Source: Gymnothorax reevesii
Taxonomy: Eukaryota > Chordata > Actinopteri > Anguilliformes > Muraenidae
DNA: 64,000 nucleotides
Direction of reading: 5' to 3'
Assembly: GCA_029721435.1 (NCBI GenBank)
Contig: CM056580.1
Coordinates: 70,953,367 to 71,017,366, forward strand
Part shown: positions 1 through 64,000 of the stretch, in pieces
Position numbering within the stretch: the first letter of the stretch is position 1
Layout of the letters: every line of letters begins with the position of its first letter
Program-made: the position numbers and the translations under genes
Notes under the pieces: model-generated
The model's input: only the letters and a program-made list of their open reading frames with translations
What the model was told of the DNA's origin: nothing
Databases searched by the model: none

Positions 1-395
1 CAAAAATCCAATTTATAATTGGATTGACAGGTTAGTCAGATTCAAAATGTCTCATGTAACCACCTTAGCCAATCCGATTCATCCAGATCAGTTTAAATTT
101 TCGATCGGATTGAAAGAAGTAGTCTATGCCAATTGATAATCAGCTTGATGCCACATATAAACAGCTGAACAGAGTGGATTCGGTTGATGGATTCGATTAT
201 TCATTCAGCACATGCGCGTAATGACGTTCGCATTCAGGTAGCGGGACCTTTTGCGCATGTCAAAGTAATTGTAATTGGCCATGTATACGCGGATTGAACG
301 TGGCGCTAACTTAGCGTTCATGTATACAGATTGAATCAGATTCATTTAATCCATTTGATTTAAATCAGATTGAGGAAAACAATCCATGTAAATAC
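1..395. repeat. Possible DNA-transposon end with repeated GATTGAAT/CAGATT motifs
   Basis: This stretch is full of short motifs in both orientations: CCAATTTATAATTGG at the left edge, then repeated GGATTGA, CAGATTCA and TTAAATCAGATT. Clusters like this are typical of subterminal regions of hAT-like elements. The left boundary lies outside the window and no terminal repeat pair or duplication is visible, so the class is uncertain. No coding sequence is seen here. Confidence 0.3.
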
Positions 396-804
396 AGCCA
401 CTGAGGTAAAAATAAACCTAAATCCAGTATGCTATTAACGCCAGTTGCCCATGAGTCAGGCAAAACGTGAGCTAGACTTTGTAATAAATGATATCACGCA
501 ATGCAGCTAACCCTTAAGCTAGCTACATCAGACATAATCAAGTTATTAATTGAACGCTCATTTTGTCAGCGTTTTCCTCCGAACCAAATTCGATGATGAG
601 CTAACTTTACTGATTTCGGCTAAGTGACTGACATTCAGAATCTGATTGTAGCTAGTTAGCTGGCTAGCTACCTAACCAGCTTTTCTCATGTTAAAGTTTC
701 TAAGCAGATTACATCATGCCATAACAAAATCTTTGACCATCTGGCTACATCAGCATCAATTTCCATTTGAAGTTTCAATTCACATAGCACATGAACCTTA
801 CATT
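396..804. other. Unassigned AT-rich DNA
   Basis: I see no exon, repeat unit or RNA gene here. A few short GCTAGCTA-type palindromes occur near 650-675. It ends at the left target duplication of the next miniature transposon. Confidence 0.4.
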
Positions 805-1223
805 TCTGAGGCTAGGGTTGGGTTCATTTACTTTTTTCAATTACAATTGATTGTAATTACCATTATAACTAGACTGCATTTCCCCAGAGAAAATGCAAAG
901 TGTGCTTGTTCAAATGTTGCCAGCAACAGTGAATGGATATCTGTCTCTCTCTCTCTCTCACGCACACACACACACACACACACACACCCTAGAGTGGCAG
1001 TCTGGCAGAGTGTAAGTAGTTTGTCTGTGTGTGTCTCTCCCTCTCTCTCACACACACTCACACAGGTATCATCTGACATTGTTTTAAGGACAACCACACT
1101 AATTACTTTCGGGACAGAATGTTCAATTACAATTACTTTTTGATAAAAAATGTAATTAAAATTAAATCATAATTACTGTAATTGTAATTGAAAAAACTAA
1201 TTGAACCCAACCCTGTCTGAGGC
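805..1223. mobile_element. hAT-type miniature element with 8-bp target duplication
   Basis: The body (813-1215) is bounded by inverted ends: AGGGTTGGGTTCA on the left and TGAACCCAACCCT on the right. The inverted similarity continues inward for about 45 bp as an AATTACAATTA-rich arm. The flanks carry TCTGAGGC at 805-812 and again at 1216-1223, a perfect 8-bp duplication, which is the size made by hAT transposases. No transposase is encoded, so it would have moved in trans. The interior holds CT and CA microsatellites. Open reading frames here are only those microsatellites read as protein. Confidence 0.75.
940..1066. repeat. CT/CA microsatellites inside the hAT-type element
   Basis: Two CT-then-CA dinucleotide runs, near 942-987 and 1023-1063, are separated by about 40 bp of unique sequence. 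The duplicated pattern suggests one run was copied inside the host element. Confidence 0.8.
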
Positions 1224-2599
1224 AATACCAGATAAAAAGGGAAATCTGAGGGACTGACATTGTTATATTGTAGAGATACTGTTGTACTAATTATGACCTA
1301 CCAACTCCTTTATCTATTTCAGTAACTTGACTTCTTGGAAAGTGTATTGTAATACAATAAACCTATATTTACATTTCAGCCTTCATTCTACTAACATGCC
1401 ACTCCCCAAAAATGGGCTAACAATGCAATCCCCGCCTGGTGACACATACAGAATTTTTACTGTTACAAGTCATAATATAGTCTGAGTTTGGTTTTGAGCT
1501 TTGGAGTTAAGAGGAAGTATTCTTGATAGTTTTTTTTTTTTCCCACTTGAGCTTGCTTTAAAAACACAAACGAAAAAAAAACTTCCCTTTGTTCCTGTTG
1601 AGGTTCGCAAATGGGCATTCTCTCGCTAGGTCTGCTTTATTCATTTGACACTCATTTTCACTCCTTGAACGAGTGGATAACTTTGTATCTCATTTTTATT
1701 GAGTCACAGGTACCAAGCCTAAATTTGGGTGATTCACATCTTTGTCATTCATCCTCTATGCGCTTATAATGATTTATTCCATTTTGATTTGACCTCGGAA
1801 CTGTTTCAAATGGTTTACTGTTCTATTTACTTTTCATCTAAGTTCCCATTTGAATATTTCAATATACAAAATACAGTTGCCCTGAATATTTAAGTTCTTG
1901 TTCTTGATATATGTGCTTGCTAGCAGGTCAATAGGTTTGGGTGGAAAGCAAAAAAGCAGATATATTGTAATACCTTCACACTGCACTTTATTGGGAAAAA
2001 TCTACCAGGGTTCAAATAGAAAGTTAAAGATGTATTAATGCATTACAGTTTTCAATAAAATGCTATGAAAGTGCTTGGTGAAGTTAAAAACTGACATGAA
2101 CAGGGATGGTGATCTGATTCATAGAAACACTTTGTAATTTGCTTGAATTCAAAATTAGCATCAAAAGGAAAATATGGACCCTTTTCTAAATGCTGTACAA
2201 GCAAGTAAATAAAAACACTCAAAGTTCCAATTGGTTCCAGTGACCTCATTAACCAAACACAGAGTTTTTTGCTACTACTAAGGGTATTCCAGGAAGTGTT
2301 GTACTGATAAATTATCTAGATTATTTTTATGGTACTTCCAGTGGCTATAATCTATGAATAAAACCGAATCTTTGCTCAAAAAAGGAGACTGCATCATGTA
2401 TACTAGTGAGATACATTTAACATTAAAAGACAGTTTGTAAAATATTGCAGCTATGAAGCCCACAGCTGAGACCCCTGAACTAGAGCAGAGCTGACCTTTA
2501 TTCTCAAGTTCCCTCTTCACTGGCCGTCAGACTGCAAATGTTTAATGAAAACAGACATCTCTCTCTCTCTCCAAATTCTCATTCTCATGCTATTCATCT
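1224..2599. other. Unassigned non-coding DNA, probably htr7 intron
   Basis: No exon with splice sites, RNA gene or repeat is recognised. A T run lies at about 1530-1542. Since an htr7 exon with a 3' splice site follows at 3085, this is most likely the intron upstream of it. Confidence 0.4.
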
Positions 2600-2910
2600 T
2601 ATGGTTATCCATTCATTCTCACAGTATTTAGAGATACGGAGATCCATGCAATCTCACGGTGTTTGAAGATATGGAGATCCATTCATGTCTCACAGTATTT
2701 AGCAGTATGGGTATCCATTCATTCTCTCAATATTTATAGATATAGAGATCTATTCATTCTCTTGGTATTTGGAGATATGGAGATCTGTTCATTCTCACAG
2801 TATTTAAAAATATCGAGATCCGTTCATTCTCTCGGTATTTGGAGAGATGGAGAGCCAATTATTCTCGCAGTATTTAGAGATACAGAGATCCATTCCTTCT
2901 CAACAGGTCT
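2600..2910. repeat. 35-bp minisatellite, about eight units
   Basis: A unit of about 35 bp, roughly GAGATCCATTCATTCTC followed by a CAGTATTTAGAGATAT-like half, repeats about eight times. The GATC-like anchor recurs near 2641, 2676, 2712, 2747, 2782, 2817, 2852 and 2887, spaced 35 or 36 bp. Units are diverged but in phase. It lies about 180 bp upstream of the htr7 exon in the presumed intron. A reading frame crosses it only because the units lack stops. Confidence 0.85.
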
Positions 2911-3057
2911 CTCAGGACCTGCTTAAGTAATCTTGATTTAATTGACATGTAGATTGCGGGTTTGTTTAGATTTCAAAGAAAAATTGTCTTTGCTACTCTG
3001 TACCTGACTGCTCCACAGGTGTTACAGCTGGTGAGTAGTCATTACCTTGTCTTGATC

Positions 3058-3084
3058 CACCTTATTATTTTTCCCCCCCCACAG
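3058..3084 (+). other. 3' splice site of the htr7 exon
   Basis: A pyrimidine-rich tract with a run of eight C residues ends in CACAG at 3084. The next base begins the conserved 5-HT7 coding sequence in phase 2: the A at 3085 would finish the Arg codon of the DRY motif and the Tyr codon starts at 3086. This decides the exon start. Confidence 0.85.
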
Positions 3085-3823
3085 ATACCTGGGCATCACA
3101 CGACCCCTGACCTACCCAGCCCGACAGAATGGGCAGCTCATGGCCAAAATGATTCTGGGCGTGTGGCTGGCGTCAGCCTCCATCACCCTGCCACCTTTCT
3201 GCGGCTGGGCCAAGAATGTCAACACCGCTGGGCTGTGCCTGATCAGCCAAGACATTAGCTACACCATCTACTCCACCGCTGTAGCGTTTTACATCCCCAT
3301 GGCAGTCATGCTCATCATGTACTACAAGATTTTTCGGGCAGCCCGCAAGAGCGGCGCCAAACACCGCTTCACTGACTTCTCCCGCCGCGAGCGCCTGGAG
3401 ATGGTGGCCAATGACAGCGTGAAGATGCAGGGCCTGAAGCCCCCAGGCATGGTAGAGGAGTGTGCCGCCCTATCCAGGCTGCTTAGCCATGAGCGCCGCA
3501 ACATCTCCATCTTCAAGAGGGAACAGAAGGCGGCCACCACGCTGGGTGTGATCGTGGGCGTTTTTTCCATCTGCTGGCTGCCCTTCTTCATCCTGACCAC
3601 CGCTCGACCCTTCATCTGTGGCGTGGAGTGCAGCTGCGTGCCCATTTGGTTGGAGCGCACCTTGCTGTGGCTTGGCTATGCCAACTCTCTTATGAATCCC
3701 TTCATCTATGCCTTTTTTAACCGCGACCTGCGTTCAACTTACAAGGACCTGCTGCGATGCCGCTATCGCAACATCAACCGCCGACTCTCTGCTGTGGGAG
3801 TGCATGAGGCCCTCAAGGCGTAA
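3085..3823 (+). CDS. htr7: 5-HT7 serotonin receptor, exon from DRY Tyr to stop (partial gene)
   Basis: This exon codes 245 residues of a class A GPCR that couples serotonin binding to Gs and adenylate cyclase at the plasma membrane. It begins at the Tyr of DRY with YLGITRPLTYP, a close 5-HT7 match. Counting from that Tyr: TM4 is about 22-38, the extracellular loop 2 Cys is at 51 in GLCLISQD, TM5 about 59-80, intracellular loop 3 about 81-148 ending in NISIFKREQKAATTLG, TM6 152-172 with CWLPFF, and TM7 190-212 with NPFIY. The tail ends HEALKA and has a Cys at 225 as a possible palmitoylation site. TM1-3 must lie upstream, outside the window. The tail is shorter than in mammalian 5-HT7 isoforms (about 445-479 residues in total), and the stop overlaps a donor-like sequence, so a spliced longer tail is possible. 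Paralogue number is unknown. Confidence 0.93.
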
Positions 3824-3826
3824 GAG
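3818..3826 (+). other. Donor-like sequence overlapping the htr7 stop codon
   Basis: The last coding bases run AAGGC then GTAAGA (3820-3825), a near-ideal 5' splice site. Used as a donor, it would remove the TAA at 3821-3823 and join the tail to a further exon. Left unspliced, translation ends at HEALKA. Mammalian HTR7 is known for alternative splicing in the C-terminal tail. No partner exon was identified here. Confidence 0.45.
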
Positions 3827-6800
3827 CATCGTGTGAGGGAAGTGGGGTGAGGTCTCACTGGAATACTCTCAAAGGATCTCGGAAATCATAGTCTCAGGAT
3901 GATAGTCATGGAAATGCCCCGAGAGACCTGCTCCTGACCTTTTTGAGGTCGCGCGCTGTGTGAAGTGAACAGTAATCCTTTCCCATCTGATATCCTGTCT
4001 TCGAGGAAAGCTACATGGGATTGCCTCAGACTTGCTTTGAAGTGTTTGATTTTCGTCTATATAATTAGCAGCACATTTTTGTGGGTCTTCACGGTATTTG
4101 GAAGTGTGTTGCATTTTGCCCCAGATCCCAGGATATTCATAAGATTGCTATACTAACTGGAGGGATCCAGCTCGGGAAAATAACTTTGATTTGAGCTTTT
4201 TGTAAGCAGTTCAGTGTTTATCATCGATCTCTGCAAACAAGGGATTAAGTGACTTTTGCTTTCCCTTCCACCCCCCCGCCCCCCCAACTCAGATGAGCTA
4301 TGATGGCATAGTGAAGTGGATTTTTAAAAATGCAAAAGATTCAAATTTCTAGTCATTTTGACATAGATTAAGAGGAAGACACTTTGTATTGCCGCAAAAC
4401 AATGACACAAAATATAAATCCAGGCTCTGCAGGGACTTTCTTGGAAGGAAATGACAAAATATGGAGTGGCCCATTCAATCACCTGATTCAAAGTCAGGGA
4501 GCTGCAATTGGGATCTCCAGGATCGCTATTTTGGAAAGTGCCCAACTTTGAAGACACATCTATGAGAAATATCACAGTCCACATGGAAATCTATTGGATT
4601 TTATAGTATTTTTGCAAAACAAATGTCCCGAATGGCTAAAATTTGCAAAACAGAGAATAAATTAAGAGTTTGTATCCAAAACGCATTTAGTGCCAAAATC
4701 ACAAAAATTGATAATGCCATAGAGCAATAGCCTCGTGCTTCTTACACATGCTGCAAAAATCCATTTTTAGAAATTCATACTATAAGGTGTATTTTTTCAG
4801 GGTCAAGGTTTATGTTTTTCTTTAAAATGCAATAGGCACCGCCGGCATCATAAAAAAAGCTGATTTACTCAAAATAAGTAAAGTGGATATATTGCATTTT
4901 GGAAACAAACTATTCAAATCTCTCTTGGGCGCACTTTGATGAGATATCACCAACATACAAATAGCTGTTATTTATCACTTAACATTTTTTGCCCCTAAAT
5001 AGCCTGAAGTACTGAGCATACATTTTGGTATTTGTTTCATATAATTCACTATCATGCAAACACTAATGACTAAAAAAATAATGTCTTAAAAATAACCTAC
5101 CAAATAAATCAGTCTTAATTTTTCAGTGGTAGTGTAAGAGACCAAATTAAACTTTGAGCCTCAATCTGAAATAAAGTTCCGTTTTGAATCACTCTGCTGA
5201 TCCATCCCCCCCATACTTGCAGTTGCACTGGCCAACGGAGTGCCGAGTGCTTTGTCAGACGGAACCGTAATCTGTTTGCGAATACAGCATCTGCCAAGCA
5301 GTAGGGGAATAATCTGACCAAAGAGAGGTCATGAAGTATAGCGCGAAGTGGCATGGTCGCTGCATTGCTCTGAATCATTTCTAAGGATGAATGACATTCA
5401 CTTATTACATAATTCGGTTACGGGCATCTTGTGTATTTTTTGATGGGGTCTGCATGAAACCCACATTTTGTAAGACTATAAAAGAAGGAAAGAAAATGTT
5501 TATGAATATGAGTTTGTTTTGCACAAATTGACATGATGTAATCCGACACTTGCTTTACAGTGCATTGTGACCCTGAACAAATCCAAATATATTAAGTCTC
5601 AACTAAGCAGCTGTTTTGCAGAATTCTGTGCTCAATCCTTTTCTACAAAAACTCTCTGGAATTGTCATAAGTTTTAATGACAAAATCTTTTTGACCATTT
5701 TAGTTGAATTATTATTGCTCCAGTTTAAACAGTTCACAACCACAACGCGATTGGCAGACGCTTTTATTGATGCCTTAGGGCTCTGTGGCAGGATGTATTG
5801 ACTGCAATATAATCAATTGCCTTTGGGGGTCAAAACATTTCTTGGCAGTTGGAGCAAGATTTTATTACAGTGGGACAGAGGAATCAGTCGGGACTCGAAT
5901 AATTTTATTCTTCGTTGTTCCTCTGTGACACCTGCTAATCGCTTGGCCCTGATATGGTGAACCTGCATCTTTTTTCTGCCTCAGTTTTTACTAAATTGAG
6001 TTTGTTATATTTTTTCTGGTCAAAAATCAGCGAGCAACGTGTTTTTTTTTTTCTACCTTGATTTTTGGAAACATACCCAAAATTAAAATAGCATGAAAAT
6101 TGACTTTGAGACTCTGGAATTTTTTTCCTCAAAAATTATTACGGGACCATATTTTAAAGACATGATGAGTCACAAATTTGACCGCACATGCATACAGTAC
6201 ACGCACAATTAAACTTAATTTCTCTCACTGGGAACACAGAACTGCATGATTACCAGTGGTGCACTGTAATTGAGCTGAGATGGGATGGCTAGAGATGAAG
6301 GGCTCAATTTGATTTTTATGGGGCCGAAAATGTGGTTACCTGTTTGACTATCTGTTGTGGGGAAAGCAAATAGGGTGGAAAAATTATACATCAAACTCAC
6401 AAATCGCATACAACGTATATTGTATTTCTACAGCATGTTCATAGGAGAAGGTGAAAGTATTTATTCTGGATACATACTCAAAAGCAGCAAGAGGATTACC
6501 ACTAAGTTTTCTCAGCTCATTAACGTATTTAAGCCATGAAATCAAAGAATGAAAGGGATTTCAACAGTGAGGAAGACAAAGAACTGGAGAGCCCATTAAT
6601 CACAGTCTGCACCCAGGCAAATTATACAGCGGAGATCGTTCATGTGCGTTCCTTCGGGACTGCATCAGCAAAGTAAACAATGGTTCACAGATTGACATGG
6701 AGAGCAAGAGAAGACATTACTTTACAGTGGGGAAAAAAGGAAGAGAAACAACATTTCTTCACTGACGCTAAGTAGCAGCGATGTGCCTGTTTGAATGAGC

Positions 6801-7608
6801 ATCCCAGCATGCACAACAGACCAAAACAGGCAGTTGGATTGGCCGAGGTGCTATACCGCAAGATCTCTTCGTCAAGCACAACCAAGTCTAAAGTGAAGCA
6901 GTCCCCCTGCTATTTTTAGTGTGGAAAAGTTCAGCTAATGGTTGAACCTGAAACTTTTTGTCAGAAACAATACTTGACCAATTGGCCGGAGCAAGGAATT
7001 GCCTTGGACTTTTGCATCGACTTAGTCTAAACAATAATAAACAGTATAAATTCATATTATTTCTTCATGCAAAAGAAAAAAAAGTTCTTTATCTTCGTGG
7101 AACACTGGTCAATTTTTATCTGCATTGAATGAGTTGTATTCTGAACCATAGCTGAATTGTGTGGCAAGTTTGGAAATGATTGCTGCAATATTATTGCCAC
7201 TTGGTTGCTAATAAACATAGAGACAAATAAGCCCACAGAACTCAAAACAATGCCTCATACCCAAAAGCTGCAGAGTGCAGAAACAACACAACTTGCAAAA
7301 GTATAGTGCTGAGCTGAAACCCAATTTCGATGATTAGAAATGATAGTTATGCGTTTATATCTTTCAATGTTGCTTGGATGGACACATTCGTGAAGTAAGT
7401 CAGCAGATATCAAATGAGTAACTCAACAGCACCAAAGTAAAATTGTTTTAGTATTCGATATTCACCGGACATTCACACAATAACCTGCTCAAAGCCCTGA
7501 AAAACATCCAGCTGCCGAGTCAAACCTTCCAAAATCAATATTTTATATATTGTGGAACATTCATCTTACCTCATTTATTTACATACGTATGTCTACTAAA
7601 ACTTGCAT
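3824..7608. other. htr7 3' UTR and downstream non-coding DNA
   Basis: No further exon is recognised. The first part is presumably the 3' UTR of the read-through form; an AATAAA lies near 4657. A C-rich tract sits at 4269-4288. The rest is AT-rich and shows no terminal repeats that I could pair. Confidence 0.45.
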
Positions 7609-8770
7609 TTAGCTGCTGGAGCCCAGTGCTGCGTTTTCTTATGACAGTCAAACTATCAACTTGCTCCCAGTGTAAATATAATTCAGGTTTCATAAGGCTA
7701 CCAATACTGCTTTTTGATCTAAACCTGGTTTGATGTGGTCATTCAGGGAAAAAAATTGCATTTTTTTTCTTCCAGTTTTCAGATATAAAACGTTTTAAAA
7801 ACTTTACAATTTACGAACAAAATTTTGTTCATAAACCATCATCTGGCTCCCAGTGTTAATATAATCCAGGTTTCTAATGTCAATTTGCAGTATTTTTTCA
7901 CCAAGACCTGGTTTTATCTGGTCATACAGGGACAAATCAGGGAAATTGCTTTTTATTTTTGGCTGTTTTCACAATTAAAAAAAGTTTCTCAAACCTAATT
8001 GCTGTTCATAAACCATTATCTGGCTCCCTGGTATTTATATGATCCAGATTTCCCGGGACTATTTGCACCAGATATGGTTTTATGTAGTCATACAGGCAAA
8101 TATTGGTGAAATTGCTCCTTTTTATGCCCCCGCCCCCCAAAGAGGAAAAGGGGCATTATGTCGACACCATGTCTGTCCCTCGTCCGTCCGTCCGTCGTCC
8201 ATTAACTTTTTGTTTCCGTGGGATAACTATAGAATCTCTCGTCGGATTGATGCCATTTCTTAATGGCGTATTGGGAGTGGCTAGAGGAAGGTTCCTTTTG
8301 AAAACCAGCGTCGTGCGATATCTAATATGGCTGCCACAGCCGCCATCTCAATATGCCCTTGATCAACATACAGGCCGGGCCATATGCCACGCTCTGCGTT
8401 GCTCTTGTTATTTTTATAAATAAATTGTTTCACAATCCTAATTGCTGTTCATAAACTATCATCAGGCGCCCATTGTTAATATAATCCAGGTTTCTTATGT
8501 CTTCCAACATTACTTATTTATCTGGACCTGGTCTTATGTGATCATTGCAGGGAAAAATCTGTGAAATTGCCCTTTCTTTGTTTTTACAAATAAACATTTT
8601 TCTTAACAATTGTTTTCTACAATCTTTACACTTCTATTGTTGATATAGTCCAGGTTTTACAAGTCCAACTTCGCTAGTTTTGATGTAGCATTGGGTTTAT
8701 CACTCTGCTTACGTTGCTTTTGCTGCTTTGATTGTCATAAGAAAGCGCAACGGTAGGCTCCAGCAGCCAA
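7609..8770. mobile_element. TIR-bounded element made of about five 175-bp tandem units
   Basis: The ends are imperfect inverted repeats of about 44 bp: AGCTGCTGGAGCC then TTTTCTTATGACAGTCAAA on the left (7611-7651), and the reverse complement at 8727-8770. Between them is a tandem array whose unit contains GGCTCCCAGTGTTAATATA, then ATCCAGGTTTC, then CTGGTTTTATGTGGTCAT. Anchors fall near 7663, 7845, 8022, 8465 and about 8630. The long gap between the third and fourth equals one unit plus a 287-bp insertion. No protein is encoded. The class is not recognised. Confidence 0.75.
8122..8408 (-). mobile_element. Hairpin-ended element A, inserted in a tandem unit
   Basis: Read on the minus strand it begins ACAAGAG (8408 leftward), has a GGCATATGGCCC arm about 23 bp in, and ends in a hairpin of GGGGCAT-type arms (8123-8157) with terminal GCATA. 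A run of CCGT units (8176-8196 on plus) sits next to the hairpin. It interrupts the third 175-bp unit of the surrounding element, so its borders can be read by comparison with neighbouring units. The interior has a palindrome, ATGGCTGCC with GCCGCCAT. Same plan as elements D, E, F and I. Confidence 0.7.
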
Positions 8771-8897
8771 CTGCATTTTTTCATGTGATGGACATGATGG
8801 TGTTGCCTGTGCTACTGTGAGCTTTAGTGTTGAACTGCAGAATTACTTGGGTGGACAGACTCATGCAATAACTGTAATGATGGCTGCTGCTAATAAG

Positions 8898-8932
8898 TAT
8901 GGCTGCTGCTCCCTAGGTGAACAGCAGCCATA
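8898..8932. repeat. Perfect 11-bp stem hairpin
   Basis: TATGGCTGCTG (8898-8908) is followed 13 bases later by its exact reverse complement (8922-8932). The surrounding 8771-9189 otherwise shows no gene or repeat that I recognise. Confidence 0.7.
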
Positions 8933-9189
8933 GAAATGTTTGCATCGTTACTTAATTTAAATATCTTTGTTAGATATCAACATTGTGCTGGTAATCTGTT
9001 GTAGTGCGAGTGTTGGCACTTACCTGTCAAGAAGGAATAATTAGGGAAACCTCTGCACCTCTGCACCACTTTTCAGCCCCTTATACTCCCACAAATGTCT
9101 CCATCTCAGAAATGCTTCTCTGATGTTCACCTACGTCTGATCTCCCTAATTTTGACCTTTTCTGTCTCTTTTTTTGTCCTCCAAGAGCT

Positions 9190-9945
9190 TTGAGCTCTTG
9201 ACTTTTTAGCTCACCTGACAAAGTCAAATGAGCTTATGTCATGGCCCGTTTGTCCGTCGTTCGTCGTCGTTCATTGTCGTCGTTCGTCGTCGTCGTTGTT
9301 CGTTGTCCGTAAACATCTTCTCCTCCGAAATCACTGGGCCTATGAATCTGAAACTTGACAGGTACCTTCCTACGCATGAGGACACCAACGTTTGCTCAAG
9401 GCGTTCTGATCCGATTTAAAACATGGCCGCCACGGCGGCCATATTGAAAATCACATAATTGGCCATCTGAAAGGTATTTATGCACTTATTCAGCTGAATT
9501 TTGCTATGTAGTTAGCACCTGGCAAGATACATCACATATCATATGACTTTTTCCGTATTTTGAATTTTGACCTTGCTTTGACCTTCAACTTTATACAACC
9601 CCTGTGAGTTACATTGAAATCTTTCAAAATCATCTTCTCCGAAACTACTTGGCCAATGAAGCTAAAACTTGGCAGGTATCTTCCTACTCATGAGGACACC
9701 AAAATTTTTCAAGGCGTTTCGATTCAATTTCAAACATGGCCGCCATGGCCGCCATATTGAAAATCACATAATTAGCCATCTGAAAGCTATTTATGCACAT
9801 ATTCAACTGAAATTTGCTATGTAGTTAGTACGTGGCAAGATGCATCACATATCATACGGTTTTTCCCGTATTTCGAATTTTGACCTTGCTTTGACCTTCA
9901 ACTTTATACAACACCTGTGAGTTACATTGAAATCTTTACTACTAC
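9190..9945 (-). mobile_element. Element B: hairpin, CGTC-rich tract and two 317-bp tandem units
   Basis: The left part has an AGCTCA/TGAGCT hairpin (about 9208-9234) followed by repeated GTCCGTCGTTCGTC (9250-9312). Two tandem units follow, starting at 9314 and 9631, 317 bp apart and ending near 9937. Each contains CATGGCCGCCAYGGCGGCCA-like sequence, a near-palindrome with YY1-like GGCGGCCAT cores. Read on the minus strand, the hairpin end is GAGCTA followed by A residues, like element I. No clear opposite terminus is found, so this copy may be truncated. Confidence 0.65.
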
Positions 9946-10244
9946 TACTTAGGGATTGCATTTCCGCACCACATCCATAAAAGTCGGCATTGCGGGAAGG
10001 GGAGATTGAAAACCAAAGTTGTCCATTTTACACCTCTCTGAAATAGAAGGAGCCAAAACTTGGACAGTAAGTAGTATACAACATGTCTGAACATCTAAAC
10101 AATAAGTTTTCACAATTTCTGAAAAACACCAGTTTGGTGACCTTCGACATTGAACATTGAAGTTCAGCTTCAAAATTAGCTGGCACAGACCTCCATGACT
10201 GCATCCTCATTTTCACACTGAATTGGCCCTCTTGTTAACTCAAT
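9946..10244. other. Unassigned DNA
   Basis: A short ACT repeat (9938-9949) follows element B. I see no gene in the rest. Confidence 0.4.
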
Positions 10245-10977
10245 GGGCTCTAAATTCATAGACCAGGTGCAGGTACGGCACAGGCGCGGCGAATGGGGGG
10301 AGCGCTGCACCGATAGGGTGTATGCAGGTGTATTTTGCAATTTCGTGCCAGGTGCAGCCCGGCGCAAGTACTCCTCTGTGCCGCCTCTGTCCCTCCTGCC
10401 GGCACAAGTGGCAAAAAGGGAGGAGAGAAGGCGTAGAGTGGGTTTAACACAGCCGAGTCAAATCTTAACCAATCAAATGAGCTCCTAACCTTTTGGAATT
10501 GGAATTAAGAAGCCTCTGTCCTATATCTGCATGATGCGTAAATGTTGCATTTTACTTTGCTGCTTCAGGCATGTTTTTTGCTCCGCTTACGTCTATATTA
10601 AGCATTACGAATATGAGTTAGCTGGCTTGCTAGGGCATTCTCGAATTATTACCATTAGCGAACTTGAATGGAATTTCAAAATGAAACTACGTCAGATCAT
10701 TCAAACTTATAAAGTTGGAATGAAATACGATGGTTGCTCATTTATTTCTTCTGCCTGCATCATTGGGAAGAGAAACGATGGCTAGCGTGTTCCTATTATT
10801 ACACCCTGTTGCTGCTAAAAATTTTGGGATTAACATGCATGGTCAACAATGCAAGATACGTTACACATTTATTTTCAATATGTGATCTTAACTCAGTGCG
10901 AGATCATAGCAAATCAGGCTGTATTCCTTTCCCCCACTAAAAACGATAAAACCTAAGTGACAATAATGGTATTAGGC

Positions 10978-11125
10978 CGCTTTCACATTGGACGCGAAAC
11001 AAATCCCTCACATGACAGACCACACTCAAAGCCAATGCAAAGACGCGAACATACGCGTGTATTCGCGTCTTTGCATTGACCCCGCATACATTCAGTCCGC
11101 TCCCGTCCAGCGCGAAAGCAGCTGA
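10978..11125. repeat. Palindromic fold-back element nested in the 1.4-kb transposon
   Basis: A near-complete palindrome. Its outer arms are GCCGCTTTCACATTGGAC and the complement of GTCCAGCGCGAAAGCAGC. Its core is a perfect 16-bp stem, AATGCAAAGACGCGAA (11034-11049), pairing with 11062-11077 across a 12-base loop. The same core motif builds the 97-bp array at 16810-17310. Confidence 0.8.
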
Positions 11126-11180
11126 AGGACACATACCCACATAGCCTACACACACACTCGTGCGCCCACATGCACACATC

Positions 11181-11203
11181 TTTCTCTCTCTCTCTCTCTC
11201 TGA
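11181..11203. repeat. CT microsatellite
   Basis: About eleven CT dinucleotides in the interior of the 1.4-kb element, preceded by a CA-rich stretch. Confidence 0.85.
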
Positions 11204-11665
11204 TCTGACATCAGGGCAATCAATATAGATACTATAATTTACGAGCTGATTCAGATAGTTACATTAAATAGTGGTTGCTGTAATTATTTATTGCATTGAA
11301 ATGTGCCTGACATTATGGAAACTTGCCTGTGAGGTTTCGGTGACGTGTGCGCACTGTATGCCGGTCAGCCAAATTACCACTGCACAGAAAGTAAACCGGG
11401 TTGGAGCTGGCAAGCTCTCTGCGCACATTCAGCAGATTCTTTATCCACGAAATTGTCACTGCATCATGATGAATATGTGACACCTCCCCCTACTACACCG
11501 CCACACCAATCTCGGCGCACATCCGTCTACCAAATTGTCAAAGTGGCGGCGCACGGTGTTGCATCACACAAAATTACTACTGCGCGGGCTGCACCGGACG
11601 AAATTACCACTGCGTGGGCTACGCTACGCTGCACCACCCTGCGCTGTGCCAAGAAATTAGAGCCC

Positions 11666-13689
11666 AATGCCTCATGCAGAGACTTATATTGTAATAAAAC
11701 TGATTGCACCCATGATATCTGCAAACCCACCAGTGTGGCATCAGACCCTTACTGACATGGCAATAGCAGCAAAATACTGGCATTTTCTCTATTTGAGAGG
11801 TCCTTTCAGTGACAGTTATAAATACTATTCTGACATGCCACCTGCCAGTATCGACAGTAATCCAATTTATCTTGTATGGCCTGAAAAAAATTGACATCCT
11901 CCCACCATTTTAGCCTTTGGCCAATGGCAATATCCCAAGCAGCGACAGATAGGAGATGCATTCAAAGCTATTAAAGGATCCAGAGTCCTAGAATGTGAAA
12001 AACATGCAGGATGGGATCTTGAGAGAATAAGAGAACTGCAAATAGATTTAATTTAAATCCTTGAATACAGATTGCAAATGGGGGCAAAATATTTGATTTC
12101 ACTCCAATTCACATTATATTTCAATGAGAGTCTGGTAGTTAATTTCTTTGGAACTTATTTGGAACTTCCTTTCACATCGATGTCACACTGATCCAAGGCC
12201 TGTTTGAAAATGTTTCAAATGCAACAACTGGCCTATCGCGACAGCAAGTTTGTATATCGCCCATTAAAACTGAGAAAATATAAAAGAACTTCTCAAAATG
12301 CATGAATATTTTGATTAAATCTACAAAGATGAGAAAAATAACAACAAATAATGGGAAATTCCACTTTTGTATACCTTATGTTTAAATTAGTATTTGAAAT
12401 GGCATCATCATTCTTGTGAAATGAGATGGCTGAAAGTTATTTTTGGAAGCTGCCGCAAAATACAGTCATCAAATTGGGAGAATTTTTTTAATGTTACTGA
12501 ATTACATTTAATTCCAATTACTACTGCTATCCTTCTCCTTAAATGACCCAAATGACCTTGAAAGATGCACAGCCACTGAAGTCTCTGATGTCTTTGAAAT
12601 TCAGCTTTGCTTTAGGAAGAGATAGCAATGAGATTTCTACTGAGATTAATCACAGATTCATTTGACAGGAGTTAAGACTTCTCTGAAGACCTAAGGGAAT
12701 ATTCTGTGATGAAAAAAAGTTAGGTTGTAAGTGCTTTGTTTCACTTAATACTATCTGTGGGGAACCAGATGAAAGAAACAAAAAATCTGAGTGTAGTTCG
12801 CATGTGCTTATGAGCTGCCTTCAATAAAAAAAAGAAACAAAAAAATAATAATCCTCCCCAGTTGTTCACATAACAGACGGAATCTTCTGTGTGGCAGAAC
12901 TGTCCTACAGCTCTCAATTAAAAATATTCAGAGCTCCTCATTTGTTGAGCCTTACAAACAGGCATTCTCAATATCCCTGATCCTTGTTCTCTTTCCTTGC
13001 TTAGACAACATTCACAACCCCCCAGAACAGCATGATCAAATCCCTGCCTGAACATACTAAAAGCAATGCTTATTAAAAGCCCTGCTTTAGTAGTCAAGTA
13101 CATGTCTGCAAGGCATAGTTGGCATTCATGTACACCCACTTGCCATGACATCACAATCCATTTTTAGAATTACTTACTTCAGTTGACTTAGGGGCCAAAG
13201 GGATGCGCCAGAAAATAAATGGCTCTTTTTTGTGTGTGTTTTTTTTTTCTTTGCAAAGCAGATATGGGCCCAAGTGATTTTGACATCACATAGCCTTGTT
13301 GCAGCGAGTTGAAGAGATTTGAGGCCAAGGTCCTCTCTCCCAGGGCAAACAGTGCTGCTGGAACGGAGAACTCACTGACACGTGACATTTACTCATGAGG
13401 CTCTGCCCTGTGGGTGAGGACACAACAGTTGGGAAAAGCAGCCTCTGTTCTAGGCTGTGGCAAAGCCACAATTCAAGCATCTAATTTGAGCCATGAGTTT
13501 ATGGAGTAAAATATTGTACAACCTTTCAACAATGTAAGGTTGCAGATATTTAGATTATATAAAGTACTCACTGTGACTGTATGATAAAAGCTGGAGTGAA
13601 AAAAATGTTGAACACAATGCTATCAAAATTAGAAAATGTAAAAAAAAAAAAAAAAAAACATTGAGTCTATTTTTCAATTGAATGTCATG
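11666..13689. other. Unassigned AT-rich DNA
   Basis: No exon, RNA gene or paired repeat ends seen. A run of A residues lies at 13641-13658. Short reading frames on both strands lack splice signals and similarity to anything I recognise. Confidence 0.4.
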
Positions 13690-14985
13690 AAATAGCATTT
13701 AAGAGAGTGACAGCACGAGAAAAATACGAATTTATTATATGTTGGGTTTTACGAAATGAACTAATCGCGAAAACCAGTAGAATGCAAAAGGAGGCTTTAT
13801 TTCTGAAGGGAGAAACCCCCCAACAGAGCTGGCAACAGTACAATGTCCGTAATCCAAAAATCAGAGTCCAATGGGCGAAATCCAGAGTCATACACAGGGC
13901 ACCAATCACAAAACCGTTGTCAGACAAAAAGAGGTCGAAAAACAAGAATTCAGCAAAAGTACAGGGAATAGGCAAAATTCTAGGGTGTCTATGGTGGTCC
14001 AGTCAGAAAGATAAATCACAATGACTCAAGGCGAAAACAAGCGTGGCACAGGAAACAAGGAAGAACGATCTGACAAGAAAGTGAACCAAACAGACATCTT
14101 ATATACACATCCGGTAGAGCACATGATCAGGGAGCACAGGTGCAATCAATGGTAACAATAATCAGGGAGTGACACATTAGGAATAAACTAATTACATGAA
14201 TTTGGCTGTAGCCAAAACGCCGACAGGGATCACAAGACAAATCTATGGACAGAACAACAGCTCCAGTCAAGGAGTACTAAAGAGTATAGATTAGAGAAAG
14301 GAAAGCACAAAGTATTTGTGGAGAACCACAGAAAATCGCAGCAGAGATGATAGGGAAAGGAAAGGAGGCGGAGACTAGAATAGGGCGAATGCTGAGAGTT
14401 TGTTAGTCAATCAGTAAGTGCAGCTATACAATCCCGAGTGCTGGTTAGTAAGTTAGTCCAAATATACAGGGTTAGTGTTGGTTAGTAATTAACAAAAACA
14501 ATAAACTATTAGTATGCGTTAGTAAGATAGTAAAGAGAGAGGAAGGAAGAACAAGAGATAATGAAAGAAGATTGAAACCCAGAAACCAATAAATCACCCG
14601 AACGAGTGGCACACTAGACAAGGGTTCGTGAGCAAAGATACACACATGACAAGACAGGGGAGACAAAGTGCAAAGCATGGAAACATGGCATGGGAAATGA
14701 ACAAGGCAATGAAAACAAAACATGGCATGGAGACTAAGAAACTAAAACATGAAAAATAATAAAACATGAATCTAATTACCAACACACAATACTCAATCCT
14801 AGAATGGTCAGACATAAGCAATGGTCAAGAATGCGCAGGTCAGTCAAAACATGGCACTAGGCCAGGCACAGAACTAAACATGGGCATGGCAAAAAACATG
14901 GAACATGGCATGGCAGAAACGGAATCACAACAATTATGTATTCAAAAATATCTGTTTTTTTTTTTAAACATGACATTGTGACAAC
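13690..14985. repeat. Probable interspersed repeat, ACATGGCA-rich
   Basis: The right part is built of loosely repeated ACATGGCATGG, AAACATG and GACAAGACA motifs. The left part resembles decayed retroelement flank commonly seen in fish. I could not pair terminal repeats or find a coding domain, so the class is open. Confidence 0.3.
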
Positions 14986-15048
14986 TCAGGAAATTAGTTA
15001 AAATTGCACTGATTGTCTCATTAATTAATAAATGACTATTTCTACCCA

Positions 15049-16617
15049 TTAAAGGGGACCTATTATGCTGATCCTTCTTTTAATACATATGAGTAATGTT
15101 ATAAAGTTGATTGTCCATACTCAACCTCTGAAAAGTTTCTATACATAAGATACAGGGGTTTTGCCGTAATCCGAGAATGTGATTGTGTGAACGTGATTTC
15201 CTCTCTGAACAGCTCCTCCCGAGATCTTCACGAGATCTGGGCAAAACCTGACATCAGGTTGTGCCGTCCAATTAATACAGACCAAGCCAGAGCCAACCAC
15301 GGCACTGGACCGGTCCACACCGGAACCTATTCTAGCAGGCACTAACAACAGCAAATCATACTATGCCTTATGCCATCTACACTTTTGGAAATACAAAAGA
15401 AGAACTGCAGATCATTTGAGGTGGATTTTTGTCAGCATCTCTCCCAAAGTTGCTTGTCCGTATACTTTTGGACGCAAAGAAAAGCACCTATTTCTCTTCC
15501 AAAAGACAATGACACCAGAAATCAGTGAGTAGTGTTTTTTTGTCTGCTGGCAGCAAAAAGCCACGGCCAAAGGGAACGTTAGCTGCTTGTGCACAGCATT
15601 TCACCAAAGACAGCTTTGTTAATAAAGGATAATTTGACAGAGGATAAGCGTTTCAGCTGCTTCTCAAATCTGAAGCAGCTGCATCCATCAAGCGCTCGGA
15701 GCCACAAGCTGTAAGTAACGATATAACTGCAAATAATGTAAGTGAAGCTAATTGGTGGCTAGCACGACCACTAACGATAGTTAGCACTAACAACTGGCCT
15801 CAAGCGCAGGCCTTCTAAAATATCTGAAGATAAATCCTAGATTGGTCGCGACTGTCCGTGACTCACAGACAAAGAAGCTGCAAGTTGCTTTTACTGCATA
15901 AGCCAACCTGACGTGATAGTCAGTTGATTGTGGCTGTAGCACTGCGGCTAATGTAGCCAAGTTACCGTTGCTAATATTTGTGTCCTAAATATGCAAGAGT
16001 GATATCAGGGGAAATTCTACAGAAGGTGTGTGAACATATACCTCATTTGATGCTAACTTTTTATACTTGTTTGTCATTTGGATGCTTAATACAACTGTCC
16101 ACAGTAACGGAACTTGCTGTCTGTAAAACCTGTTTTGCAAAGGTTTGTCTCTGTGGTTGTTACGACCCCTCAGTCACGAGCCACTGCATGTTAGTTTGCG
16201 TGCCGTGCTAAATAACAATTCTCCTGGTTAACTTACATGCAACAATTCTGATCGGTATGCTTGTGTTATTTCGGTAAGCATCAATGTGGCAGTTTCATCA
16301 TAACGTTGCCCAGCTGTAGCCACTACAGTCGAAACTAACCGAAGAGGTTGCTGTTTGTGTCTGCAAAGTTGGGCTGAAAAGGCTTTAGTTAGACCAGATG
16401 TAGGTTTTGCAGAGCTTGGGATATGTGTTTGGGTTTGTTTACAGCTGCTTGTGATCGCTTCACTTATCCATGACTGGGATCAGCCGGATACTTCACAAAT
16501 GTCTGGGCAAGCTCTCTGGTGCTACCGTGAAAGCAATGCAAAACGCAGAGGCTCCACCGTGTCTGGTATAGCAAACGATTTCTCTGCACTACCGTGACAT
16601 AATTTCATCCCCCTTTA
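15049..16617. mobile_element. Probable hAT-like non-autonomous element with AAAGGGGACC end
   Basis: It opens with TTAAAGGGGACCTATTATG, a terminus I know as widespread in fish genomes. Near 16595-16617 is a degenerate inverted match (CATAATTTCATCCCCCTTTA). The interior has no recognisable transposase. No 8-bp duplication could be read, so the right border is approximate. Confidence 0.5.
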
Positions 16618-16809
16618 GAAGTTGTTGTGGCTAATAAAAAGCCGAAAAAGGCGGAGATTAAATTGGAAATTCTTTCCTGTAGAAGTGACCGATTCGCTGG
16701 CTCCACATAAGCAAGTTGTCCGCGCTAATGGAACTTACAGTCTGTAAAACCTGTATTATACTCATAACATAACCAGAGCTCTCTCTAGCTGTCGCGTACT
16801 ATCCATAAA

Positions 16810-17310
16810 GCTGCTTTCACATCGAATGTGAAACAAATTTTTCGCGGGACGGATTACATTCAAAGTCAATGCAAAGACGCGAATACACGCATTATGGGCG
16901 CGTTAAGCAGCTTTCAAATTGGACACGAACCTGATTTTTCGCGTAACTGATTACATTCAAAGTCAATGCAAAGATGCAAATACACGCGTTATGGGCATGT
17001 CAAGCCGCTTTCACGCCGGACGTGAAAGAAATTTTTTGTGCGACAGGTTACATTCAAAGTCAATGCAAAGACGCAAATACACGTGTTATGGGCGCGTTAA
17101 GTGCCTTCACACCAGACGCAAAACTAATTTTTTGCGCGACAGATTACATTCAAAGTCAATGCAAAGACGCAAATACACTAGTTATGGGCGCGTTAAGCGG
17201 CTTTCACACCAGACGGGAAACTAATTTTTCTCAATGCATTGACTTTGAATGTAATCTGGCATGCAAAAAATTTTTTTCATGTCCGGTGTGATAGCGGCTT
17301 ATCGCGCCCA
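16810..17310. repeat. 97-bp tandem array ending in an inverted unit
   Basis: Units start at 16810, 16907, 17004, 17101 and 17197, i.e. 97, 97, 97 and 96 bp apart. Each carries GCTTTCACACCGGACG, then TTTTTCGCGCGACAG, then ATTACATTCAAAGTCAATGC, then AAAGACGCGAATACACG. The fifth unit is joined to an inverted copy (GCATTGACTTTGAATGTAAT, about 17235-17254), making a hairpin at the right end. Reading frames here come from the repeat. Confidence 0.85.
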
Positions 17311-18254
17311 TTTTGAGCGAGCAAACGCTGGTCATTCCAACGTGATGAGTAAACCATTACCTTGGGCAATTTCCGAAAAGGCCATTTAGCCTGGAGCTTT
17401 CACCCATTAGTCATATATCAACGCAGATGCTATTGTTACTCCATGCTAACGACGCAGCACAGTTATGCACACGAACCAGCAGGTGCTTATAATATACACC
17501 GAAGCAGTCCATAAGCTGTTGGTCCACTTTTTACTGCTCCTCACCGTCCATTTTTCCCTCTAAACTCAGACCCACCGGATTTCTATGGTCTCCAGTCTAC
17601 ACTTGGGTATGTTGACCCGTTCTACAAATGTGTCTATATGGGGTGGATTCTAGCTTTCCCTCAATCCTAGCTATAGAGTACAAACACTGGTGTACTCACC
17701 ATAGTAGCCGTAGGTAGACGGCAAATTCAAGCTTGAGCTGCCAGACTTTAGCACTGCGTCCACCACTCTCGCTGTTGCATTTATTAGTTCAAGTTCATGT
17801 CATTTAGTCTACATGTAGCTACAGCATTTGATTGCAGAATTTCGATTCCTATTTTTAAAAAATTTGAAAACCATGCAGTATGATTTTTGATTATGTAAAT
17901 ACATGTAATCTTCGCTAAGTAAAGCTATGAATGTTGTTGCTCAGAAGGAAACAACAAAAATAACAAGGAAAAAAATCATAAATATGTGAATTTTACTGAT
18001 GATTTGGGTAGCTTAGCCCATGTCATGAATACCAAAAATTGAAATAGGAAGTAAACAGCACCATGTGACAGGAAGGAAACACGTTAACCAAAAGGTTATT
18101 CAAGGTTGTTTCTGAAGAATTGACTAACTGCATACCATTTGCTTGTAAATTCTCAATCTTCGTTGTCTAGAAAGTATTTGCTGAAGGAAAAAGAGATGGA
18201 GAGATTTTGGTGACTTTAGCAGCCAGCTGGCATAAATGATTCAAGTGTCTCCTA
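17311..18254. other. Unassigned DNA
   Basis: I see no gene, repeat unit or paired ends in this stretch. Confidence 0.4.
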
Positions 18255-18890
18255 TTAAGGGATCTTCAGAGTAAAGTGTAGAAATAGCCATAATAATGCA
18301 AAAAATAAGAAATAAACATACTCAACATGATTTTAACCTCATAAAATGTAGTATTTTGATAAAAATTTACAAGGTTGCTATGGAAATGGCACTTTAATGA
18401 CAAAATCTGAAAATATTTTGCGGCACTGATGTTTCGATAACCCATGGTCAGATTTTACTCAAATTAGTCTCATATGAAAGTTTTAAGATAGTTCTGTGAA
18501 ATGACATAGGACTTTTTTGTTTGGAACATTTATGAATATTGAATGAGCTCAGTTATGTAACCATAATGAAAATCGCTATCATCATTTTCAAAATTAACCC
18601 CCAAGGGATGCACCTATCTAGAAAATCCTGTCATTTCATAGATCTCCAACAGATACAACTTCAGTTCAAATTTCAAGTCAATCCGATGAATATTAATGAC
18701 TTTATGAATGCCACAAGGTTGAAAATCAGTCAAAATTGTGATTTTCAGTAATTTGCATTTAAAGTCACAAGTAACGATTGAGGCAGAGGAAAAACGTAGA
18801 TTCAGTGTTTACTGGCATCTCACTGCATTCCTTTATTTATTTTACGTGAAAATCAAAAATATTGAAATTTTTACCCTGAAGACCCCTTAA
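18255..18890. mobile_element. TTAA-flanked miniature element
   Basis: The left end is TTAAGGGATCTTCAGAGTAAA; the right end, reverse complemented, is TTAAGGGGTCTTCAGGGTAAA. The TTAA at each outer edge would be the target duplication of a piggyBac-type transposase. No protein is encoded. The superfamily assignment rests only on the TTAA. Confidence 0.6.
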
Positions 18891-19658
18891 TCTGGGGAGC
18901 GTTTCCAAAAATCACAGATGCTTACTTACAGAGTTGGAACCATTGATTGGGAATGGACAAACTATGTAAACTACACTTTTGGGAAGCGCAACCCTGGTTA
19001 ATTTATAGTATTTTTAGCAAGACTCATCTGACACCATAGGTTAATTGTTGTGGGAGTTGGAGTCCCTGAATGATTCTAGTGTTCTATTACTGTGCAATGT
19101 AATGCCGCCGCTCAAATATCGCGACCTTACGTACTTGTCGCCAACAGTCAGCCTTAAAAGAGATCTGTTTAGATTGCAAATGCCATTGCCAATGCTCAGT
19201 TATTTTCAGTAGTGACCAGCAGGAAGTTTTTCCCAATAAATGGAATAATACGGAACTTATATGAAAAATTAAATGTGCTTTTCACTTTGAAGGCACTTCT
19301 TTACGTTGATATGCAGCTCAGAATCACCAGTCCTCGGCACAAACCTTAATTGGCTATAACTCACTTCATTCCATTCTATGTGCAAGAAGGCAGCAATTGC
19401 TGTTTGCCTGCAAGGAGCATTAGCTGCTTTTAGTTACAGGATGTGTGGTAAATAACAACAGCTTGATTTTTCTCCCGACCGCAATTCCAGCATTTGTAAA
19501 GTATGCAAGACCTGGAGCCATTTATACCAATTGTTTCAATTAGCTAAACAGCATCAGTCATGAAAAGCGTTCAGGGGCGAGAGGGTAATCCAGAAAGACT
19601 CTGGAACAGTCAAGTTGCTACAAAAGACATATAACACTCTTACAGCTAGGTGCTAAGG
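18891..19658. other. Unassigned DNA
   Basis: Nothing recognisable apart from AT-rich sequence with short reading frames. Confidence 0.4.
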
Positions 19659-20179
19659 TACATTACCAGTCAAAAATTTTTGCACACCCCAACATTTTCT
19701 GAAATTGTTGGAATTTTTATACTTTGTTCTTCTGTAAGAGTCTCAAATTGGTTGTACAACAGAAAGGTAGGAAAATGGAAACCCAATGTATAAACCATGT
19801 ACTTAACGAAACAAATGAAGAAAAACCAGTATCAGTCATTTCGTCAATATGTAAGCAGATCAGTAGCAATGGTCTAATACAATGCTTCTCGAACCTCATG
19901 GAATACCACCTGTCCTGCATGTTTTAGATCTCTCCCTACTCATTATCAAGCAGCTTCAGGGGTTGATAGCCAGCTCATTCAAATCACCTGAGCTGAATTT
20001 CTCGTGTATTTTTCTTGTAAATGTATAATTTGTAAAAAAAAAAAAAAAAAAAGGTATTGGGTTCTTGTGATTTCTTTGTAGTAAACAGACATGACATAAC
20101 ATAAAAAAATATTGAAAAATACATACATAAAGACTTGAAAAGATCTTAGAGTGTGCAGAAACTTTTGACTGGTAATGTA
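19659..20179. mobile_element. Tc1/mariner-type miniature element with TA duplication
   Basis: The ends CATTACCAGTCAAAAATTTT and AAACTTTTGACTGGTAATG are inverted matches flanked by TA on both sides (19659-19660 and 20178-20179). A different fish repeat seems to interrupt it around 19888-19985, where CTCGAACCTCATGGAATACC and CTGTCCTGCATGTTTTAGAT occur, motifs of a common hAT miniature family. An A run lies at 20035-20052. Confidence 0.65.
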
Positions 20180-20975
20180 CATCGCAATGCACTTAGACCC
20201 TAGCTGTTAACAATGATGTAGCAAAGTGCCTAGCTTTATGAGTGAAGTTCTTTCAACGTCATTTTAATTCAAACATTGACTGACCAGGTGTCTGTGTGAG
20301 CATCTGCCCTTTACACAGGCAGTGTGACACAACAAGCACTGTCTACCACCATCTCCAGAGGAATATCATCTATTCCCTGTCCCACAGCCACTAGTACAAG
20401 CAACTGCCTGCTGTGAGAGTACATTAGCCATCATTTGAGTAAGGGATTTGTTTCATTAATCAGTGTAGCTCAGAATCACTAATCGTTTGATGATCTGAAT
20501 AGCTTACCCTCTTGATAGTTCTCTCTTTTAGGATAACCTGGTGACTGCTACTGCTAAACTCTGGGTTTCACTGCACAATCCCAGCAGCCTAGGATTGTAT
20601 CCTGCCAGTCGCATTGCAAGCCAGTAGCCGCAGCCGAACAAAATGGTGCATAATTAGTAGCAGATTTACCGCAGGGAATGGGCTCCTCTTTGTGCATTTA
20701 ACCTTGAACTTTCTGAAAGTGCAACAACTGCTCAGCTCGTGGGATGCACGGCTGAGAGGAAGAGCGGATTCTTTTTTCTGTCAGGATAAAATGGTCCACA
20801 AAATAACTAGACCACAAAATCCTAAATGAAATCTAGCATCTGTCAAAGTAATGCGTGACTTAAATCAAACTTAATGTTTCTGTTCTTTCTTCCTTGGACA
20901 GAATAAAGACTCAATCAATCGAGCATAATTATTGTTATTTGTATTTATTTACTGGCTGATAAGGAAGCAACATTT
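20180..20975. other. Unassigned DNA
   Basis: No exon or repeat recognised. Confidence 0.4.
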
Positions 20976-21443
20976 GTTGGGTTTCCATCCACCTGTTTTA
21001 ATTCGCATTTTCAATTTACGCATTAAAAACCCAAATGGAAACATTGAAAATTCAAAAAAATATCGCAAAAAAAGTTTTTACGCTTGGGGGAGGAGGAAAA
21101 GTTGGTGTATCAATAAAAGAAAACGCGAAGAAGTGCTCTGGAAGCAGATGTAGCGAATAAACGGTGACGCTCATAATCACGTGACTTCTGCTTCACTGTA
21201 CCAAGGATGTTATAGGTCCATGCACTGTACGGATGAAAAATGTCACCATGTTGCACTCTCTTCTGCAGTGGTATACTGTCACACAGCTGAAGAGTTAGTG
21301 CCACCTATTGCTTATCTTGATGAACCAACTCCAAATATTCGCATAATGGTTGTGGATGGAAACGTGCATAAATTTGCATTTTGTTTTGCCAAATTTCCGA
21401 AATTTCACTTATAATTTGCAATATAGTTGGATAGAAACCCAAC
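20976..21443. mobile_element. Miniature inverted-repeat element with GTTGGGTTTCCATCCA ends
   Basis: The left end GTTGGGTTTCCATCCA and the right end TGGATAGAAACCCAAC are inverted matches. The interior repeats TTCGCATTTTC and AATTTGCAT motifs near both ends. No coding sequence. I could not define a target duplication. Confidence 0.6.
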
Positions 21444-22029
21444 TACTGACAGTTCAGCTGGCAGAGGGTGGAGCAGAAAGGAACAATAACTGGCACCACA
21501 TATTTCAGAAGACAATGAGTTAATATGTAACAACTGTACTGTGGTGCTAAAGCAATGACATGGCCCAACAATTGACATCACTAATGATTTTTTGTTGAGA
21601 ACACACACTCAAAAAATATGAAGAGCACTGTAGGAATTGGTAAGCGTCTCACATTTGCTTTGATGGATGAAACGTTGCAATAGAAAGCCATCTCTGGACC
21701 TCAAGGAAAGCTTGTTTTGTCATTTGACTTGAAGCAAGACAAAAATGTTTCATTTTCAAATGTTTCACATTTCAATGCTTGTAATTATGGAAATTTATGT
21801 TCAGGTAAGCAATTTTATGTATGAATGGTTGAGCAAAAATAGCAGTGGTACAATAGTTCTGAAAATATAGAAAAAAAGCTGAGGAATAGATCATGCACAA
21901 CTAATACACATCGCAAAATCTAAGAGTAGTCCTGCAAAGCAGATTGCAGGTTTCCCAGAAACAAGGACTTAGAAGCTGTCACAGCAGGACAGCATCGTTT
22001 TTATGGAGAGGAAATAAAGGTGGCAATTA

Positions 22030-22450
22030 CGTGACAGCGTGCAGCAGGGGCAGTACTTTATTTCAGGAAGTTTCATCCTGTCTGCACCTGTCAGCACAGT
22101 GGTCTGCCTGTGCCTGCGCCCGTCAGATCAAATTGGCCCTAATCGGCAGCACAACCCATCTGACCTGACGCCGTCAAACGCCCAGACGGCTGGAAAATCA
22201 GGATGCTCTCACTGCTCACCTGTTAGCTAACACAGGGCCAAATGAGGACGGGGCTCCTTGACTAAATGGTGCTTATTTATGAATACATGAGACAGCAGTT
22301 CCAAGAGCAGACCGAGTGCACTTTGATGGAGGAAGTGAACAGCCTTTAGATGGCCGACAAAAATTAATGACGGCCTAATCCTAGCAGCTAATAAATTATA
22401 AATTAAATTATTGCAATTAAAATTATTCAGTAAGGCATAGATGTTTCCAA
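22030..22450. promoter_or_regulatory. Candidate conserved non-coding element (enhancer-like)
   Basis: This stretch has no repeat signature and contrasts with its neighbours. It packs homeodomain-type sites (ATTAATGA, TAATCC, several TAAATTA and AATTAAAAT) next to GC-containing blocks and an ACTTTGATGG TCF/LEF-like site. Intergenic regions beside neuronal receptor genes often hold such elements. No cross-species comparison was possible, so this is a guess from composition. The part 21444-22029 shows nothing. Confidence 0.25.
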
Positions 22451-22499
22451 GAATCATGAAATGAGAGGTTTTTAATACTGAAAAATGTAACATAAAGAA

Positions 22500-24270
22500 G
22501 TATGAATTGTTAAAACCTAAATTATATCAATATTTGGTGTCACTACCCTTTACCTAAAAATTTGGTACATTTTCCGGAAGTTCAATAGTTTTTGAAGATG
22601 ATTGGCTTTTAACTTGTTTCAACCATATTGGAGAACCTGCTGTAGGCCGTCTGCTGACTAACGTCTCACTGCCTCTGCCTCTTCAAGTAATCCTGGACAG
22701 CATTGATGATTTTGAGATTAGGGCCCTGACAAGGCTGTGTAAACTATATCAGTTGTCTTTAGAGACATGCAAACATTATTTGTAAAATTATTTTTTTCAT
22801 TTAATATTTGACATTTCAAATCTATATCTTCATCAACACTGATGTGGACAACAAAAAGTAAATAAAGTAGTGTGCATTGATGATTATACACTGAACAAAA
22901 TGAATATAAATCAGAAACAAAGTACTAATCAAGGATTAATTTCAGGGTATATCGGATCATATACTGTAGATGAAAATAATTAAAGAGATAATATATAGAA
23001 AAACAAGAACAATGATGTCTTTTTGAGAGAAAAAGTCAATGGTGGTGTGGCCGCCCTTTGCTTTTATTCAGCATTTAATCTTTCAGGCATAGTATTCACA
23101 TATTTTTTTATTTTCTCATCTGGTAAACCATTTCATATGCTTAAAAGTGCATTCCAAAACAATTACTTAACTGTCTGCAGCAGATTTGCTAAATTAGATT
23201 AAGGTCTGGACTTTTTGCCAAATTATAACTTTAATGTCTCCAGATGTTTCTTTCCCACTGAGATAATTCACGTCTAAAATAAAATCCCTGACCAATCAGT
23301 CTCTTTCTGGCAATGCATGCCTAACAAGAATGCTGTGATACTTTTTTTGATCCATGATTCCATAGATTTTTATGAGATCATTGGCTCCTTTCAAGTGGAC
23401 TGAACCCTGAACCATAATACTACCACCTCCATGTTTTACTGAAGGGGTTGAACAGTCATTTTTGAAAAGTTCTCCAACTCTACAGCATACAAGTTTTGAT
23501 AAAAAAGGCTTGTTCCAAGTCCATTAGTGTCCATTGCTTGTATTTTTTGGCAAATTCAAGCTTTCTATTTTTTTTTTTTTTTCTGATGTTGCCAGCTCTT
23601 TGCAACATGACCAATCAGACAAAAATTTCTCACAGATGTCTGAAAATAATAGATCCTAATACTTTCTTCACATCAGGCATATAATATCACTTCGGAGTTG
23701 TCATGCTGTCAACTGCCAATTTTTTTTGACTTGTTATGCAAAGATAATGAACATCAGAGGCACTTACCTTCTGCACCTCTATTGCCACTAGTCTTCGGGG
23801 AACTGGTCTCTTTGAAACGCTTGATGCTGTTTCTTACAGTGTCGTGGAAGCATTTAATGTTTTCAGCATCATGTAGTGCTATAATGCGGCGACGAACAAT
23901 CTCAGAGAGCTCCTTCCATCATGCCATCGTGTTTAACGCTGTGATACTGCTCAAAGTTCATGTCAACTTATGTCCTGGAACAACTAATTATCAGAGGTGG
24001 TTTGGCAGAGTAATGTTGCCGCAAACCAGTTTAACCAAATTTTTTAGCATCAATAATGATGAAATCAGCCTTCAAGCATGCACTCAGGCTATGCAAGAGT
24101 CAAAAAAATTATAATTTGCGACACCTTTCAACAGTTCTAAAAAAATGGATGTTTTGTTTTGGTTTATCACCCAGATTTTCACCTCAATATACTTCTGAAA
24201 TACTTCACCACTGTACCTAAGATAAAATTCAAATAAGAAAATCGAGGGAGCTTAAAACTTCTGAACAGCT
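22500..24270 (-). pseudogene. Decayed Tc1-family transposon DNA, minus strand
   Basis: Read on the minus strand, 23010-23560 gives broken but recognisable Tc1 transposase pieces. KHGGGSIMVQGSVHLKGAND matches the KHGGGSVMVWG block, and IMDQKKYHSILVRHALP matches the region just before the second catalytic Asp. Frameshifts and stops separate the pieces. A second fragment, 22520-22750, resembles the C-terminal coding part of another fish Tc1 family (TTTGGTGTCACTACCCTTTACC in reverse). At the right edge, TCGAGGGAGCTTAAAACTTC may be the terminal region. At least two old copies are probably joined. Non-functional. Confidence 0.6.
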
Positions 24271-26259
24271 CTGTTGGGCAAAACCAATCAGCACCTCTGT
24301 GCACCTATCAACTTTATTTCACTACTGCTCTTTTCCATAACCACAAAGGAGGTCCAAAGATATCACCTGACACCTGGGTGGAGCTTAAGAATTTAGAGGT
24401 CCAGTGAAATATCTAAGGGAGAATAATTTAAGGATGTGGCATCCAGTAAGCAGCACAGCAACACAGCTTCCATGAAATCGACAACAAAACCTCATATCAT
24501 GTAATAATAAATTAAACAGCCCCACGTTAAGTATATCAATCCTATAGTGTCATATTTTTACATACCAATAATATATTCCCTCTGATCATAAATTTTTGAT
24601 AAGCACTCATAATCATACAAAGAAATCTACAGATCTTCCCAACCAACGTAAATGTAATTGAACCACTTTTCTCAGGCAAACTGAGACTAGAGAAAGGCAC
24701 CATACGTCACAGACTTTATAGCCTGTGGTATAATGGAAGATCTCTATGCAAGCCATGACTCCTCTGTACTCTGTGATTCCAGGCAAATTGTTTATTTTTT
24801 GTTGTATTCCGCCAGTTTAAGGAGAAAAACAAGAGGGACAAGGATGTCTGTTGCAGAATTTACATCATTGGTTGCATTCACATCTGTATTCTCCGGCTGT
24901 TCACTGACAAAGGCTTAAAAAGCAAATTAGTAACCTCAAACACTGAATGTCTGGCACAAAAGAATTTGTTTAATACCATTTGATCTCCAATATAATGCTG
25001 AGAGACAGATGTATAAGACCAGATATCCTCTCCTCAGAGTTTCAACACCATTATTTCCCACAGCCCTCATCATGTCAAGTGGAGCAATTTAGAATAAAAT
25101 GCCGCAGAGGAATGAAAATAAGTCAGTTACTACAGTCAGACCAACACTCTACCAATAAAGGTATTTTCTGTAATAACCTCTTTAGAGTATCTGTGGTAAA
25201 CTTCATCAAATAAGATTTCACTGAGAGATTAATAGTCTACACCAAGTAAAGCATGTAAAGCATCTTAATAGGTATGCTTTAACCATACTTTAAAACTGAA
25301 GATCTTTTACACAGACTGGTGATGCAATTGAAAACTGCACTTCTAAACAACAGATGCATTAAGCTGACAAGCCCAGATGTCATAAAACTTCCCATCCAAA
25401 CGGACACAATATCCTTATCATCAGACAAGACCATAAAAAATGCCAAGACCCTGACAATTGGCCCAGAAAGTGGGACCTCCTGCAAACAGAGGCTGCCTTT
25501 ACTTTGAAAATTTTGCAGTCAGAGGGAGGAGGTTATTGTTAGGTTTATGGTATTGTGCCTCTAATGCCACTACACTGCATGCCTGATGTCCTAATTCCAT
25601 AACCGACGGCTGTGAGGAATAACAAAGCACAGGGGTGAGAGAAGTGCTCATGCCCTTGTCTAATATATACTGGAAACAATATCATTAAACAGAAGGTCTG
25701 TGATTCTGCTACTACTTAGCAGCAAGTAATAAAAGTGTCATTTCCATTGGCCATAGTTTGGAATTCAGGGCCCATCATATTCCATTCTGCTTGCAAAGTA
25801 AACGGCGTCACAATATCTATCTCCATGGAGCGTGACCCTCGGGTTTATGAATTGTGCAATGCCTTTCAGGTGGTGATTCATATTGCTTTTGTTTCCTTAC
25901 TTATTAATTTCTTTTCATTCTGAAAAGGAGGAGAAAGACCATTGGGGAGTCCAGATCTGTCTTCCACAATGCAGAAAAGCAGTTTTGCTTCTGACAATTA
26001 TTATTTTGTCAAAGTTATGAGCACTGTTTGTAGGACAGTTTCATTGGTTCCAGAGACCGCAATTTTGGGTGTTTAATGTGTTCTGGCCGTTGTGTTTCTT
26101 TTTGCCCCAGTCTTACTCTAGCAAGGGAATTTGAAATAATGATTTGACTGTGACCTATTCCAGCTAAGTCATAATCACAACAAATGACTTTGGGGACAAA
26201 AAATAACTCACAGTACATTTAGCAGTGATTATATTTCAACTGAGTGTAAGCATCACACC
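24271..26259. other. Unassigned DNA
   Basis: No host exon, RNA gene or paired transposon ends recognised. Sequence is mostly AT-rich and non-repetitive by eye. Confidence 0.4.
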
Positions 26260-26800
26260 CTCAAGACTAAAATTGTTTTCTGCTAGCAGAAATATGATTG
26301 CCGTGTGCAGCTACGCGCGCTGCAAAAACTGTCCGTCTGCACAAGTAATTGTCATCCGTCAGTACTCGGCAACTAATTATCGCAGCTTCACCAAATTTGG
26401 TATGGTAACTCACTGTGACCCATAGATGTGCAACGTCAGGTTTTTTTGCTGGATTTCACCTTTGACCTCAGCGCTTTGACCTTCACCCTGGAAATATTGT
26501 ACGGGTCAGTACTCGTCAACTTAATATCACAGCTTCATCAAATTTGGTACGGTAACTCACTGTGACACATAGATGTGCAACGTCAGGTTTTTTGCTGGAT
26601 TTCACCATTTGACCTTAGCGCTGTCACCTTGAGGCAGGAAATCTTGTCCGGGTCAGTACTCGGCAACTACTGTTCGCTGCTTCACCAAATTTGGTATGGT
26701 AACTCAGGATGACACATGGATGTGTGAGGTCATGTTTTTGCTGGATTTCACCTTTGACCTTAGTGCTGTGACCTTGAGGCAGGAAATCTTCTCCGGGCCT
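26260..26800. repeat. Tandem array of about three 155-bp units
   Basis: Three diverged units each read GTCAGTACTCGGCAACTA, CTTCACCAAATTTGGTATGG, TAACTCACTGTGACACAT, then GATTTCACCTTTGACCT and end with GGCAGGAAATCTTCTCCGGG. A GCAGC/GCTGC hairpin and GTCCGTC motif lie at the left side. The layout resembles the hairpin-plus-tandem-unit elements elsewhere in the window, but its ends could not be fixed. Confidence 0.7.
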
Positions 26801-26902
26801 GGTGTTATTCAGCAACACGTTATGCTTATCCTTATCAGGCTCCAATAAGCCCAAATATCAAAGAGAAATAAAAAATGCAAATCAAACAAGAGCTCAGGAC
26901 TT

Positions 26903-27181
26903 CCCAGGTGAAAAAGTATTACACTTAATTATATTAAAAGTATATTTGTTGCATAAAAAAGTTATTACAAATATACTTTTGCAAATTAAGCACAAAAAGT
27001 AATATATTTAATATATACTTTTAGAAAGTGTACACTTTAAGTGTACTGAAGTAGTACACAAGTAGTATTCAATGACTACTTGAGCACACTTTATTACACA
27101 TAAAGGGGGCGAAAAAAACATACACCATACTTAATACAGTCTATAAAAGTATAATTCAAGTATAGTATTTTTTCACCTGGG
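26903..27181. mobile_element. 275-bp miniature element with CCCAGGTGAAAAA ends
   Basis: CCCAGGTGAAAAAGTA on the left is mirrored by TATTTTTTCACCTGGG on the right. The interior is a chain of AGTATA and AAGTGTAC motifs in both orientations that could fold back. No protein is encoded. Confidence 0.75.
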
Positions 27182-27184
27182 TTA

Positions 27185-28690
27185 AGAGGTTAAGCCTCAG
27201 CACAAGACCCTCCTGGAGCCAGGCCTAAGAGGGGAGCTCATATGCGAGTACCTGGTGGTCGTGTTTTTTCTGGGGTCCGGTTGGGCTCAGCTCGTACAGC
27301 TCTGAGGAGCCGCCTCTGTGTGGGCCAACCATCCACGATGAGAAGAGTGGGGGTCGGGTGCTATGTAGACCGGGCGGCACACGGGTCAGAGGTCCTGGCG
27401 TTCTGGGCCAGATAATGGAAGCTGGGTCTTAGGACATGGAATACCACAACATTGGTGGGAAAGGAGCAAGAGCTTGTGCGGGACGTTGAACGGTACCAGC
27501 TGCATATAGTAGGACTCACCTCTATGAACAGCCCTGGCTCGAGAACAAAATTCCTTGATAGGGGTTGGATTCTCTCCTTTTCTGGAGTTGCCCAAGGTGA
27601 GAGGTGGCAAGTAGGCATGGGGACACTTATGCGTCTTCAGCTGAGTGCCGCTGTGTTGTAGTTTACGTCAGTAACCGCGAGGGTCTCCGCAATGCAGGTT
27701 GCGGTGGGGATTGCTCTGACTGTTATTTGTGCTTACTCACCTACCAGCAGTTTGGCGTATCCAGCCTACTTGGAGTCCTTGGAAAAGGTCCTAGAAAAGG
27801 CTCCAACTGGGGATTTCATAGTTCTGCTGGGGGACTTCAACGCTCATGTGGGCAGTGATGGAGATACTTGGAGGCGACTGATTGGGAGTAATGGCCTCCC
27901 TGACCTGAACACAAGTCATGTTTTGTTATTGGCCAGTGCCAGTCATGGATTATATATACCAAATTCCATGTTTGAGGTTAAGGGTACTTATATGTGTACT
28001 TAGTACCAGAAGACCCCAGGCCAAAGGTCGAAGACCGATTTTGTGATCATGTTATCGGATCTGATGCCATATGTACTGGACACTAGGGTGAAAACAGGGG
28101 GCAGAGCTGTCAACTGGTTTCCGCCTGGTGGTGAGCTGGATCAGATGGCAGGGAAGACTGCCAGACAGATCTGGTAAACCTAAATGTATTGTGGGGATTG
28201 ACTGGGAACATTTGGTAGAGGACCCTGTATGGACAATTTTAAACTAACATCTCAAGAAAGGCTTTGCCCAGATCTTGGGGGAGGCTGAGGGCATGAAGTC
28301 TGAAAGGACCCAGTTTAAAGTCTCCATTGTGGAATGAGTTGAGTCCATTGAGTCGAGGCAGCAACCCAAGGATCCCGTTGGTGGACACCAGCGATGATGG
28401 AGGCCATCAAGCTGAAGAAGAAGGTGGCCTTTTGCACTTGGTTGGCCCAAGGGACTCCTAACTTGGCAGACTGGATTTAACAGTCTAGAAGGACTGTAGC
28501 TGTGGCGGTTGCAGAGGCAGAAACTCACGCTTGTGAAAAGTTTGGGGAAATTATGGAGAAGTACTTTTGAGTGGCCACAAAGAGGCTCTAGCGAATTGTC
28601 AGGCAAGCATGGCTGGGCCTTCCTGCTTAGTCTATTACCCCTGCGATCTGGCCCCAGATAAGTAGAGGAAAATGGAAAGATGGATGATTT
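27185..28690 (+). pseudogene. Non-LTR retrotransposon, internally deleted endonuclease remnant
   Basis: This is a decayed LINE on the plus strand. Residues at 27692-28003 include ICAYSP and LLGDFNAHVG, the AP-type endonuclease blocks. After a frameshift come SDLMPYVLDTRVK and further fragments through about 28600. Stops and frameshifts occur throughout. The reverse transcriptase domain is absent: at about 28600 the sequence jumps to a 3' tail ending in ATAAGTAGAGGAAAATGGA, a tail type frequent in fish LINEs. It encodes no working protein. I recognise a widespread fish LINE but do not assign its clade. Confidence 0.75.
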
Positions 28691-28844
28691 TGCTGTCAGG
28701 TATGCAATAACATTTGCCCTTCTGTATTTGGAATGGACCTGCAACAGTAAATCTTACATAAAGCTTTTTCATAAAGTGGAATAATGTAAGTTAAGTACAT
28801 ATAAAATAGGGCCAACATTCATTACAGGTAGCAACAGGTTAATA

Positions 28845-31240
28845 ACAAGAGTCATCAGAAGGTGACATTTCCCCTGGGCCCTGATTATTCACCAAAGTCA
28901 TGTCAATTCGACACCTTCAAAGGAATTCAAACAAGAATGTTGAGGTGATTTTCCTCTGGAAGTATGTACTGGCAACATCTACTATAGACTATGAACCACA
29001 TGTTGACAAAGGCAACAATAAAACTAGTCATTAATGAACAGTGTTTTAATTCTGCTCTGGCAACACACCCAGCCCTGCGACCAAATTCATGTCACTTCCA
29101 TGGAAAGGAAAAAAAATTTTTTTTTTTTAAGAAATCTGAAAATATTAAAAGGCACCACTTCAGTATGGTGGTAATACACATGCAAAGTTTCAGAAAGATA
29201 TAATGAACAGTTTTTCAGTTGTGCTCCAGAAACGAACCTATCTTTGTACAGAGCCCAAATGCAACTGGTCTCCACGGAAACGAAAAAAAGAAGATTTTCA
29301 GAAATCTGAAAATATCAACAAGCACCACTTCAGTATGTGGGTAATACACATGCAAAGTTTCAGAGAGATATAATGAACGGTTTTTGAGTTGTGCTCCGGA
29401 AACGAACCTATCTCTGTACAGAGTCCAAATGCAACTGGTTTCCATGGAAACAAAAAAAATAAGATTTTCAGAAATCTGAAAATATAAAAAGGCACCACTT
29501 CAGTATGTGGGTAATACACATGCAAAGTTTCAGAAAGATAGAATGAATGGTTTTTGAGTTCTGCTCCAGAAACGAACTAGGCCTGATGTGCACTAAGTCC
29601 ACATTCGTTTCCATGGAAATGGCAAAAATAGTAATCCTGAAGTTTCCAAAATAGCAAATATAGGCACATCTTGACTATACATTTTGTCGAATAGATTTAC
29701 AAAGTTTGGTACTGATATCTTACATAGTTTTTCAGTTCTGCTCAGGAAATTAACTCAGTGTAGTTTGCACTAAGTCTAGATTTGTTTCCATGGAAATGAC
29801 AACAAGAGCCATCTGGCAATGGCATATCCCCCCAGCTCCCCACATTCATGGATTAACTGTTCAATTTACATGAGTAAATATACTACAGTATTATAGGACT
29901 TGGTCTGAAGTATTAAGGTTGCCTTACTATGAAATGGCAATCCAGACAATGTTGTGGTCAGACCAATATGTGTTCAGTGTCCCTGTGTCCATCTGTCGAG
30001 GTATGTTGGTGTAGATGTGGTCAATCTGTGTTCTACTGTCTGTCTGAGGACATTACCTGTAGTAGTTGTGGTTGTTTGTTGATCTTGCTGTTCATGTTAC
30101 CCGCACTCAGTAAGAGGAAGTGGGCTGCCATGTGTGCCAGGAGTTTCCTAACTTCACATTTTATTTATATAAAAATAATGGTGGGGGGATAACAAACATT
30201 TCAAAAGACAATAAATCTAATTGAACACATGAAACTATTTTTCACTGACACTGGTGTAGTCGAAGATGGCTTCAGAGGTACTGGCCAAACAAAATCATGA
30301 GTGAACTGATAATTCCACCTGATAATTCCACCATTGAAGTTCACTTTCACACACATTTGCAAGAAAGACACAAAATAATTTTTACAGAAACTAAATGTGA
30401 AAAGGCACATGTGGAAATTATGCTGAACAAGTTAATCAAGTTTGGTCAAAATGATCAGTGAGCTTAGTCCAAATTCAACCATGTTTCCATGTAAAGTGCA
30501 AATATTAAAAATTGTAGAAATTCCTAAGTACGTATCATAAAGCCCATTTAGATATAATGCTTAACATATCTATTAAGTTTGGAGAAGTTCGGATGTATAG
30601 TTTCTGAGATATGGCCTGGACAAGCGAAGTTGCAATTCACACAAGTTTCCATGCAAACCGCAAAAAAAAAAAAAAAATAAAAAAAAAAATATTCCAGAAA
30701 TTCTGAAGTATGAAAAGGCACATTCAGACACCGTGCTCAACATATCTGTCAAGTTTTGTGAAGGTCGGGTGTATAGTTTGAGATATGGCCGGGACAAGCT
30801 ACTGTAAGTTCCATTTCACACAAGTTTCCATGTAAACTGCAAAAATGAGAAATTCAAGAAATTCCTAATTATGGAAAGGCACATCTCGACATCATGCTCA
30901 ACATATCTGTGAAGTTGTGTGAAGATTGGATGTAGAGTTTCCAAGATATGGCTCGGACAAGATATGATTACGGATGGACGCACAGACGGACACACTGATG
31001 ACTATATCCCCTCTGCATTATGCTGTCGGGGGGATAAAAATAGGAATCACGAAATTTCCAAAGTAGCAAAAGGCACATCTAGACTATACATAGAATACAT
31101 GTGCCATGTTTGGTGCTGATATCTTGCATAGTTTTCGAGTTCTGCTCCGGAAACAAAATGATTACGGACGGACGGAAGGACAGACAGACAGACCGACGAG
31201 GCGATGCCTTTATCTCCCCGCATTTTATGCCGGGGGGATA
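28845..31240 (+). mobile_element. Hairpin-ended element E with tandem units, interrupted by element D
   Basis: It starts ACAAGAGTCATC (28845), has a TTTCCCC arm about 23 bp inside, and ends with the hairpin CCCCGCAT/ATGCCGGGG and terminal GGGGATA (31240). The body contains units of about 120-130 bp (29090-29570 best) sharing GGCACCACTTCAGTATG, TACACATGCAAAGTTTCAGA, GTTGTGCTCCGGAAACGAA and GTTTCCATGGAAAC. A tract of GGACGGACGG and GACAGACA (31165-31195) precedes the hairpin. Its last unit is split by element D, and its sequence resumes exactly after D. Confidence 0.7.
29802..31036 (+). mobile_element. Hairpin-ended element D, nested inside element E
   Basis: It begins ACAAGAGCCATC, with the arm TATCCCCCC 23 bp in (29825-29833), and ends GGGGGGATA (31028-31036), the exact complement of that arm. 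A local hairpin is also possible: TATCCCC with GCAT (31005-31018) and ATGC with GGGATA. Several 120-bp units in the body share CACAAGTTTCCATG, AAAGGCACAT, GCTCAACATATCTGT and GAGATATGGC. A GGACGCACAGACGGAC tract precedes the hairpin. Joining its flanks restores a normal unit of element E. A-rich tract at 30661-30690. Confidence 0.75.
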
Positions 31241-32165
31241 ATAATAAAAATGAGTATAGAAAAATGTTAAATCAACTGTTACAGAGTACATAGTCCCAAC
31301 CTGAGTCATATGCACTGTGTTATTTAAATCACCACTGGACATTTTACTGCTTAATTTGCATTCACATTTCTGTTTTTCTCAGAAAATACTGCTGAAGCAC
31401 ATTCATTATACAGTAAATACTAGCAATATGACAGATCATCAGAAATTAGAAAAAAAAATTGATAATGTGATAATGTAATCAAATTAACTGCAAAACGCAA
31501 AGTGATATGACGTGGATTAGAGCTTTGGTTTCCTTTTTAAAGGTACTCACTGAATGCAAACACAATTACAGCTAAAACAGCAGTAGATCAAATATTTCAC
31601 AGTTGTAAGGTTCCTATTCTGTCAGTGGCTGGCAGATACAAATGCATCAGGAAGCAGAAGGTTCATTTGTATGTATTGAGCTGCTGTCCAGTGCATTACT
31701 AGCATCATTCCTTACATCTTACTGGTGATATGGCAATGGATTAATAGGCAATTATGCAAAGATACAAAGATTAAAAAATTCAACCTCCACATTGATGACA
31801 CCACCCTCCCCCCCACAAAAATGTATTTCAGTATACCGTTTTAATAAAGACTCTACCAAACATCCAACAAACGGGATGCGGTCTCACTTTTTGGAAAGAC
31901 CCACAAGGCAGAGCCACTGCATGAAAATGCCATATTTTCCCCTGGGTCTTCTGCTGGGAGGATGGACCCTTCGAAAAAGCACCGCCAAGCATTAAGTGAA
32001 TCTTATATACTGTAATATAAATTATTCACTTCCACAGGTCAAATTATACAGAGAAGACAGGACTTTTGTCTCAGAGCAGTATGTGAAAAACAGACAGTCG
32101 ACCTTAACGGTTTTTAACATTCAACCTTAGAAGCTTCTGGGCCATTCCATGTGAATCAGTGGTGA
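31241..32165. other. Unassigned DNA
   Basis: No gene or repeat recognised. Confidence 0.4.
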
Positions 32166-32765
32166 GTGAATAGCAGAGGTATAACAAAACGGGTCACGAA
32201 ACGATACGTATCCAAATACTGGGGTCACAATACGATATGTATGCCAATACACTACAAGTTATTTTACTGATAATTTTCTTTCAACTTACAAGTAAGCAGC
32301 AACACTGAAAGATTTCTCAAGACAAGGCTTCTGAAGTTTATCAAAACAAAGGAATACATTCTGTTTACCTTTAGGTACCACTGTGTGTTTACTGTTCAGG
32401 TCAATGTCTTCAACTTTAAAAAATTTATAAAAGCTGAATGTCTCCACTACTACTCACTAGAAGAAACAGCCATATTGCAAACTACTTATCATTAGTAGCT
32501 AACTTGAAGTCTGGAAACTTAACCTCAAACAAGTTGAAACAGCACTTCAACAAACTGCACTTGGAGCGGTGCAACCACATGGAATATGAGGCAGGTCACT
32601 ACCTTTTCAGTTAAAGCGATAGAAAATGTTGCAATTTCTGGGTTTAAGAAAATATGTGGACTATTTTAAAAAGCACTGTGTATCCCGTTACACGTCCTCC
32701 GAATTGGAGGCTTTGTATTGCAATAGGACACTGTATCTGCGTATCTTTACACCACCAGTGAATAG
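32166..32765. mobile_element. hAT-type non-autonomous element with 8-bp duplication
   Basis: GTGAATAG occurs at 32166-32173 and again at 32758-32765 as the target duplication. The body starts CAGAGGTATAACAAAACG and ends with CGTATCTTTACACCAC, an inverted match. Near the left end, CACGAAACGATACGTATCC and CACAATACGATATGTATGCC form a tandem pair. No transposase is encoded. The 8-bp duplication supports hAT mobilisation. Confidence 0.75.
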
Positions 32766-33984
32766 TACAAGAAAATCCAGTCTAAATGCATATGAACTGA
32801 TTTAGTACTAAACTATACAGTGAGTATGAAGAAATAAGGCATACAGGCAAATCAACTTTGAGGACAGCAGTGGGCATACAACCTAAACTTCTCCCGGTAT
32901 TCAGTTTAAATATTGACAGAAATCAAACACAGATTTCAGGTTTGCTGCGTCTTTGTGGGCACATGGAATGGAGCAGTCCTTAAGGAATAAATTCTCATAA
33001 AATCCAATGTTGTACTGGTACAGTTTCAAAACAATAAAATGACGTGTCTTCACAAGCAGATGTGAACTAGCTTCAGCCGCAACCATGCTGTTGCTGGACA
33101 CCAAAAGTAACATAAATGCTATCAGAGGAAAAGGGGGGGAGGTCTAGAAAGACAGTGGGAGGAAGCAGGTCACTCAGAGTCAGGAGGCATGAACTTTGTG
33201 GAGCAGGTGTTGGTGATATAGAAAATGGAAGGAATTTCCAAGTACATGTTTCAAAGGTTTAAGACAAATTCCATCGCAAATCAGGAGAGTTCAAAAAAAG
33301 TTCATGAGTGACCACCTCAGATTTGCTTCAAATTTACAGAGCATGCTGTTCTTGTGTCCAGTAGATCATGTGCAAAATTTAAGACTCATATCCTCATTTG
33401 TTTCAGAGATATTAAGACTTCAAAAAGGGGATGTGGCCCCAAATTTTGTGTGAAAACAAGTCATATGATAGAATAAGCCAACTTCAATAAGTCATAATTT
33501 TTGAACAATCAAAAATAGATCCATGAAATTTGCAGGATTGGTTCTGTTATATTTTGTTTTTGTTTCCCAAAATGACTTACAAAAGTTTGGTTCTGCACAT
33601 GGGGCCTGGTTTGGCCCTCAGTACCTCTGGGTAGAAACACACTAGACGAAGTATTCAGTTTATATTGTACAGAGTGATAAAAGAAACTGAAATCAGTCCT
33701 GCAGGTGTAATGCTTTGCTTCACGCCTCACAAAGGAATAAAAAGGGAAAAAATGTTAATTGACCGTCCATCACACTTCATGCCAACTCATGACAGAGCAG
33801 CCAGGTAAAATGGTGAAATCAATGGGCAAAAAAAGAAAAATTTGCATCGAAGCTCACCTTACAGCCTGGAGCCCCGGCAGGGGGCATCTTTCATCCAAAG
33901 GTCCCGCCAAACAAAGTCATTTCACCGCCCACACATCTCACCATGAATCTCAACCTTTCCATTTGGCATGCTGGCTTCCCATTC

Positions 33985-34165
33985 TCTCTTAATGGGTACA
34001 TTCAGACTCGGCAGTAATTAATGCAGCTGCAGATGGAGAATATTGGACGCCAGTGCCATGAATGGTAGACGTCACGTGGGGCTGCCTTTTATTCTGACAT
34101 GAGTAATAGATCAATGAGGACGTGCTATTTTTCCTTCTGATTACTTTAACCTGTGTGCAATGAGT
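33985..34165. promoter_or_regulatory. Candidate conserved non-coding block
   Basis: A non-repetitive segment with clustered sites: TAATTAATGCAGCTGCAGATGG (homeodomain site next to E-boxes) and GACGTCACGTGG, a CRE half overlapping a CACGTG E-box. Site clustering is suggestive only; no comparison with other genomes could be made. Confidence 0.2.
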
Positions 34166-36224
34166 GTCAGTACGAAGTGACTGCACTCACCATGCGTTTG
34201 ATGCCCGTCCGTAGCTAGCCACCAAAGACACTTTAATTTTTCACAAACCTGAAATATAATCATTTTCAATCTGATATTATTATGAAGGAATATAGAACAC
34301 AAAAGGCAGTCACTCACAATATGACTGGACAGATAATAAAGAAGTGAAAATGAATCAAGATTATTATCATTTTTTTTTAAGGAAAAAGGCTTAATTAAAT
34401 AAAAAATTAGTCAGAACTAATCATGGCACTAGCAGTATTATGTTCCTTCTGCTCTTTCCGGTGCTGGCAGTCCAACAAAATGTCTGACACAAGATTGCCA
34501 TGAACTCGGTCACGTGAAAAGAGGGGCGCAGAAAAAACAGGCCATCAGCTGAAAACTGTTTACTTCAGAATGTCAAGTAACGGTGCAGCAAAAGCTGTTA
34601 CTTTCACTGACATGAAAATGGTAAGGTGAAGTCAACACTCTTCCAAAAGAGGCAGCTAATGTGTAAAACAATCCAGCTACCAAACTGAAAGTACTCACTG
34701 TTCACACCAGGTTCAGACTACCCTCACCAAATATACCCATTTAAGTTCCTTTCATCGCAGATGAATATGCAAAACTCCACAAATTGCAGTGAAATGCAGC
34801 ATATTTATCACTTAAGCTGGCCATTTTCTGCCTATTTGAGCAGTTCGACTTGGTCGGGTAACTGCTGTGAAAACACTAGATCAATTGATGATTAGCAAAA
34901 ACATTTTGATTCTATTCTTCGAAAATGAAATCACACCACAGGTTCCTAAGGATGTGGAAAGAATTTAATTGCAATCTTCTCTCAAATGACTGGGATTCCC
35001 TGTGGACTCAAATAGGACTTCCATAAAATGTAGTAGCTTCTAAAATCCAATTGCCTGTCAACCCTTCACTAAACTAATCTGTCGAGGCAATTGTGCCCAC
35101 TCTGAATACAAGAATAAATTACATTTTGCAGAAGTACTCCACCTTTGTCATTCACTTCTGTAATAAAACTTCTAAAGGTTGAACTGAAGTACTTCTTGCT
35201 TTCCGTTCCTTTCTCATATTATGCTGGGATGAAGGAAACCTTTTCCTGTGAGAATCTGTGGATGACAGCTGAGTGAAATTGTGATCAGATTGAAAAATTC
35301 AAATATGACATTCAAGCATCCTGAGTGCTGGCATAAGTTAAGACACATTTCTTTATTTCATACTGTACACGCAATACACACCAGTTTTAGAAAAAGAAAT
35401 GTCAGGATTGAACTGAATTTGCATGTATGACCGCACTGGTATATCTCGGTGGCCAGTCACTGGTTAAATTAATTCCCATATGTTTTTGAATACAGAGAGT
35501 ATTTACATCTCTGCCAAAAAAAAAAATTAATGATATGAACCAATGACAGTTTATTGATCAAATTCATTGCGTCAGATTCAGTGATTGTGAGACAACCCTT
35601 TCAGATCATCCTAACTTCACCTTCCAGATGAAAAGACAATCAAACACATTATTCAATTCTATGAGCACCAGCATCATTACAAATAAATACATACCATGCA
35701 AAGCAGAGACCCAATTCGTAAAACTGGAAGGACAGAGTGACAGTGGTGAACATTTTAGTTCTTTCCTTACAACCTCAGTTCAGACCTCAAGCTAATTACT
35801 GTTCATCTTCTAAGCCCACAAAGAAAAGGATTTAGAATTTCTATAATTTTGTCTTTCATGACACAAGACCATTAAAAAATCATTTTAATATGTCCAAGTC
35901 TAATAGCAGGAATATTTCGTTTCACCTTCAGCTCTGTATCATGGACATTTCTGAAATTAATGCCCGTAGAAATCTATGACACAAAATGGGCACAGAAAGT
36001 AATTTCATTCAATAACATCACCTTTCATCACATAGCAATTACCATGATTTATCCAGTAAGGCTAAAGTTCTGACTATCCCAGAGCCAGTGACGATAAGTC
36101 ATAATGTGAAAGCAATGTCTAGTCATTACATAAGTCAGGGGAATCACGCGCCATGGCATCTTCCTCCTGAGTTGATAGGAGCAGGTCACTGTGAAGGACC
36201 AAACTGTTCCGTTATGTTCAGGGT

Positions 36225-36239
36225 GGGGGGGGGGGGGGG
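36225..36239 (+). repeat. Run of 15 G residues
   Basis: A 15-G run preceded by GGGT and followed by GGTGGGG blocks could form a G-quadruplex on the plus strand. It may also be prone to length errors in sequencing. Confidence 0.85.
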
Positions 36240-37767
36240 TGAAAGGTGGGGAACCCCCACACAAAAAAAAGTACCGCCATCTGTATGGCAATATATCTGC
36301 ACAAACTGGTGAAATCAAAATTAGAAATGAGTGCCATTTTACATACGCTAAATAAATCATGTGCTCTTCTCATAATTTCCCAAACACGGTAAAAAGAGAG
36401 GCCCCCAAACTCCAGCAAACATTCTCAACCAAGTTCGCAATATTAACATCTCTTTTCCCTGGGTGGGCATTACTTTGTACCTCAACACAAACATCATGAA
36501 TAAAACTGATTTGAGGACACCCACTCCCTGATTACGGCCGTGATTCAAGAACATGACTTGGCGGCTGAACGCTCTGTTCCAGATGTCACCAGAGATATGT
36601 CATCGCTGCCGGGTGGAAGTACAGCAAGACAATTAGATTAAAGATAAGCACAAAGAACATCGGTAAATGCAGGATTTACTGCACAGCCACACTTACGACC
36701 CCCTCTAAATATTTACTTTTCAATTTCAAATGCTTACAGTCAAACATGTTGCCTAGAGCTAGTGTGAAAGTGGGGATGTTGACCACCCATAGCTATACAA
36801 TTTTTGCATCAGGCATTTCCAATTTAACCAGTTGGCATAATCAGATTCCTCTCAAGCAGCCGTGTTCAACTAGTAGCAAAGAATGTCAAAAGAGTACAAT
36901 CTGCTTTATCAAAAAATATGATACCGAAACAATATACTATGGCCTTTGGAAATGTAATTACCAGTGCTGAAAGCTCAACTTCTGCATTTTGCAGAATGCA
37001 TGGAAAAAATCATTCGCACAAAGGCTACAGACCTTGTTAATCCAGAGACCTGTTTCCCAAATCAAGGTCATTGAGGGCCAAGAACAGGTGGTTTTCCACC
37101 CACCCTTTACCTGGAGATCAGGGGTGACAACCGTCCTGCCAATCAGGGGAAATAATGCCTGGAAGGGAAAAAAAAAACGGGGCTGGATTTGGATTGGAGG
37201 GCCTAATTTTGGATCCCTGGCCCAGAGGATTGTCCTCTTTTATGCCCCAATAATGCACCTTAATATATGATATTATTTAATGTTTCTGGCATTAACTGTT
37301 CCTCCACATTTTATGGATATGCCATGTGCAAACCAAATTGCAAAAAAATACTTGACTGTTCAACAATAAGAGAAATGTATTATGCTTCCACACAGCAAGC
37401 AGAAGCCTGCCGCAGCTAAAACTAATCCTGATTTAGCTGGTTCGATACTCGCAAATATTAAAAAAAGATTGTTCTTGCATTATTTACAAGAAATGCTTTT
37501 GTTATTGCAATAACAGGAAAACAACACGCATAATTATTCTCCAAAAACAGAGCGTTCAGGGATGTAATTGATTTACGCTGGCCGCAGCCATACCATCTCC
37601 GCGCAATAACTCATACAGTTTTGAATCATGTCACATTTCGCGTAATCGTTTCTGGAGCATGGAGAGGGCTGTTATTGTTCACCCCATGATTTCTGCAGTA
37701 GTGCCACCACCAGGCTGAAGTTTTTATTTTTACAAGGCCCAGCTTCACTTTTTCAAAAAGCAACTAG

Positions 37768-38720
37768 AAAAGCACTCGGAGAGCGCAGACCTCCGCCAAG
37801 CACAACATTTCCCTCCATATTGCGACTTTCACCATAGATATTAGTCTTACATTTATTTTATCTTCATTTTTAGATTCCTTGACCATGTAAACATGGCAAT
37901 TTGATTCATAATGCTCTATCAATATTAGTCCCACACCGTCTAGGCTGTTTAAAGATGTCTGTTTGTTTCTAGCTTCATTTGTTTTTTTTTTTCTCTTATG
38001 ATGCAACTTTTCCCCTCATGTTGTGATTTACACATAAATATTAGTCCTACATTTATTTTATCTATTTTTTTTTTCAGATTCCCTGACCAAGAAAACATAC
38101 CATTAGCAACTGAATTCATAATGATATCAATATTAGTTCAGTAGTTATTCACGAAAATCAAATTTTCCGTAATGGTGGTTTTGTTCTGGATCTAGTTCCC
38201 TGGCTTTTGAAGATACAGTAAATCCGGTGACACCTTCCTAATTCTGCAATATCTTGGCTATATAATGGTGTTTGTCGCATGTTTGTAGCTTCATTTGTTC
38301 TCCTCCTATGATGAAAGTTCCGAAGGTCCCCTACTTTCGTATTCTGGATCATAGTATCATAGTATCTGGAAGTATTCCATTTTCAGGATCAGTCTTTGGT
38401 ATATTGTAGAACATGTTCGAAACTTGTCCTGTATTTTTTTTCAAAGAGCCGTGACCATTTTTGGTGGAGTTATATGCATAAATGTCGAAAATGGCCCTAT
38501 CTTCCAATGTTAAAGAATCCTTTAAAATATTCCTGGATCCAGACGGAGATCCGGATCACTTCCAAAATCTAATCATTTCTTCCTTATACCAATCTGTACA
38601 ATCCCTGAAAATTTCATCAAAATCTGTCCATAACTTTTTGAGTTATTTTGGAAACCAACAGACAAACAAACAAACTAACAAACAAACCCAGGCAAAAACA
38701 TAACCTCCTTGGCGGAGGTA
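37768..38720 (+). mobile_element. Hairpin-ended element H (CCTCCGCCAAG / CTTGGCGGAGG)
   Basis: The left side has GCACTCGGAGAGCGCAG then ACCTCCGCCAAG (37790-37801). The right end has a tight hairpin ACCTCC-TTGGC-GGAGGT (about 38702-38718) whose right arm also pairs with the left motif. Next to the hairpin is an ACAA-type tetranucleotide tract (38659-38689). The body holds at least two related units around 37820-38110, with ATATTAGTCCTACATTTATTTTATC and a CTGACCA block. It follows the plan of the ACAAG elements with a different tract and end sequence. Confidence 0.65.
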
Positions 38721-38894
38721 ATAAGTCAAGCCGTTCTTATGGGAATTGAGATAAGAACTTGCTGCTAACATTCCTGGAGCCCAGAGCAGTTCTGCCATTG
38801 ATTTCTGGACCCTGTGCCTTTTCCATGTAGCACCTATGAACTTTATGGGGAGAATACTACAGTTTTAGGAATGCACCCTGCGGTCATCCACCGA

Positions 38895-39409
38895 CAGCAA
38901 TTGTCAAGTTTTTTTTTTTTTTTTTTTTTTTTTATAAATTTGGCATCTCCAATCCCACCCGAATTTGGAATGCCCAATTGGGGAACTATGTACAAAGCTT
39001 GCTCGTATGCGACCCCTTGCTGCCAACTCAGGATAGTGAAGACGGTTCACGGCTCTCCTCCGAAGCACGTGCCTGTCAGCCACTGATTCTTATACACTCG
39101 CTGGTTGAATCTTCGCAAGTTCAGAGCGAGGGCGGAGGATACCCGGACATGAACCAAGCCGGAGTCTTCCTGACGAGCGCCCGTCTGGCCAACAGGAGGC
39201 GCTGGAGCAACGAACGAAGCTGTATCGAATACCCAAATCCGGCAGTCCCTTCCCAATTTGTAACCCTGTAGCGCGATAGCCAATTGTGCGCTACTCTGAA
39301 AAAGCTGCCGACCCCTGCCGGTGGGTACGCCGAGGCTCGATCACCTCTGCACTGCAGCGCAGTGCCTTAACCGTGTGAGCCACCCGGCAGCTCAGCAATT
39401 GTCAAGTTT
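38895..39409 (-). mobile_element. tRNA-type SINE with 17-bp target duplications
   Basis: A retroposed copy on the minus strand. CAGCAATTGTCAAGTTT lies at 38895-38911 and again, unchanged, at 39393-39409. The copy ends in a long A tail (T run at 38912-38932 on plus). Its head, just inside 39392, reads GAGCTGCCGGGTGGCTCACA, then GGTTAAGGCACTGCG and GTGATCGAGCC, compatible with tRNA A and B boxes. Length is about 480 bp. The perfect duplication and long tail suggest a recent insertion. Short reading frames here are not genes. Confidence 0.85.
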
Positions 39410-41592
39410 GACTGAAGCAATTTTAATTCAATTATTTACTAAACAATGACAAGCAGGCAGCAAAAAAGATCATAAATCCCAAGTAAACGAAGCACAAGCA
39501 CAAACAAATTAACCTTTGCGGATATCTTTATTGTTTACTTATTGCATCAGATGTGAATTATGCAAATATTGTTTGGTTGGAACAGGTAGTGTGGAAATGA
39601 ATACAAAAGAGCTGTGAGCAGTCTCTTCCTTGTGCCATAACAGTTGATAAAGCTTTGCCTGTGATCTCTCAGAGGTGAATTCCTCCAATCAGCAGGACTG
39701 TGTTTCCCACGGTTCGGCGAAGGTAATTCTGCTGGATTACATGCACCACGCTCACTCTTCTCACAAATCAGGAGGGTGGGGAGGCCTGGAACCCATTAAA
39801 ACAAGCGTCTCACCAAAGATGCTGAGGATGGAGGGACACATTAACGGTTTCAAACTGGCTCTGACTGAGCAAGGAAGGCATAATCTAATCTCTGGAGGCA
39901 GACAGTGCAAAATATACCTCATGACATATGATAGATATGAGTGAAAAGCTCAGTGACCCAATGCATTCAACAAAAATCCAGTTGGGTATCTCCTCTAAAA
40001 TAACTCCCACAATCTCAGGCATATAGTTGTTGGATGGAGGGACAGCCAATGAACAGAAATTATAATTCCTCCAAAACATACAAAATACCATCACTAGTAC
40101 ACTGTACACACTATTATATTTAGAAGGTCGATTGTCGAAAATCACACAGCTTTGGTTCATGGTAAGGTTCAGATTCAATTATAAAACTAACAGACAAAAG
40201 TTTTGGAACACCAATAATTTTCAAGCAGTCAGAGTAATAAAAATGAAATTAGTCTTTAAATAAAAAAAAAATCTTCTGCTGTGATGACTGCCAAGCAGAG
40301 TCTTTTTTCTTAACATGGTAGTCATACGGTACTGAGAATTCACTAAACACCATCCTCGAAGTTCCCAAGGATACGCTGCAATTGTGGTTCTCTCCTTGAT
40401 TTTCCTGTTAAATTTTCATTAGTCTTGGTTGATTTTACATTCTTTGCAGGAAAACTGAAATAATTTATTGACATGTTCTTTTGCTAAATACTAATGTCAC
40501 CATCCTGCAAGATAACAGATATGTTTTGACATCTCAAGATTCTCAGCATACATTGAGCTATTTGAGGCAATTTACCGGTGTTAAACCAGCTGATACTTTA
40601 CTATAACATAGACAAAAACACTGGTTAGTGAGAATAACTCCCCCTCTATAAAGTATATCAAACAAACACAACACGTTCAACTATTACAGGCAGGAGATCT
40701 GCGATACATCTGGGCACCTGCAGCTCAAAGATTACAGTTTCAGAAACAATCCCTCATACGCTGTTAAGACAACAAAAAAAAAAATCATAAAGCCATTTCA
40801 TAAAGTTCTTAAACCCCAGACAAATCCAGTCATATTCACAAATACAGGAAGTGATTTTAGGGTTTCTGAATCTCATCAGCACAGGATGTCATCTTGGCCC
40901 GAAGGGAAGACACGCCGACCAATTATCTGTATCCACGACCACCAGGCACAAAAACAATGACAAAACAGATTTTGTAAAATCTCAGAACATTACATGTATA
41001 AAATACTACCTTTAATTAATGATGAGGTCACTCAGGTGCCCTTTAGTGAGGTGGGTAAGAGCAGAAAAGGTAGATAATCGCACAACTTAGCTTAAAAACT
41101 TTAACATTGCCATCCATGACCATATGAAGCAGCCAAAAATTGATAGGAAGCTAGCCATGGGAAACTTTTGAGAATTACCCTGCAGTTAGTGTAACTGTGT
41201 CCCTTCAACAGCATTTGCATTCAAAAGAAATGGTTGTCAAGATGGGGGGGAAAGGTCAGTAAATTCAAAAGTAGTTTGTCAAGTGGATCTCACAGTCGGG
41301 CAAGAAAATGAAAACCAGCCCCAGGGAAGGTAGCGAGGGAGCCCTGAAGCAGAAGAAAATTAAATTTGATGTTTTATTCATTATAATGAATACAATGGGC
41401 TGTAATAAGCTAATCAAATAATAGATTTTATTGCAATGCTTGAATGATCTACTGTGAGACACTAAGCAGTTTATTTCAATGCACTAAATAATTTCATAAG
41501 TCTAATTAAGACTGATAGCTGCATTGATCGGTAAAGGATGGGTAAAAAATATCATCTTAAAGTTAATGTAATTTGTGTTAAAACTAGACAAA
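39410..41592. other. Unassigned DNA
   Basis: I find no exon or paired repeat ends. Confidence 0.4.
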
Positions 41593-41775
41593 ACAAGTCG
41601 ACATGGTCTACAACATCCCCCGCCAATCGTGTGCTTCCTATTTTTCGAACTCCATCAAGGCCTTTATGGTCTGAAGCTACACACCGAATTTGGTTACTGT
41701 ATCTGTAGTAGTTTCTGAGTAAAGCTGTCCCCTTTATCTCGGACGGACGCACGGAATTCGTGTTGGCGGGGGATA
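41593..41775 (+). mobile_element. Minimal hairpin-ended element F, 183 bp
   Basis: The smallest and simplest of the family. It starts ACAAGTCG (41593), carries ATCCCCCGCCAA at 41615-41626, 22 bp in, and ends TTGGCGGGGGATA (41763-41775), which is the reverse complement of that arm. A short CGGACGGACGCACGG tract (41740-41754) precedes the end. It has only one body unit. Flanks are ...CAAA on the left and AAAAGG on the right, fitting insertion within an A run. Confidence 0.75.
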
Positions 41776-44617
41776 AAAAGGTTATTAAAAGAATGATCAA
41801 GAGTGAGCTGACTCAGAAAGTGCAGTATCAATGTGTACACTTAAAGGCCCTCCATAACCAAATGTCCAAAAGTCCAAGAGAGGTCAGCAACTCTATTCAG
41901 CACAGCAATAAGGAGATATAGTTGCCCTAGCAGCCAAGCCCATTCTAAAATATCTGAAAGCATAAAAGCATTAGCAAGTCTAGGATATATCAGCACTATG
42001 AAGTCAGGGGAAAGCCTTATCTAATACAAGTAATGAGATAAATGAGCACATCAGATCGCAGACTATGACCATCATCTCAAACTGTACAGGCCACAAGCCA
42101 CACAGCAAGTATGAGGAATCGAGCAGTGTCAGTGTATGCCATACAAGCTTTCAGCATGAACGTAAGAACAGTACACTATGGGGGCTACCAATATAAAGGC
42201 AACACAGAATGCCAAAACATAGCTCAACTGATGGCTGGTTTCTTCCATTTAAGCCTTGTCGCTTTAAAATGCAGTTTGATCAGTGAAATTGAATAAAATG
42301 TCAACAATGAAGATAGATTCAATTTAATTTGTAGCATCAACCGGGAAAAAAAAATCTGTATTGCTCATACCTCTGAATTTTAGAAGGAGGAAACCTTTAT
42401 TCATAAGAATAAATCAATAGGAGATTAAAGCAAAAGAACAAAGCTATATGAGATGGCCAACTATCTAGGACAGAGTTTTCATTTTTCAAAGAGGCACTTG
42501 ACCGTTCTTGGCATGATCTTGGAGTGCGATTTTAACAATAACAGATTTGATTTGAAACCAAGTCATTCCGCTGGTATTCCAAGAAGACTGAGCACTAGAT
42601 TTTAGAATATTGCTAACGGGCTTCGCTGCGATTAAAACCAGAGAGAGATCAGTGTGAATAGGCCGGGCTCAAAGTCAGCTTTCCAGCTCATCCCAACAGA
42701 GCTTGATGGGAATGAGTTCTTGGCTCTGCGCAGACCGGCCCATTTCTTTAATTCTGATCCTGACAAACCCTTTATGCACTTCTCACTGTGCAAGGTGCAG
42801 TCATTGTCAGGCCAAAATACATAACAAAGGACTTTCCCCAAAGTTTTGAAAGGACAGAATAATCTGCAATGTCACTGTACACCATCGAATCAGAATTATT
42901 CTTTACAGGAAGCAAGAGGCCCAGATGGATCCAAGGAAACCCTCAGACCAAGGAAAGGCCACACATCTGGGCTATGTGAGCGATGCTAGACTTTCCACAT
43001 GTTGACTAAATTATGTCAATTCTGGACATTGACTGCAGAAGTGGAAGAAGAAGCGGAGGGGAGTAGTTCATAATGAATAAGTTCTCTTTCATTACTGTCA
43101 AGATTCCAGATTTATATGACTGTTCATCCGATATGACAGTGCATTTGAAAAGTAACAGACTTCACATTCAAAAATGCACAACAGCTTTTCAGTGTAACTA
43201 CAGCAGCTCATCTATCTGCTCCATTATCCCTGAAGGGGAATCAACACTGAAAATAAGGAACTGAAAATACTCAGATAAGGAATTTACAAAATATGACTTA
43301 TCAGTTCAATATTTCTTACTTCCTAGTTTCTTAATGACTGTTTTTAAAAGGTTGTGGCCCCTCGGTGTTAGCATAACAATGCATGCAATGAGCAGTTCTC
43401 TGCGGGGCTGATCGGGCTTTGTTTCCGTTTTGTTTCGGCAGCTTCCCCTCCACTGGCAGTACGCTGCTGCAACATTACCACAACATCCCCGAGATAAAAA
43501 CCAGTCAATGACACTATTTATTTTGCAATGGTAGACTCCATGGACCATGCATGGACCATTAGTGATGGATACATTAAAGAACGCAAAAATAAAAAAAAAA
43601 ACAGAAATGGAAATGGAAAAAGGACCAGCATTTAAAATATGCAGCAGAGAGGCGGACCAAGGACGGTTTTAGCCGCCAACAAAAAATATCACACTTCTGT
43701 CACACTTTACTCGTTATTCTGAGAGAAACAGTGCCACCTGGTGTTATCGCACCGATATGGCACGCTTCCGCGAAAAAAGTAGTTTCACAAGTCCTTATAA
43801 AAAGCACAGCGCCCATTCAGTGTCACCGAAATTATGCGAAAACGACGGAAAGTGAGCCAAGTTGGGCTATTTGGCGCCTACAAAGCCAGCTTGTGTGTCG
43901 GAGGGTGATGAGCAATGATAGAAGCCAAAGGCTGGACCAGCTGTCTGCCGGTATCTGACTATTCCAGATGGCAAAATGACACGGAAAAGAAGCTATGTTT
44001 CAGCATGGGCTCAGGGTCTCCATGGAGACAGGCAGGTAAAAAATATGCACCGCCTGCTTAATTTTATGCAGCGATAATCAAGTTCTGGGGAGAATAAGAA
44101 CTCTTCGACCAGCAGTAAAGAATTCCTCAAATTCACAAAAAATGTTCCAATAAGGGAATCAACTTTAGGGACTCAGCAGGTTTAAAGGACATTTAGGGAT
44201 GTTCCTTGGAGCACTACTTGCACTATAAACCCATCGTTACAGTACAACTAAACTTGTAACAAAACTGAAAATTGGCAATGAAACTGAGAATGAACTCCAA
44301 GCAAGGATGCTTAGTAGGAAAGGTCTTGCAGGGCTGCACTCAGTGACCTCACAAATTCATTGATGTCCCAAACAAATGAGATTGAATGCAGAAAAGAAGG
44401 GCAACTCCACAAAGCTCGCACAAAGTATAATTCCAGAGACTAGGATGTACTCTGTTGAATGCCCCAGCAGGGATTAGTGGTGCCCCACCTGCGCTTAGCA
44501 AAGGACAAAGCCCAATATGATCCCCTGTAAAATATTAGCTGCTTGCTTCTGTAACAGAACAAGTGACATGAAGAGGAATTGTAAGGAAATCAATGTAAAA
44601 GATGCCCTTGTCTGATC
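41776..44617. other. Unassigned DNA
   Basis: No exon, RNA gene or transposon ends recognised across this stretch. Confidence 0.4.
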
Positions 44618-45310
44618 TAACAACAACATGACACAACTAGGCTTATGCCGTCGGAGGTGACGGCTGGGGGTATATCCCCGAACGCCCCCAATCCTCCAAT
44701 TCCCCAATCCTTGAATAGACCTTGAAAAGAATTTTATTTGAACTTAATTTCAGGTTAATCGGACAAATGGTTCTGAAGATATGGCCAAAATGGTAATTTT
44801 CCATCACAAAGCGCCACCTGGTGGCAAAATATTGAACCATACAGGTATGATGTCATCATGTGACACATTGTGAGGTCATGACCTCACAGTTGCACATAGT
44901 TTTATGTCAATTGGACAATTGGTTCCAAAGATATGGCAAAAATGGTGAATTTTATGTGACAAAGCTCCACCTTGTGTCAAAATTTTGAATCAAACAGGTA
45001 TAGTGTCATCGTGGGACACATCCTCAGGTCATGACCTTTCATTTGCACTTGATGTGCGGTCAATCGGACAAATATTTCCAGAGACACGATAAAACAGTGA
45101 TTTTTCAGTTTTTGGCCCCTGGTGGCCAATCTAGAAATTGTAAAGAGTCCAAAATCGAATTAGTTCTTCCTCTTTATCATACTTACTTATATGCAGAACA
45201 TGAAATTTCTAATTGAAATACCACTGAAGTTATCACGTTAACACGTAGGGCGGCGCGGCGGCGGTCGGACCAATAACATAATATCCCAGAAACGCCGTTC
45301 GGGGATATAA
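44618..45310 (+). mobile_element. Hairpin-ended element G with about 140-bp tandem units
   Basis: TATATCCCCGAACG (44671-44684) and its exact reverse complement CGTTCGGGGATATA (45296-45309) bound the element. The right arm can alternatively pair locally with ATATCCC at 45281-45287. Three diverged units between them share TCAATTGGACAAATGGTTCC, AAGATATGGCAAAAATGG, CAAAGCGCCACCTGGTGG and TATGATGTCATCATGTGACA. A CGGCGCGGCGGCGG tract precedes the end. The exact left border is uncertain; an ACAACAACATGAC motif lies at 44620-44632. Confidence 0.6.
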
Positions 45311-45787
45311 ATATAATAAACAGAGCTGGCTAATGCGTGAAAGAAGCACAATAAAATACTTTTATAGAACCATCCCGGGCATTTTGTGCAGGAGATAGTG
45401 ACATGACAATGTTCCCTCAAGTTTGGGCTTTCAAATCAAATGTATGACACTCAGATTTCAGGGAAACATGAGAAAAAAAATCTAAACTGATGCAGTAAAG
45501 TCCTTTAATATGTGTACATTAATAAATTTATAATTTTAGCAGCCTGCCTGGATATTTGAGTTGCAATTAAATGATGAATGTAAGCTAAAAGCGCATCTAG
45601 TTGCTAGTACATTACTGTACACCTAAACTGGGTAATAAGGAGACCAGAGTTTGCTTTAAACATCTAAAAACATCTAAAGAGGAACTACTCATGATCTGAG
45701 GCCCACCATCTCAGCAGTGAAGCTTGATTGAGAGATACCAACATTTGGAAATGACAAAGAGGAGTATGTGACCACCTGCACACTAAA

Positions 45788-46593
45788 GGGCCTGGCTACA
45801 CATTCGCGGTTTATAACGCCTGTTAACGCCGCGTGAAAAGCCGCGAAAAACGCTCGGAGCAAACGCTGCATAATACGCAGCGGTCTACACCTTGGCAGGT
45901 AAAGTGGGTGTACACGCTTTGTCCTCCGAGTTAGCTGGAAACTCCTCCCCGAATCTGGTAAAACCAAGTCACTCACTTTTTCATGCAACTGAGAAAACAA
46001 AAGAACTGTAGTCCTTCAGGATAAACTTGCTGTAAAAAAAAAAAAAAAAAATCAATGAAAAAGAGGAAATTGGTGACTAGGCACATTATTTGATGATTAG
46101 TAACTTAGTAATTTCAAAAATGGTTCTAACCTACTTTCCACCAAAATGAGTCACTAGGTTTTACCAGATTAGGGGAGACTTGCACTGTTTTTCTTCACTT
46201 CGATAATCAAACTTTCAGTTTGACTGTCTTCTTCCTTTCGTCCCATTCTGCTTGTAAATGAATGCGAACAGGGTTGTGTCTCAGAGTTTGACAGGATAAT
46301 TGGCCACGTCTTTTTTTTTTTTTAATCTGTCAGGCCTGCAGATCATCAAGTTGGAGTTTCCTGAATTTCTATTGGCTGACTATGAAACACGCTTAACTGT
46401 ACGCGTCGCGTGATACGCTCAACCCCTTTGGAGGTTTCTGAAATTTCACGCGGCGGTGACAGCGCGTTCTGTGTTTCCTGTCCCGCCGATAGACCCGATC
46501 ATTATAAATCAATTACTACAATCAAAGCGTTCTAGCGCCGCGCTTCACGCGGCCGTAACACGCGGCGTAATCCGCGAATGTGTAGCCGGACCT
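45788..46593. mobile_element. CpG-rich TIR element with GGCTACACATTCGCGG ends
   Basis: Left GGCTACACATTCGCGG and right CCGCGAATGTGTAGCC are exact inverted matches, extended inward by GCCGCGTG-containing arms. The terminal 60 bp at both ends are rich in CGCG, GCGGCG and CGTG motifs, contrasting with the AT-rich surroundings. No transposase is encoded. A T run lies at 46311-46324. Class not assigned; no clear target duplication. Confidence 0.7.
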
Positions 46594-47213
46594 ATAGCTG
46601 TTATCAGCAAACGTTAGCACTTTTGAACAAGTTGACATTGAGCAGTCGAGGGGCTTACCAGTTTATTAGTAGCGTTAGTGAATATTGAAAGGTGCATAAT
46701 AGTAATCCTAGCTTTTGCAAAAACCTCCGCTTTAGCCGACTATATTCTTGAGGCAAATATTTAACTTGCCAGCTACAGCGGTTGTGAAGGATTTGACTCA
46801 TATCTTCATTTCGTTCCGTGCACTGGTTATTTCATGCATTCGAAGTGAAGCTTGGGGACTGTTCTTTTTTGCTCTGAATGATGATTGTTTCCCAGAATTC
46901 CCGCAGCTAATGAGATATCATTCAGTAGCGGAGCGTGTGACGGCTGGGTTTGTATCCTTTTGTAAAAGGAAGAGGCCATTCGGCCCGCGGCGGTTCAGCA
47001 TGAAAGATCAAAGAGTGGGGCAGATTATGAAATAAAATCTATTATAGGCCCAACTGCGGGGCAAATTGCCGAAGTGCTTCTCTTATCCGTCCCACCGAAG
47101 TGCGAATAGCAAAACTGCTTCTCTTGTTGCCTCGTTGCGGGCATGATAGCCGATCTCTCCGATTTTTTACTTTGGCTGTAGGAACAATAGGAATGTGTGT
47201 AGCCACCCAAATG
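46594..47213. other. Unassigned DNA
   Basis: I see no gene here; it borders the left end of the older Tc1 element. Confidence 0.4.
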
Positions 47214-47307
47214 CAGTATCTCACAAAAGTGAATACATCTCTCACATTCGACAATTAACTGATTATATCTTTTCAAGGGACAACGTTACATGAATATATA
47301 TAATATA

Positions 47308-48938
47308 CACTCAACAAAAATATAAACGCAACACTTTTGTTTTTGCTCCCATTTGTCATGAGATGGACTCAAAGATCTAAAATTCATTCCAGATACACAA
47401 TATTACCATTTCTCTCAAACATTGTTCACAAATCTGTCTAAATGTGCGATAGTGAGCACTTTTGCTTTGCTGAGACAAATCCATCCCACCTCACAGGTGT
47501 GCCACATCAAGATGCTCATCAGACACCCTGATTGGTGCACAGGTGTACCTTATACTCCCCACAATAAAAGGCCACTCTGAAATGTGCAGTTCTGTCTCAC
47601 AGCAAAATGCCACAGATGGCGCAAGCATTGAGGGAGCATGCAATTGGCAAGCTGACAGCAGGAATGTCAACCAGATCTGTTGCTCGGGGATTGAATGTTC
47701 ATTTCTCCACCATAAGCCGTCTCCAAAGGCGTTTCAGAGAACATGGCAGTACATCCAACCAGCCTCACAACCGCAGACCACGTGTAACCACACCAGCCCA
47801 GGACTTCCACATCCAGCAGGTTCACCTCCAAGATCGTCGGAGACCAGCTACTCAGACAGCTGCTGAAACAATTGGTTTGCATAACCAAAGAATTTCTGCT
47901 CAAACTGTCAGAAACCGCCTCAGGGAAGCTCAACTGCATGCTCGTCGTCCTCATCGGGGTCTTAACCTGACTCCAGATCGTCGCCGTAACAGACTTGAGT
48001 GGGCAAATGCTCACATTCGATGGTGTCTGGCACGTTGGAGAGGTGTTCTCTTCACGGATGAATCTCGGTTTACATTGTTCAGGGCAGATGGCAGACAGCG
48101 TGTGGGGCGTCGTGCGGGTGAGTGCTTTGCTGATGTCAATGTTGTGGATCGAATGGCCCATGGTGGTGGTGGGGTTATGGTATGGGCAGACATCTGTTAT
48201 GGACGAAGAACACAGTTGCATTTTATTGATGGCATTTTGAATGCACAGAGATACCGTGATGAGATCCTGAGGCCCATTGTTGTGCCATACATCCATGAAC
48301 ATCACCTCATGTTTCAGCAAGATAATGCATGGCCCCATGTTGCAAGGATCTGCACACAATTCTTGGAAGCTGAAAATGTCCCAGTTCTTGCATGGCCAGC
48401 ATACTCACCGGACATGTCACCCATTGAGCATGTTGGGGATGTGCTTTACCGGCGTATACGACAGCGCGTACCAGTTCCCACTAATATCCAGCAACTTCGC
48501 ACAGCCATTGAAGAGGAGTGGACCAACATTCCACAGGCCATAATTGACAATCTGATAAACTCTATGCGAAGAAGATGAGTTGCACTGCATGAGGCAAATG
48601 GTGGTCACACCAGATACTGACTGGATCTGAGTCCCCAGACCCCCAATAAAGCAAAAACTGCACATTTCAGGGTGGCCTTTTATTGTGGGCAGTCTAAGGT
48701 ACACCTGTGCACTAATCATGGTGTCTGATGAGCATCTTGATGTGGCACACCTGTGAGGTGGGATGGATTGTCTCAGCAAAGCAAAAGTGCTCACTATCAC
48801 ACATTTAGACAGATTTGTGAGCAATGTTTGAGAGAAATGGTAATATTGTGTATCTGGAATGAATTTTAGATCTTTGAGTCCATCTCATGACAAATGGGAG
48901 CAAAAACAAAAGTGTTGCGTTTATATTTTTGTTGAGTG
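47308..48938 (+). mobile_element. Younger Tc1 element with intact transposase and 285-bp TIRs
   Basis: A complete 1,631-bp element. The left TIR (47308-47592) starts CACTCAACAAAAATATAAAC and the right TIR (48655-48938) is its near-identical inverse; by eye I count about eight differences over 285 bp. TA residues lie outside each end (47306-47307, 48939-48940). It sits in an AT-rich part of the left TIR of an older Tc1. The long TIRs fit the IR/DR group of Tc1 elements. Intact coding and similar TIRs indicate recent insertion. Confidence 0.9.
47607..48578 (+). CDS. Tc1-family DD34E transposase, apparently intact
   Basis: 323 codons without interruption, close to the usual 340 of Tc1 transposases. 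It cuts its element at the TIRs and reinserts it at TA, acting in the nucleus. Residues 1-50 form a helix-turn-helix (IGKLTAGMSTRSVARGLNVH) of the paired-like DNA-binding region, NRRPR at 55-59 is a basic GRPR-like/AT-hook stretch, and a second helix-turn-helix spans about 75-110. The catalytic triad is complete: D151 in FTDESRF, D239 in QQDNAWPH and E274 in SPIEHVGD, with exactly 34 residues between the last two. A glycine-rich HGGGGVMVW block lies at 185-193. The ATG is 15 bp inside the left TIR edge. From memory, this element resembles Tc1 copies reported in both teleosts and lampreys. Confidence 0.92.
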   Translation: MPQMAQALREHAIGKLTAGMSTRSVARGLNVHFSTISRLQRRFREHGSTSNQPHNRRPRVTTPAQDFHIQQVHLQDRRRPATQTAAETIGLHNQRISAQTVRNRLREAQLHARRPHRGLNLTPDRRRNRLEWANAHIRWCLARWRGVLFTDESRFTLFRADGRQRVGRRAGECFADVNVVDRMAHGGGGVMVWADICYGRRTQLHFIDGILNAQRYRDEILRPIVVPYIHEHHLMFQQDNAWPHVARICTQFLEAENVPVLAWPAYSPDMSPIEHVGDVLYRRIRQRVPVPTNIQQLRTAIEEEWTNIPQAIIDNLINSMRRR

Positions 48939-49231
48939 TATATTATATATATATTCAATATATTCATGCATATATATTCAATATATTCTAAAGTAGTCGT
49001 AAAATATGTGTAGCAGTGTATACTTACTGCACTGTCCAAATAATTGAACAAACAGTAATTATTTCCAAAATGGGTGGCAAAAGTGATTCCACACCCCAAT
49101 TGGTAATGGTCAACCAAGCAATGAAACATGTGTTATTCATCATGTTTATGCTGTTGTCTGTTCGACTGGGCCATATGAGGTTGTGTAACGCGTTGAAGGA
49201 TTAAATTGTGGTGCTTTGGGTGCAATGCTCT

Positions 49232-50190
49232 GCTTCTGATCACTGGATGGTCAACATATCACCTCATTGGAAAGAACTCTCTGAGGATCTGAAAAAGAGA
49301 ATTGTTACTGTGCACAAAGATGGTCTAAGCTACAAGAAGATCTGTGAAACCGTGAAACTGAGTTACAGCACGGTGGCCAAGGTTATTCAGCGGTTTTCCC
49401 AGATGGGTTTTACTCGGAACAGGCCTCGTCAGGGTCGACCAAAGAGGTTGAGTCCCCGTGCTCTGCATCAGGTGCACAAGTTGGCTTCAGAAAACAGATG
49501 AAGGAGCGCAGGCAGCATTGCTAACGACGTTGCAGCAGTGGGAGAACAGCCAGTTAGTGCTCAGACCATACGCCGTGCACTGCACTAAGTCCATCTGCAT
49601 GGTCGTCGGCCAAGACGGAAGTCTCTTCTGAAGCTAGCCCATAAGTAAGCTCAAAAACAGTTAGCTAAAGACAACCAGTCCAAGAACATGAACCACTGGA
49701 ACTATGTTCTGTGGTCTGATGAGTCCAAGATAAATTTGTTCGGCTCAGATGGTGCCCAGCCTATGTGGCGGTGCCCTGGTGAAGAGTACAAAGATAAGTG
49801 TGTACTGTCTACAGTCAAACATGGTGGTGGCAGCATCATGGTCTGGGGCTGCACGTGTGCTTCATTGATAGAATAATGGATTTCAACATGTAGTGTGACA
49901 TTCTGAAGCAGAACATGATACTCTTCCTTCGGAAACGGCAGTTTTCCAACATGATCCAAAACACACCTCCAAGATGACAACTGCCTTCCTGAACAAACAG
50001 GGTGAGGTTGATGGTGTGGCAAAGTATGTCTCCAGACCTAAATCCAATTTAGCACCTGTGGGGCATCCTCAAGAGGAAGGTGGAGGAGCGGAAGTTGTCC
50101 CAACATCCACCAGCTCCATGGTGTTGTCATGAAGGAGTGGAGGAGGATCCCAGCACAACCTGTGCAGCTCTGGTGAATTCTATGCCTAGG
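49232..50190 (+). pseudogene. Dead Tc1 transposase of the older element
   Basis: Segments in changing frames match a Tc1 transposase from end to end. HWKELSEDLKKRIVTVHKDG is the N-terminal helix-turn-helix (49258 on), QGRPKRLSPRA the linker, HWNYVLWSDESKINLFGSDG holds the first catalytic Asp (49691-49750), and KHGGGSIMVWG follows. FQHDPKHTSK retains the second Asp but has lost two residues of the usual HDNDPKH. SPDLNPI is followed by TAG at 50050-50052 exactly where the catalytic Glu is expected. Stops also occur at 49499, 49586 and 49645. It cannot make an active enzyme. Confidence 0.85.
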
Positions 50191-50479
50191 AGAATCAAGG
50201 CAGTGCCTGACAACAATGGTGGTCACTAAATATTGAGAATATGGACACCAATTGGCATGCTGACAGTGAGGTGTACTCACTTTTGTTGCCTATCATTTTG
50301 GAAATAGTGACTGTTTGTTCAGTTATTTGGACAATGCAGAAAATCTAAACTGCTACACATATTGTATAATGACTACTGTAGAATATATTCAGGTTTCATT
50401 TCTGTAATGTTGCCCCTTGAAAAGATATAATAAATTAATTGTCAAAATGTGACAATGTTCTCACTTTTGCGAGATTCTG

Positions 50480-50899
50480 TAGATATCACATCTTCATCAA
50501 GCTAATGAATGTTTTGGCCGAAGAAAAACATTGGTTAGCTAGCCTCTACATTTGAATACATACACATCCCACTGTACCACAGACGCAAGCCGCATACTAC
50601 TCGGTCCGATGCCATTCAAATTAATTGCAAATTTATATGATAAAATAATTTTAAAAATTTTGATTGATAAATTGGAGTTTTAGGACATTTATGCGGAGAA
50701 CGGATTTTCTATGAAAATTTCGGAGTAACTCCGCCGAAATTTGAGTGGTTGGCATCTCTGCAGTACTAAAGCAGGAGCATGTACGGTTGCCATTAGAACT
50801 GCTTCCCTTGCATTTATTGATGTTAAGACTGCAGACATAAGTAGCAGCATTCTGCATTGTGCATGGCAATTTTATCAGCTCAGATTCAGCATCAAAATT
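50480..50899. other. Unassigned DNA
   Basis: No clear feature. A minus-strand reading frame of 156 codons over 50651-51121 has no recognisable domain and overlaps the Tc1 fragment on the other strand. Confidence 0.4.
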
Positions 50900-51170
50900 C
50901 ATCAAATTGCACTTCACAGAGCAGATGTAGAATGGCCTGATGCATGAGGCAGCCAAAACCCAAGGCAAAGCAGTGGAATGTTTGGCAACGTCTGATTCAG
51001 TCAACTGACCTACATCCAGTTGAGCGTGAATTTCACTTCCGGAAGGCAAAATGTCCCAAGAAAAAGCGGGATCTTGAGACAGCTGCAGTGAAGGCCCTGC
51101 CGAGCAGCACCAACCCAGCATTTAGAGACGTCTGCAGCCCTGATCTGACCCTCTGACACTGAGAACGGCT
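50900..51170 (+). pseudogene. Tc1 transposase C-terminal fragment
   Basis: At 50944-51156 the plus strand reads WNVWQRLIQSTDLHPVEREF, then KKKRDLETAAVKAL. This parallels the Tc1 C-terminus (VLxWPxQSPDLNPIE, then helices before the C-end), with the catalytic Glu kept in HPVE. The rest of the element is missing or unrecognisable. An independent, much older remnant next to the nested Tc1 pair. Confidence 0.5.
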
Positions 51171-53560
51171 GACTCCTGTTACCTGGGAGGCAGGTGTAAA
51201 GACAATCTGACCTTGGTAATCCGTTGCACAAATGGTGCAGTTAATTTCCCAGGTATGATAGAAAATAAAGGGCGAATTCAGAAATGAGGACCAAATTTGA
51301 GTTCCTCGAATCAATGAGCTTCAGACTTCTAGCAGTTGCTGACTGCAAATGATTGGCTTCCAAGTATTAGTGTTGGAGCCATTTGTTTATTTTTTACCTT
51401 TTCTCCCCACACACCATAATTTCCCATTCATGCCCTATTGTTTCGTTTTGGTTGCAATTCCATTATCTACCACCAGGGAGAGTTTGTCTTTGAGTCAATT
51501 TCTATTCTATTTAAATGTGTGGCCTGCCAATTACAGGCAGGTGTGTTTGGGGGAAAGCATACAGTTTTTTGACCGTGTCGGTGGCTGTAGCGTTGATCTG
51601 TAGATCTGTGTGGTGTGACAGGTACTCTTGTGCGGCTAAATACCAAAAGTCATATTTTCACGATACGGAATTAAATGGGGTTACACTTTTCCCAAAGGTA
51701 CTTAATCTCCGTTTGTATTTTTCTGGCCTGATGGACAACCTATGGTTGACACGCGTCTAACTAGTGCACCCCTTCACCCCTCTAGTGATCAATTGGTAAG
51801 GTCGCTACAATTAGAAAATAAATTTATCATTATGCTAGTTTGTCCATTTACTTTCGAGCCCCTGAAATCAGCGGGGGTAAGTGCAGATATATGCGATGAT
51901 ACTTCACACATCATTTCTGACAAAACTCTTAAAGCTGAAAGCTGAGACTTCAAGCATATTTGATTGATTCATTTCAATTCCACTGTAGAGGCAGACAGAA
52001 CAAAAATGATGAAAACTGTGCCACTTCCCAGATAATTTATCGATCCTGACTGCATAGAATTAGAAATAGTGAAGTATATATAAAATATACATCAGTCAAA
52101 TTGAATTACTCACAGATATCGCTATTTAACTGATTGATCACATTCTACAACAAATCTACCCCACAGCAGTTTCTTGTGTACCCCTCCCCATTATAACATC
52201 TCACATCACCACACCTCTAAAACAAGCAGCTGATCATGGTCAGACAATGCTAGTTTAAAGTACTACATCCCAGTAGGAGTGTACACACTGCCTTTTCTGG
52301 TTTCCTGAGTCTGCCAGTCTTTGACACAACAAGGACCCAATATTTTTGAATTTAATTAAATGTGGGGGCAGTCATGGACCGTGATGGAAACCTGGAGTTT
52401 AGCGTTCCTGAGATCCCACTGGCTGAGAGAAAAATTGCTTTATCCATTAACAGGGAAACTGACAGGATAATTCAAAATCTAATCTAGCCAACACACTGGA
52501 GCCACCGATAGTGTGAGAAATTAAAGAATTCATTCTCTACAGCAGTGAAGACCCATCATGCAACTTCAATGTCAGTTGAAAGGTTTTGTGGGTCCCACAG
52601 ACCAGTTAGGGCATCCAGCCGAAACTTGGCACAACTGATAAATTAACTGTGGGAATGATTACTATATACAGCCAACTAAGAAATAATGAGAAATTTGACA
52701 AGAGGGTGCATTTACATTTACATTATATATTTTAACATGAATGACTTACATCACGGAGGCCATACAAATGATTGCATAAAAATAAATAAATTACATCTTA
52801 TTCAGACTGCCTAAAAAAACTGGATGCAGCAATTTTGAGTAAAATCCACAGAGCTTAAATATATAAAAATATCAACTAATAATGAAAATCATAAAATACC
52901 AAAACTTGACAGAGTATCCTTGACACTCGAATGGAAAAATAAATTACTCCATGCTCTAATACTTCTATAAGCAATTTCTATGTAACAGTACTGGATAACA
53001 TCCTGATCGATCATTTTAGCATTACTAATTGAAACAGCAACAATGTGGGCTCATGGCTCGCTCATCCTACAGTACACATGCATGAATGGACCCCATGGAC
53101 TGGTACAAAATCAGGCACATGCCTAAGCTGACTGCGACTGAAAAACCTATAATTTGGCTACTGCGTCAGTGAGGAAAACAAGGATTTGCATTGGAGGACC
53201 TGCAGAGTCTTATTGCTTTCTAGTTGTGCTGAGTGGTCAGGCAGTTTACCGGTGTACCGGTTATAATATTTTGCATGTCAACCTACCGATGCGTGTATGG
53301 CACATATAAAATACCACCATTTTTCCAGAAAAGTGTGTAATATGTAAACAAATGGTGCCAGGCACAACAAACCCTGCCCCTCGCACATACTTTGACCAAC
53401 TATTCCTAAAGTCAATAGGCATCTATGGGTCAGTGGCGATCCCTAAACTGAATATGGGGTGAATCTGGCCATTAGTTTTGCTGCTAAAGTGTTAACAAAC
53501 AAACAAAGAAACTGAACCAAAAACAATACCCCTTGCCCTCTCCCTTCGGGCGGGGCTAGG
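51171..53560. other. Unassigned DNA
   Basis: No host exon or repeat unit is recognised in these 2.4 kb. Confidence 0.4.
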
Positions 53561-55029
53561 TAATGAAAACAGAATGCAATGATTTGCATTCATAGTCATT
53601 TCAAATTTATCGTCATGATCAAAGTCATTTAAACCCTATATTTAACTGAAAGTAGCGCAAAGACAGGTGTTGAAACTGAAAAAATTTATTGTTTTTGGAG
53701 AAACATCATTTCATTTTGAATTTGATGCCAGCAACACATTTCAAAAAAGTTGGGACAGGGGCTACAAAAGACTGGAAAAGTTGAATGATGCCAAAAAAAT
53801 ACTCCTAGTGGAACATCTCACTGCAAAGAAGGTTAATTGGCGATAGGTCAGTGACATGATTGGGTCTTTCACACAAAGATGGCAATGGCTTCAACACTCA
53901 GGGAAAGACTTCACATCTGTAAAGACACCATTAATGCTAAATAATATATTCAGATTTTGGAGTTCCATATACTGCCATCCAGACATCCCTTTGACAGGGA
54001 AGGCCTTGCATATTTCAGCAGAACAATGCCAAACACAATGTTCTGCTGTATTACAATAACATGGCTCCGTAGTGAAGGAGGCTAGGTGGTAAACTGCCCT
54101 CCCTGCAGGCCAGACCTGATGCCCATTAAAAATATTTGGCGCATTATGATAAAAAATAACAAAGGAGTCAAAGTGTAAAGTGTTGATCAGCTGAATGCCT
54201 ATATCAAGAAAGAAAGGAAAGACATTTTTCTTCCAAAACTATAGCAGTTGGTTACCTCCACTCTCAAAAACTTTCAGAGCATTGTAAATAAAACAAGTAG
54301 ATCAGAGGGATCTAATAGCTGCGACCTGGCCTAGCATCCGTTACGTGGCCTAGTGTCCATGACTGGTGGTTTCTTGTACAAGTGTGACCTCGAAATTAGC
54401 AAATGACCTTGAAAATCAATAGGGAACCCTTCCTCTGTACCAAGAAGCTTGCTGTAAGATTTAATAGCCATCCATCAAGTTAAACTCGAGTTACGGTGCG
54501 AAAACTGTGAAATCGGGGCAAAATTGACACTTTTTTGACCGGTGTGACCTTGGGATTCGACAGATGACCTTGAAAATCAATAGGGAACCCCTCCTCTATA
54601 CCAAGAAGCTTGTTCTAAGATTTCATAGCCATGCATTGAATTAAACTTGAGTTACGGTGCGAAAACAGGTGGTGAAGGTCAATAACTCCTGAAAATTTCA
54701 TGATACGACGACAGGAACATGGTGAAAAAGGCGTCACAGACGGACGGACAGACAGAAGCGTTCGTTGAGCTGCTTGGTCCCAGCTAAAAATAGGTGAAGC
54801 AACACAGTGGAAAACACTGCCCCTGTCCCAAATTTCTTGAAACATGTTGCTGGCATAAAATTCAAAATGAGCGAATATTTTTCAAAAAACAGTAAAATTT
54901 CTCCGTTTCAACATTTTATATGTTTGCACCATTTTCAATTATATATAGGGCTTAAATGATTTGCAAATCATTCCATTCTGTTTTTATTTACATATTACAC
55001 AGCCTCCCAACTTTTCTGGAAATGGGGTA
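53561..55029 (+). pseudogene. Internally deleted Tc1 element carrying insert I
   Basis: The left end has AAAACAGAATGCAATGATTTGCA and the right end the inverse (ATTTGCAAATCATTCCATTCTG), the TIR of a common fish Tc1 family. Inside are AAAAAAGTTGGGACAGGGG, then coding remnants such as the CACCATTAATGCTAAATA block and GGCGCATTATGA (WRIM). The N-terminal half of the transposase is deleted, between about 53890 and 53905. Element I interrupts it at 54293-54786, after which the C-terminal end resumes with GGTGAAGCAACACAGTGG. No functional protein. Confidence 0.75.
54293..54786 (+). mobile_element. Hairpin-ended element I inserted in a Tc1 copy
   Basis: It begins ACAAGTAGATCAG (54293). TAGCTGCGACC (54316-54326), 23 bp inside, pairs imperfectly with GGTCCCAGCTA at the right end (54776-54786). 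A local hairpin AGCTG/CAGCT lies at 54768-54785. Two tandem units of about 180 bp share TGACCTTGAAAATCAATAGG, GAACCCCTCCTCTATACC, AAGAAGCTTG and GAGTTACGGTGCGAAAAC. A GACGGACGGACAGACAG tract (54739-54755) precedes the hairpin. The interrupted Tc1 sequence reads through if the insert is removed. Confidence 0.75.
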
Positions 55030-55636
55030 TAAAGCGTTAAGAGCATTTGATGTCATAGCGCTCTTCCACAGAATGCAGTTCATATACTCCCGACTCTGGG
55101 GTGGCACTGTTATATAGACCGCTGCATTCCCACAACAGAATGCAGTTAGCACTCTTGACTGCTGGGAGGCACTGTTTAATAGAGCACTGCATCTTTTAAC
55201 AGGACCTCTGTGGTTGTGTTGGTCCATTGATGGAAGAAGTTCACCCTGAAGACTTTCAGTCAGAGAGGCTTAGCCAGGTGACCTCATATAAAGAGTCACA
55301 CAGTCCACACTGCAAGCCAGCTGTGGTGGATGAATGGGTAAAGCATAGGACTCCCATCCAGACCGAAAATATTCAAATTATATGTGAAACCAAATATTGA
55401 GTTATTATTCATGTAGAATAGCACATTCTGCGATGGAGAGTACTTGTGTAGTGGGGCTAGATGAAGGAATGAGTGTTCAGAATCTTTTATTCAGGAAAAC
55501 AAAATTTGTTCCCCTGCATTAGAACAATTAAAGAACAAAATTCAAAATTCAAGAACGTTTCAAGAAATCTTCAAGAACAGTTCTTGAAATTTTTGCAAGG
55601 GCTAAGAGTGTTTTGGCATTTAAAGTATTTATTTTT
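55030..55636. other. Unassigned DNA with two related GAATGCAGTT units
   Basis: Two short related blocks at about 55055-55200 (CACAGAATGCAGTT, GACT..TGGGAGGCACTGTT) form an imperfect duplication. No gene seen. Confidence 0.4.
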
Positions 55637-55870
55637 CAGCCCGCTTGGCCTCTAAGCCAGTTGGGCTTTTGCTGTGGTTAGATGCCTTCGTGGTGGTCTG
55701 TCGTGCGTTCGTAAACTTTTTGCCTTGTCAGCAATCTCGCACCTCTAGTTTTTCACAGATCCTTTTCATATTTTATATGTGTGTATATATCTACGCAAAG
55801 TTTGATTTTGGCCATGTCTGGCCAAGCTGGCGAGTGGCCTTGCCACTATTTTTTCTAGTCTGTTAGTATA
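55637..55870 (-). mobile_element. Element C: hairpin-ended repeat, single unit
   Basis: AGCCCGCTTGGCC and GCCAGTTGGGCT (55638-55673) form a hairpin. It is followed by degenerate GTGGTCTGTCGTGCGTTCG (55692-55712, a CCGT-type tract), then GTAAACTTTTTGCCTTGTCAG. The order hairpin, tetranucleotide-like tract, body is that of elements A and B. On the minus strand the hairpin ends GGGCTGAAAAATA. The far border is not visible. Confidence 0.45.
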
Positions 55871-57387
55871 ATCTCGAGTTAAGACAAAAGATTTGAAATT
55901 AGCTGCCATGCTTTTGAAATTGAGTCATTTTGTCGACCAAAAGTACGTTACCATCAAGACTAAAATGCTTTGAAACAGTATTTGAAACCTTGTTTGCTGA
56001 AATCAAGAGACTTTGGCACTTTGATACACGCCTCGAAGTGCTGTTTGAACATGGAGTCACAAAGGTTTTGAAGTGTTTTAAATAGCTGTTTTGAGTCTGT
56101 CCACTATGAGATACTGTGATTGTGAACTGCAGAAGCTAGTAGACAAAGCTCGAGGGGCAATTAATATTTCTGAGGACTTTTCAGGTAAAAACCAAAAAAA
56201 AAAGAGTCACGTTCAATCTGAAATATTGTTAGGTGTCCAAGAACAGCAAATACTAGCTTTAAGATTGCCAACGGCCGATTTGCAATGTCGAATATTATTT
56301 TAAAAGCAAATAAAGCTGGCTATCACAGAACATTGTGACAAACCACAGCAGCAAAAGTTTGTTCATAAAAGGTGTGATATGCTCCATCTACAGAGAATCA
56401 AAATGTGAGAAGTCTAACTATAAGACCTTTTATGTTAATGACTGTATTGTAAGCATATGTGCTCAACAGAGTTTGATTCAGGTGGTGAAATCATGTTAGC
56501 AACTTAGCACCTACAAATACTCCATTAGAAGCATATGTCATAAGCATTTTGCTTGCAGTGATTAAGCCAGCCAGTTATTTATTACCGATGTTTGGTACTT
56601 TTAACGGTCTTAAGGGTATTATTGAAAATATATATCAGTGTGTGAAGCATGCAAATTAGCTGGGCAATTGTTAAAACAAAAGGAATGAACCTCCACAAAG
56701 ACCCAGAATTGCAATAAATAAATAAATAAATAGATAAATAAATAAATAAATAAATAAATAAATAGCGATATAGAGGGGAAAAAAATACTGGGTAGGAATT
56801 TTTGATCCTACCGCCCAGCACAACTCATGTGTGATCCAGTTTGTTCAATAGGTTTCCCACATCCAGCACGTTGGCTCGAAAATGGGGTTGTGCCAAGAAA
56901 TACCAACCAACATCATGAGTGCTGAAGGAGAGCACGTATGCACTATCCTGACATATGAAGCAGTGAGTGTTCATCTGTGCGGGGTGTGAATACATATGCT
57001 CATTAACATACATAACTCATAAAATTATCATTCGCAATGAATACAAGCCAGTGTAAAAAAAACGGGAATAAAAAAAAAAGAGAATTTAACTTCTCCATCC
57101 CAGTCGTAACTCTCAAAATTGTTTGCCAGAAATCAATCAGGATGTGTTCTTTTAATCTGACTGTTCAAGTTAAGAAAGTTAAATAGGTAGTACAGGAGGT
57201 AATCCTTCCGAATGTCAGCGTATTTCACAGATACAGTGATAATATTGAAAAAGCGCAATCCCCTTTTCCCAGACTGGGCAGCTTGCCTCATTGGAGAGGA
57301 AAGAACAGTGGCTAGTCCCTTCGTGCTGCTGTCACAGGCTTCTGGCCACGGGTTGCTTGAGGGAGGGGTGGCAGAATGCATAGGAGC
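55871..57387. other. Region downstream of atad1, including its 3' UTR
   Basis: Minus-strand sequence beyond the atad1 stop. It should contain the 3' UTR, but I could not choose a polyadenylation site; a minus-strand AATAAA lies near 56576. An AAAT microsatellite is at 56712-56764. No other gene seen. Confidence 0.4.
56712..56764. repeat. AAAT microsatellite
   Basis: About twelve AAAT units with one TAG interruption. Confidence 0.9.
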
Positions 57388-57514
57388 TCAATCCAGAGGC
57401 ACCTCCTTCAGGGAGCTCCGGCCTACTGTGGCCTGCTGAGCCTCCTTCATTTTATCCAGGCCGAACAGCAGGTCCAGCTGAGTGATGGGCCTCAGCCGCT
57501 CCTCGTCCACCACC
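57388..57514 (-). CDS. atad1: atad1 last coding exon
   Basis: 127 bp from acceptor CTTTCTCCAG to the TGA at 57388-57390. Its first base completes an Arg codon. It encodes [20 protein letters not shown], then [11 protein letters not shown] and KEVPLD. The final helix region matches the Msp1 C-terminal helix known to be needed for hexamer assembly. Confidence 0.93.
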
Positions 57515-60500
57515 CTGGAGAAAGATGGATCACGCTATTAGTGAAAATAATGCCGCACATATAGCATAAATCACATTATGTCAACTCTCATTTTTTTTAA
57601 AGTTTTTTATTTTTTCTCCCTGATATGAAATGTCCTAACATATTAATCGGTTGTGTTATGGCCCCACTTTGTTATTATATTTACAACACTACAGCAACAG
57701 CAACAGCAAGGGATGACAGACACAGTTTTTAAAACTTATACACATTTAATGAACCAACAAAGACAATAACAAATAACTACTCTACTATCTACAACTAAAT
57801 GACCAAGATTGATTAGAAAACAAAAAAAAACAGAAATATTTACAGTCCTTGTGGGTTTGCTGGTGATGTGCTGGGTGAGGAAAAAGGCTCTTAGACAGGC
57901 AAAAATCCACAAAAGAAACTTCACAGGTCTTGAACAGAATGACAGGTCTGGTCACGTGTATCCTTCTTCTTGCAATTTCTCCTATTACTTTACTGTCTCA
58001 ATTCTACTCTTTATATACTCTTTTGCAGACCCCACCCACATTTAGACCTCTTTTTTTATTTTCTGGGACTTTCCCCAGATATGTCCAGGACATGTCTAAA
58101 CCTAGCTCCAGTCTGGGCTGAAAAAAAGGTAAATACTGCCATCTAGTGGCCTCTATTCACATCACAGTTGTTAATGTTGCTTTGCCTGCTGTTGATTTAA
58201 GTGTGTGCGGAAAAGTGTTAGCTCTAAACTGAAGCATGCATTGACAGCAGCAGCATTTTACTTATACTACAGTTCACAAGTCAAATCCACACAATAATGA
58301 GTCAAAAGAAGACCCTGGATTTGAAGCTCAATACCCAGGTGTCTGGCAAATTTGGCCACCAAGTATAAATCAAGGGCTGACTGCAATAGTTAAGAACAGT
58401 TATGTCCAGATGTTATATATTGGACGTAAATATTGCAGTCAGCCCTCGAAAGGTAGTCCTGGATTTCTTTCTTTCCAGGCAATAAACTGAACAATTCATG
58501 GTACCGATTGGCCAGACTGTCTTCACAGCAGACTCCAAGTAAATAGAGCATGGAAAACCTGCACATTCTAAGACCTTTAAGATTGTTAATTGAGGTACTG
58601 GGCCTGACTGCCACACAGTACTCCAGATGCTTTCTAAGCCAGGTTTTACCTCTTGTCCTCATCAGGGTCCTGCAGCTGCTGGGCTATCTGCTTCATTTGC
58701 TGCTTGCGCACGTAGTCGCGCACACGGTACATGGCAGCATCGCGGCACAACTCCCGGAGGTCACTGCCCGAGTAACCCTCTGTCTTCTCTGCGATCTCCT
58801 GCAGGTTGATGGCGTTGCTGAGCTGGGGAGAGGGCCAAAGGTAAATGCATTCAATTACGGCCAGAGGCAGGTTTTTTGTATAAATACAATCACTGAACAA
58901 TGCACAAGAAAGCAGGTGGAGTGACCGGGTATGGTTTTGTCAAATGAGCAAAATCTATTGTTCACTTGCTAAAGCAGCCATCAATCTGTCACGGTCTTTG
59001 GAGCACCTAATGAAGGAGTCGTTTCCATTATATCATTGTCATTCTATTTCATCTGAGAAATGATTTTTGGCCGCTGCAAAATTCTTGACTCATTAGTCAA
59101 TGTCAAGGATACATGACAAAGCGGAGGGAATGAACAGCCTGCTCAGTGAGATGTACATTTTTCAAACAGAATATTAAAACAGGATTTAATTAGCACAACA
59201 GCAATCCCAGAAGGTCTTGGTTGTTTCACACTAGAATGAATAGATCAAGGCTGCTATTGGATATTTAATAGCTATGCTAACTACTCCATAGTGCAGTCAA
59301 GCATATGCATTACAAGTATATAAACATCAATTAACTGAATGCGCCAAACAAAAAGCCGTCATCGGGAGTCTCTGTGCAGAGTCCTTCAGCAGACACAAAC
59401 AGCACTTACATTCTCTCCGGCCAGTATGAGCAGCAGGATGTCCTGTCTTTGCCTCTGGCTCTAGAGAGAGAAAGGGCACAGATGAAACTAATGAGAGGGC
59501 GAAAGGACACAACCTGTGGTAATGAAAGGAAAGCACATCACACGCATTCATCAACAGCGCTATCGTTAGGCCTATAAGAACGGCTCAGAAAAGAGGCCGG
59601 AGGTGACCAGCATGAACTTACCATTCAGCAATGAGCCCTATTATTCAGAGGCATATATAAACTGTTCATTAGAATTCCACTCAAGAGTAAAAGAAGAGGT
59701 GGTCCAGAGGCAAAACTTGTGCAAGTACAACCTCAATTCCTAACAAGTTGGAATATCACAAAAAGAGCATTAAAAAATACATAAATAAAAAAAGGAGTGA
59801 TCTGAAAAGTCCATTCACCCTCTACTATACTGAAAATAGAACAACACATATGATGCTTTAACTTGCAAACTCAATTGTTTATCAAAAATATATGCTCATT
59901 TAAATTCTGATGACAGCAACAGACTCAAAAAAGTTGGTGTAAGGGCAATTTGGGATTAATAATGATATTTCAAGTAGCTGTAAGCAAGGAGAACTGATTA
60001 ACTGCAGCCAACCAGTTAATCAGATCTTTTATAATTCTGAATGTTCTCACGCCCTTATGATGTCAAGGAGGAGAGATTCTGAAATGGCTTGGAATGGCTA
60101 ATTGGCTGTGGACCTGCTGTCATGATAGGAGACATTTAAAAACCATCAAGTGACTTTGATGAACATCATAAACATGGTCTTGGAAATATTTTGGTAAACC
60201 TTCATAGGTCAACACAGCCAACCACTGCATAAAGATGCAGTTAAAGCTTTACTATGCAAAGCTGAAGCCACATAACAGAATCCAAACAAGCTGAAGACTT
60301 CTCTGGGCTTGGTCAGGCTTTTTCCTGTACAAAGAATTGAGAGGCGGCTTCCGTCAAATTTCGTGCCGCCTCCGCCTCCCGAAAAAATATCGAGCACTTG
60401 TTTTCACAGAAAACGTCATCTTGTATCAATCACTGAACTTGGAGGATTTGACATTTGTAACTGCAATTGCGACTCTATGCCACCACAACGATGTAGTGGC

Positions 60501-63500
60501 GCTGTATCGTAACCTGTGCATCAGGCAAAGCCATATTCAAGAAGAGAAAATATGTGCTGGATCTTCTATTGACCCTGCAGAGGGAAAAATAAAAGGCTGA
60601 AGTATTCTGTGTCAGGTTGTGAGTGGTGTGTATAATTGCGTAAATGTTTATGGTCAGTTTGCGTAAATTTTCAATATTTTGTTGGTTGCTTGTTTATTGT
60701 TTTGCAAAATAAAATATAATTCTTGAGATAATTGTTGTTTTCTTCATTTCATCTACCCCCCTGGTCATTTACATCATTCCGAAGTTAACACCCCCCCCGC
60801 GGTCTGACAGCTGGACACCAGCCCTGTCTAATTACCACAGCTGCAGTCTTCTGACCAAAGACAATGAGGATAACCCAAGCTGTCATTTCCATAAAGTCCA
60901 AAGGTTGGGGTCTGTCATGATATGGGGCACATCAGTTCACAAGGCATTGACAACCTGCACATTTGTGAGGGCATGACTAATGCAGCCATATACACTGTGT
61001 ATTCCAGGGACAGCCTACCATTTTGCAGCAAGACATTGCCAAACCACATTCTTCACAAACTACAAGTGCATGGCTGCATAAGCATAGACTGTGGGCTCTA
61101 GACTGGCCTACCTGTAGTCCTCATCAGTCTCCAACAGAGAATTCAAAGGCCATTAAAAAGCTAAATATTCAGTACCAATGGCCTGATACAACTGAGCAGT
61201 AGCTGACCCACATAATAAAGGGATGGAAGAAAAGTTTGCTCAGCTAGACTTGACCAGCTGATGTCTTCAGAGTCCAAAGGCTTAATGAGTGGGATAAAAA
61301 GACACAGTGATATTACACAGAGGTAAATAGTAGACTGCTCCAACTTTTTTGGACTCATCACATTGCATATAATCAACAAGCAAATAAATTCACATTAGAA
61401 CATCAGCTAATTTGTAGTTGCACCGCTTTCAATATTGTAGAGGGTGAATGGTCTTTTCTGTGGAAGCCAAGAAGGTCCATGCTTGCAACTACTGTTCATG
61501 CCGTTATCTTGAGATTGAGTAAATTATTTTGATATCTCATAATAATCAAAAAAAAAAAACAAAAACAAAGCACTTTTCAAATCAGCCATTTTTGATTTTA
61601 CAACGATGTGCCAAAATTTTTAGAATTAGGGGCGTCATACGTTTTCATTAATACGCTGATTTACATTCGTACAACTTCTCAAAATTAAATTCATATTTTT
61701 TGAAAGTAAATAGGAATTCTCACAAGCTCAGGCAGGACCTTGCAGCTTAGACATTAGGGTTTCTGTCCCAGACAGCAACATTAGTCCCATCAGGGAAGAG
61801 AATTTAGGTTTGAATTCAGGAAACTACTGTATTATTCATCCCAGGGACATCAGTGAGATGGGGAGCACTCAAAGAGCTCTATGAGAGGCAGTTCATGAAA
61901 AAGTCACTGGCTCACAGGCAACTGCCGCAACGAGCCGGGTGGTGACCAGGCATTCGTGCATTATGTCGCAGCGTCTGCATCTGTGTGTGAGGGCGAGACT
62001 CACCGGCAAGCCAATATGAAAAGTGGTGGGCATCCTTCGCATTATTGCAGGGTCTACATCCTGAGGCCTGTTTGTGGCGCCCATTACCATCACCTAGAGA
62101 TTTAAATAACAGTTAAAACCACTGGCAAAAATTATGGAGTCACCACAGAAAGAGGATATTCATCCAGCTTTTTTTACTTGATTTATTCCATAAGTGCAGT
62201 AACTCATCCTACCACTATCTAGTAGCACGCCAAATTAGAATTTGAAATACTACATAAAAAGAAATTGACATTCCAAGTCAACATATAAAGTTTCTCAAAT
62301 CTTTGGCAATATTGTTCCTGGTTCCAGGGGTTATATTTAGGAGCCACATCAGTTTTATAGAGAGAATAAGAGAAGAAAAAGAACCACAGGGTGAGGATTG
62401 GAGGTGATGGGTGGACAGGGTACCTGGCTGTCTTCGCCAGTGTCCAAACCGTCCCACAGGCTCATGAACTGGGCCTTCATCATGGCTGTCGCCTCATGGT
62501 CCACACACGAGCGGTTCCGCAGGAACGAGTCTGACAGAGAAATGCCATCAGAGAAACGCCATCGTGACTCAAACCAAAAGGCTGAATTATTCAACAAGCA
62601 GCAACCTTAGAGCATTCCCATATTCATAAAAACTGGATTAGATTTGTCCTAAATTTGTTTCCCCAGCCCAAGCTCATGTACATCACCTCAGGATCTGAGA
62701 TCAGTCTGACATTTTAATGGGATGAGCTAAGGCTCATCATACTCACGACAGGCTTAAGGCCAGGCCCAATATTTTCACAAGGAAAGTTTGTATGCCAAAA
62801 GAATGTCTAATTGTTTTGACAATTAACTTCATACACCAACAACAAAACCATCCTTTGTTTAAAAAAAATAAAATTTCAGAACCATTTTGAACTCCGGTGT
62901 TTTTCTGAATCTGTGAAAGAGAACTCAACACATGTTTAGAGCTCTAAGTTGTGTCAACTTGTTCTACTTCGCTTGCAACATCACATCAGCGCTTTACATC
63001 AAAGTGGTAGATTTTTCACTCGGTCCAAGTCAAGATTTTTCCAACACAATTATCCTTATCACCCCCCCGCCCGAGTTACTGCTTAAGTACTACAACACCG
63101 TGTAAACCAATAACCATAGGTTCTCTCAAAAGAAGAGGGGAGTCCCAATTCAGGTCAGCCACCAATATTGAGTGGGACTATGAGGATGAGAGGAAGAAGA
63201 ATAAAAAGATAATGACAAAGACAGGAAGAATGACAGCCCAATCCAATCACGTAGTGGGCCGAGCTGCGCAATCGTTTCACATATAGCAAGTTTTTGGAAT
63301 GAATGGCAAATACAGGGCACTGGCAGCCCCAGAAGCTCCTGCCGCTGTGATAAACAAAATGTCAAAGTTTTTGTTGACGGACGCATGCATGGACGGACGC
63401 ACACACGGATGGAGCCTGATACTGTAGCTCCTGTGCCACTCGGGCGGCAGGAGCGAATTTGGAGCCTATAGCTGAAATAGTTGATGAGATAAAGCAAAAT

Positions 63501-64000
63501 GTCGAAGTTTTTGGTTTCATTTCGAGGCCAGTGACCTTGAAAAAATAGGCCAAGGTCACCTTTAGGCACGTCATTTGTAGGCCTATATGAGATGCATGTC
63601 CTATAAAACTTTGGAGCCTGTAACTGAAATCGTTGATGAGATAAAATGAAATGAAATGTGTTGACAGACGCACGAATGCACGCATGCACGGATGGAGCCT
63701 GATACCATAGCTCCCGCACCGCGAGCGGTGAGCAATGGTATCAAAAAATCTGACTTGGTATCCAAAGGCCTTTTCTCAAGAACTGGTGAACCAAAGAAGA
63801 CTCAAGACAGACTCACCAATCTCATCTATGAAGATGATGCAGGGCTGAATCTTTACGGCCAAAGAAAAGACAGCAGCGGTGAACTTCTGTGATTCGCCAT
63901 ACCACTTGTCTGTCAGTGTGGAGGCCTGAAGGTTGATGAACTGGCACCCTGACGCCTTGGCAGTTGCCTTGGCAATCAGAGTTTTTCCACAACCCGGTGG
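57388..64000 (-). CDS. atad1: ATAD1/Msp1 AAA ATPase, last six coding exons (gene continues beyond window)
   Basis: Six exons on the minus strand join in frame into 243 residues. Msp1/ATAD1 is anchored in the mitochondrial outer and peroxisomal membranes and uses ATP to pull out mislocalised tail-anchored proteins; in neurons it also affects AMPA receptor turnover. Counting from the first residue here: Walker A PPGCGKT 1-7, pore-loop KWYGES 32-37, Walker B IIFIDEID 55-62, MGATNRPQ after the third junction, RR in IMRRMP as arginine-finger region, LILAGEN, then [13 protein letters not shown] of the small AAA subdomain. The last residues are KEVPLD. The membrane anchor and linker exons lie to the right, outside the window. 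The tail ([17 protein letters not shown]) is of the type I recall for fish atad1 paralogues, so a or b is not decided. All junctions are GT/AG and keep frame. Confidence 0.95.
57515..58649 (-). other. atad1 intron
   Basis: Intron between the last two coding exons. No transposon ends could be paired. CAG/CAA-type triplets at 57685-57705 are a small low-complexity patch. Confidence 0.6.
58650..58822 (-). CDS. atad1: atad1 exon: LSNAINL to QDPDEDK
   Basis: 173 bp. Acceptor CTCTCCCCAG, donor GTAAAA (a weaker site). It encodes [20 protein letters not shown], the small AAA subdomain with the sensor-2 region, then [19 protein letters not shown]. Ends in phase 2. The QQ-rich, acidic end varies between ATAD1 proteins. 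Confidence 0.95.
59410..59460 (-). CDS. atad1: atad1 micro-exon: [17 protein letters not shown]
   Basis: 51 bp, 17 residues, between acceptor TCTCTCTAG and donor GTAAGT. It aligns with the ATAD1 segment QREAILKLILKNEN and joins HIGLP to LSNAINL in frame. It is too short for ordinary reading-frame detection and separated from the previous exon by 2.5 kb that holds a Tc1 remnant. Confidence 0.9.
59728..61465 (+). pseudogene. Decayed Tc1 element in an atad1 intron, opposite strand
   Basis: The left side has CCTCAATTCCTAACAAGTTGG and, further in, CCATTCACCCTCTACTATACTG; its inverse occurs at 61439-61460 as the right TIR. Coding remnants on plus: [10 protein letters not shown] (60240-60270), VMIWG-like (60914-60930), NLHICEG-like, CAAGACATTGCCAAACCACA for the second catalytic region and TCCAACTTTTTTGG near the end. 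It is frameshifted throughout. A 0.5-kb foreign segment interrupts it. Transcription of atad1 runs the other way. Confidence 0.7.
60318..60835. other. Unidentified insertion within the intronic Tc1
   Basis: The Tc1 similarity stops after CTTCTCTGGGCTTGGTCA and resumes at about GACCAAAGACAATGAGGATA. The segment between is not Tc1. It contains an 87-codon plus-strand reading frame (60337-60600) without a domain that I recognise, an AATAAA at about 60708, and a C run at 60791-60799. It may be another repeat or a retrocopy. No terminal repeats could be paired. Confidence 0.4.
61466..61997 (-). other. atad1 intron, no recognised feature
   Basis: AT-rich intron sequence with an A run at 61549-61559. 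Nothing else seen. Confidence 0.5.
62004..62093 (-). CDS. atad1: atad1 exon: [12 protein letters not shown] to HIGLP
   Basis: 90 bp, 30 residues. Acceptor TCTCTAG, donor GTGAGT. It contains the sensor-1 strand [11 protein letters not shown] and the IMRRMP region with the arginine pair that contacts the neighbouring subunit in AAA hexamers. Phase 0 at both ends. Confidence 0.95.
62098..62345 (-). repeat. Possible interspersed repeat in the short atad1 intron
   Basis: The GGCAAAAATTATGGAGTCACC stretch near 62124 recalls a repeat end that I have seen in fish introns. No partner end could be matched, so this is weak. Confidence 0.2.
62424..62530 (-). CDS. atad1: atad1 exon: DSFLRNR to GEDSQ
   Basis: 107 bp. 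Preceded by acceptor TCTCTGTCAG and followed by donor GTACCC. It encodes 36 residues with [20 protein letters not shown], nearly invariant in ATAD1 proteins, and ends in phase 0. The acidic GEDSQ end is the more variable part. Confidence 0.95.
63340..63750 (+). mobile_element. Element J: hairpin-ended repeat close to an atad1 splice donor
   Basis: At the right side GATACCATAGCTCCCGCACC pairs with GAGCGGTGAGCAATGGTATC as a long imperfect hairpin followed by six A residues (63699-63744). A GACAGACGCACGAATGCACG tract precedes it. A related hairpin and GACGGACGCATGCATGGACG tract occur at 63375-63455, so two units or two copies are joined. AGTGACCTTGA and CCAAGGTCACCTT pair at about 63530-63562. 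It ends about 65 bp from the donor of the neighbouring exon. Confidence 0.55.
63817..64000 (-). CDS. atad1: atad1 exon: Walker A, pore loop and Walker B
   Basis: 184 bp visible, reading [15 protein letters not shown] at the right edge to IIFIDEI. Donor GTGAGT follows at 63811-63816. The exon ends after the first base of the Asp codon completing IDEID, so phase 1. It carries both nucleotide-binding motifs and the pore-loop aromatic pair Trp-Tyr. The window edge cuts it. Confidence 0.95.

Follow-up and report, generated by a model that had tools for sequence, protein, structure and literature searches.

The question raised by this locus is what kind of element can keep one arrangement at its ends while the sequences making up that arrangement differ. 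Five elements, A, D, E, F and I, lie within a stretch of 64,000 nucleotides of the Gymnothorax reevesii genome (contig CM056580.1, positions 70,953,367 to 71,017,366; here called the window). An earlier note, made from the sequence alone, had described each of them as beginning with ACAAG, followed at 22 or 23 bp by an arm whose complement lies in a hairpin at the far end. The analysis reported here leaves little doubt that all five belong to the non-autonomous Helentrons (HINEs), rolling-circle transposons of the Helitron2 type. As a kind they are unremarkable, since Helentrons are familiar from many animals; it is the families that are new. The window also houses a serotonin-receptor-like exon that matches 5-HT7 of a solved structure with 409.6 bits, the chain in that structure being presumably human.

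Elements and their boundaries

The five elements are present at the positions originally proposed (a slash marks the junction between element and target):

8123..8408, + strand: element A, TTTT / TATGCCCC ... CTTGT / T (39 non-window matches, L079, L080)
28845..31240, - strand: element E, with a tandem-unit body, containing D (ACAAG edge in matches, hairpin end in four loci)
29802..31036, - strand: element D, lying within one of E's tandem units (28 loci, empty site)
41593..41775, - strand: element F (genome matches)
54293..54786, - strand: element I (28 of 30 loci, empty site)

The ends were sought in the 2.17 Gb genome. For A, E and F, flanked queries were used in which the element starts at base 61, and the best 40 candidates of each search were scored; the queries for D and I carried no flanks, and the ends of these two were judged in the fetched loci, with the window copy included. 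For A, all 39 non-window matches (91–95% identity; best 40 scored of 2306 candidates) start at 48–61 on the ACAAG side, and 36 of them stop at 345–354 on the hairpin side, where the element ends at 347; the other three stop at 357, 371 and 385. For E, 37 of the 39 best non-window matches begin at 54–62, and the others at 65 and 92; the hairpin end was found in L018, L021, L023 and L024, imperfectly in L021 and L023. The matches to F (best 40 scored of 1968 candidates) begin at 43–60 in 41 of 42 non-window cases and at 32 in one, and only two of the 42 reach the hairpin end, the others stopping within the ACGG-type tract. With D (best 40 scored of 1673 candidates), alignment runs from base 1 in 21 of 28 fetched loci, ACAAG being letter-perfect in 19 of these 21; the hairpin side is reached in 20 of the 28, and two of the remaining eight end with the fetched piece. 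Both ends of I were located in 28 of 30 fetched loci, in one of which (L040) the 5' end is unaligned. Most of these 28 measured copies are 706–751 bp long, the window copy being shorter, and identity is 97–98% over approximately the first 374 bases from ACAAG and 78–93% beyond (best 40 scored of 2035 candidates). Genome copies therefore agree with the ACAAG end in every family. At the hairpin end, support is good for A, D and I, thinner for E with its four loci, and thinnest for F.

Orientation and shared layout

The earlier note took ACAAG as the 5' end and the hairpin as a 3' stem-loop. By convention it is the other way round, the hairpin lying at the 5' end. Read in the conventional direction, the common plan is TTTT/TA-arm, 5' hairpin, GTCC/GTCT tract, body, second arm, small palindrome and CTTGT/T. 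The component features are as follows, with the evidence in brackets.

8123..8134, + strand: 5' arm of A (5' ATIR/subTIR), TATGCCCCCGCC (window sequence, copies, consensus ends)
8150..8156, + strand: 5' hairpin partner of A, GGGGCAT (window sequence, consensus stem)
8373..8384, + strand: 3' arm of A, GGCGGGGGCATA in L079 and L080 (window copy with two changes)
8386..8402, + strand: 3' palindrome of A, GCCACGC-TCT-GCGTTGC, imperfect (sequence)
8404..8408, + strand: 3' terminus of A, CTTGT (window sequence, genome matches)
31025..31036, - strand: 5' arm of D, consensus TATCCCCCCGGC (copies, consensus)
31005..31013, - strand: 5' hairpin partner of D, consensus GGGGGGATA on this strand (9-bp consensus stem)
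29825..29836, - strand: 3' arm of D, consensus GCCGGGGGGATA on this strand (consensus ends)
29808..29823, - strand: 3' palindrome of D, GCCAT-tgccag-ATGGC (copies)
29802..29806, - strand: 3' terminus of D, CTTGT (copies)
31229..31240, - strand: 5' arm of E, TATCCCCCCGGC, identical to the D consensus (sequence, consensus)
31211..31219, - strand: 5' hairpin partner of E (sequence)
28867..28878, - strand: 3' arm of E, decayed in the window copy, about 3 mismatches of 11 (sequence)
28851..28866, - strand: 3' palindrome of E, GTCAT against GTGAC with one T-G pair (sequence)
28845..28849, - strand: 3' terminus of E, CTTGT, which is ACAAG on the + strand (sequence, genome matches)
41763..41775, - strand: 5' arm of F, TATCCCCCGCCAA (sequence)
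41615..41626, - strand: 3' arm of F, TTGGCGGGGGAT (sequence)
41593..41597, - strand: 3' terminus of F, CTTGT (sequence, genome matches)
54776..54786, - strand: 5' arm of I, consensus TAGCTGCGACC (copies, consensus)
54768..54773, - strand: 5' hairpin partner of I, GCAGCT (copies, consensus)
54316..54326, - strand: 3' arm of I, GGTCGCAGCTA (copies, consensus)
54298..54314, - strand: 3' palindrome of I, TAGATC-cctct-GATCTA (copies)
54293..54297, - strand: 3' terminus of I, CTTGT (copies)

The 5' arm sits straight after the T-run and starts TATC, TATG or TAGC, in keeping with the 0–2 bp distance that characterises Helitron2 and HINEs. It takes part in a 5' hairpin, as in that class, with consensus stems of 9 bp (D), 7 bp (A) and 6 bp (I). 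These stems were equalled in 1, 63 and 254 of 3000 shuffles, respectively, so that for A and I the hairpin carries little weight when taken alone; in F, no clear 5' hairpin with the arm appeared in the DNA fold of the window copy. The complementary 3' arm, of 12 bp (A), 12 bp (D) or 11 bp (I) in consensus, lies 23–24 bp from the terminus, inside the 20–30 bp range of the class. Counted by eye from ACAAG, the spacing is 23 in D, E and I and 22 in F, as had been claimed, and 23–24 rather than 23 in A. Between this arm and the terminus, again as in the class, lies a palindrome, which the earlier note overlooked within its "18-base spacer". Support for it is strong in I (6 bp; equalled in 8 of 3000 shuffles), modest in D (5 bp; 116 of 3000) and weak in A (4-bp exact core; 259 of 3000). 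The bodies carry GTCC/GTCT tracts and tandem units, corresponding to the microsatellite and frequent tandem repeats of such elements. They had been called unrelated, which does not hold for D and E: E's last unit and the right part of D are about 62–72% identical, and on sequence grounds the two are related, with D nested in E.

Target site and empty sites

Flanking sequences define a T-rich target. In I, T occupies positions -4 to -1 of the 5' flank in 28, 27, 25 and 27 of 28 copies, and position +1 of the 3' flank in 28 of 28. The corresponding counts for D are 19, 17, 15 and 19 of 21 copies on the 5' side and 22 of 25 at +1, while in A one of three copies has C instead of T at +1. For D, an empty site is available within the window itself:

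29569..29682, + strand: another E unit, 92 of 114 positions identical to D's joined flanks

This unit carries the same five-A run as the joined flanks. For I, copy L043 was compared with window positions 54958–55028. Both empty sites read TTTT+T, with zero bases gained or lost; uninterrupted relatives also matched I copies L048 and L050, less exactly at the T-run. Insertion of D and I is therefore at TTTT/T without target duplication, as in Helitron2 and HINEs; the absence of a duplication, already suspected, is confirmed by this alignment of empty with filled sites.

Pairing of the arms and alternative explanations

It might be argued that the common plan is partly chance, GC-rich hairpins near A-rich sites having been chosen by eye. 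Blind scans for the layout gave 8 matches in the window against 5.4 expected, and 4 against 2.7 when the window and fetched loci were scanned with D and I masked. When a hairpin was required, a stricter rule satisfied by only 21 right ends, there were 2 window matches against 0.35 expected, one of the two also having a palindrome. Because of this small excess the layout is weak on single window copies, and this speaks for chance, as do the imperfect window-copy arms of A and E, with two or three mismatches, and the rarity of the F hairpin end (2 of 42 matches). The scans are underpowered, since single copies are mutated; folding of single window-copy ends as DNA likewise gave weak support, and consensus ends were therefore needed. 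These bring back pairing that has been blurred by drift. Consensus arms pair perfectly within each family, over 12 bp (A), 12 bp (D) and 11 bp (I), against 0–6 bp between families, and were equalled by 0 (A), 4 (D) and 0 (I) of 50,000 shuffles; of 200,000 random pairs of window segments, 0.029% reached at least 11 bp and 0.025% at least 12 bp. Together with the common edges of genome-wide copies, this refutes chance for A, D and I, and even as a partial account of the plan it is highly improbable.

Short-to-medium length, high copy number and inverted repeats would suit MITEs, which are short, move by cut and paste, carry inverted repeats and duplicate their target. The repeats here are asymmetric, terminal on one side and 22–24 bp inside on the other, and the empty sites lack a duplication; on termini and empty sites this reading was rejected, and we consider it very unlikely. 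Canonical non-autonomous Helitron1 elements (5'-TC ... CTRR-3') would account for a 3' palindrome and the lack of duplication, but the ends found are TA...CTTGT in a TTTT/T target, and the paired arms and 5' hairpin seen here are lacking in Helitron1 (PMC3627910). This assignment too was rejected, on the same two grounds, and is highly improbable. The layout and the clean empty sites instead fit Helentron-associated elements as far as these are described in PMC3627910, PMC4067079 and PMC7492417, as had originally been proposed.

Helentrons in the genome and possible mode of transposition

The genome carries intact Helentrons, with 126 matches to PF14214; one Helentron locus bears a mascRNA match. 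That match and the serotonin-receptor-like exon led to rejection of a mollusc host, which the likeness to oyster HINEs had suggested. The earlier note had called for a Helentron Rep/helicase with matching ends; for HINEs, such a partner would be expected to share at least 11 bp of subTIR. Around five Rep loci (C2, C3, C10, C20 and C13), the search turned up no autonomous element that combines CTTGT ends with the family arms, and there was no exact occurrence of any of the four family arms. Three CTTGT sites with a 5-bp stem on C13 are chance-like, as are those with an exact 10-base match upstream, of which there are 3 on C20 and 16 entries on C2 (the four listed for C2 being one site); the T that should follow CTTGT is absent from the listed 10-base-match sites on both. 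The one Helentron examined in detail (OTU-Rep-PIF1-endonuclease) shares the layout but ends in other sequences, so the search yielded no autonomous partner for the CTTGT class.

The ends, the target, the lack of duplication, the fixed layout and the joint change of arms between families are directly established. By analogy with the Helitron literature, a Helentron Rep/helicase-endonuclease would act in trans and nick at the TTTT/T edge; one strand would be peeled off by rolling-circle replication, with the 3' palindrome and CTTGT serving as the stop signal, and the strand would then be joined between TTTT and T of a target. The 5' arm could pair either with its own hairpin partner or with the 3' arm and, since it has two possible partners, forming one pairing would undo the other, which could provide the end-of-round switch suggested by Bao and Jurka (2013, PMC3627910). 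It is conceivable, and we put it forward only tentatively, that one Helentron machinery in this genome reads the end layout almost regardless of arm sequence, with the arm's alternative partners serving as the switch. Arms, hairpins and palindromes would therefore be free to change between families, provided that they change together. The original formulation, that structure and not sequence is recognised, is too strong: arms and palindromes do vary, but the terminal CTTGT and the TTTT/T target are fixed.

The best-scored copies are 97–98% identical to the window copy in I (first 374 bases), 91–95% in A, 90–97% in F and roughly 77–86% in D and E, so the families seemingly differ in age. Across them, spacing and terminus are constant while the arms differ. 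They thus constitute a ready set for testing whether a Helentron Rep reads end structure or sequence, and are also suited to testing the arm as a two-partner switch. The main yield of the present work is the addition of these families to a known class, with their orientation corrected.

Comparison with known systems

In Helitron2, as set out by Bao and Jurka (2013, PMC3627910), the 5' arm lies 0–2 bp from the 5' end within a 5' hairpin, and the 3' arm approximately 20–30 bp from the 3' end, immediately upstream of a 3' hairpin; the 5' end bears a T, and Helitron-1N1_CRe inserts after TTTT without duplication. The elements described here resemble Helitron2 in the arm positions, both hairpins, the 5' T and insertion at TTTT without duplication; compensatory changes, too, are reported in that paper, in one element pair. 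They differ in sequence and host, and in that three families in one genome have different arms with a common CTTGT and a 23–24 bp offset; CTTGT has 0 occurrences in the main text of the paper. With HINEs and DINE-1, in the account of Thomas et al. (2014, PMC4067079), they share subTIRs, a 3' palindrome, a core of microsatellite and tandem repeats, a TT target left unchanged and, for DINE-1, an inverted repeat adjoining the 5' subTIR. The 3' subTIR of the mite HINE families treated there lies approximately 38–60 bp from the 3' end, against 23–24 bp here, and, in contrast to HINEs and DINE-1, the surroundings of the five Rep loci yielded no partner Helentron whose ends match. Cg_HINE of the Pacific oyster, as described in PMC7492417, which also names the Pearl elements CvE and MgE, comes from another host and shares a subTIR of 11–12 bp, an inverted repeat 1–12 bp away, a GTCY/GTCC/GTCK microsatellite in the left part, tandem repeats, a right subTIR with palindrome, and a T-rich target without duplication.

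Elements of the window and their genome copies

All five hairpin-ended elements that the earlier note had listed are present:

8123..8408, element A
28845..31240, element E
29802..31036, element D
41593..41775, element F
54293..54786, element I

The plan claimed for them, an ACAAG start, a paired arm set 22-23 bp inward and a hairpin at the far end, is found in genome copies and, for A, D and I, in their consensus, but is uneven in the window copies. There, the arms of F pair over at least 11 bases and those of I with one mismatch in 11, and the paired arms of A and E contain, by eye, two or three mismatches. Three blind scans for the layout returned 8, 2 and 4 hits, against 5.4, 0.35 and 2.7 expected, respectively. 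Given this uneven pairing and these counts, the window alone is insufficient to prove a common plan.

Copies were judged in the 2.17-Gb assembly, where the window belongs to contig C8 and every element has numerous relatives. Since only the best 40 candidates per element were scored, the first-look totals (2306 for A, 1968 for F, 856 for the left part of E, 1673 for D and 2035 for I) do not give copy numbers, and identities refer to the closest copies. For A, F and E the queries carried 60 bp of flank. Among the best 40 of the 2306 candidates for A, matches stopped at the element edge in 39/39 cases at the ACAAG end and in 36/39 at the hairpin end; for F (best 40 of 1968) the ACAAG edge was seen in 41/42 matches and the hairpin end was reached in only two of the 42; for E (best 40 of 856) the ACAAG edge was seen in 37 of the 39 best matches. 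The hairpin end of E was found in four D-containing loci, imperfectly in two. For D and I, whose queries had no flanks, the ends were assessed in fetched loci: alignment began at the first base of D in 21 of 28 and reached its hairpin end in 20, and both ends of I were present in 28 of 30.

Consensus ends and arm pairing

Read in the conventional orientation, each element has the hairpin at its 5' end, and its 3' terminus is CTTGT, the complement of ACAAG. The consensus of A is drawn from three copies, including that of the window; that of D from 21/28 (5' end) and 25/28 loci (3' end); and that of I from 26/30 and 30/30, respectively.

Consensus ends in conventional orientation
A: TTATGCCCCCGCC ... 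GGCGGGGGCATA-TGCCACGCTCTGCGTTGCT-CTTGT
D: TATCCCCCCGGC ... GCCGGGGGGATA-TGCCATTGCCAGATGGCT-CTTGT
I: TAGCTGCGACC ... GGTCGCAGCTA-TTAGATCCCTCTGATCTA-CTTGT

The arms change together between families within a fixed layout: they pair over 12 (A), 12 (D) and 11 (I) bases within a family and over 0-6 between families. Segment shuffles equalled the observed pairing in 0 (A), 4 (D) and 0 (I) of 50,000 trials, and random pairs of window segments paired over at least 11 bases in 0.029% and at least 12 in 0.025% of 200,000 draws. The consensus 5' arm has a second pairing partner, downstream of itself, with which it forms a stem of 9 bp in D, 7 bp in A and 6 bp in I. The interval from the 3' arm to the terminus contains a palindrome of 6 bp (I), 5 bp (D) or 4 bp (A). 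Judged one at a time against shuffles, the A and D palindromes and the A and I 5' hairpins are weak. The 18-base spacer reported previously contains this palindrome, which had gone unmentioned. The reported ACGG tract is the GTCC/GTCT microsatellite that, in the available text of PMC7492417, follows the 5' subTIR (the arm) and IR (its hairpin partner) in HINEs, non-autonomous Helentrons.

Target sites and the relationship of D and E

Copies of I have T at -4 to -1 and at +1 with almost no exceptions, and copies of D mostly so. D is inserted in one of E's tandem units, and a further unit of that E copy (window 29569-29682) provides the empty site, in which five of five bases of the A-run are accounted for. 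For the I copy at locus L043 the empty counterpart is window 54958-55028, again TTTT+T. Comparison of empty and filled sites at D and L043 upheld the proposed lack of target duplication, and no bases were lost; uninterrupted relatives of two further I copies (L048 and L050) match too, with small T-run differences.

The bodies had been described as unrelated, which does not hold for D and E: the 5' arm TATCCCCCCGGC is common to both and the last unit of E is some 62-72% identical to the right part of D, so they are related families. D lies ~170-204 bases from the end of E in the window (29802-31240) and at loci L018, L021 and L024, and the flanks outside E differ where readable (window, L021, L024). 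This nearly constant distance suggests that E and D moved as one composite unit, a reading favoured over repeated insertion of D into the same T-run. Unlike these four, locus L023 has D adjoining an E end. Inside D, at window ~30193 on the minus strand, an internal TTATCCCCCC arm faces the ACAAG end of D (391 bp), so that D, too, may be a composite that includes a shorter element.

Search for an autonomous partner

The profile PF14214 gave 126 matches in the genome, many within long open frames. A 2720-aa frame on contig C2 with OTU, DUF6570, Helitron_like_N, PIF1 and Exo_endo_phos domains is, by domain content, a Helentron. The element is ~16 kb by our reading of the unit boundaries; its 5' end is a TAGGGTCC...GGACCCTA hairpin, and its other end has GAGGACCC, the palindrome GCTGC-TT-GCAGC and then TTTAAT(TA). 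The layout is that of the HINEs of the window, but the letters differ, so it is not an evident partner of the CTTGT class. The earlier note had looked to a Rep/helicase sharing the end signature; around five of the Rep loci (on C2, C3, C10, C20 and C13) neither a CTTGT end with a fitting arm nor an exact copy of any of the four family arms was recognised. The sites that did turn up look like chance: on C13, three CTTGT sites that have a 5-bp stem, and on C20 and C2, a few whose upstream sequence matches exactly over 10 bases.

Helentron-type Rep genes are clustered, with open frames of up to 2958 aa, often of the same score and frame length.

Rep clusters in the genome
C2:79.12-79.35M
C10:17.05-17.41M
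C11:35.88-36.32M
C21:13.68-13.99M
C9:12.12-12.20M and 72.43-72.65M
several small contigs; also loci L067-L069

The C2 Helentron is arranged head to tail within an array whose ~1.55-kb units look non-coding and share its ends. Its 3' region (L067:9376-9435) gives a mascRNA-menRNA match of 54 bits (cut-off 42.5), possibly a captured tRNA-like RNA. Together with the serotonin-receptor-like exon of the window, this match points to a vertebrate host, perhaps a fish, going by repeats known from fishes.

Other features of the window

44636-45319, another Helitron-like element (by eye), with 14-bp arms TATATCCCCGAACG / CGTTCGGGGATATA, palindrome GCCGTC-GACGGC and a CTAG end then T: a CTRR-like terminus combined with paired arms
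9187-9940, HINE-like 5' end (by eye) TTTTTAGCTCACCTG...GAGCT and GTCC/GTCG tract, then two 313-bp tandem units; by eye, no matching 3' end was recognised
3056-3823, exon of a gene resembling serotonin receptor 7
47568-48578, Tc1/mariner-like transposase frame (named by eye)

Comparison with known elements

The suggested resemblance to Helentron-associated elements is borne out by features matching Helitron2/HINE as set out in the available text of PMC3627910, PMC4067079 and PMC7492417, so the kind is already known. Such end features define Helitron2 (Bao and Jurka 2013, PMC3627910); HINE is the name for the same kind in Thomas et al. 2014 (PMC4067079) and in the oyster paper (PMC7492417). The 5' arm, with its two partners, may act as a switch, and movement would be by rolling circle, in trans, through a Helentron protein; the text of PMC3627910 suggests that arm-arm pairing breaks up the 5' hairpin, thereby setting the end of replication, and records compensatory changes in one Helitron2 element pair. 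The addition made here, with no claim that it is absent from the literature, consists of several families of a single genome in which spacing and terminus are constant and the arms change. Like Helitron2 as described in that text, which inserts after TTTT without duplication, D and I insert at TTTT and lack a duplication, and they and A share the end features.
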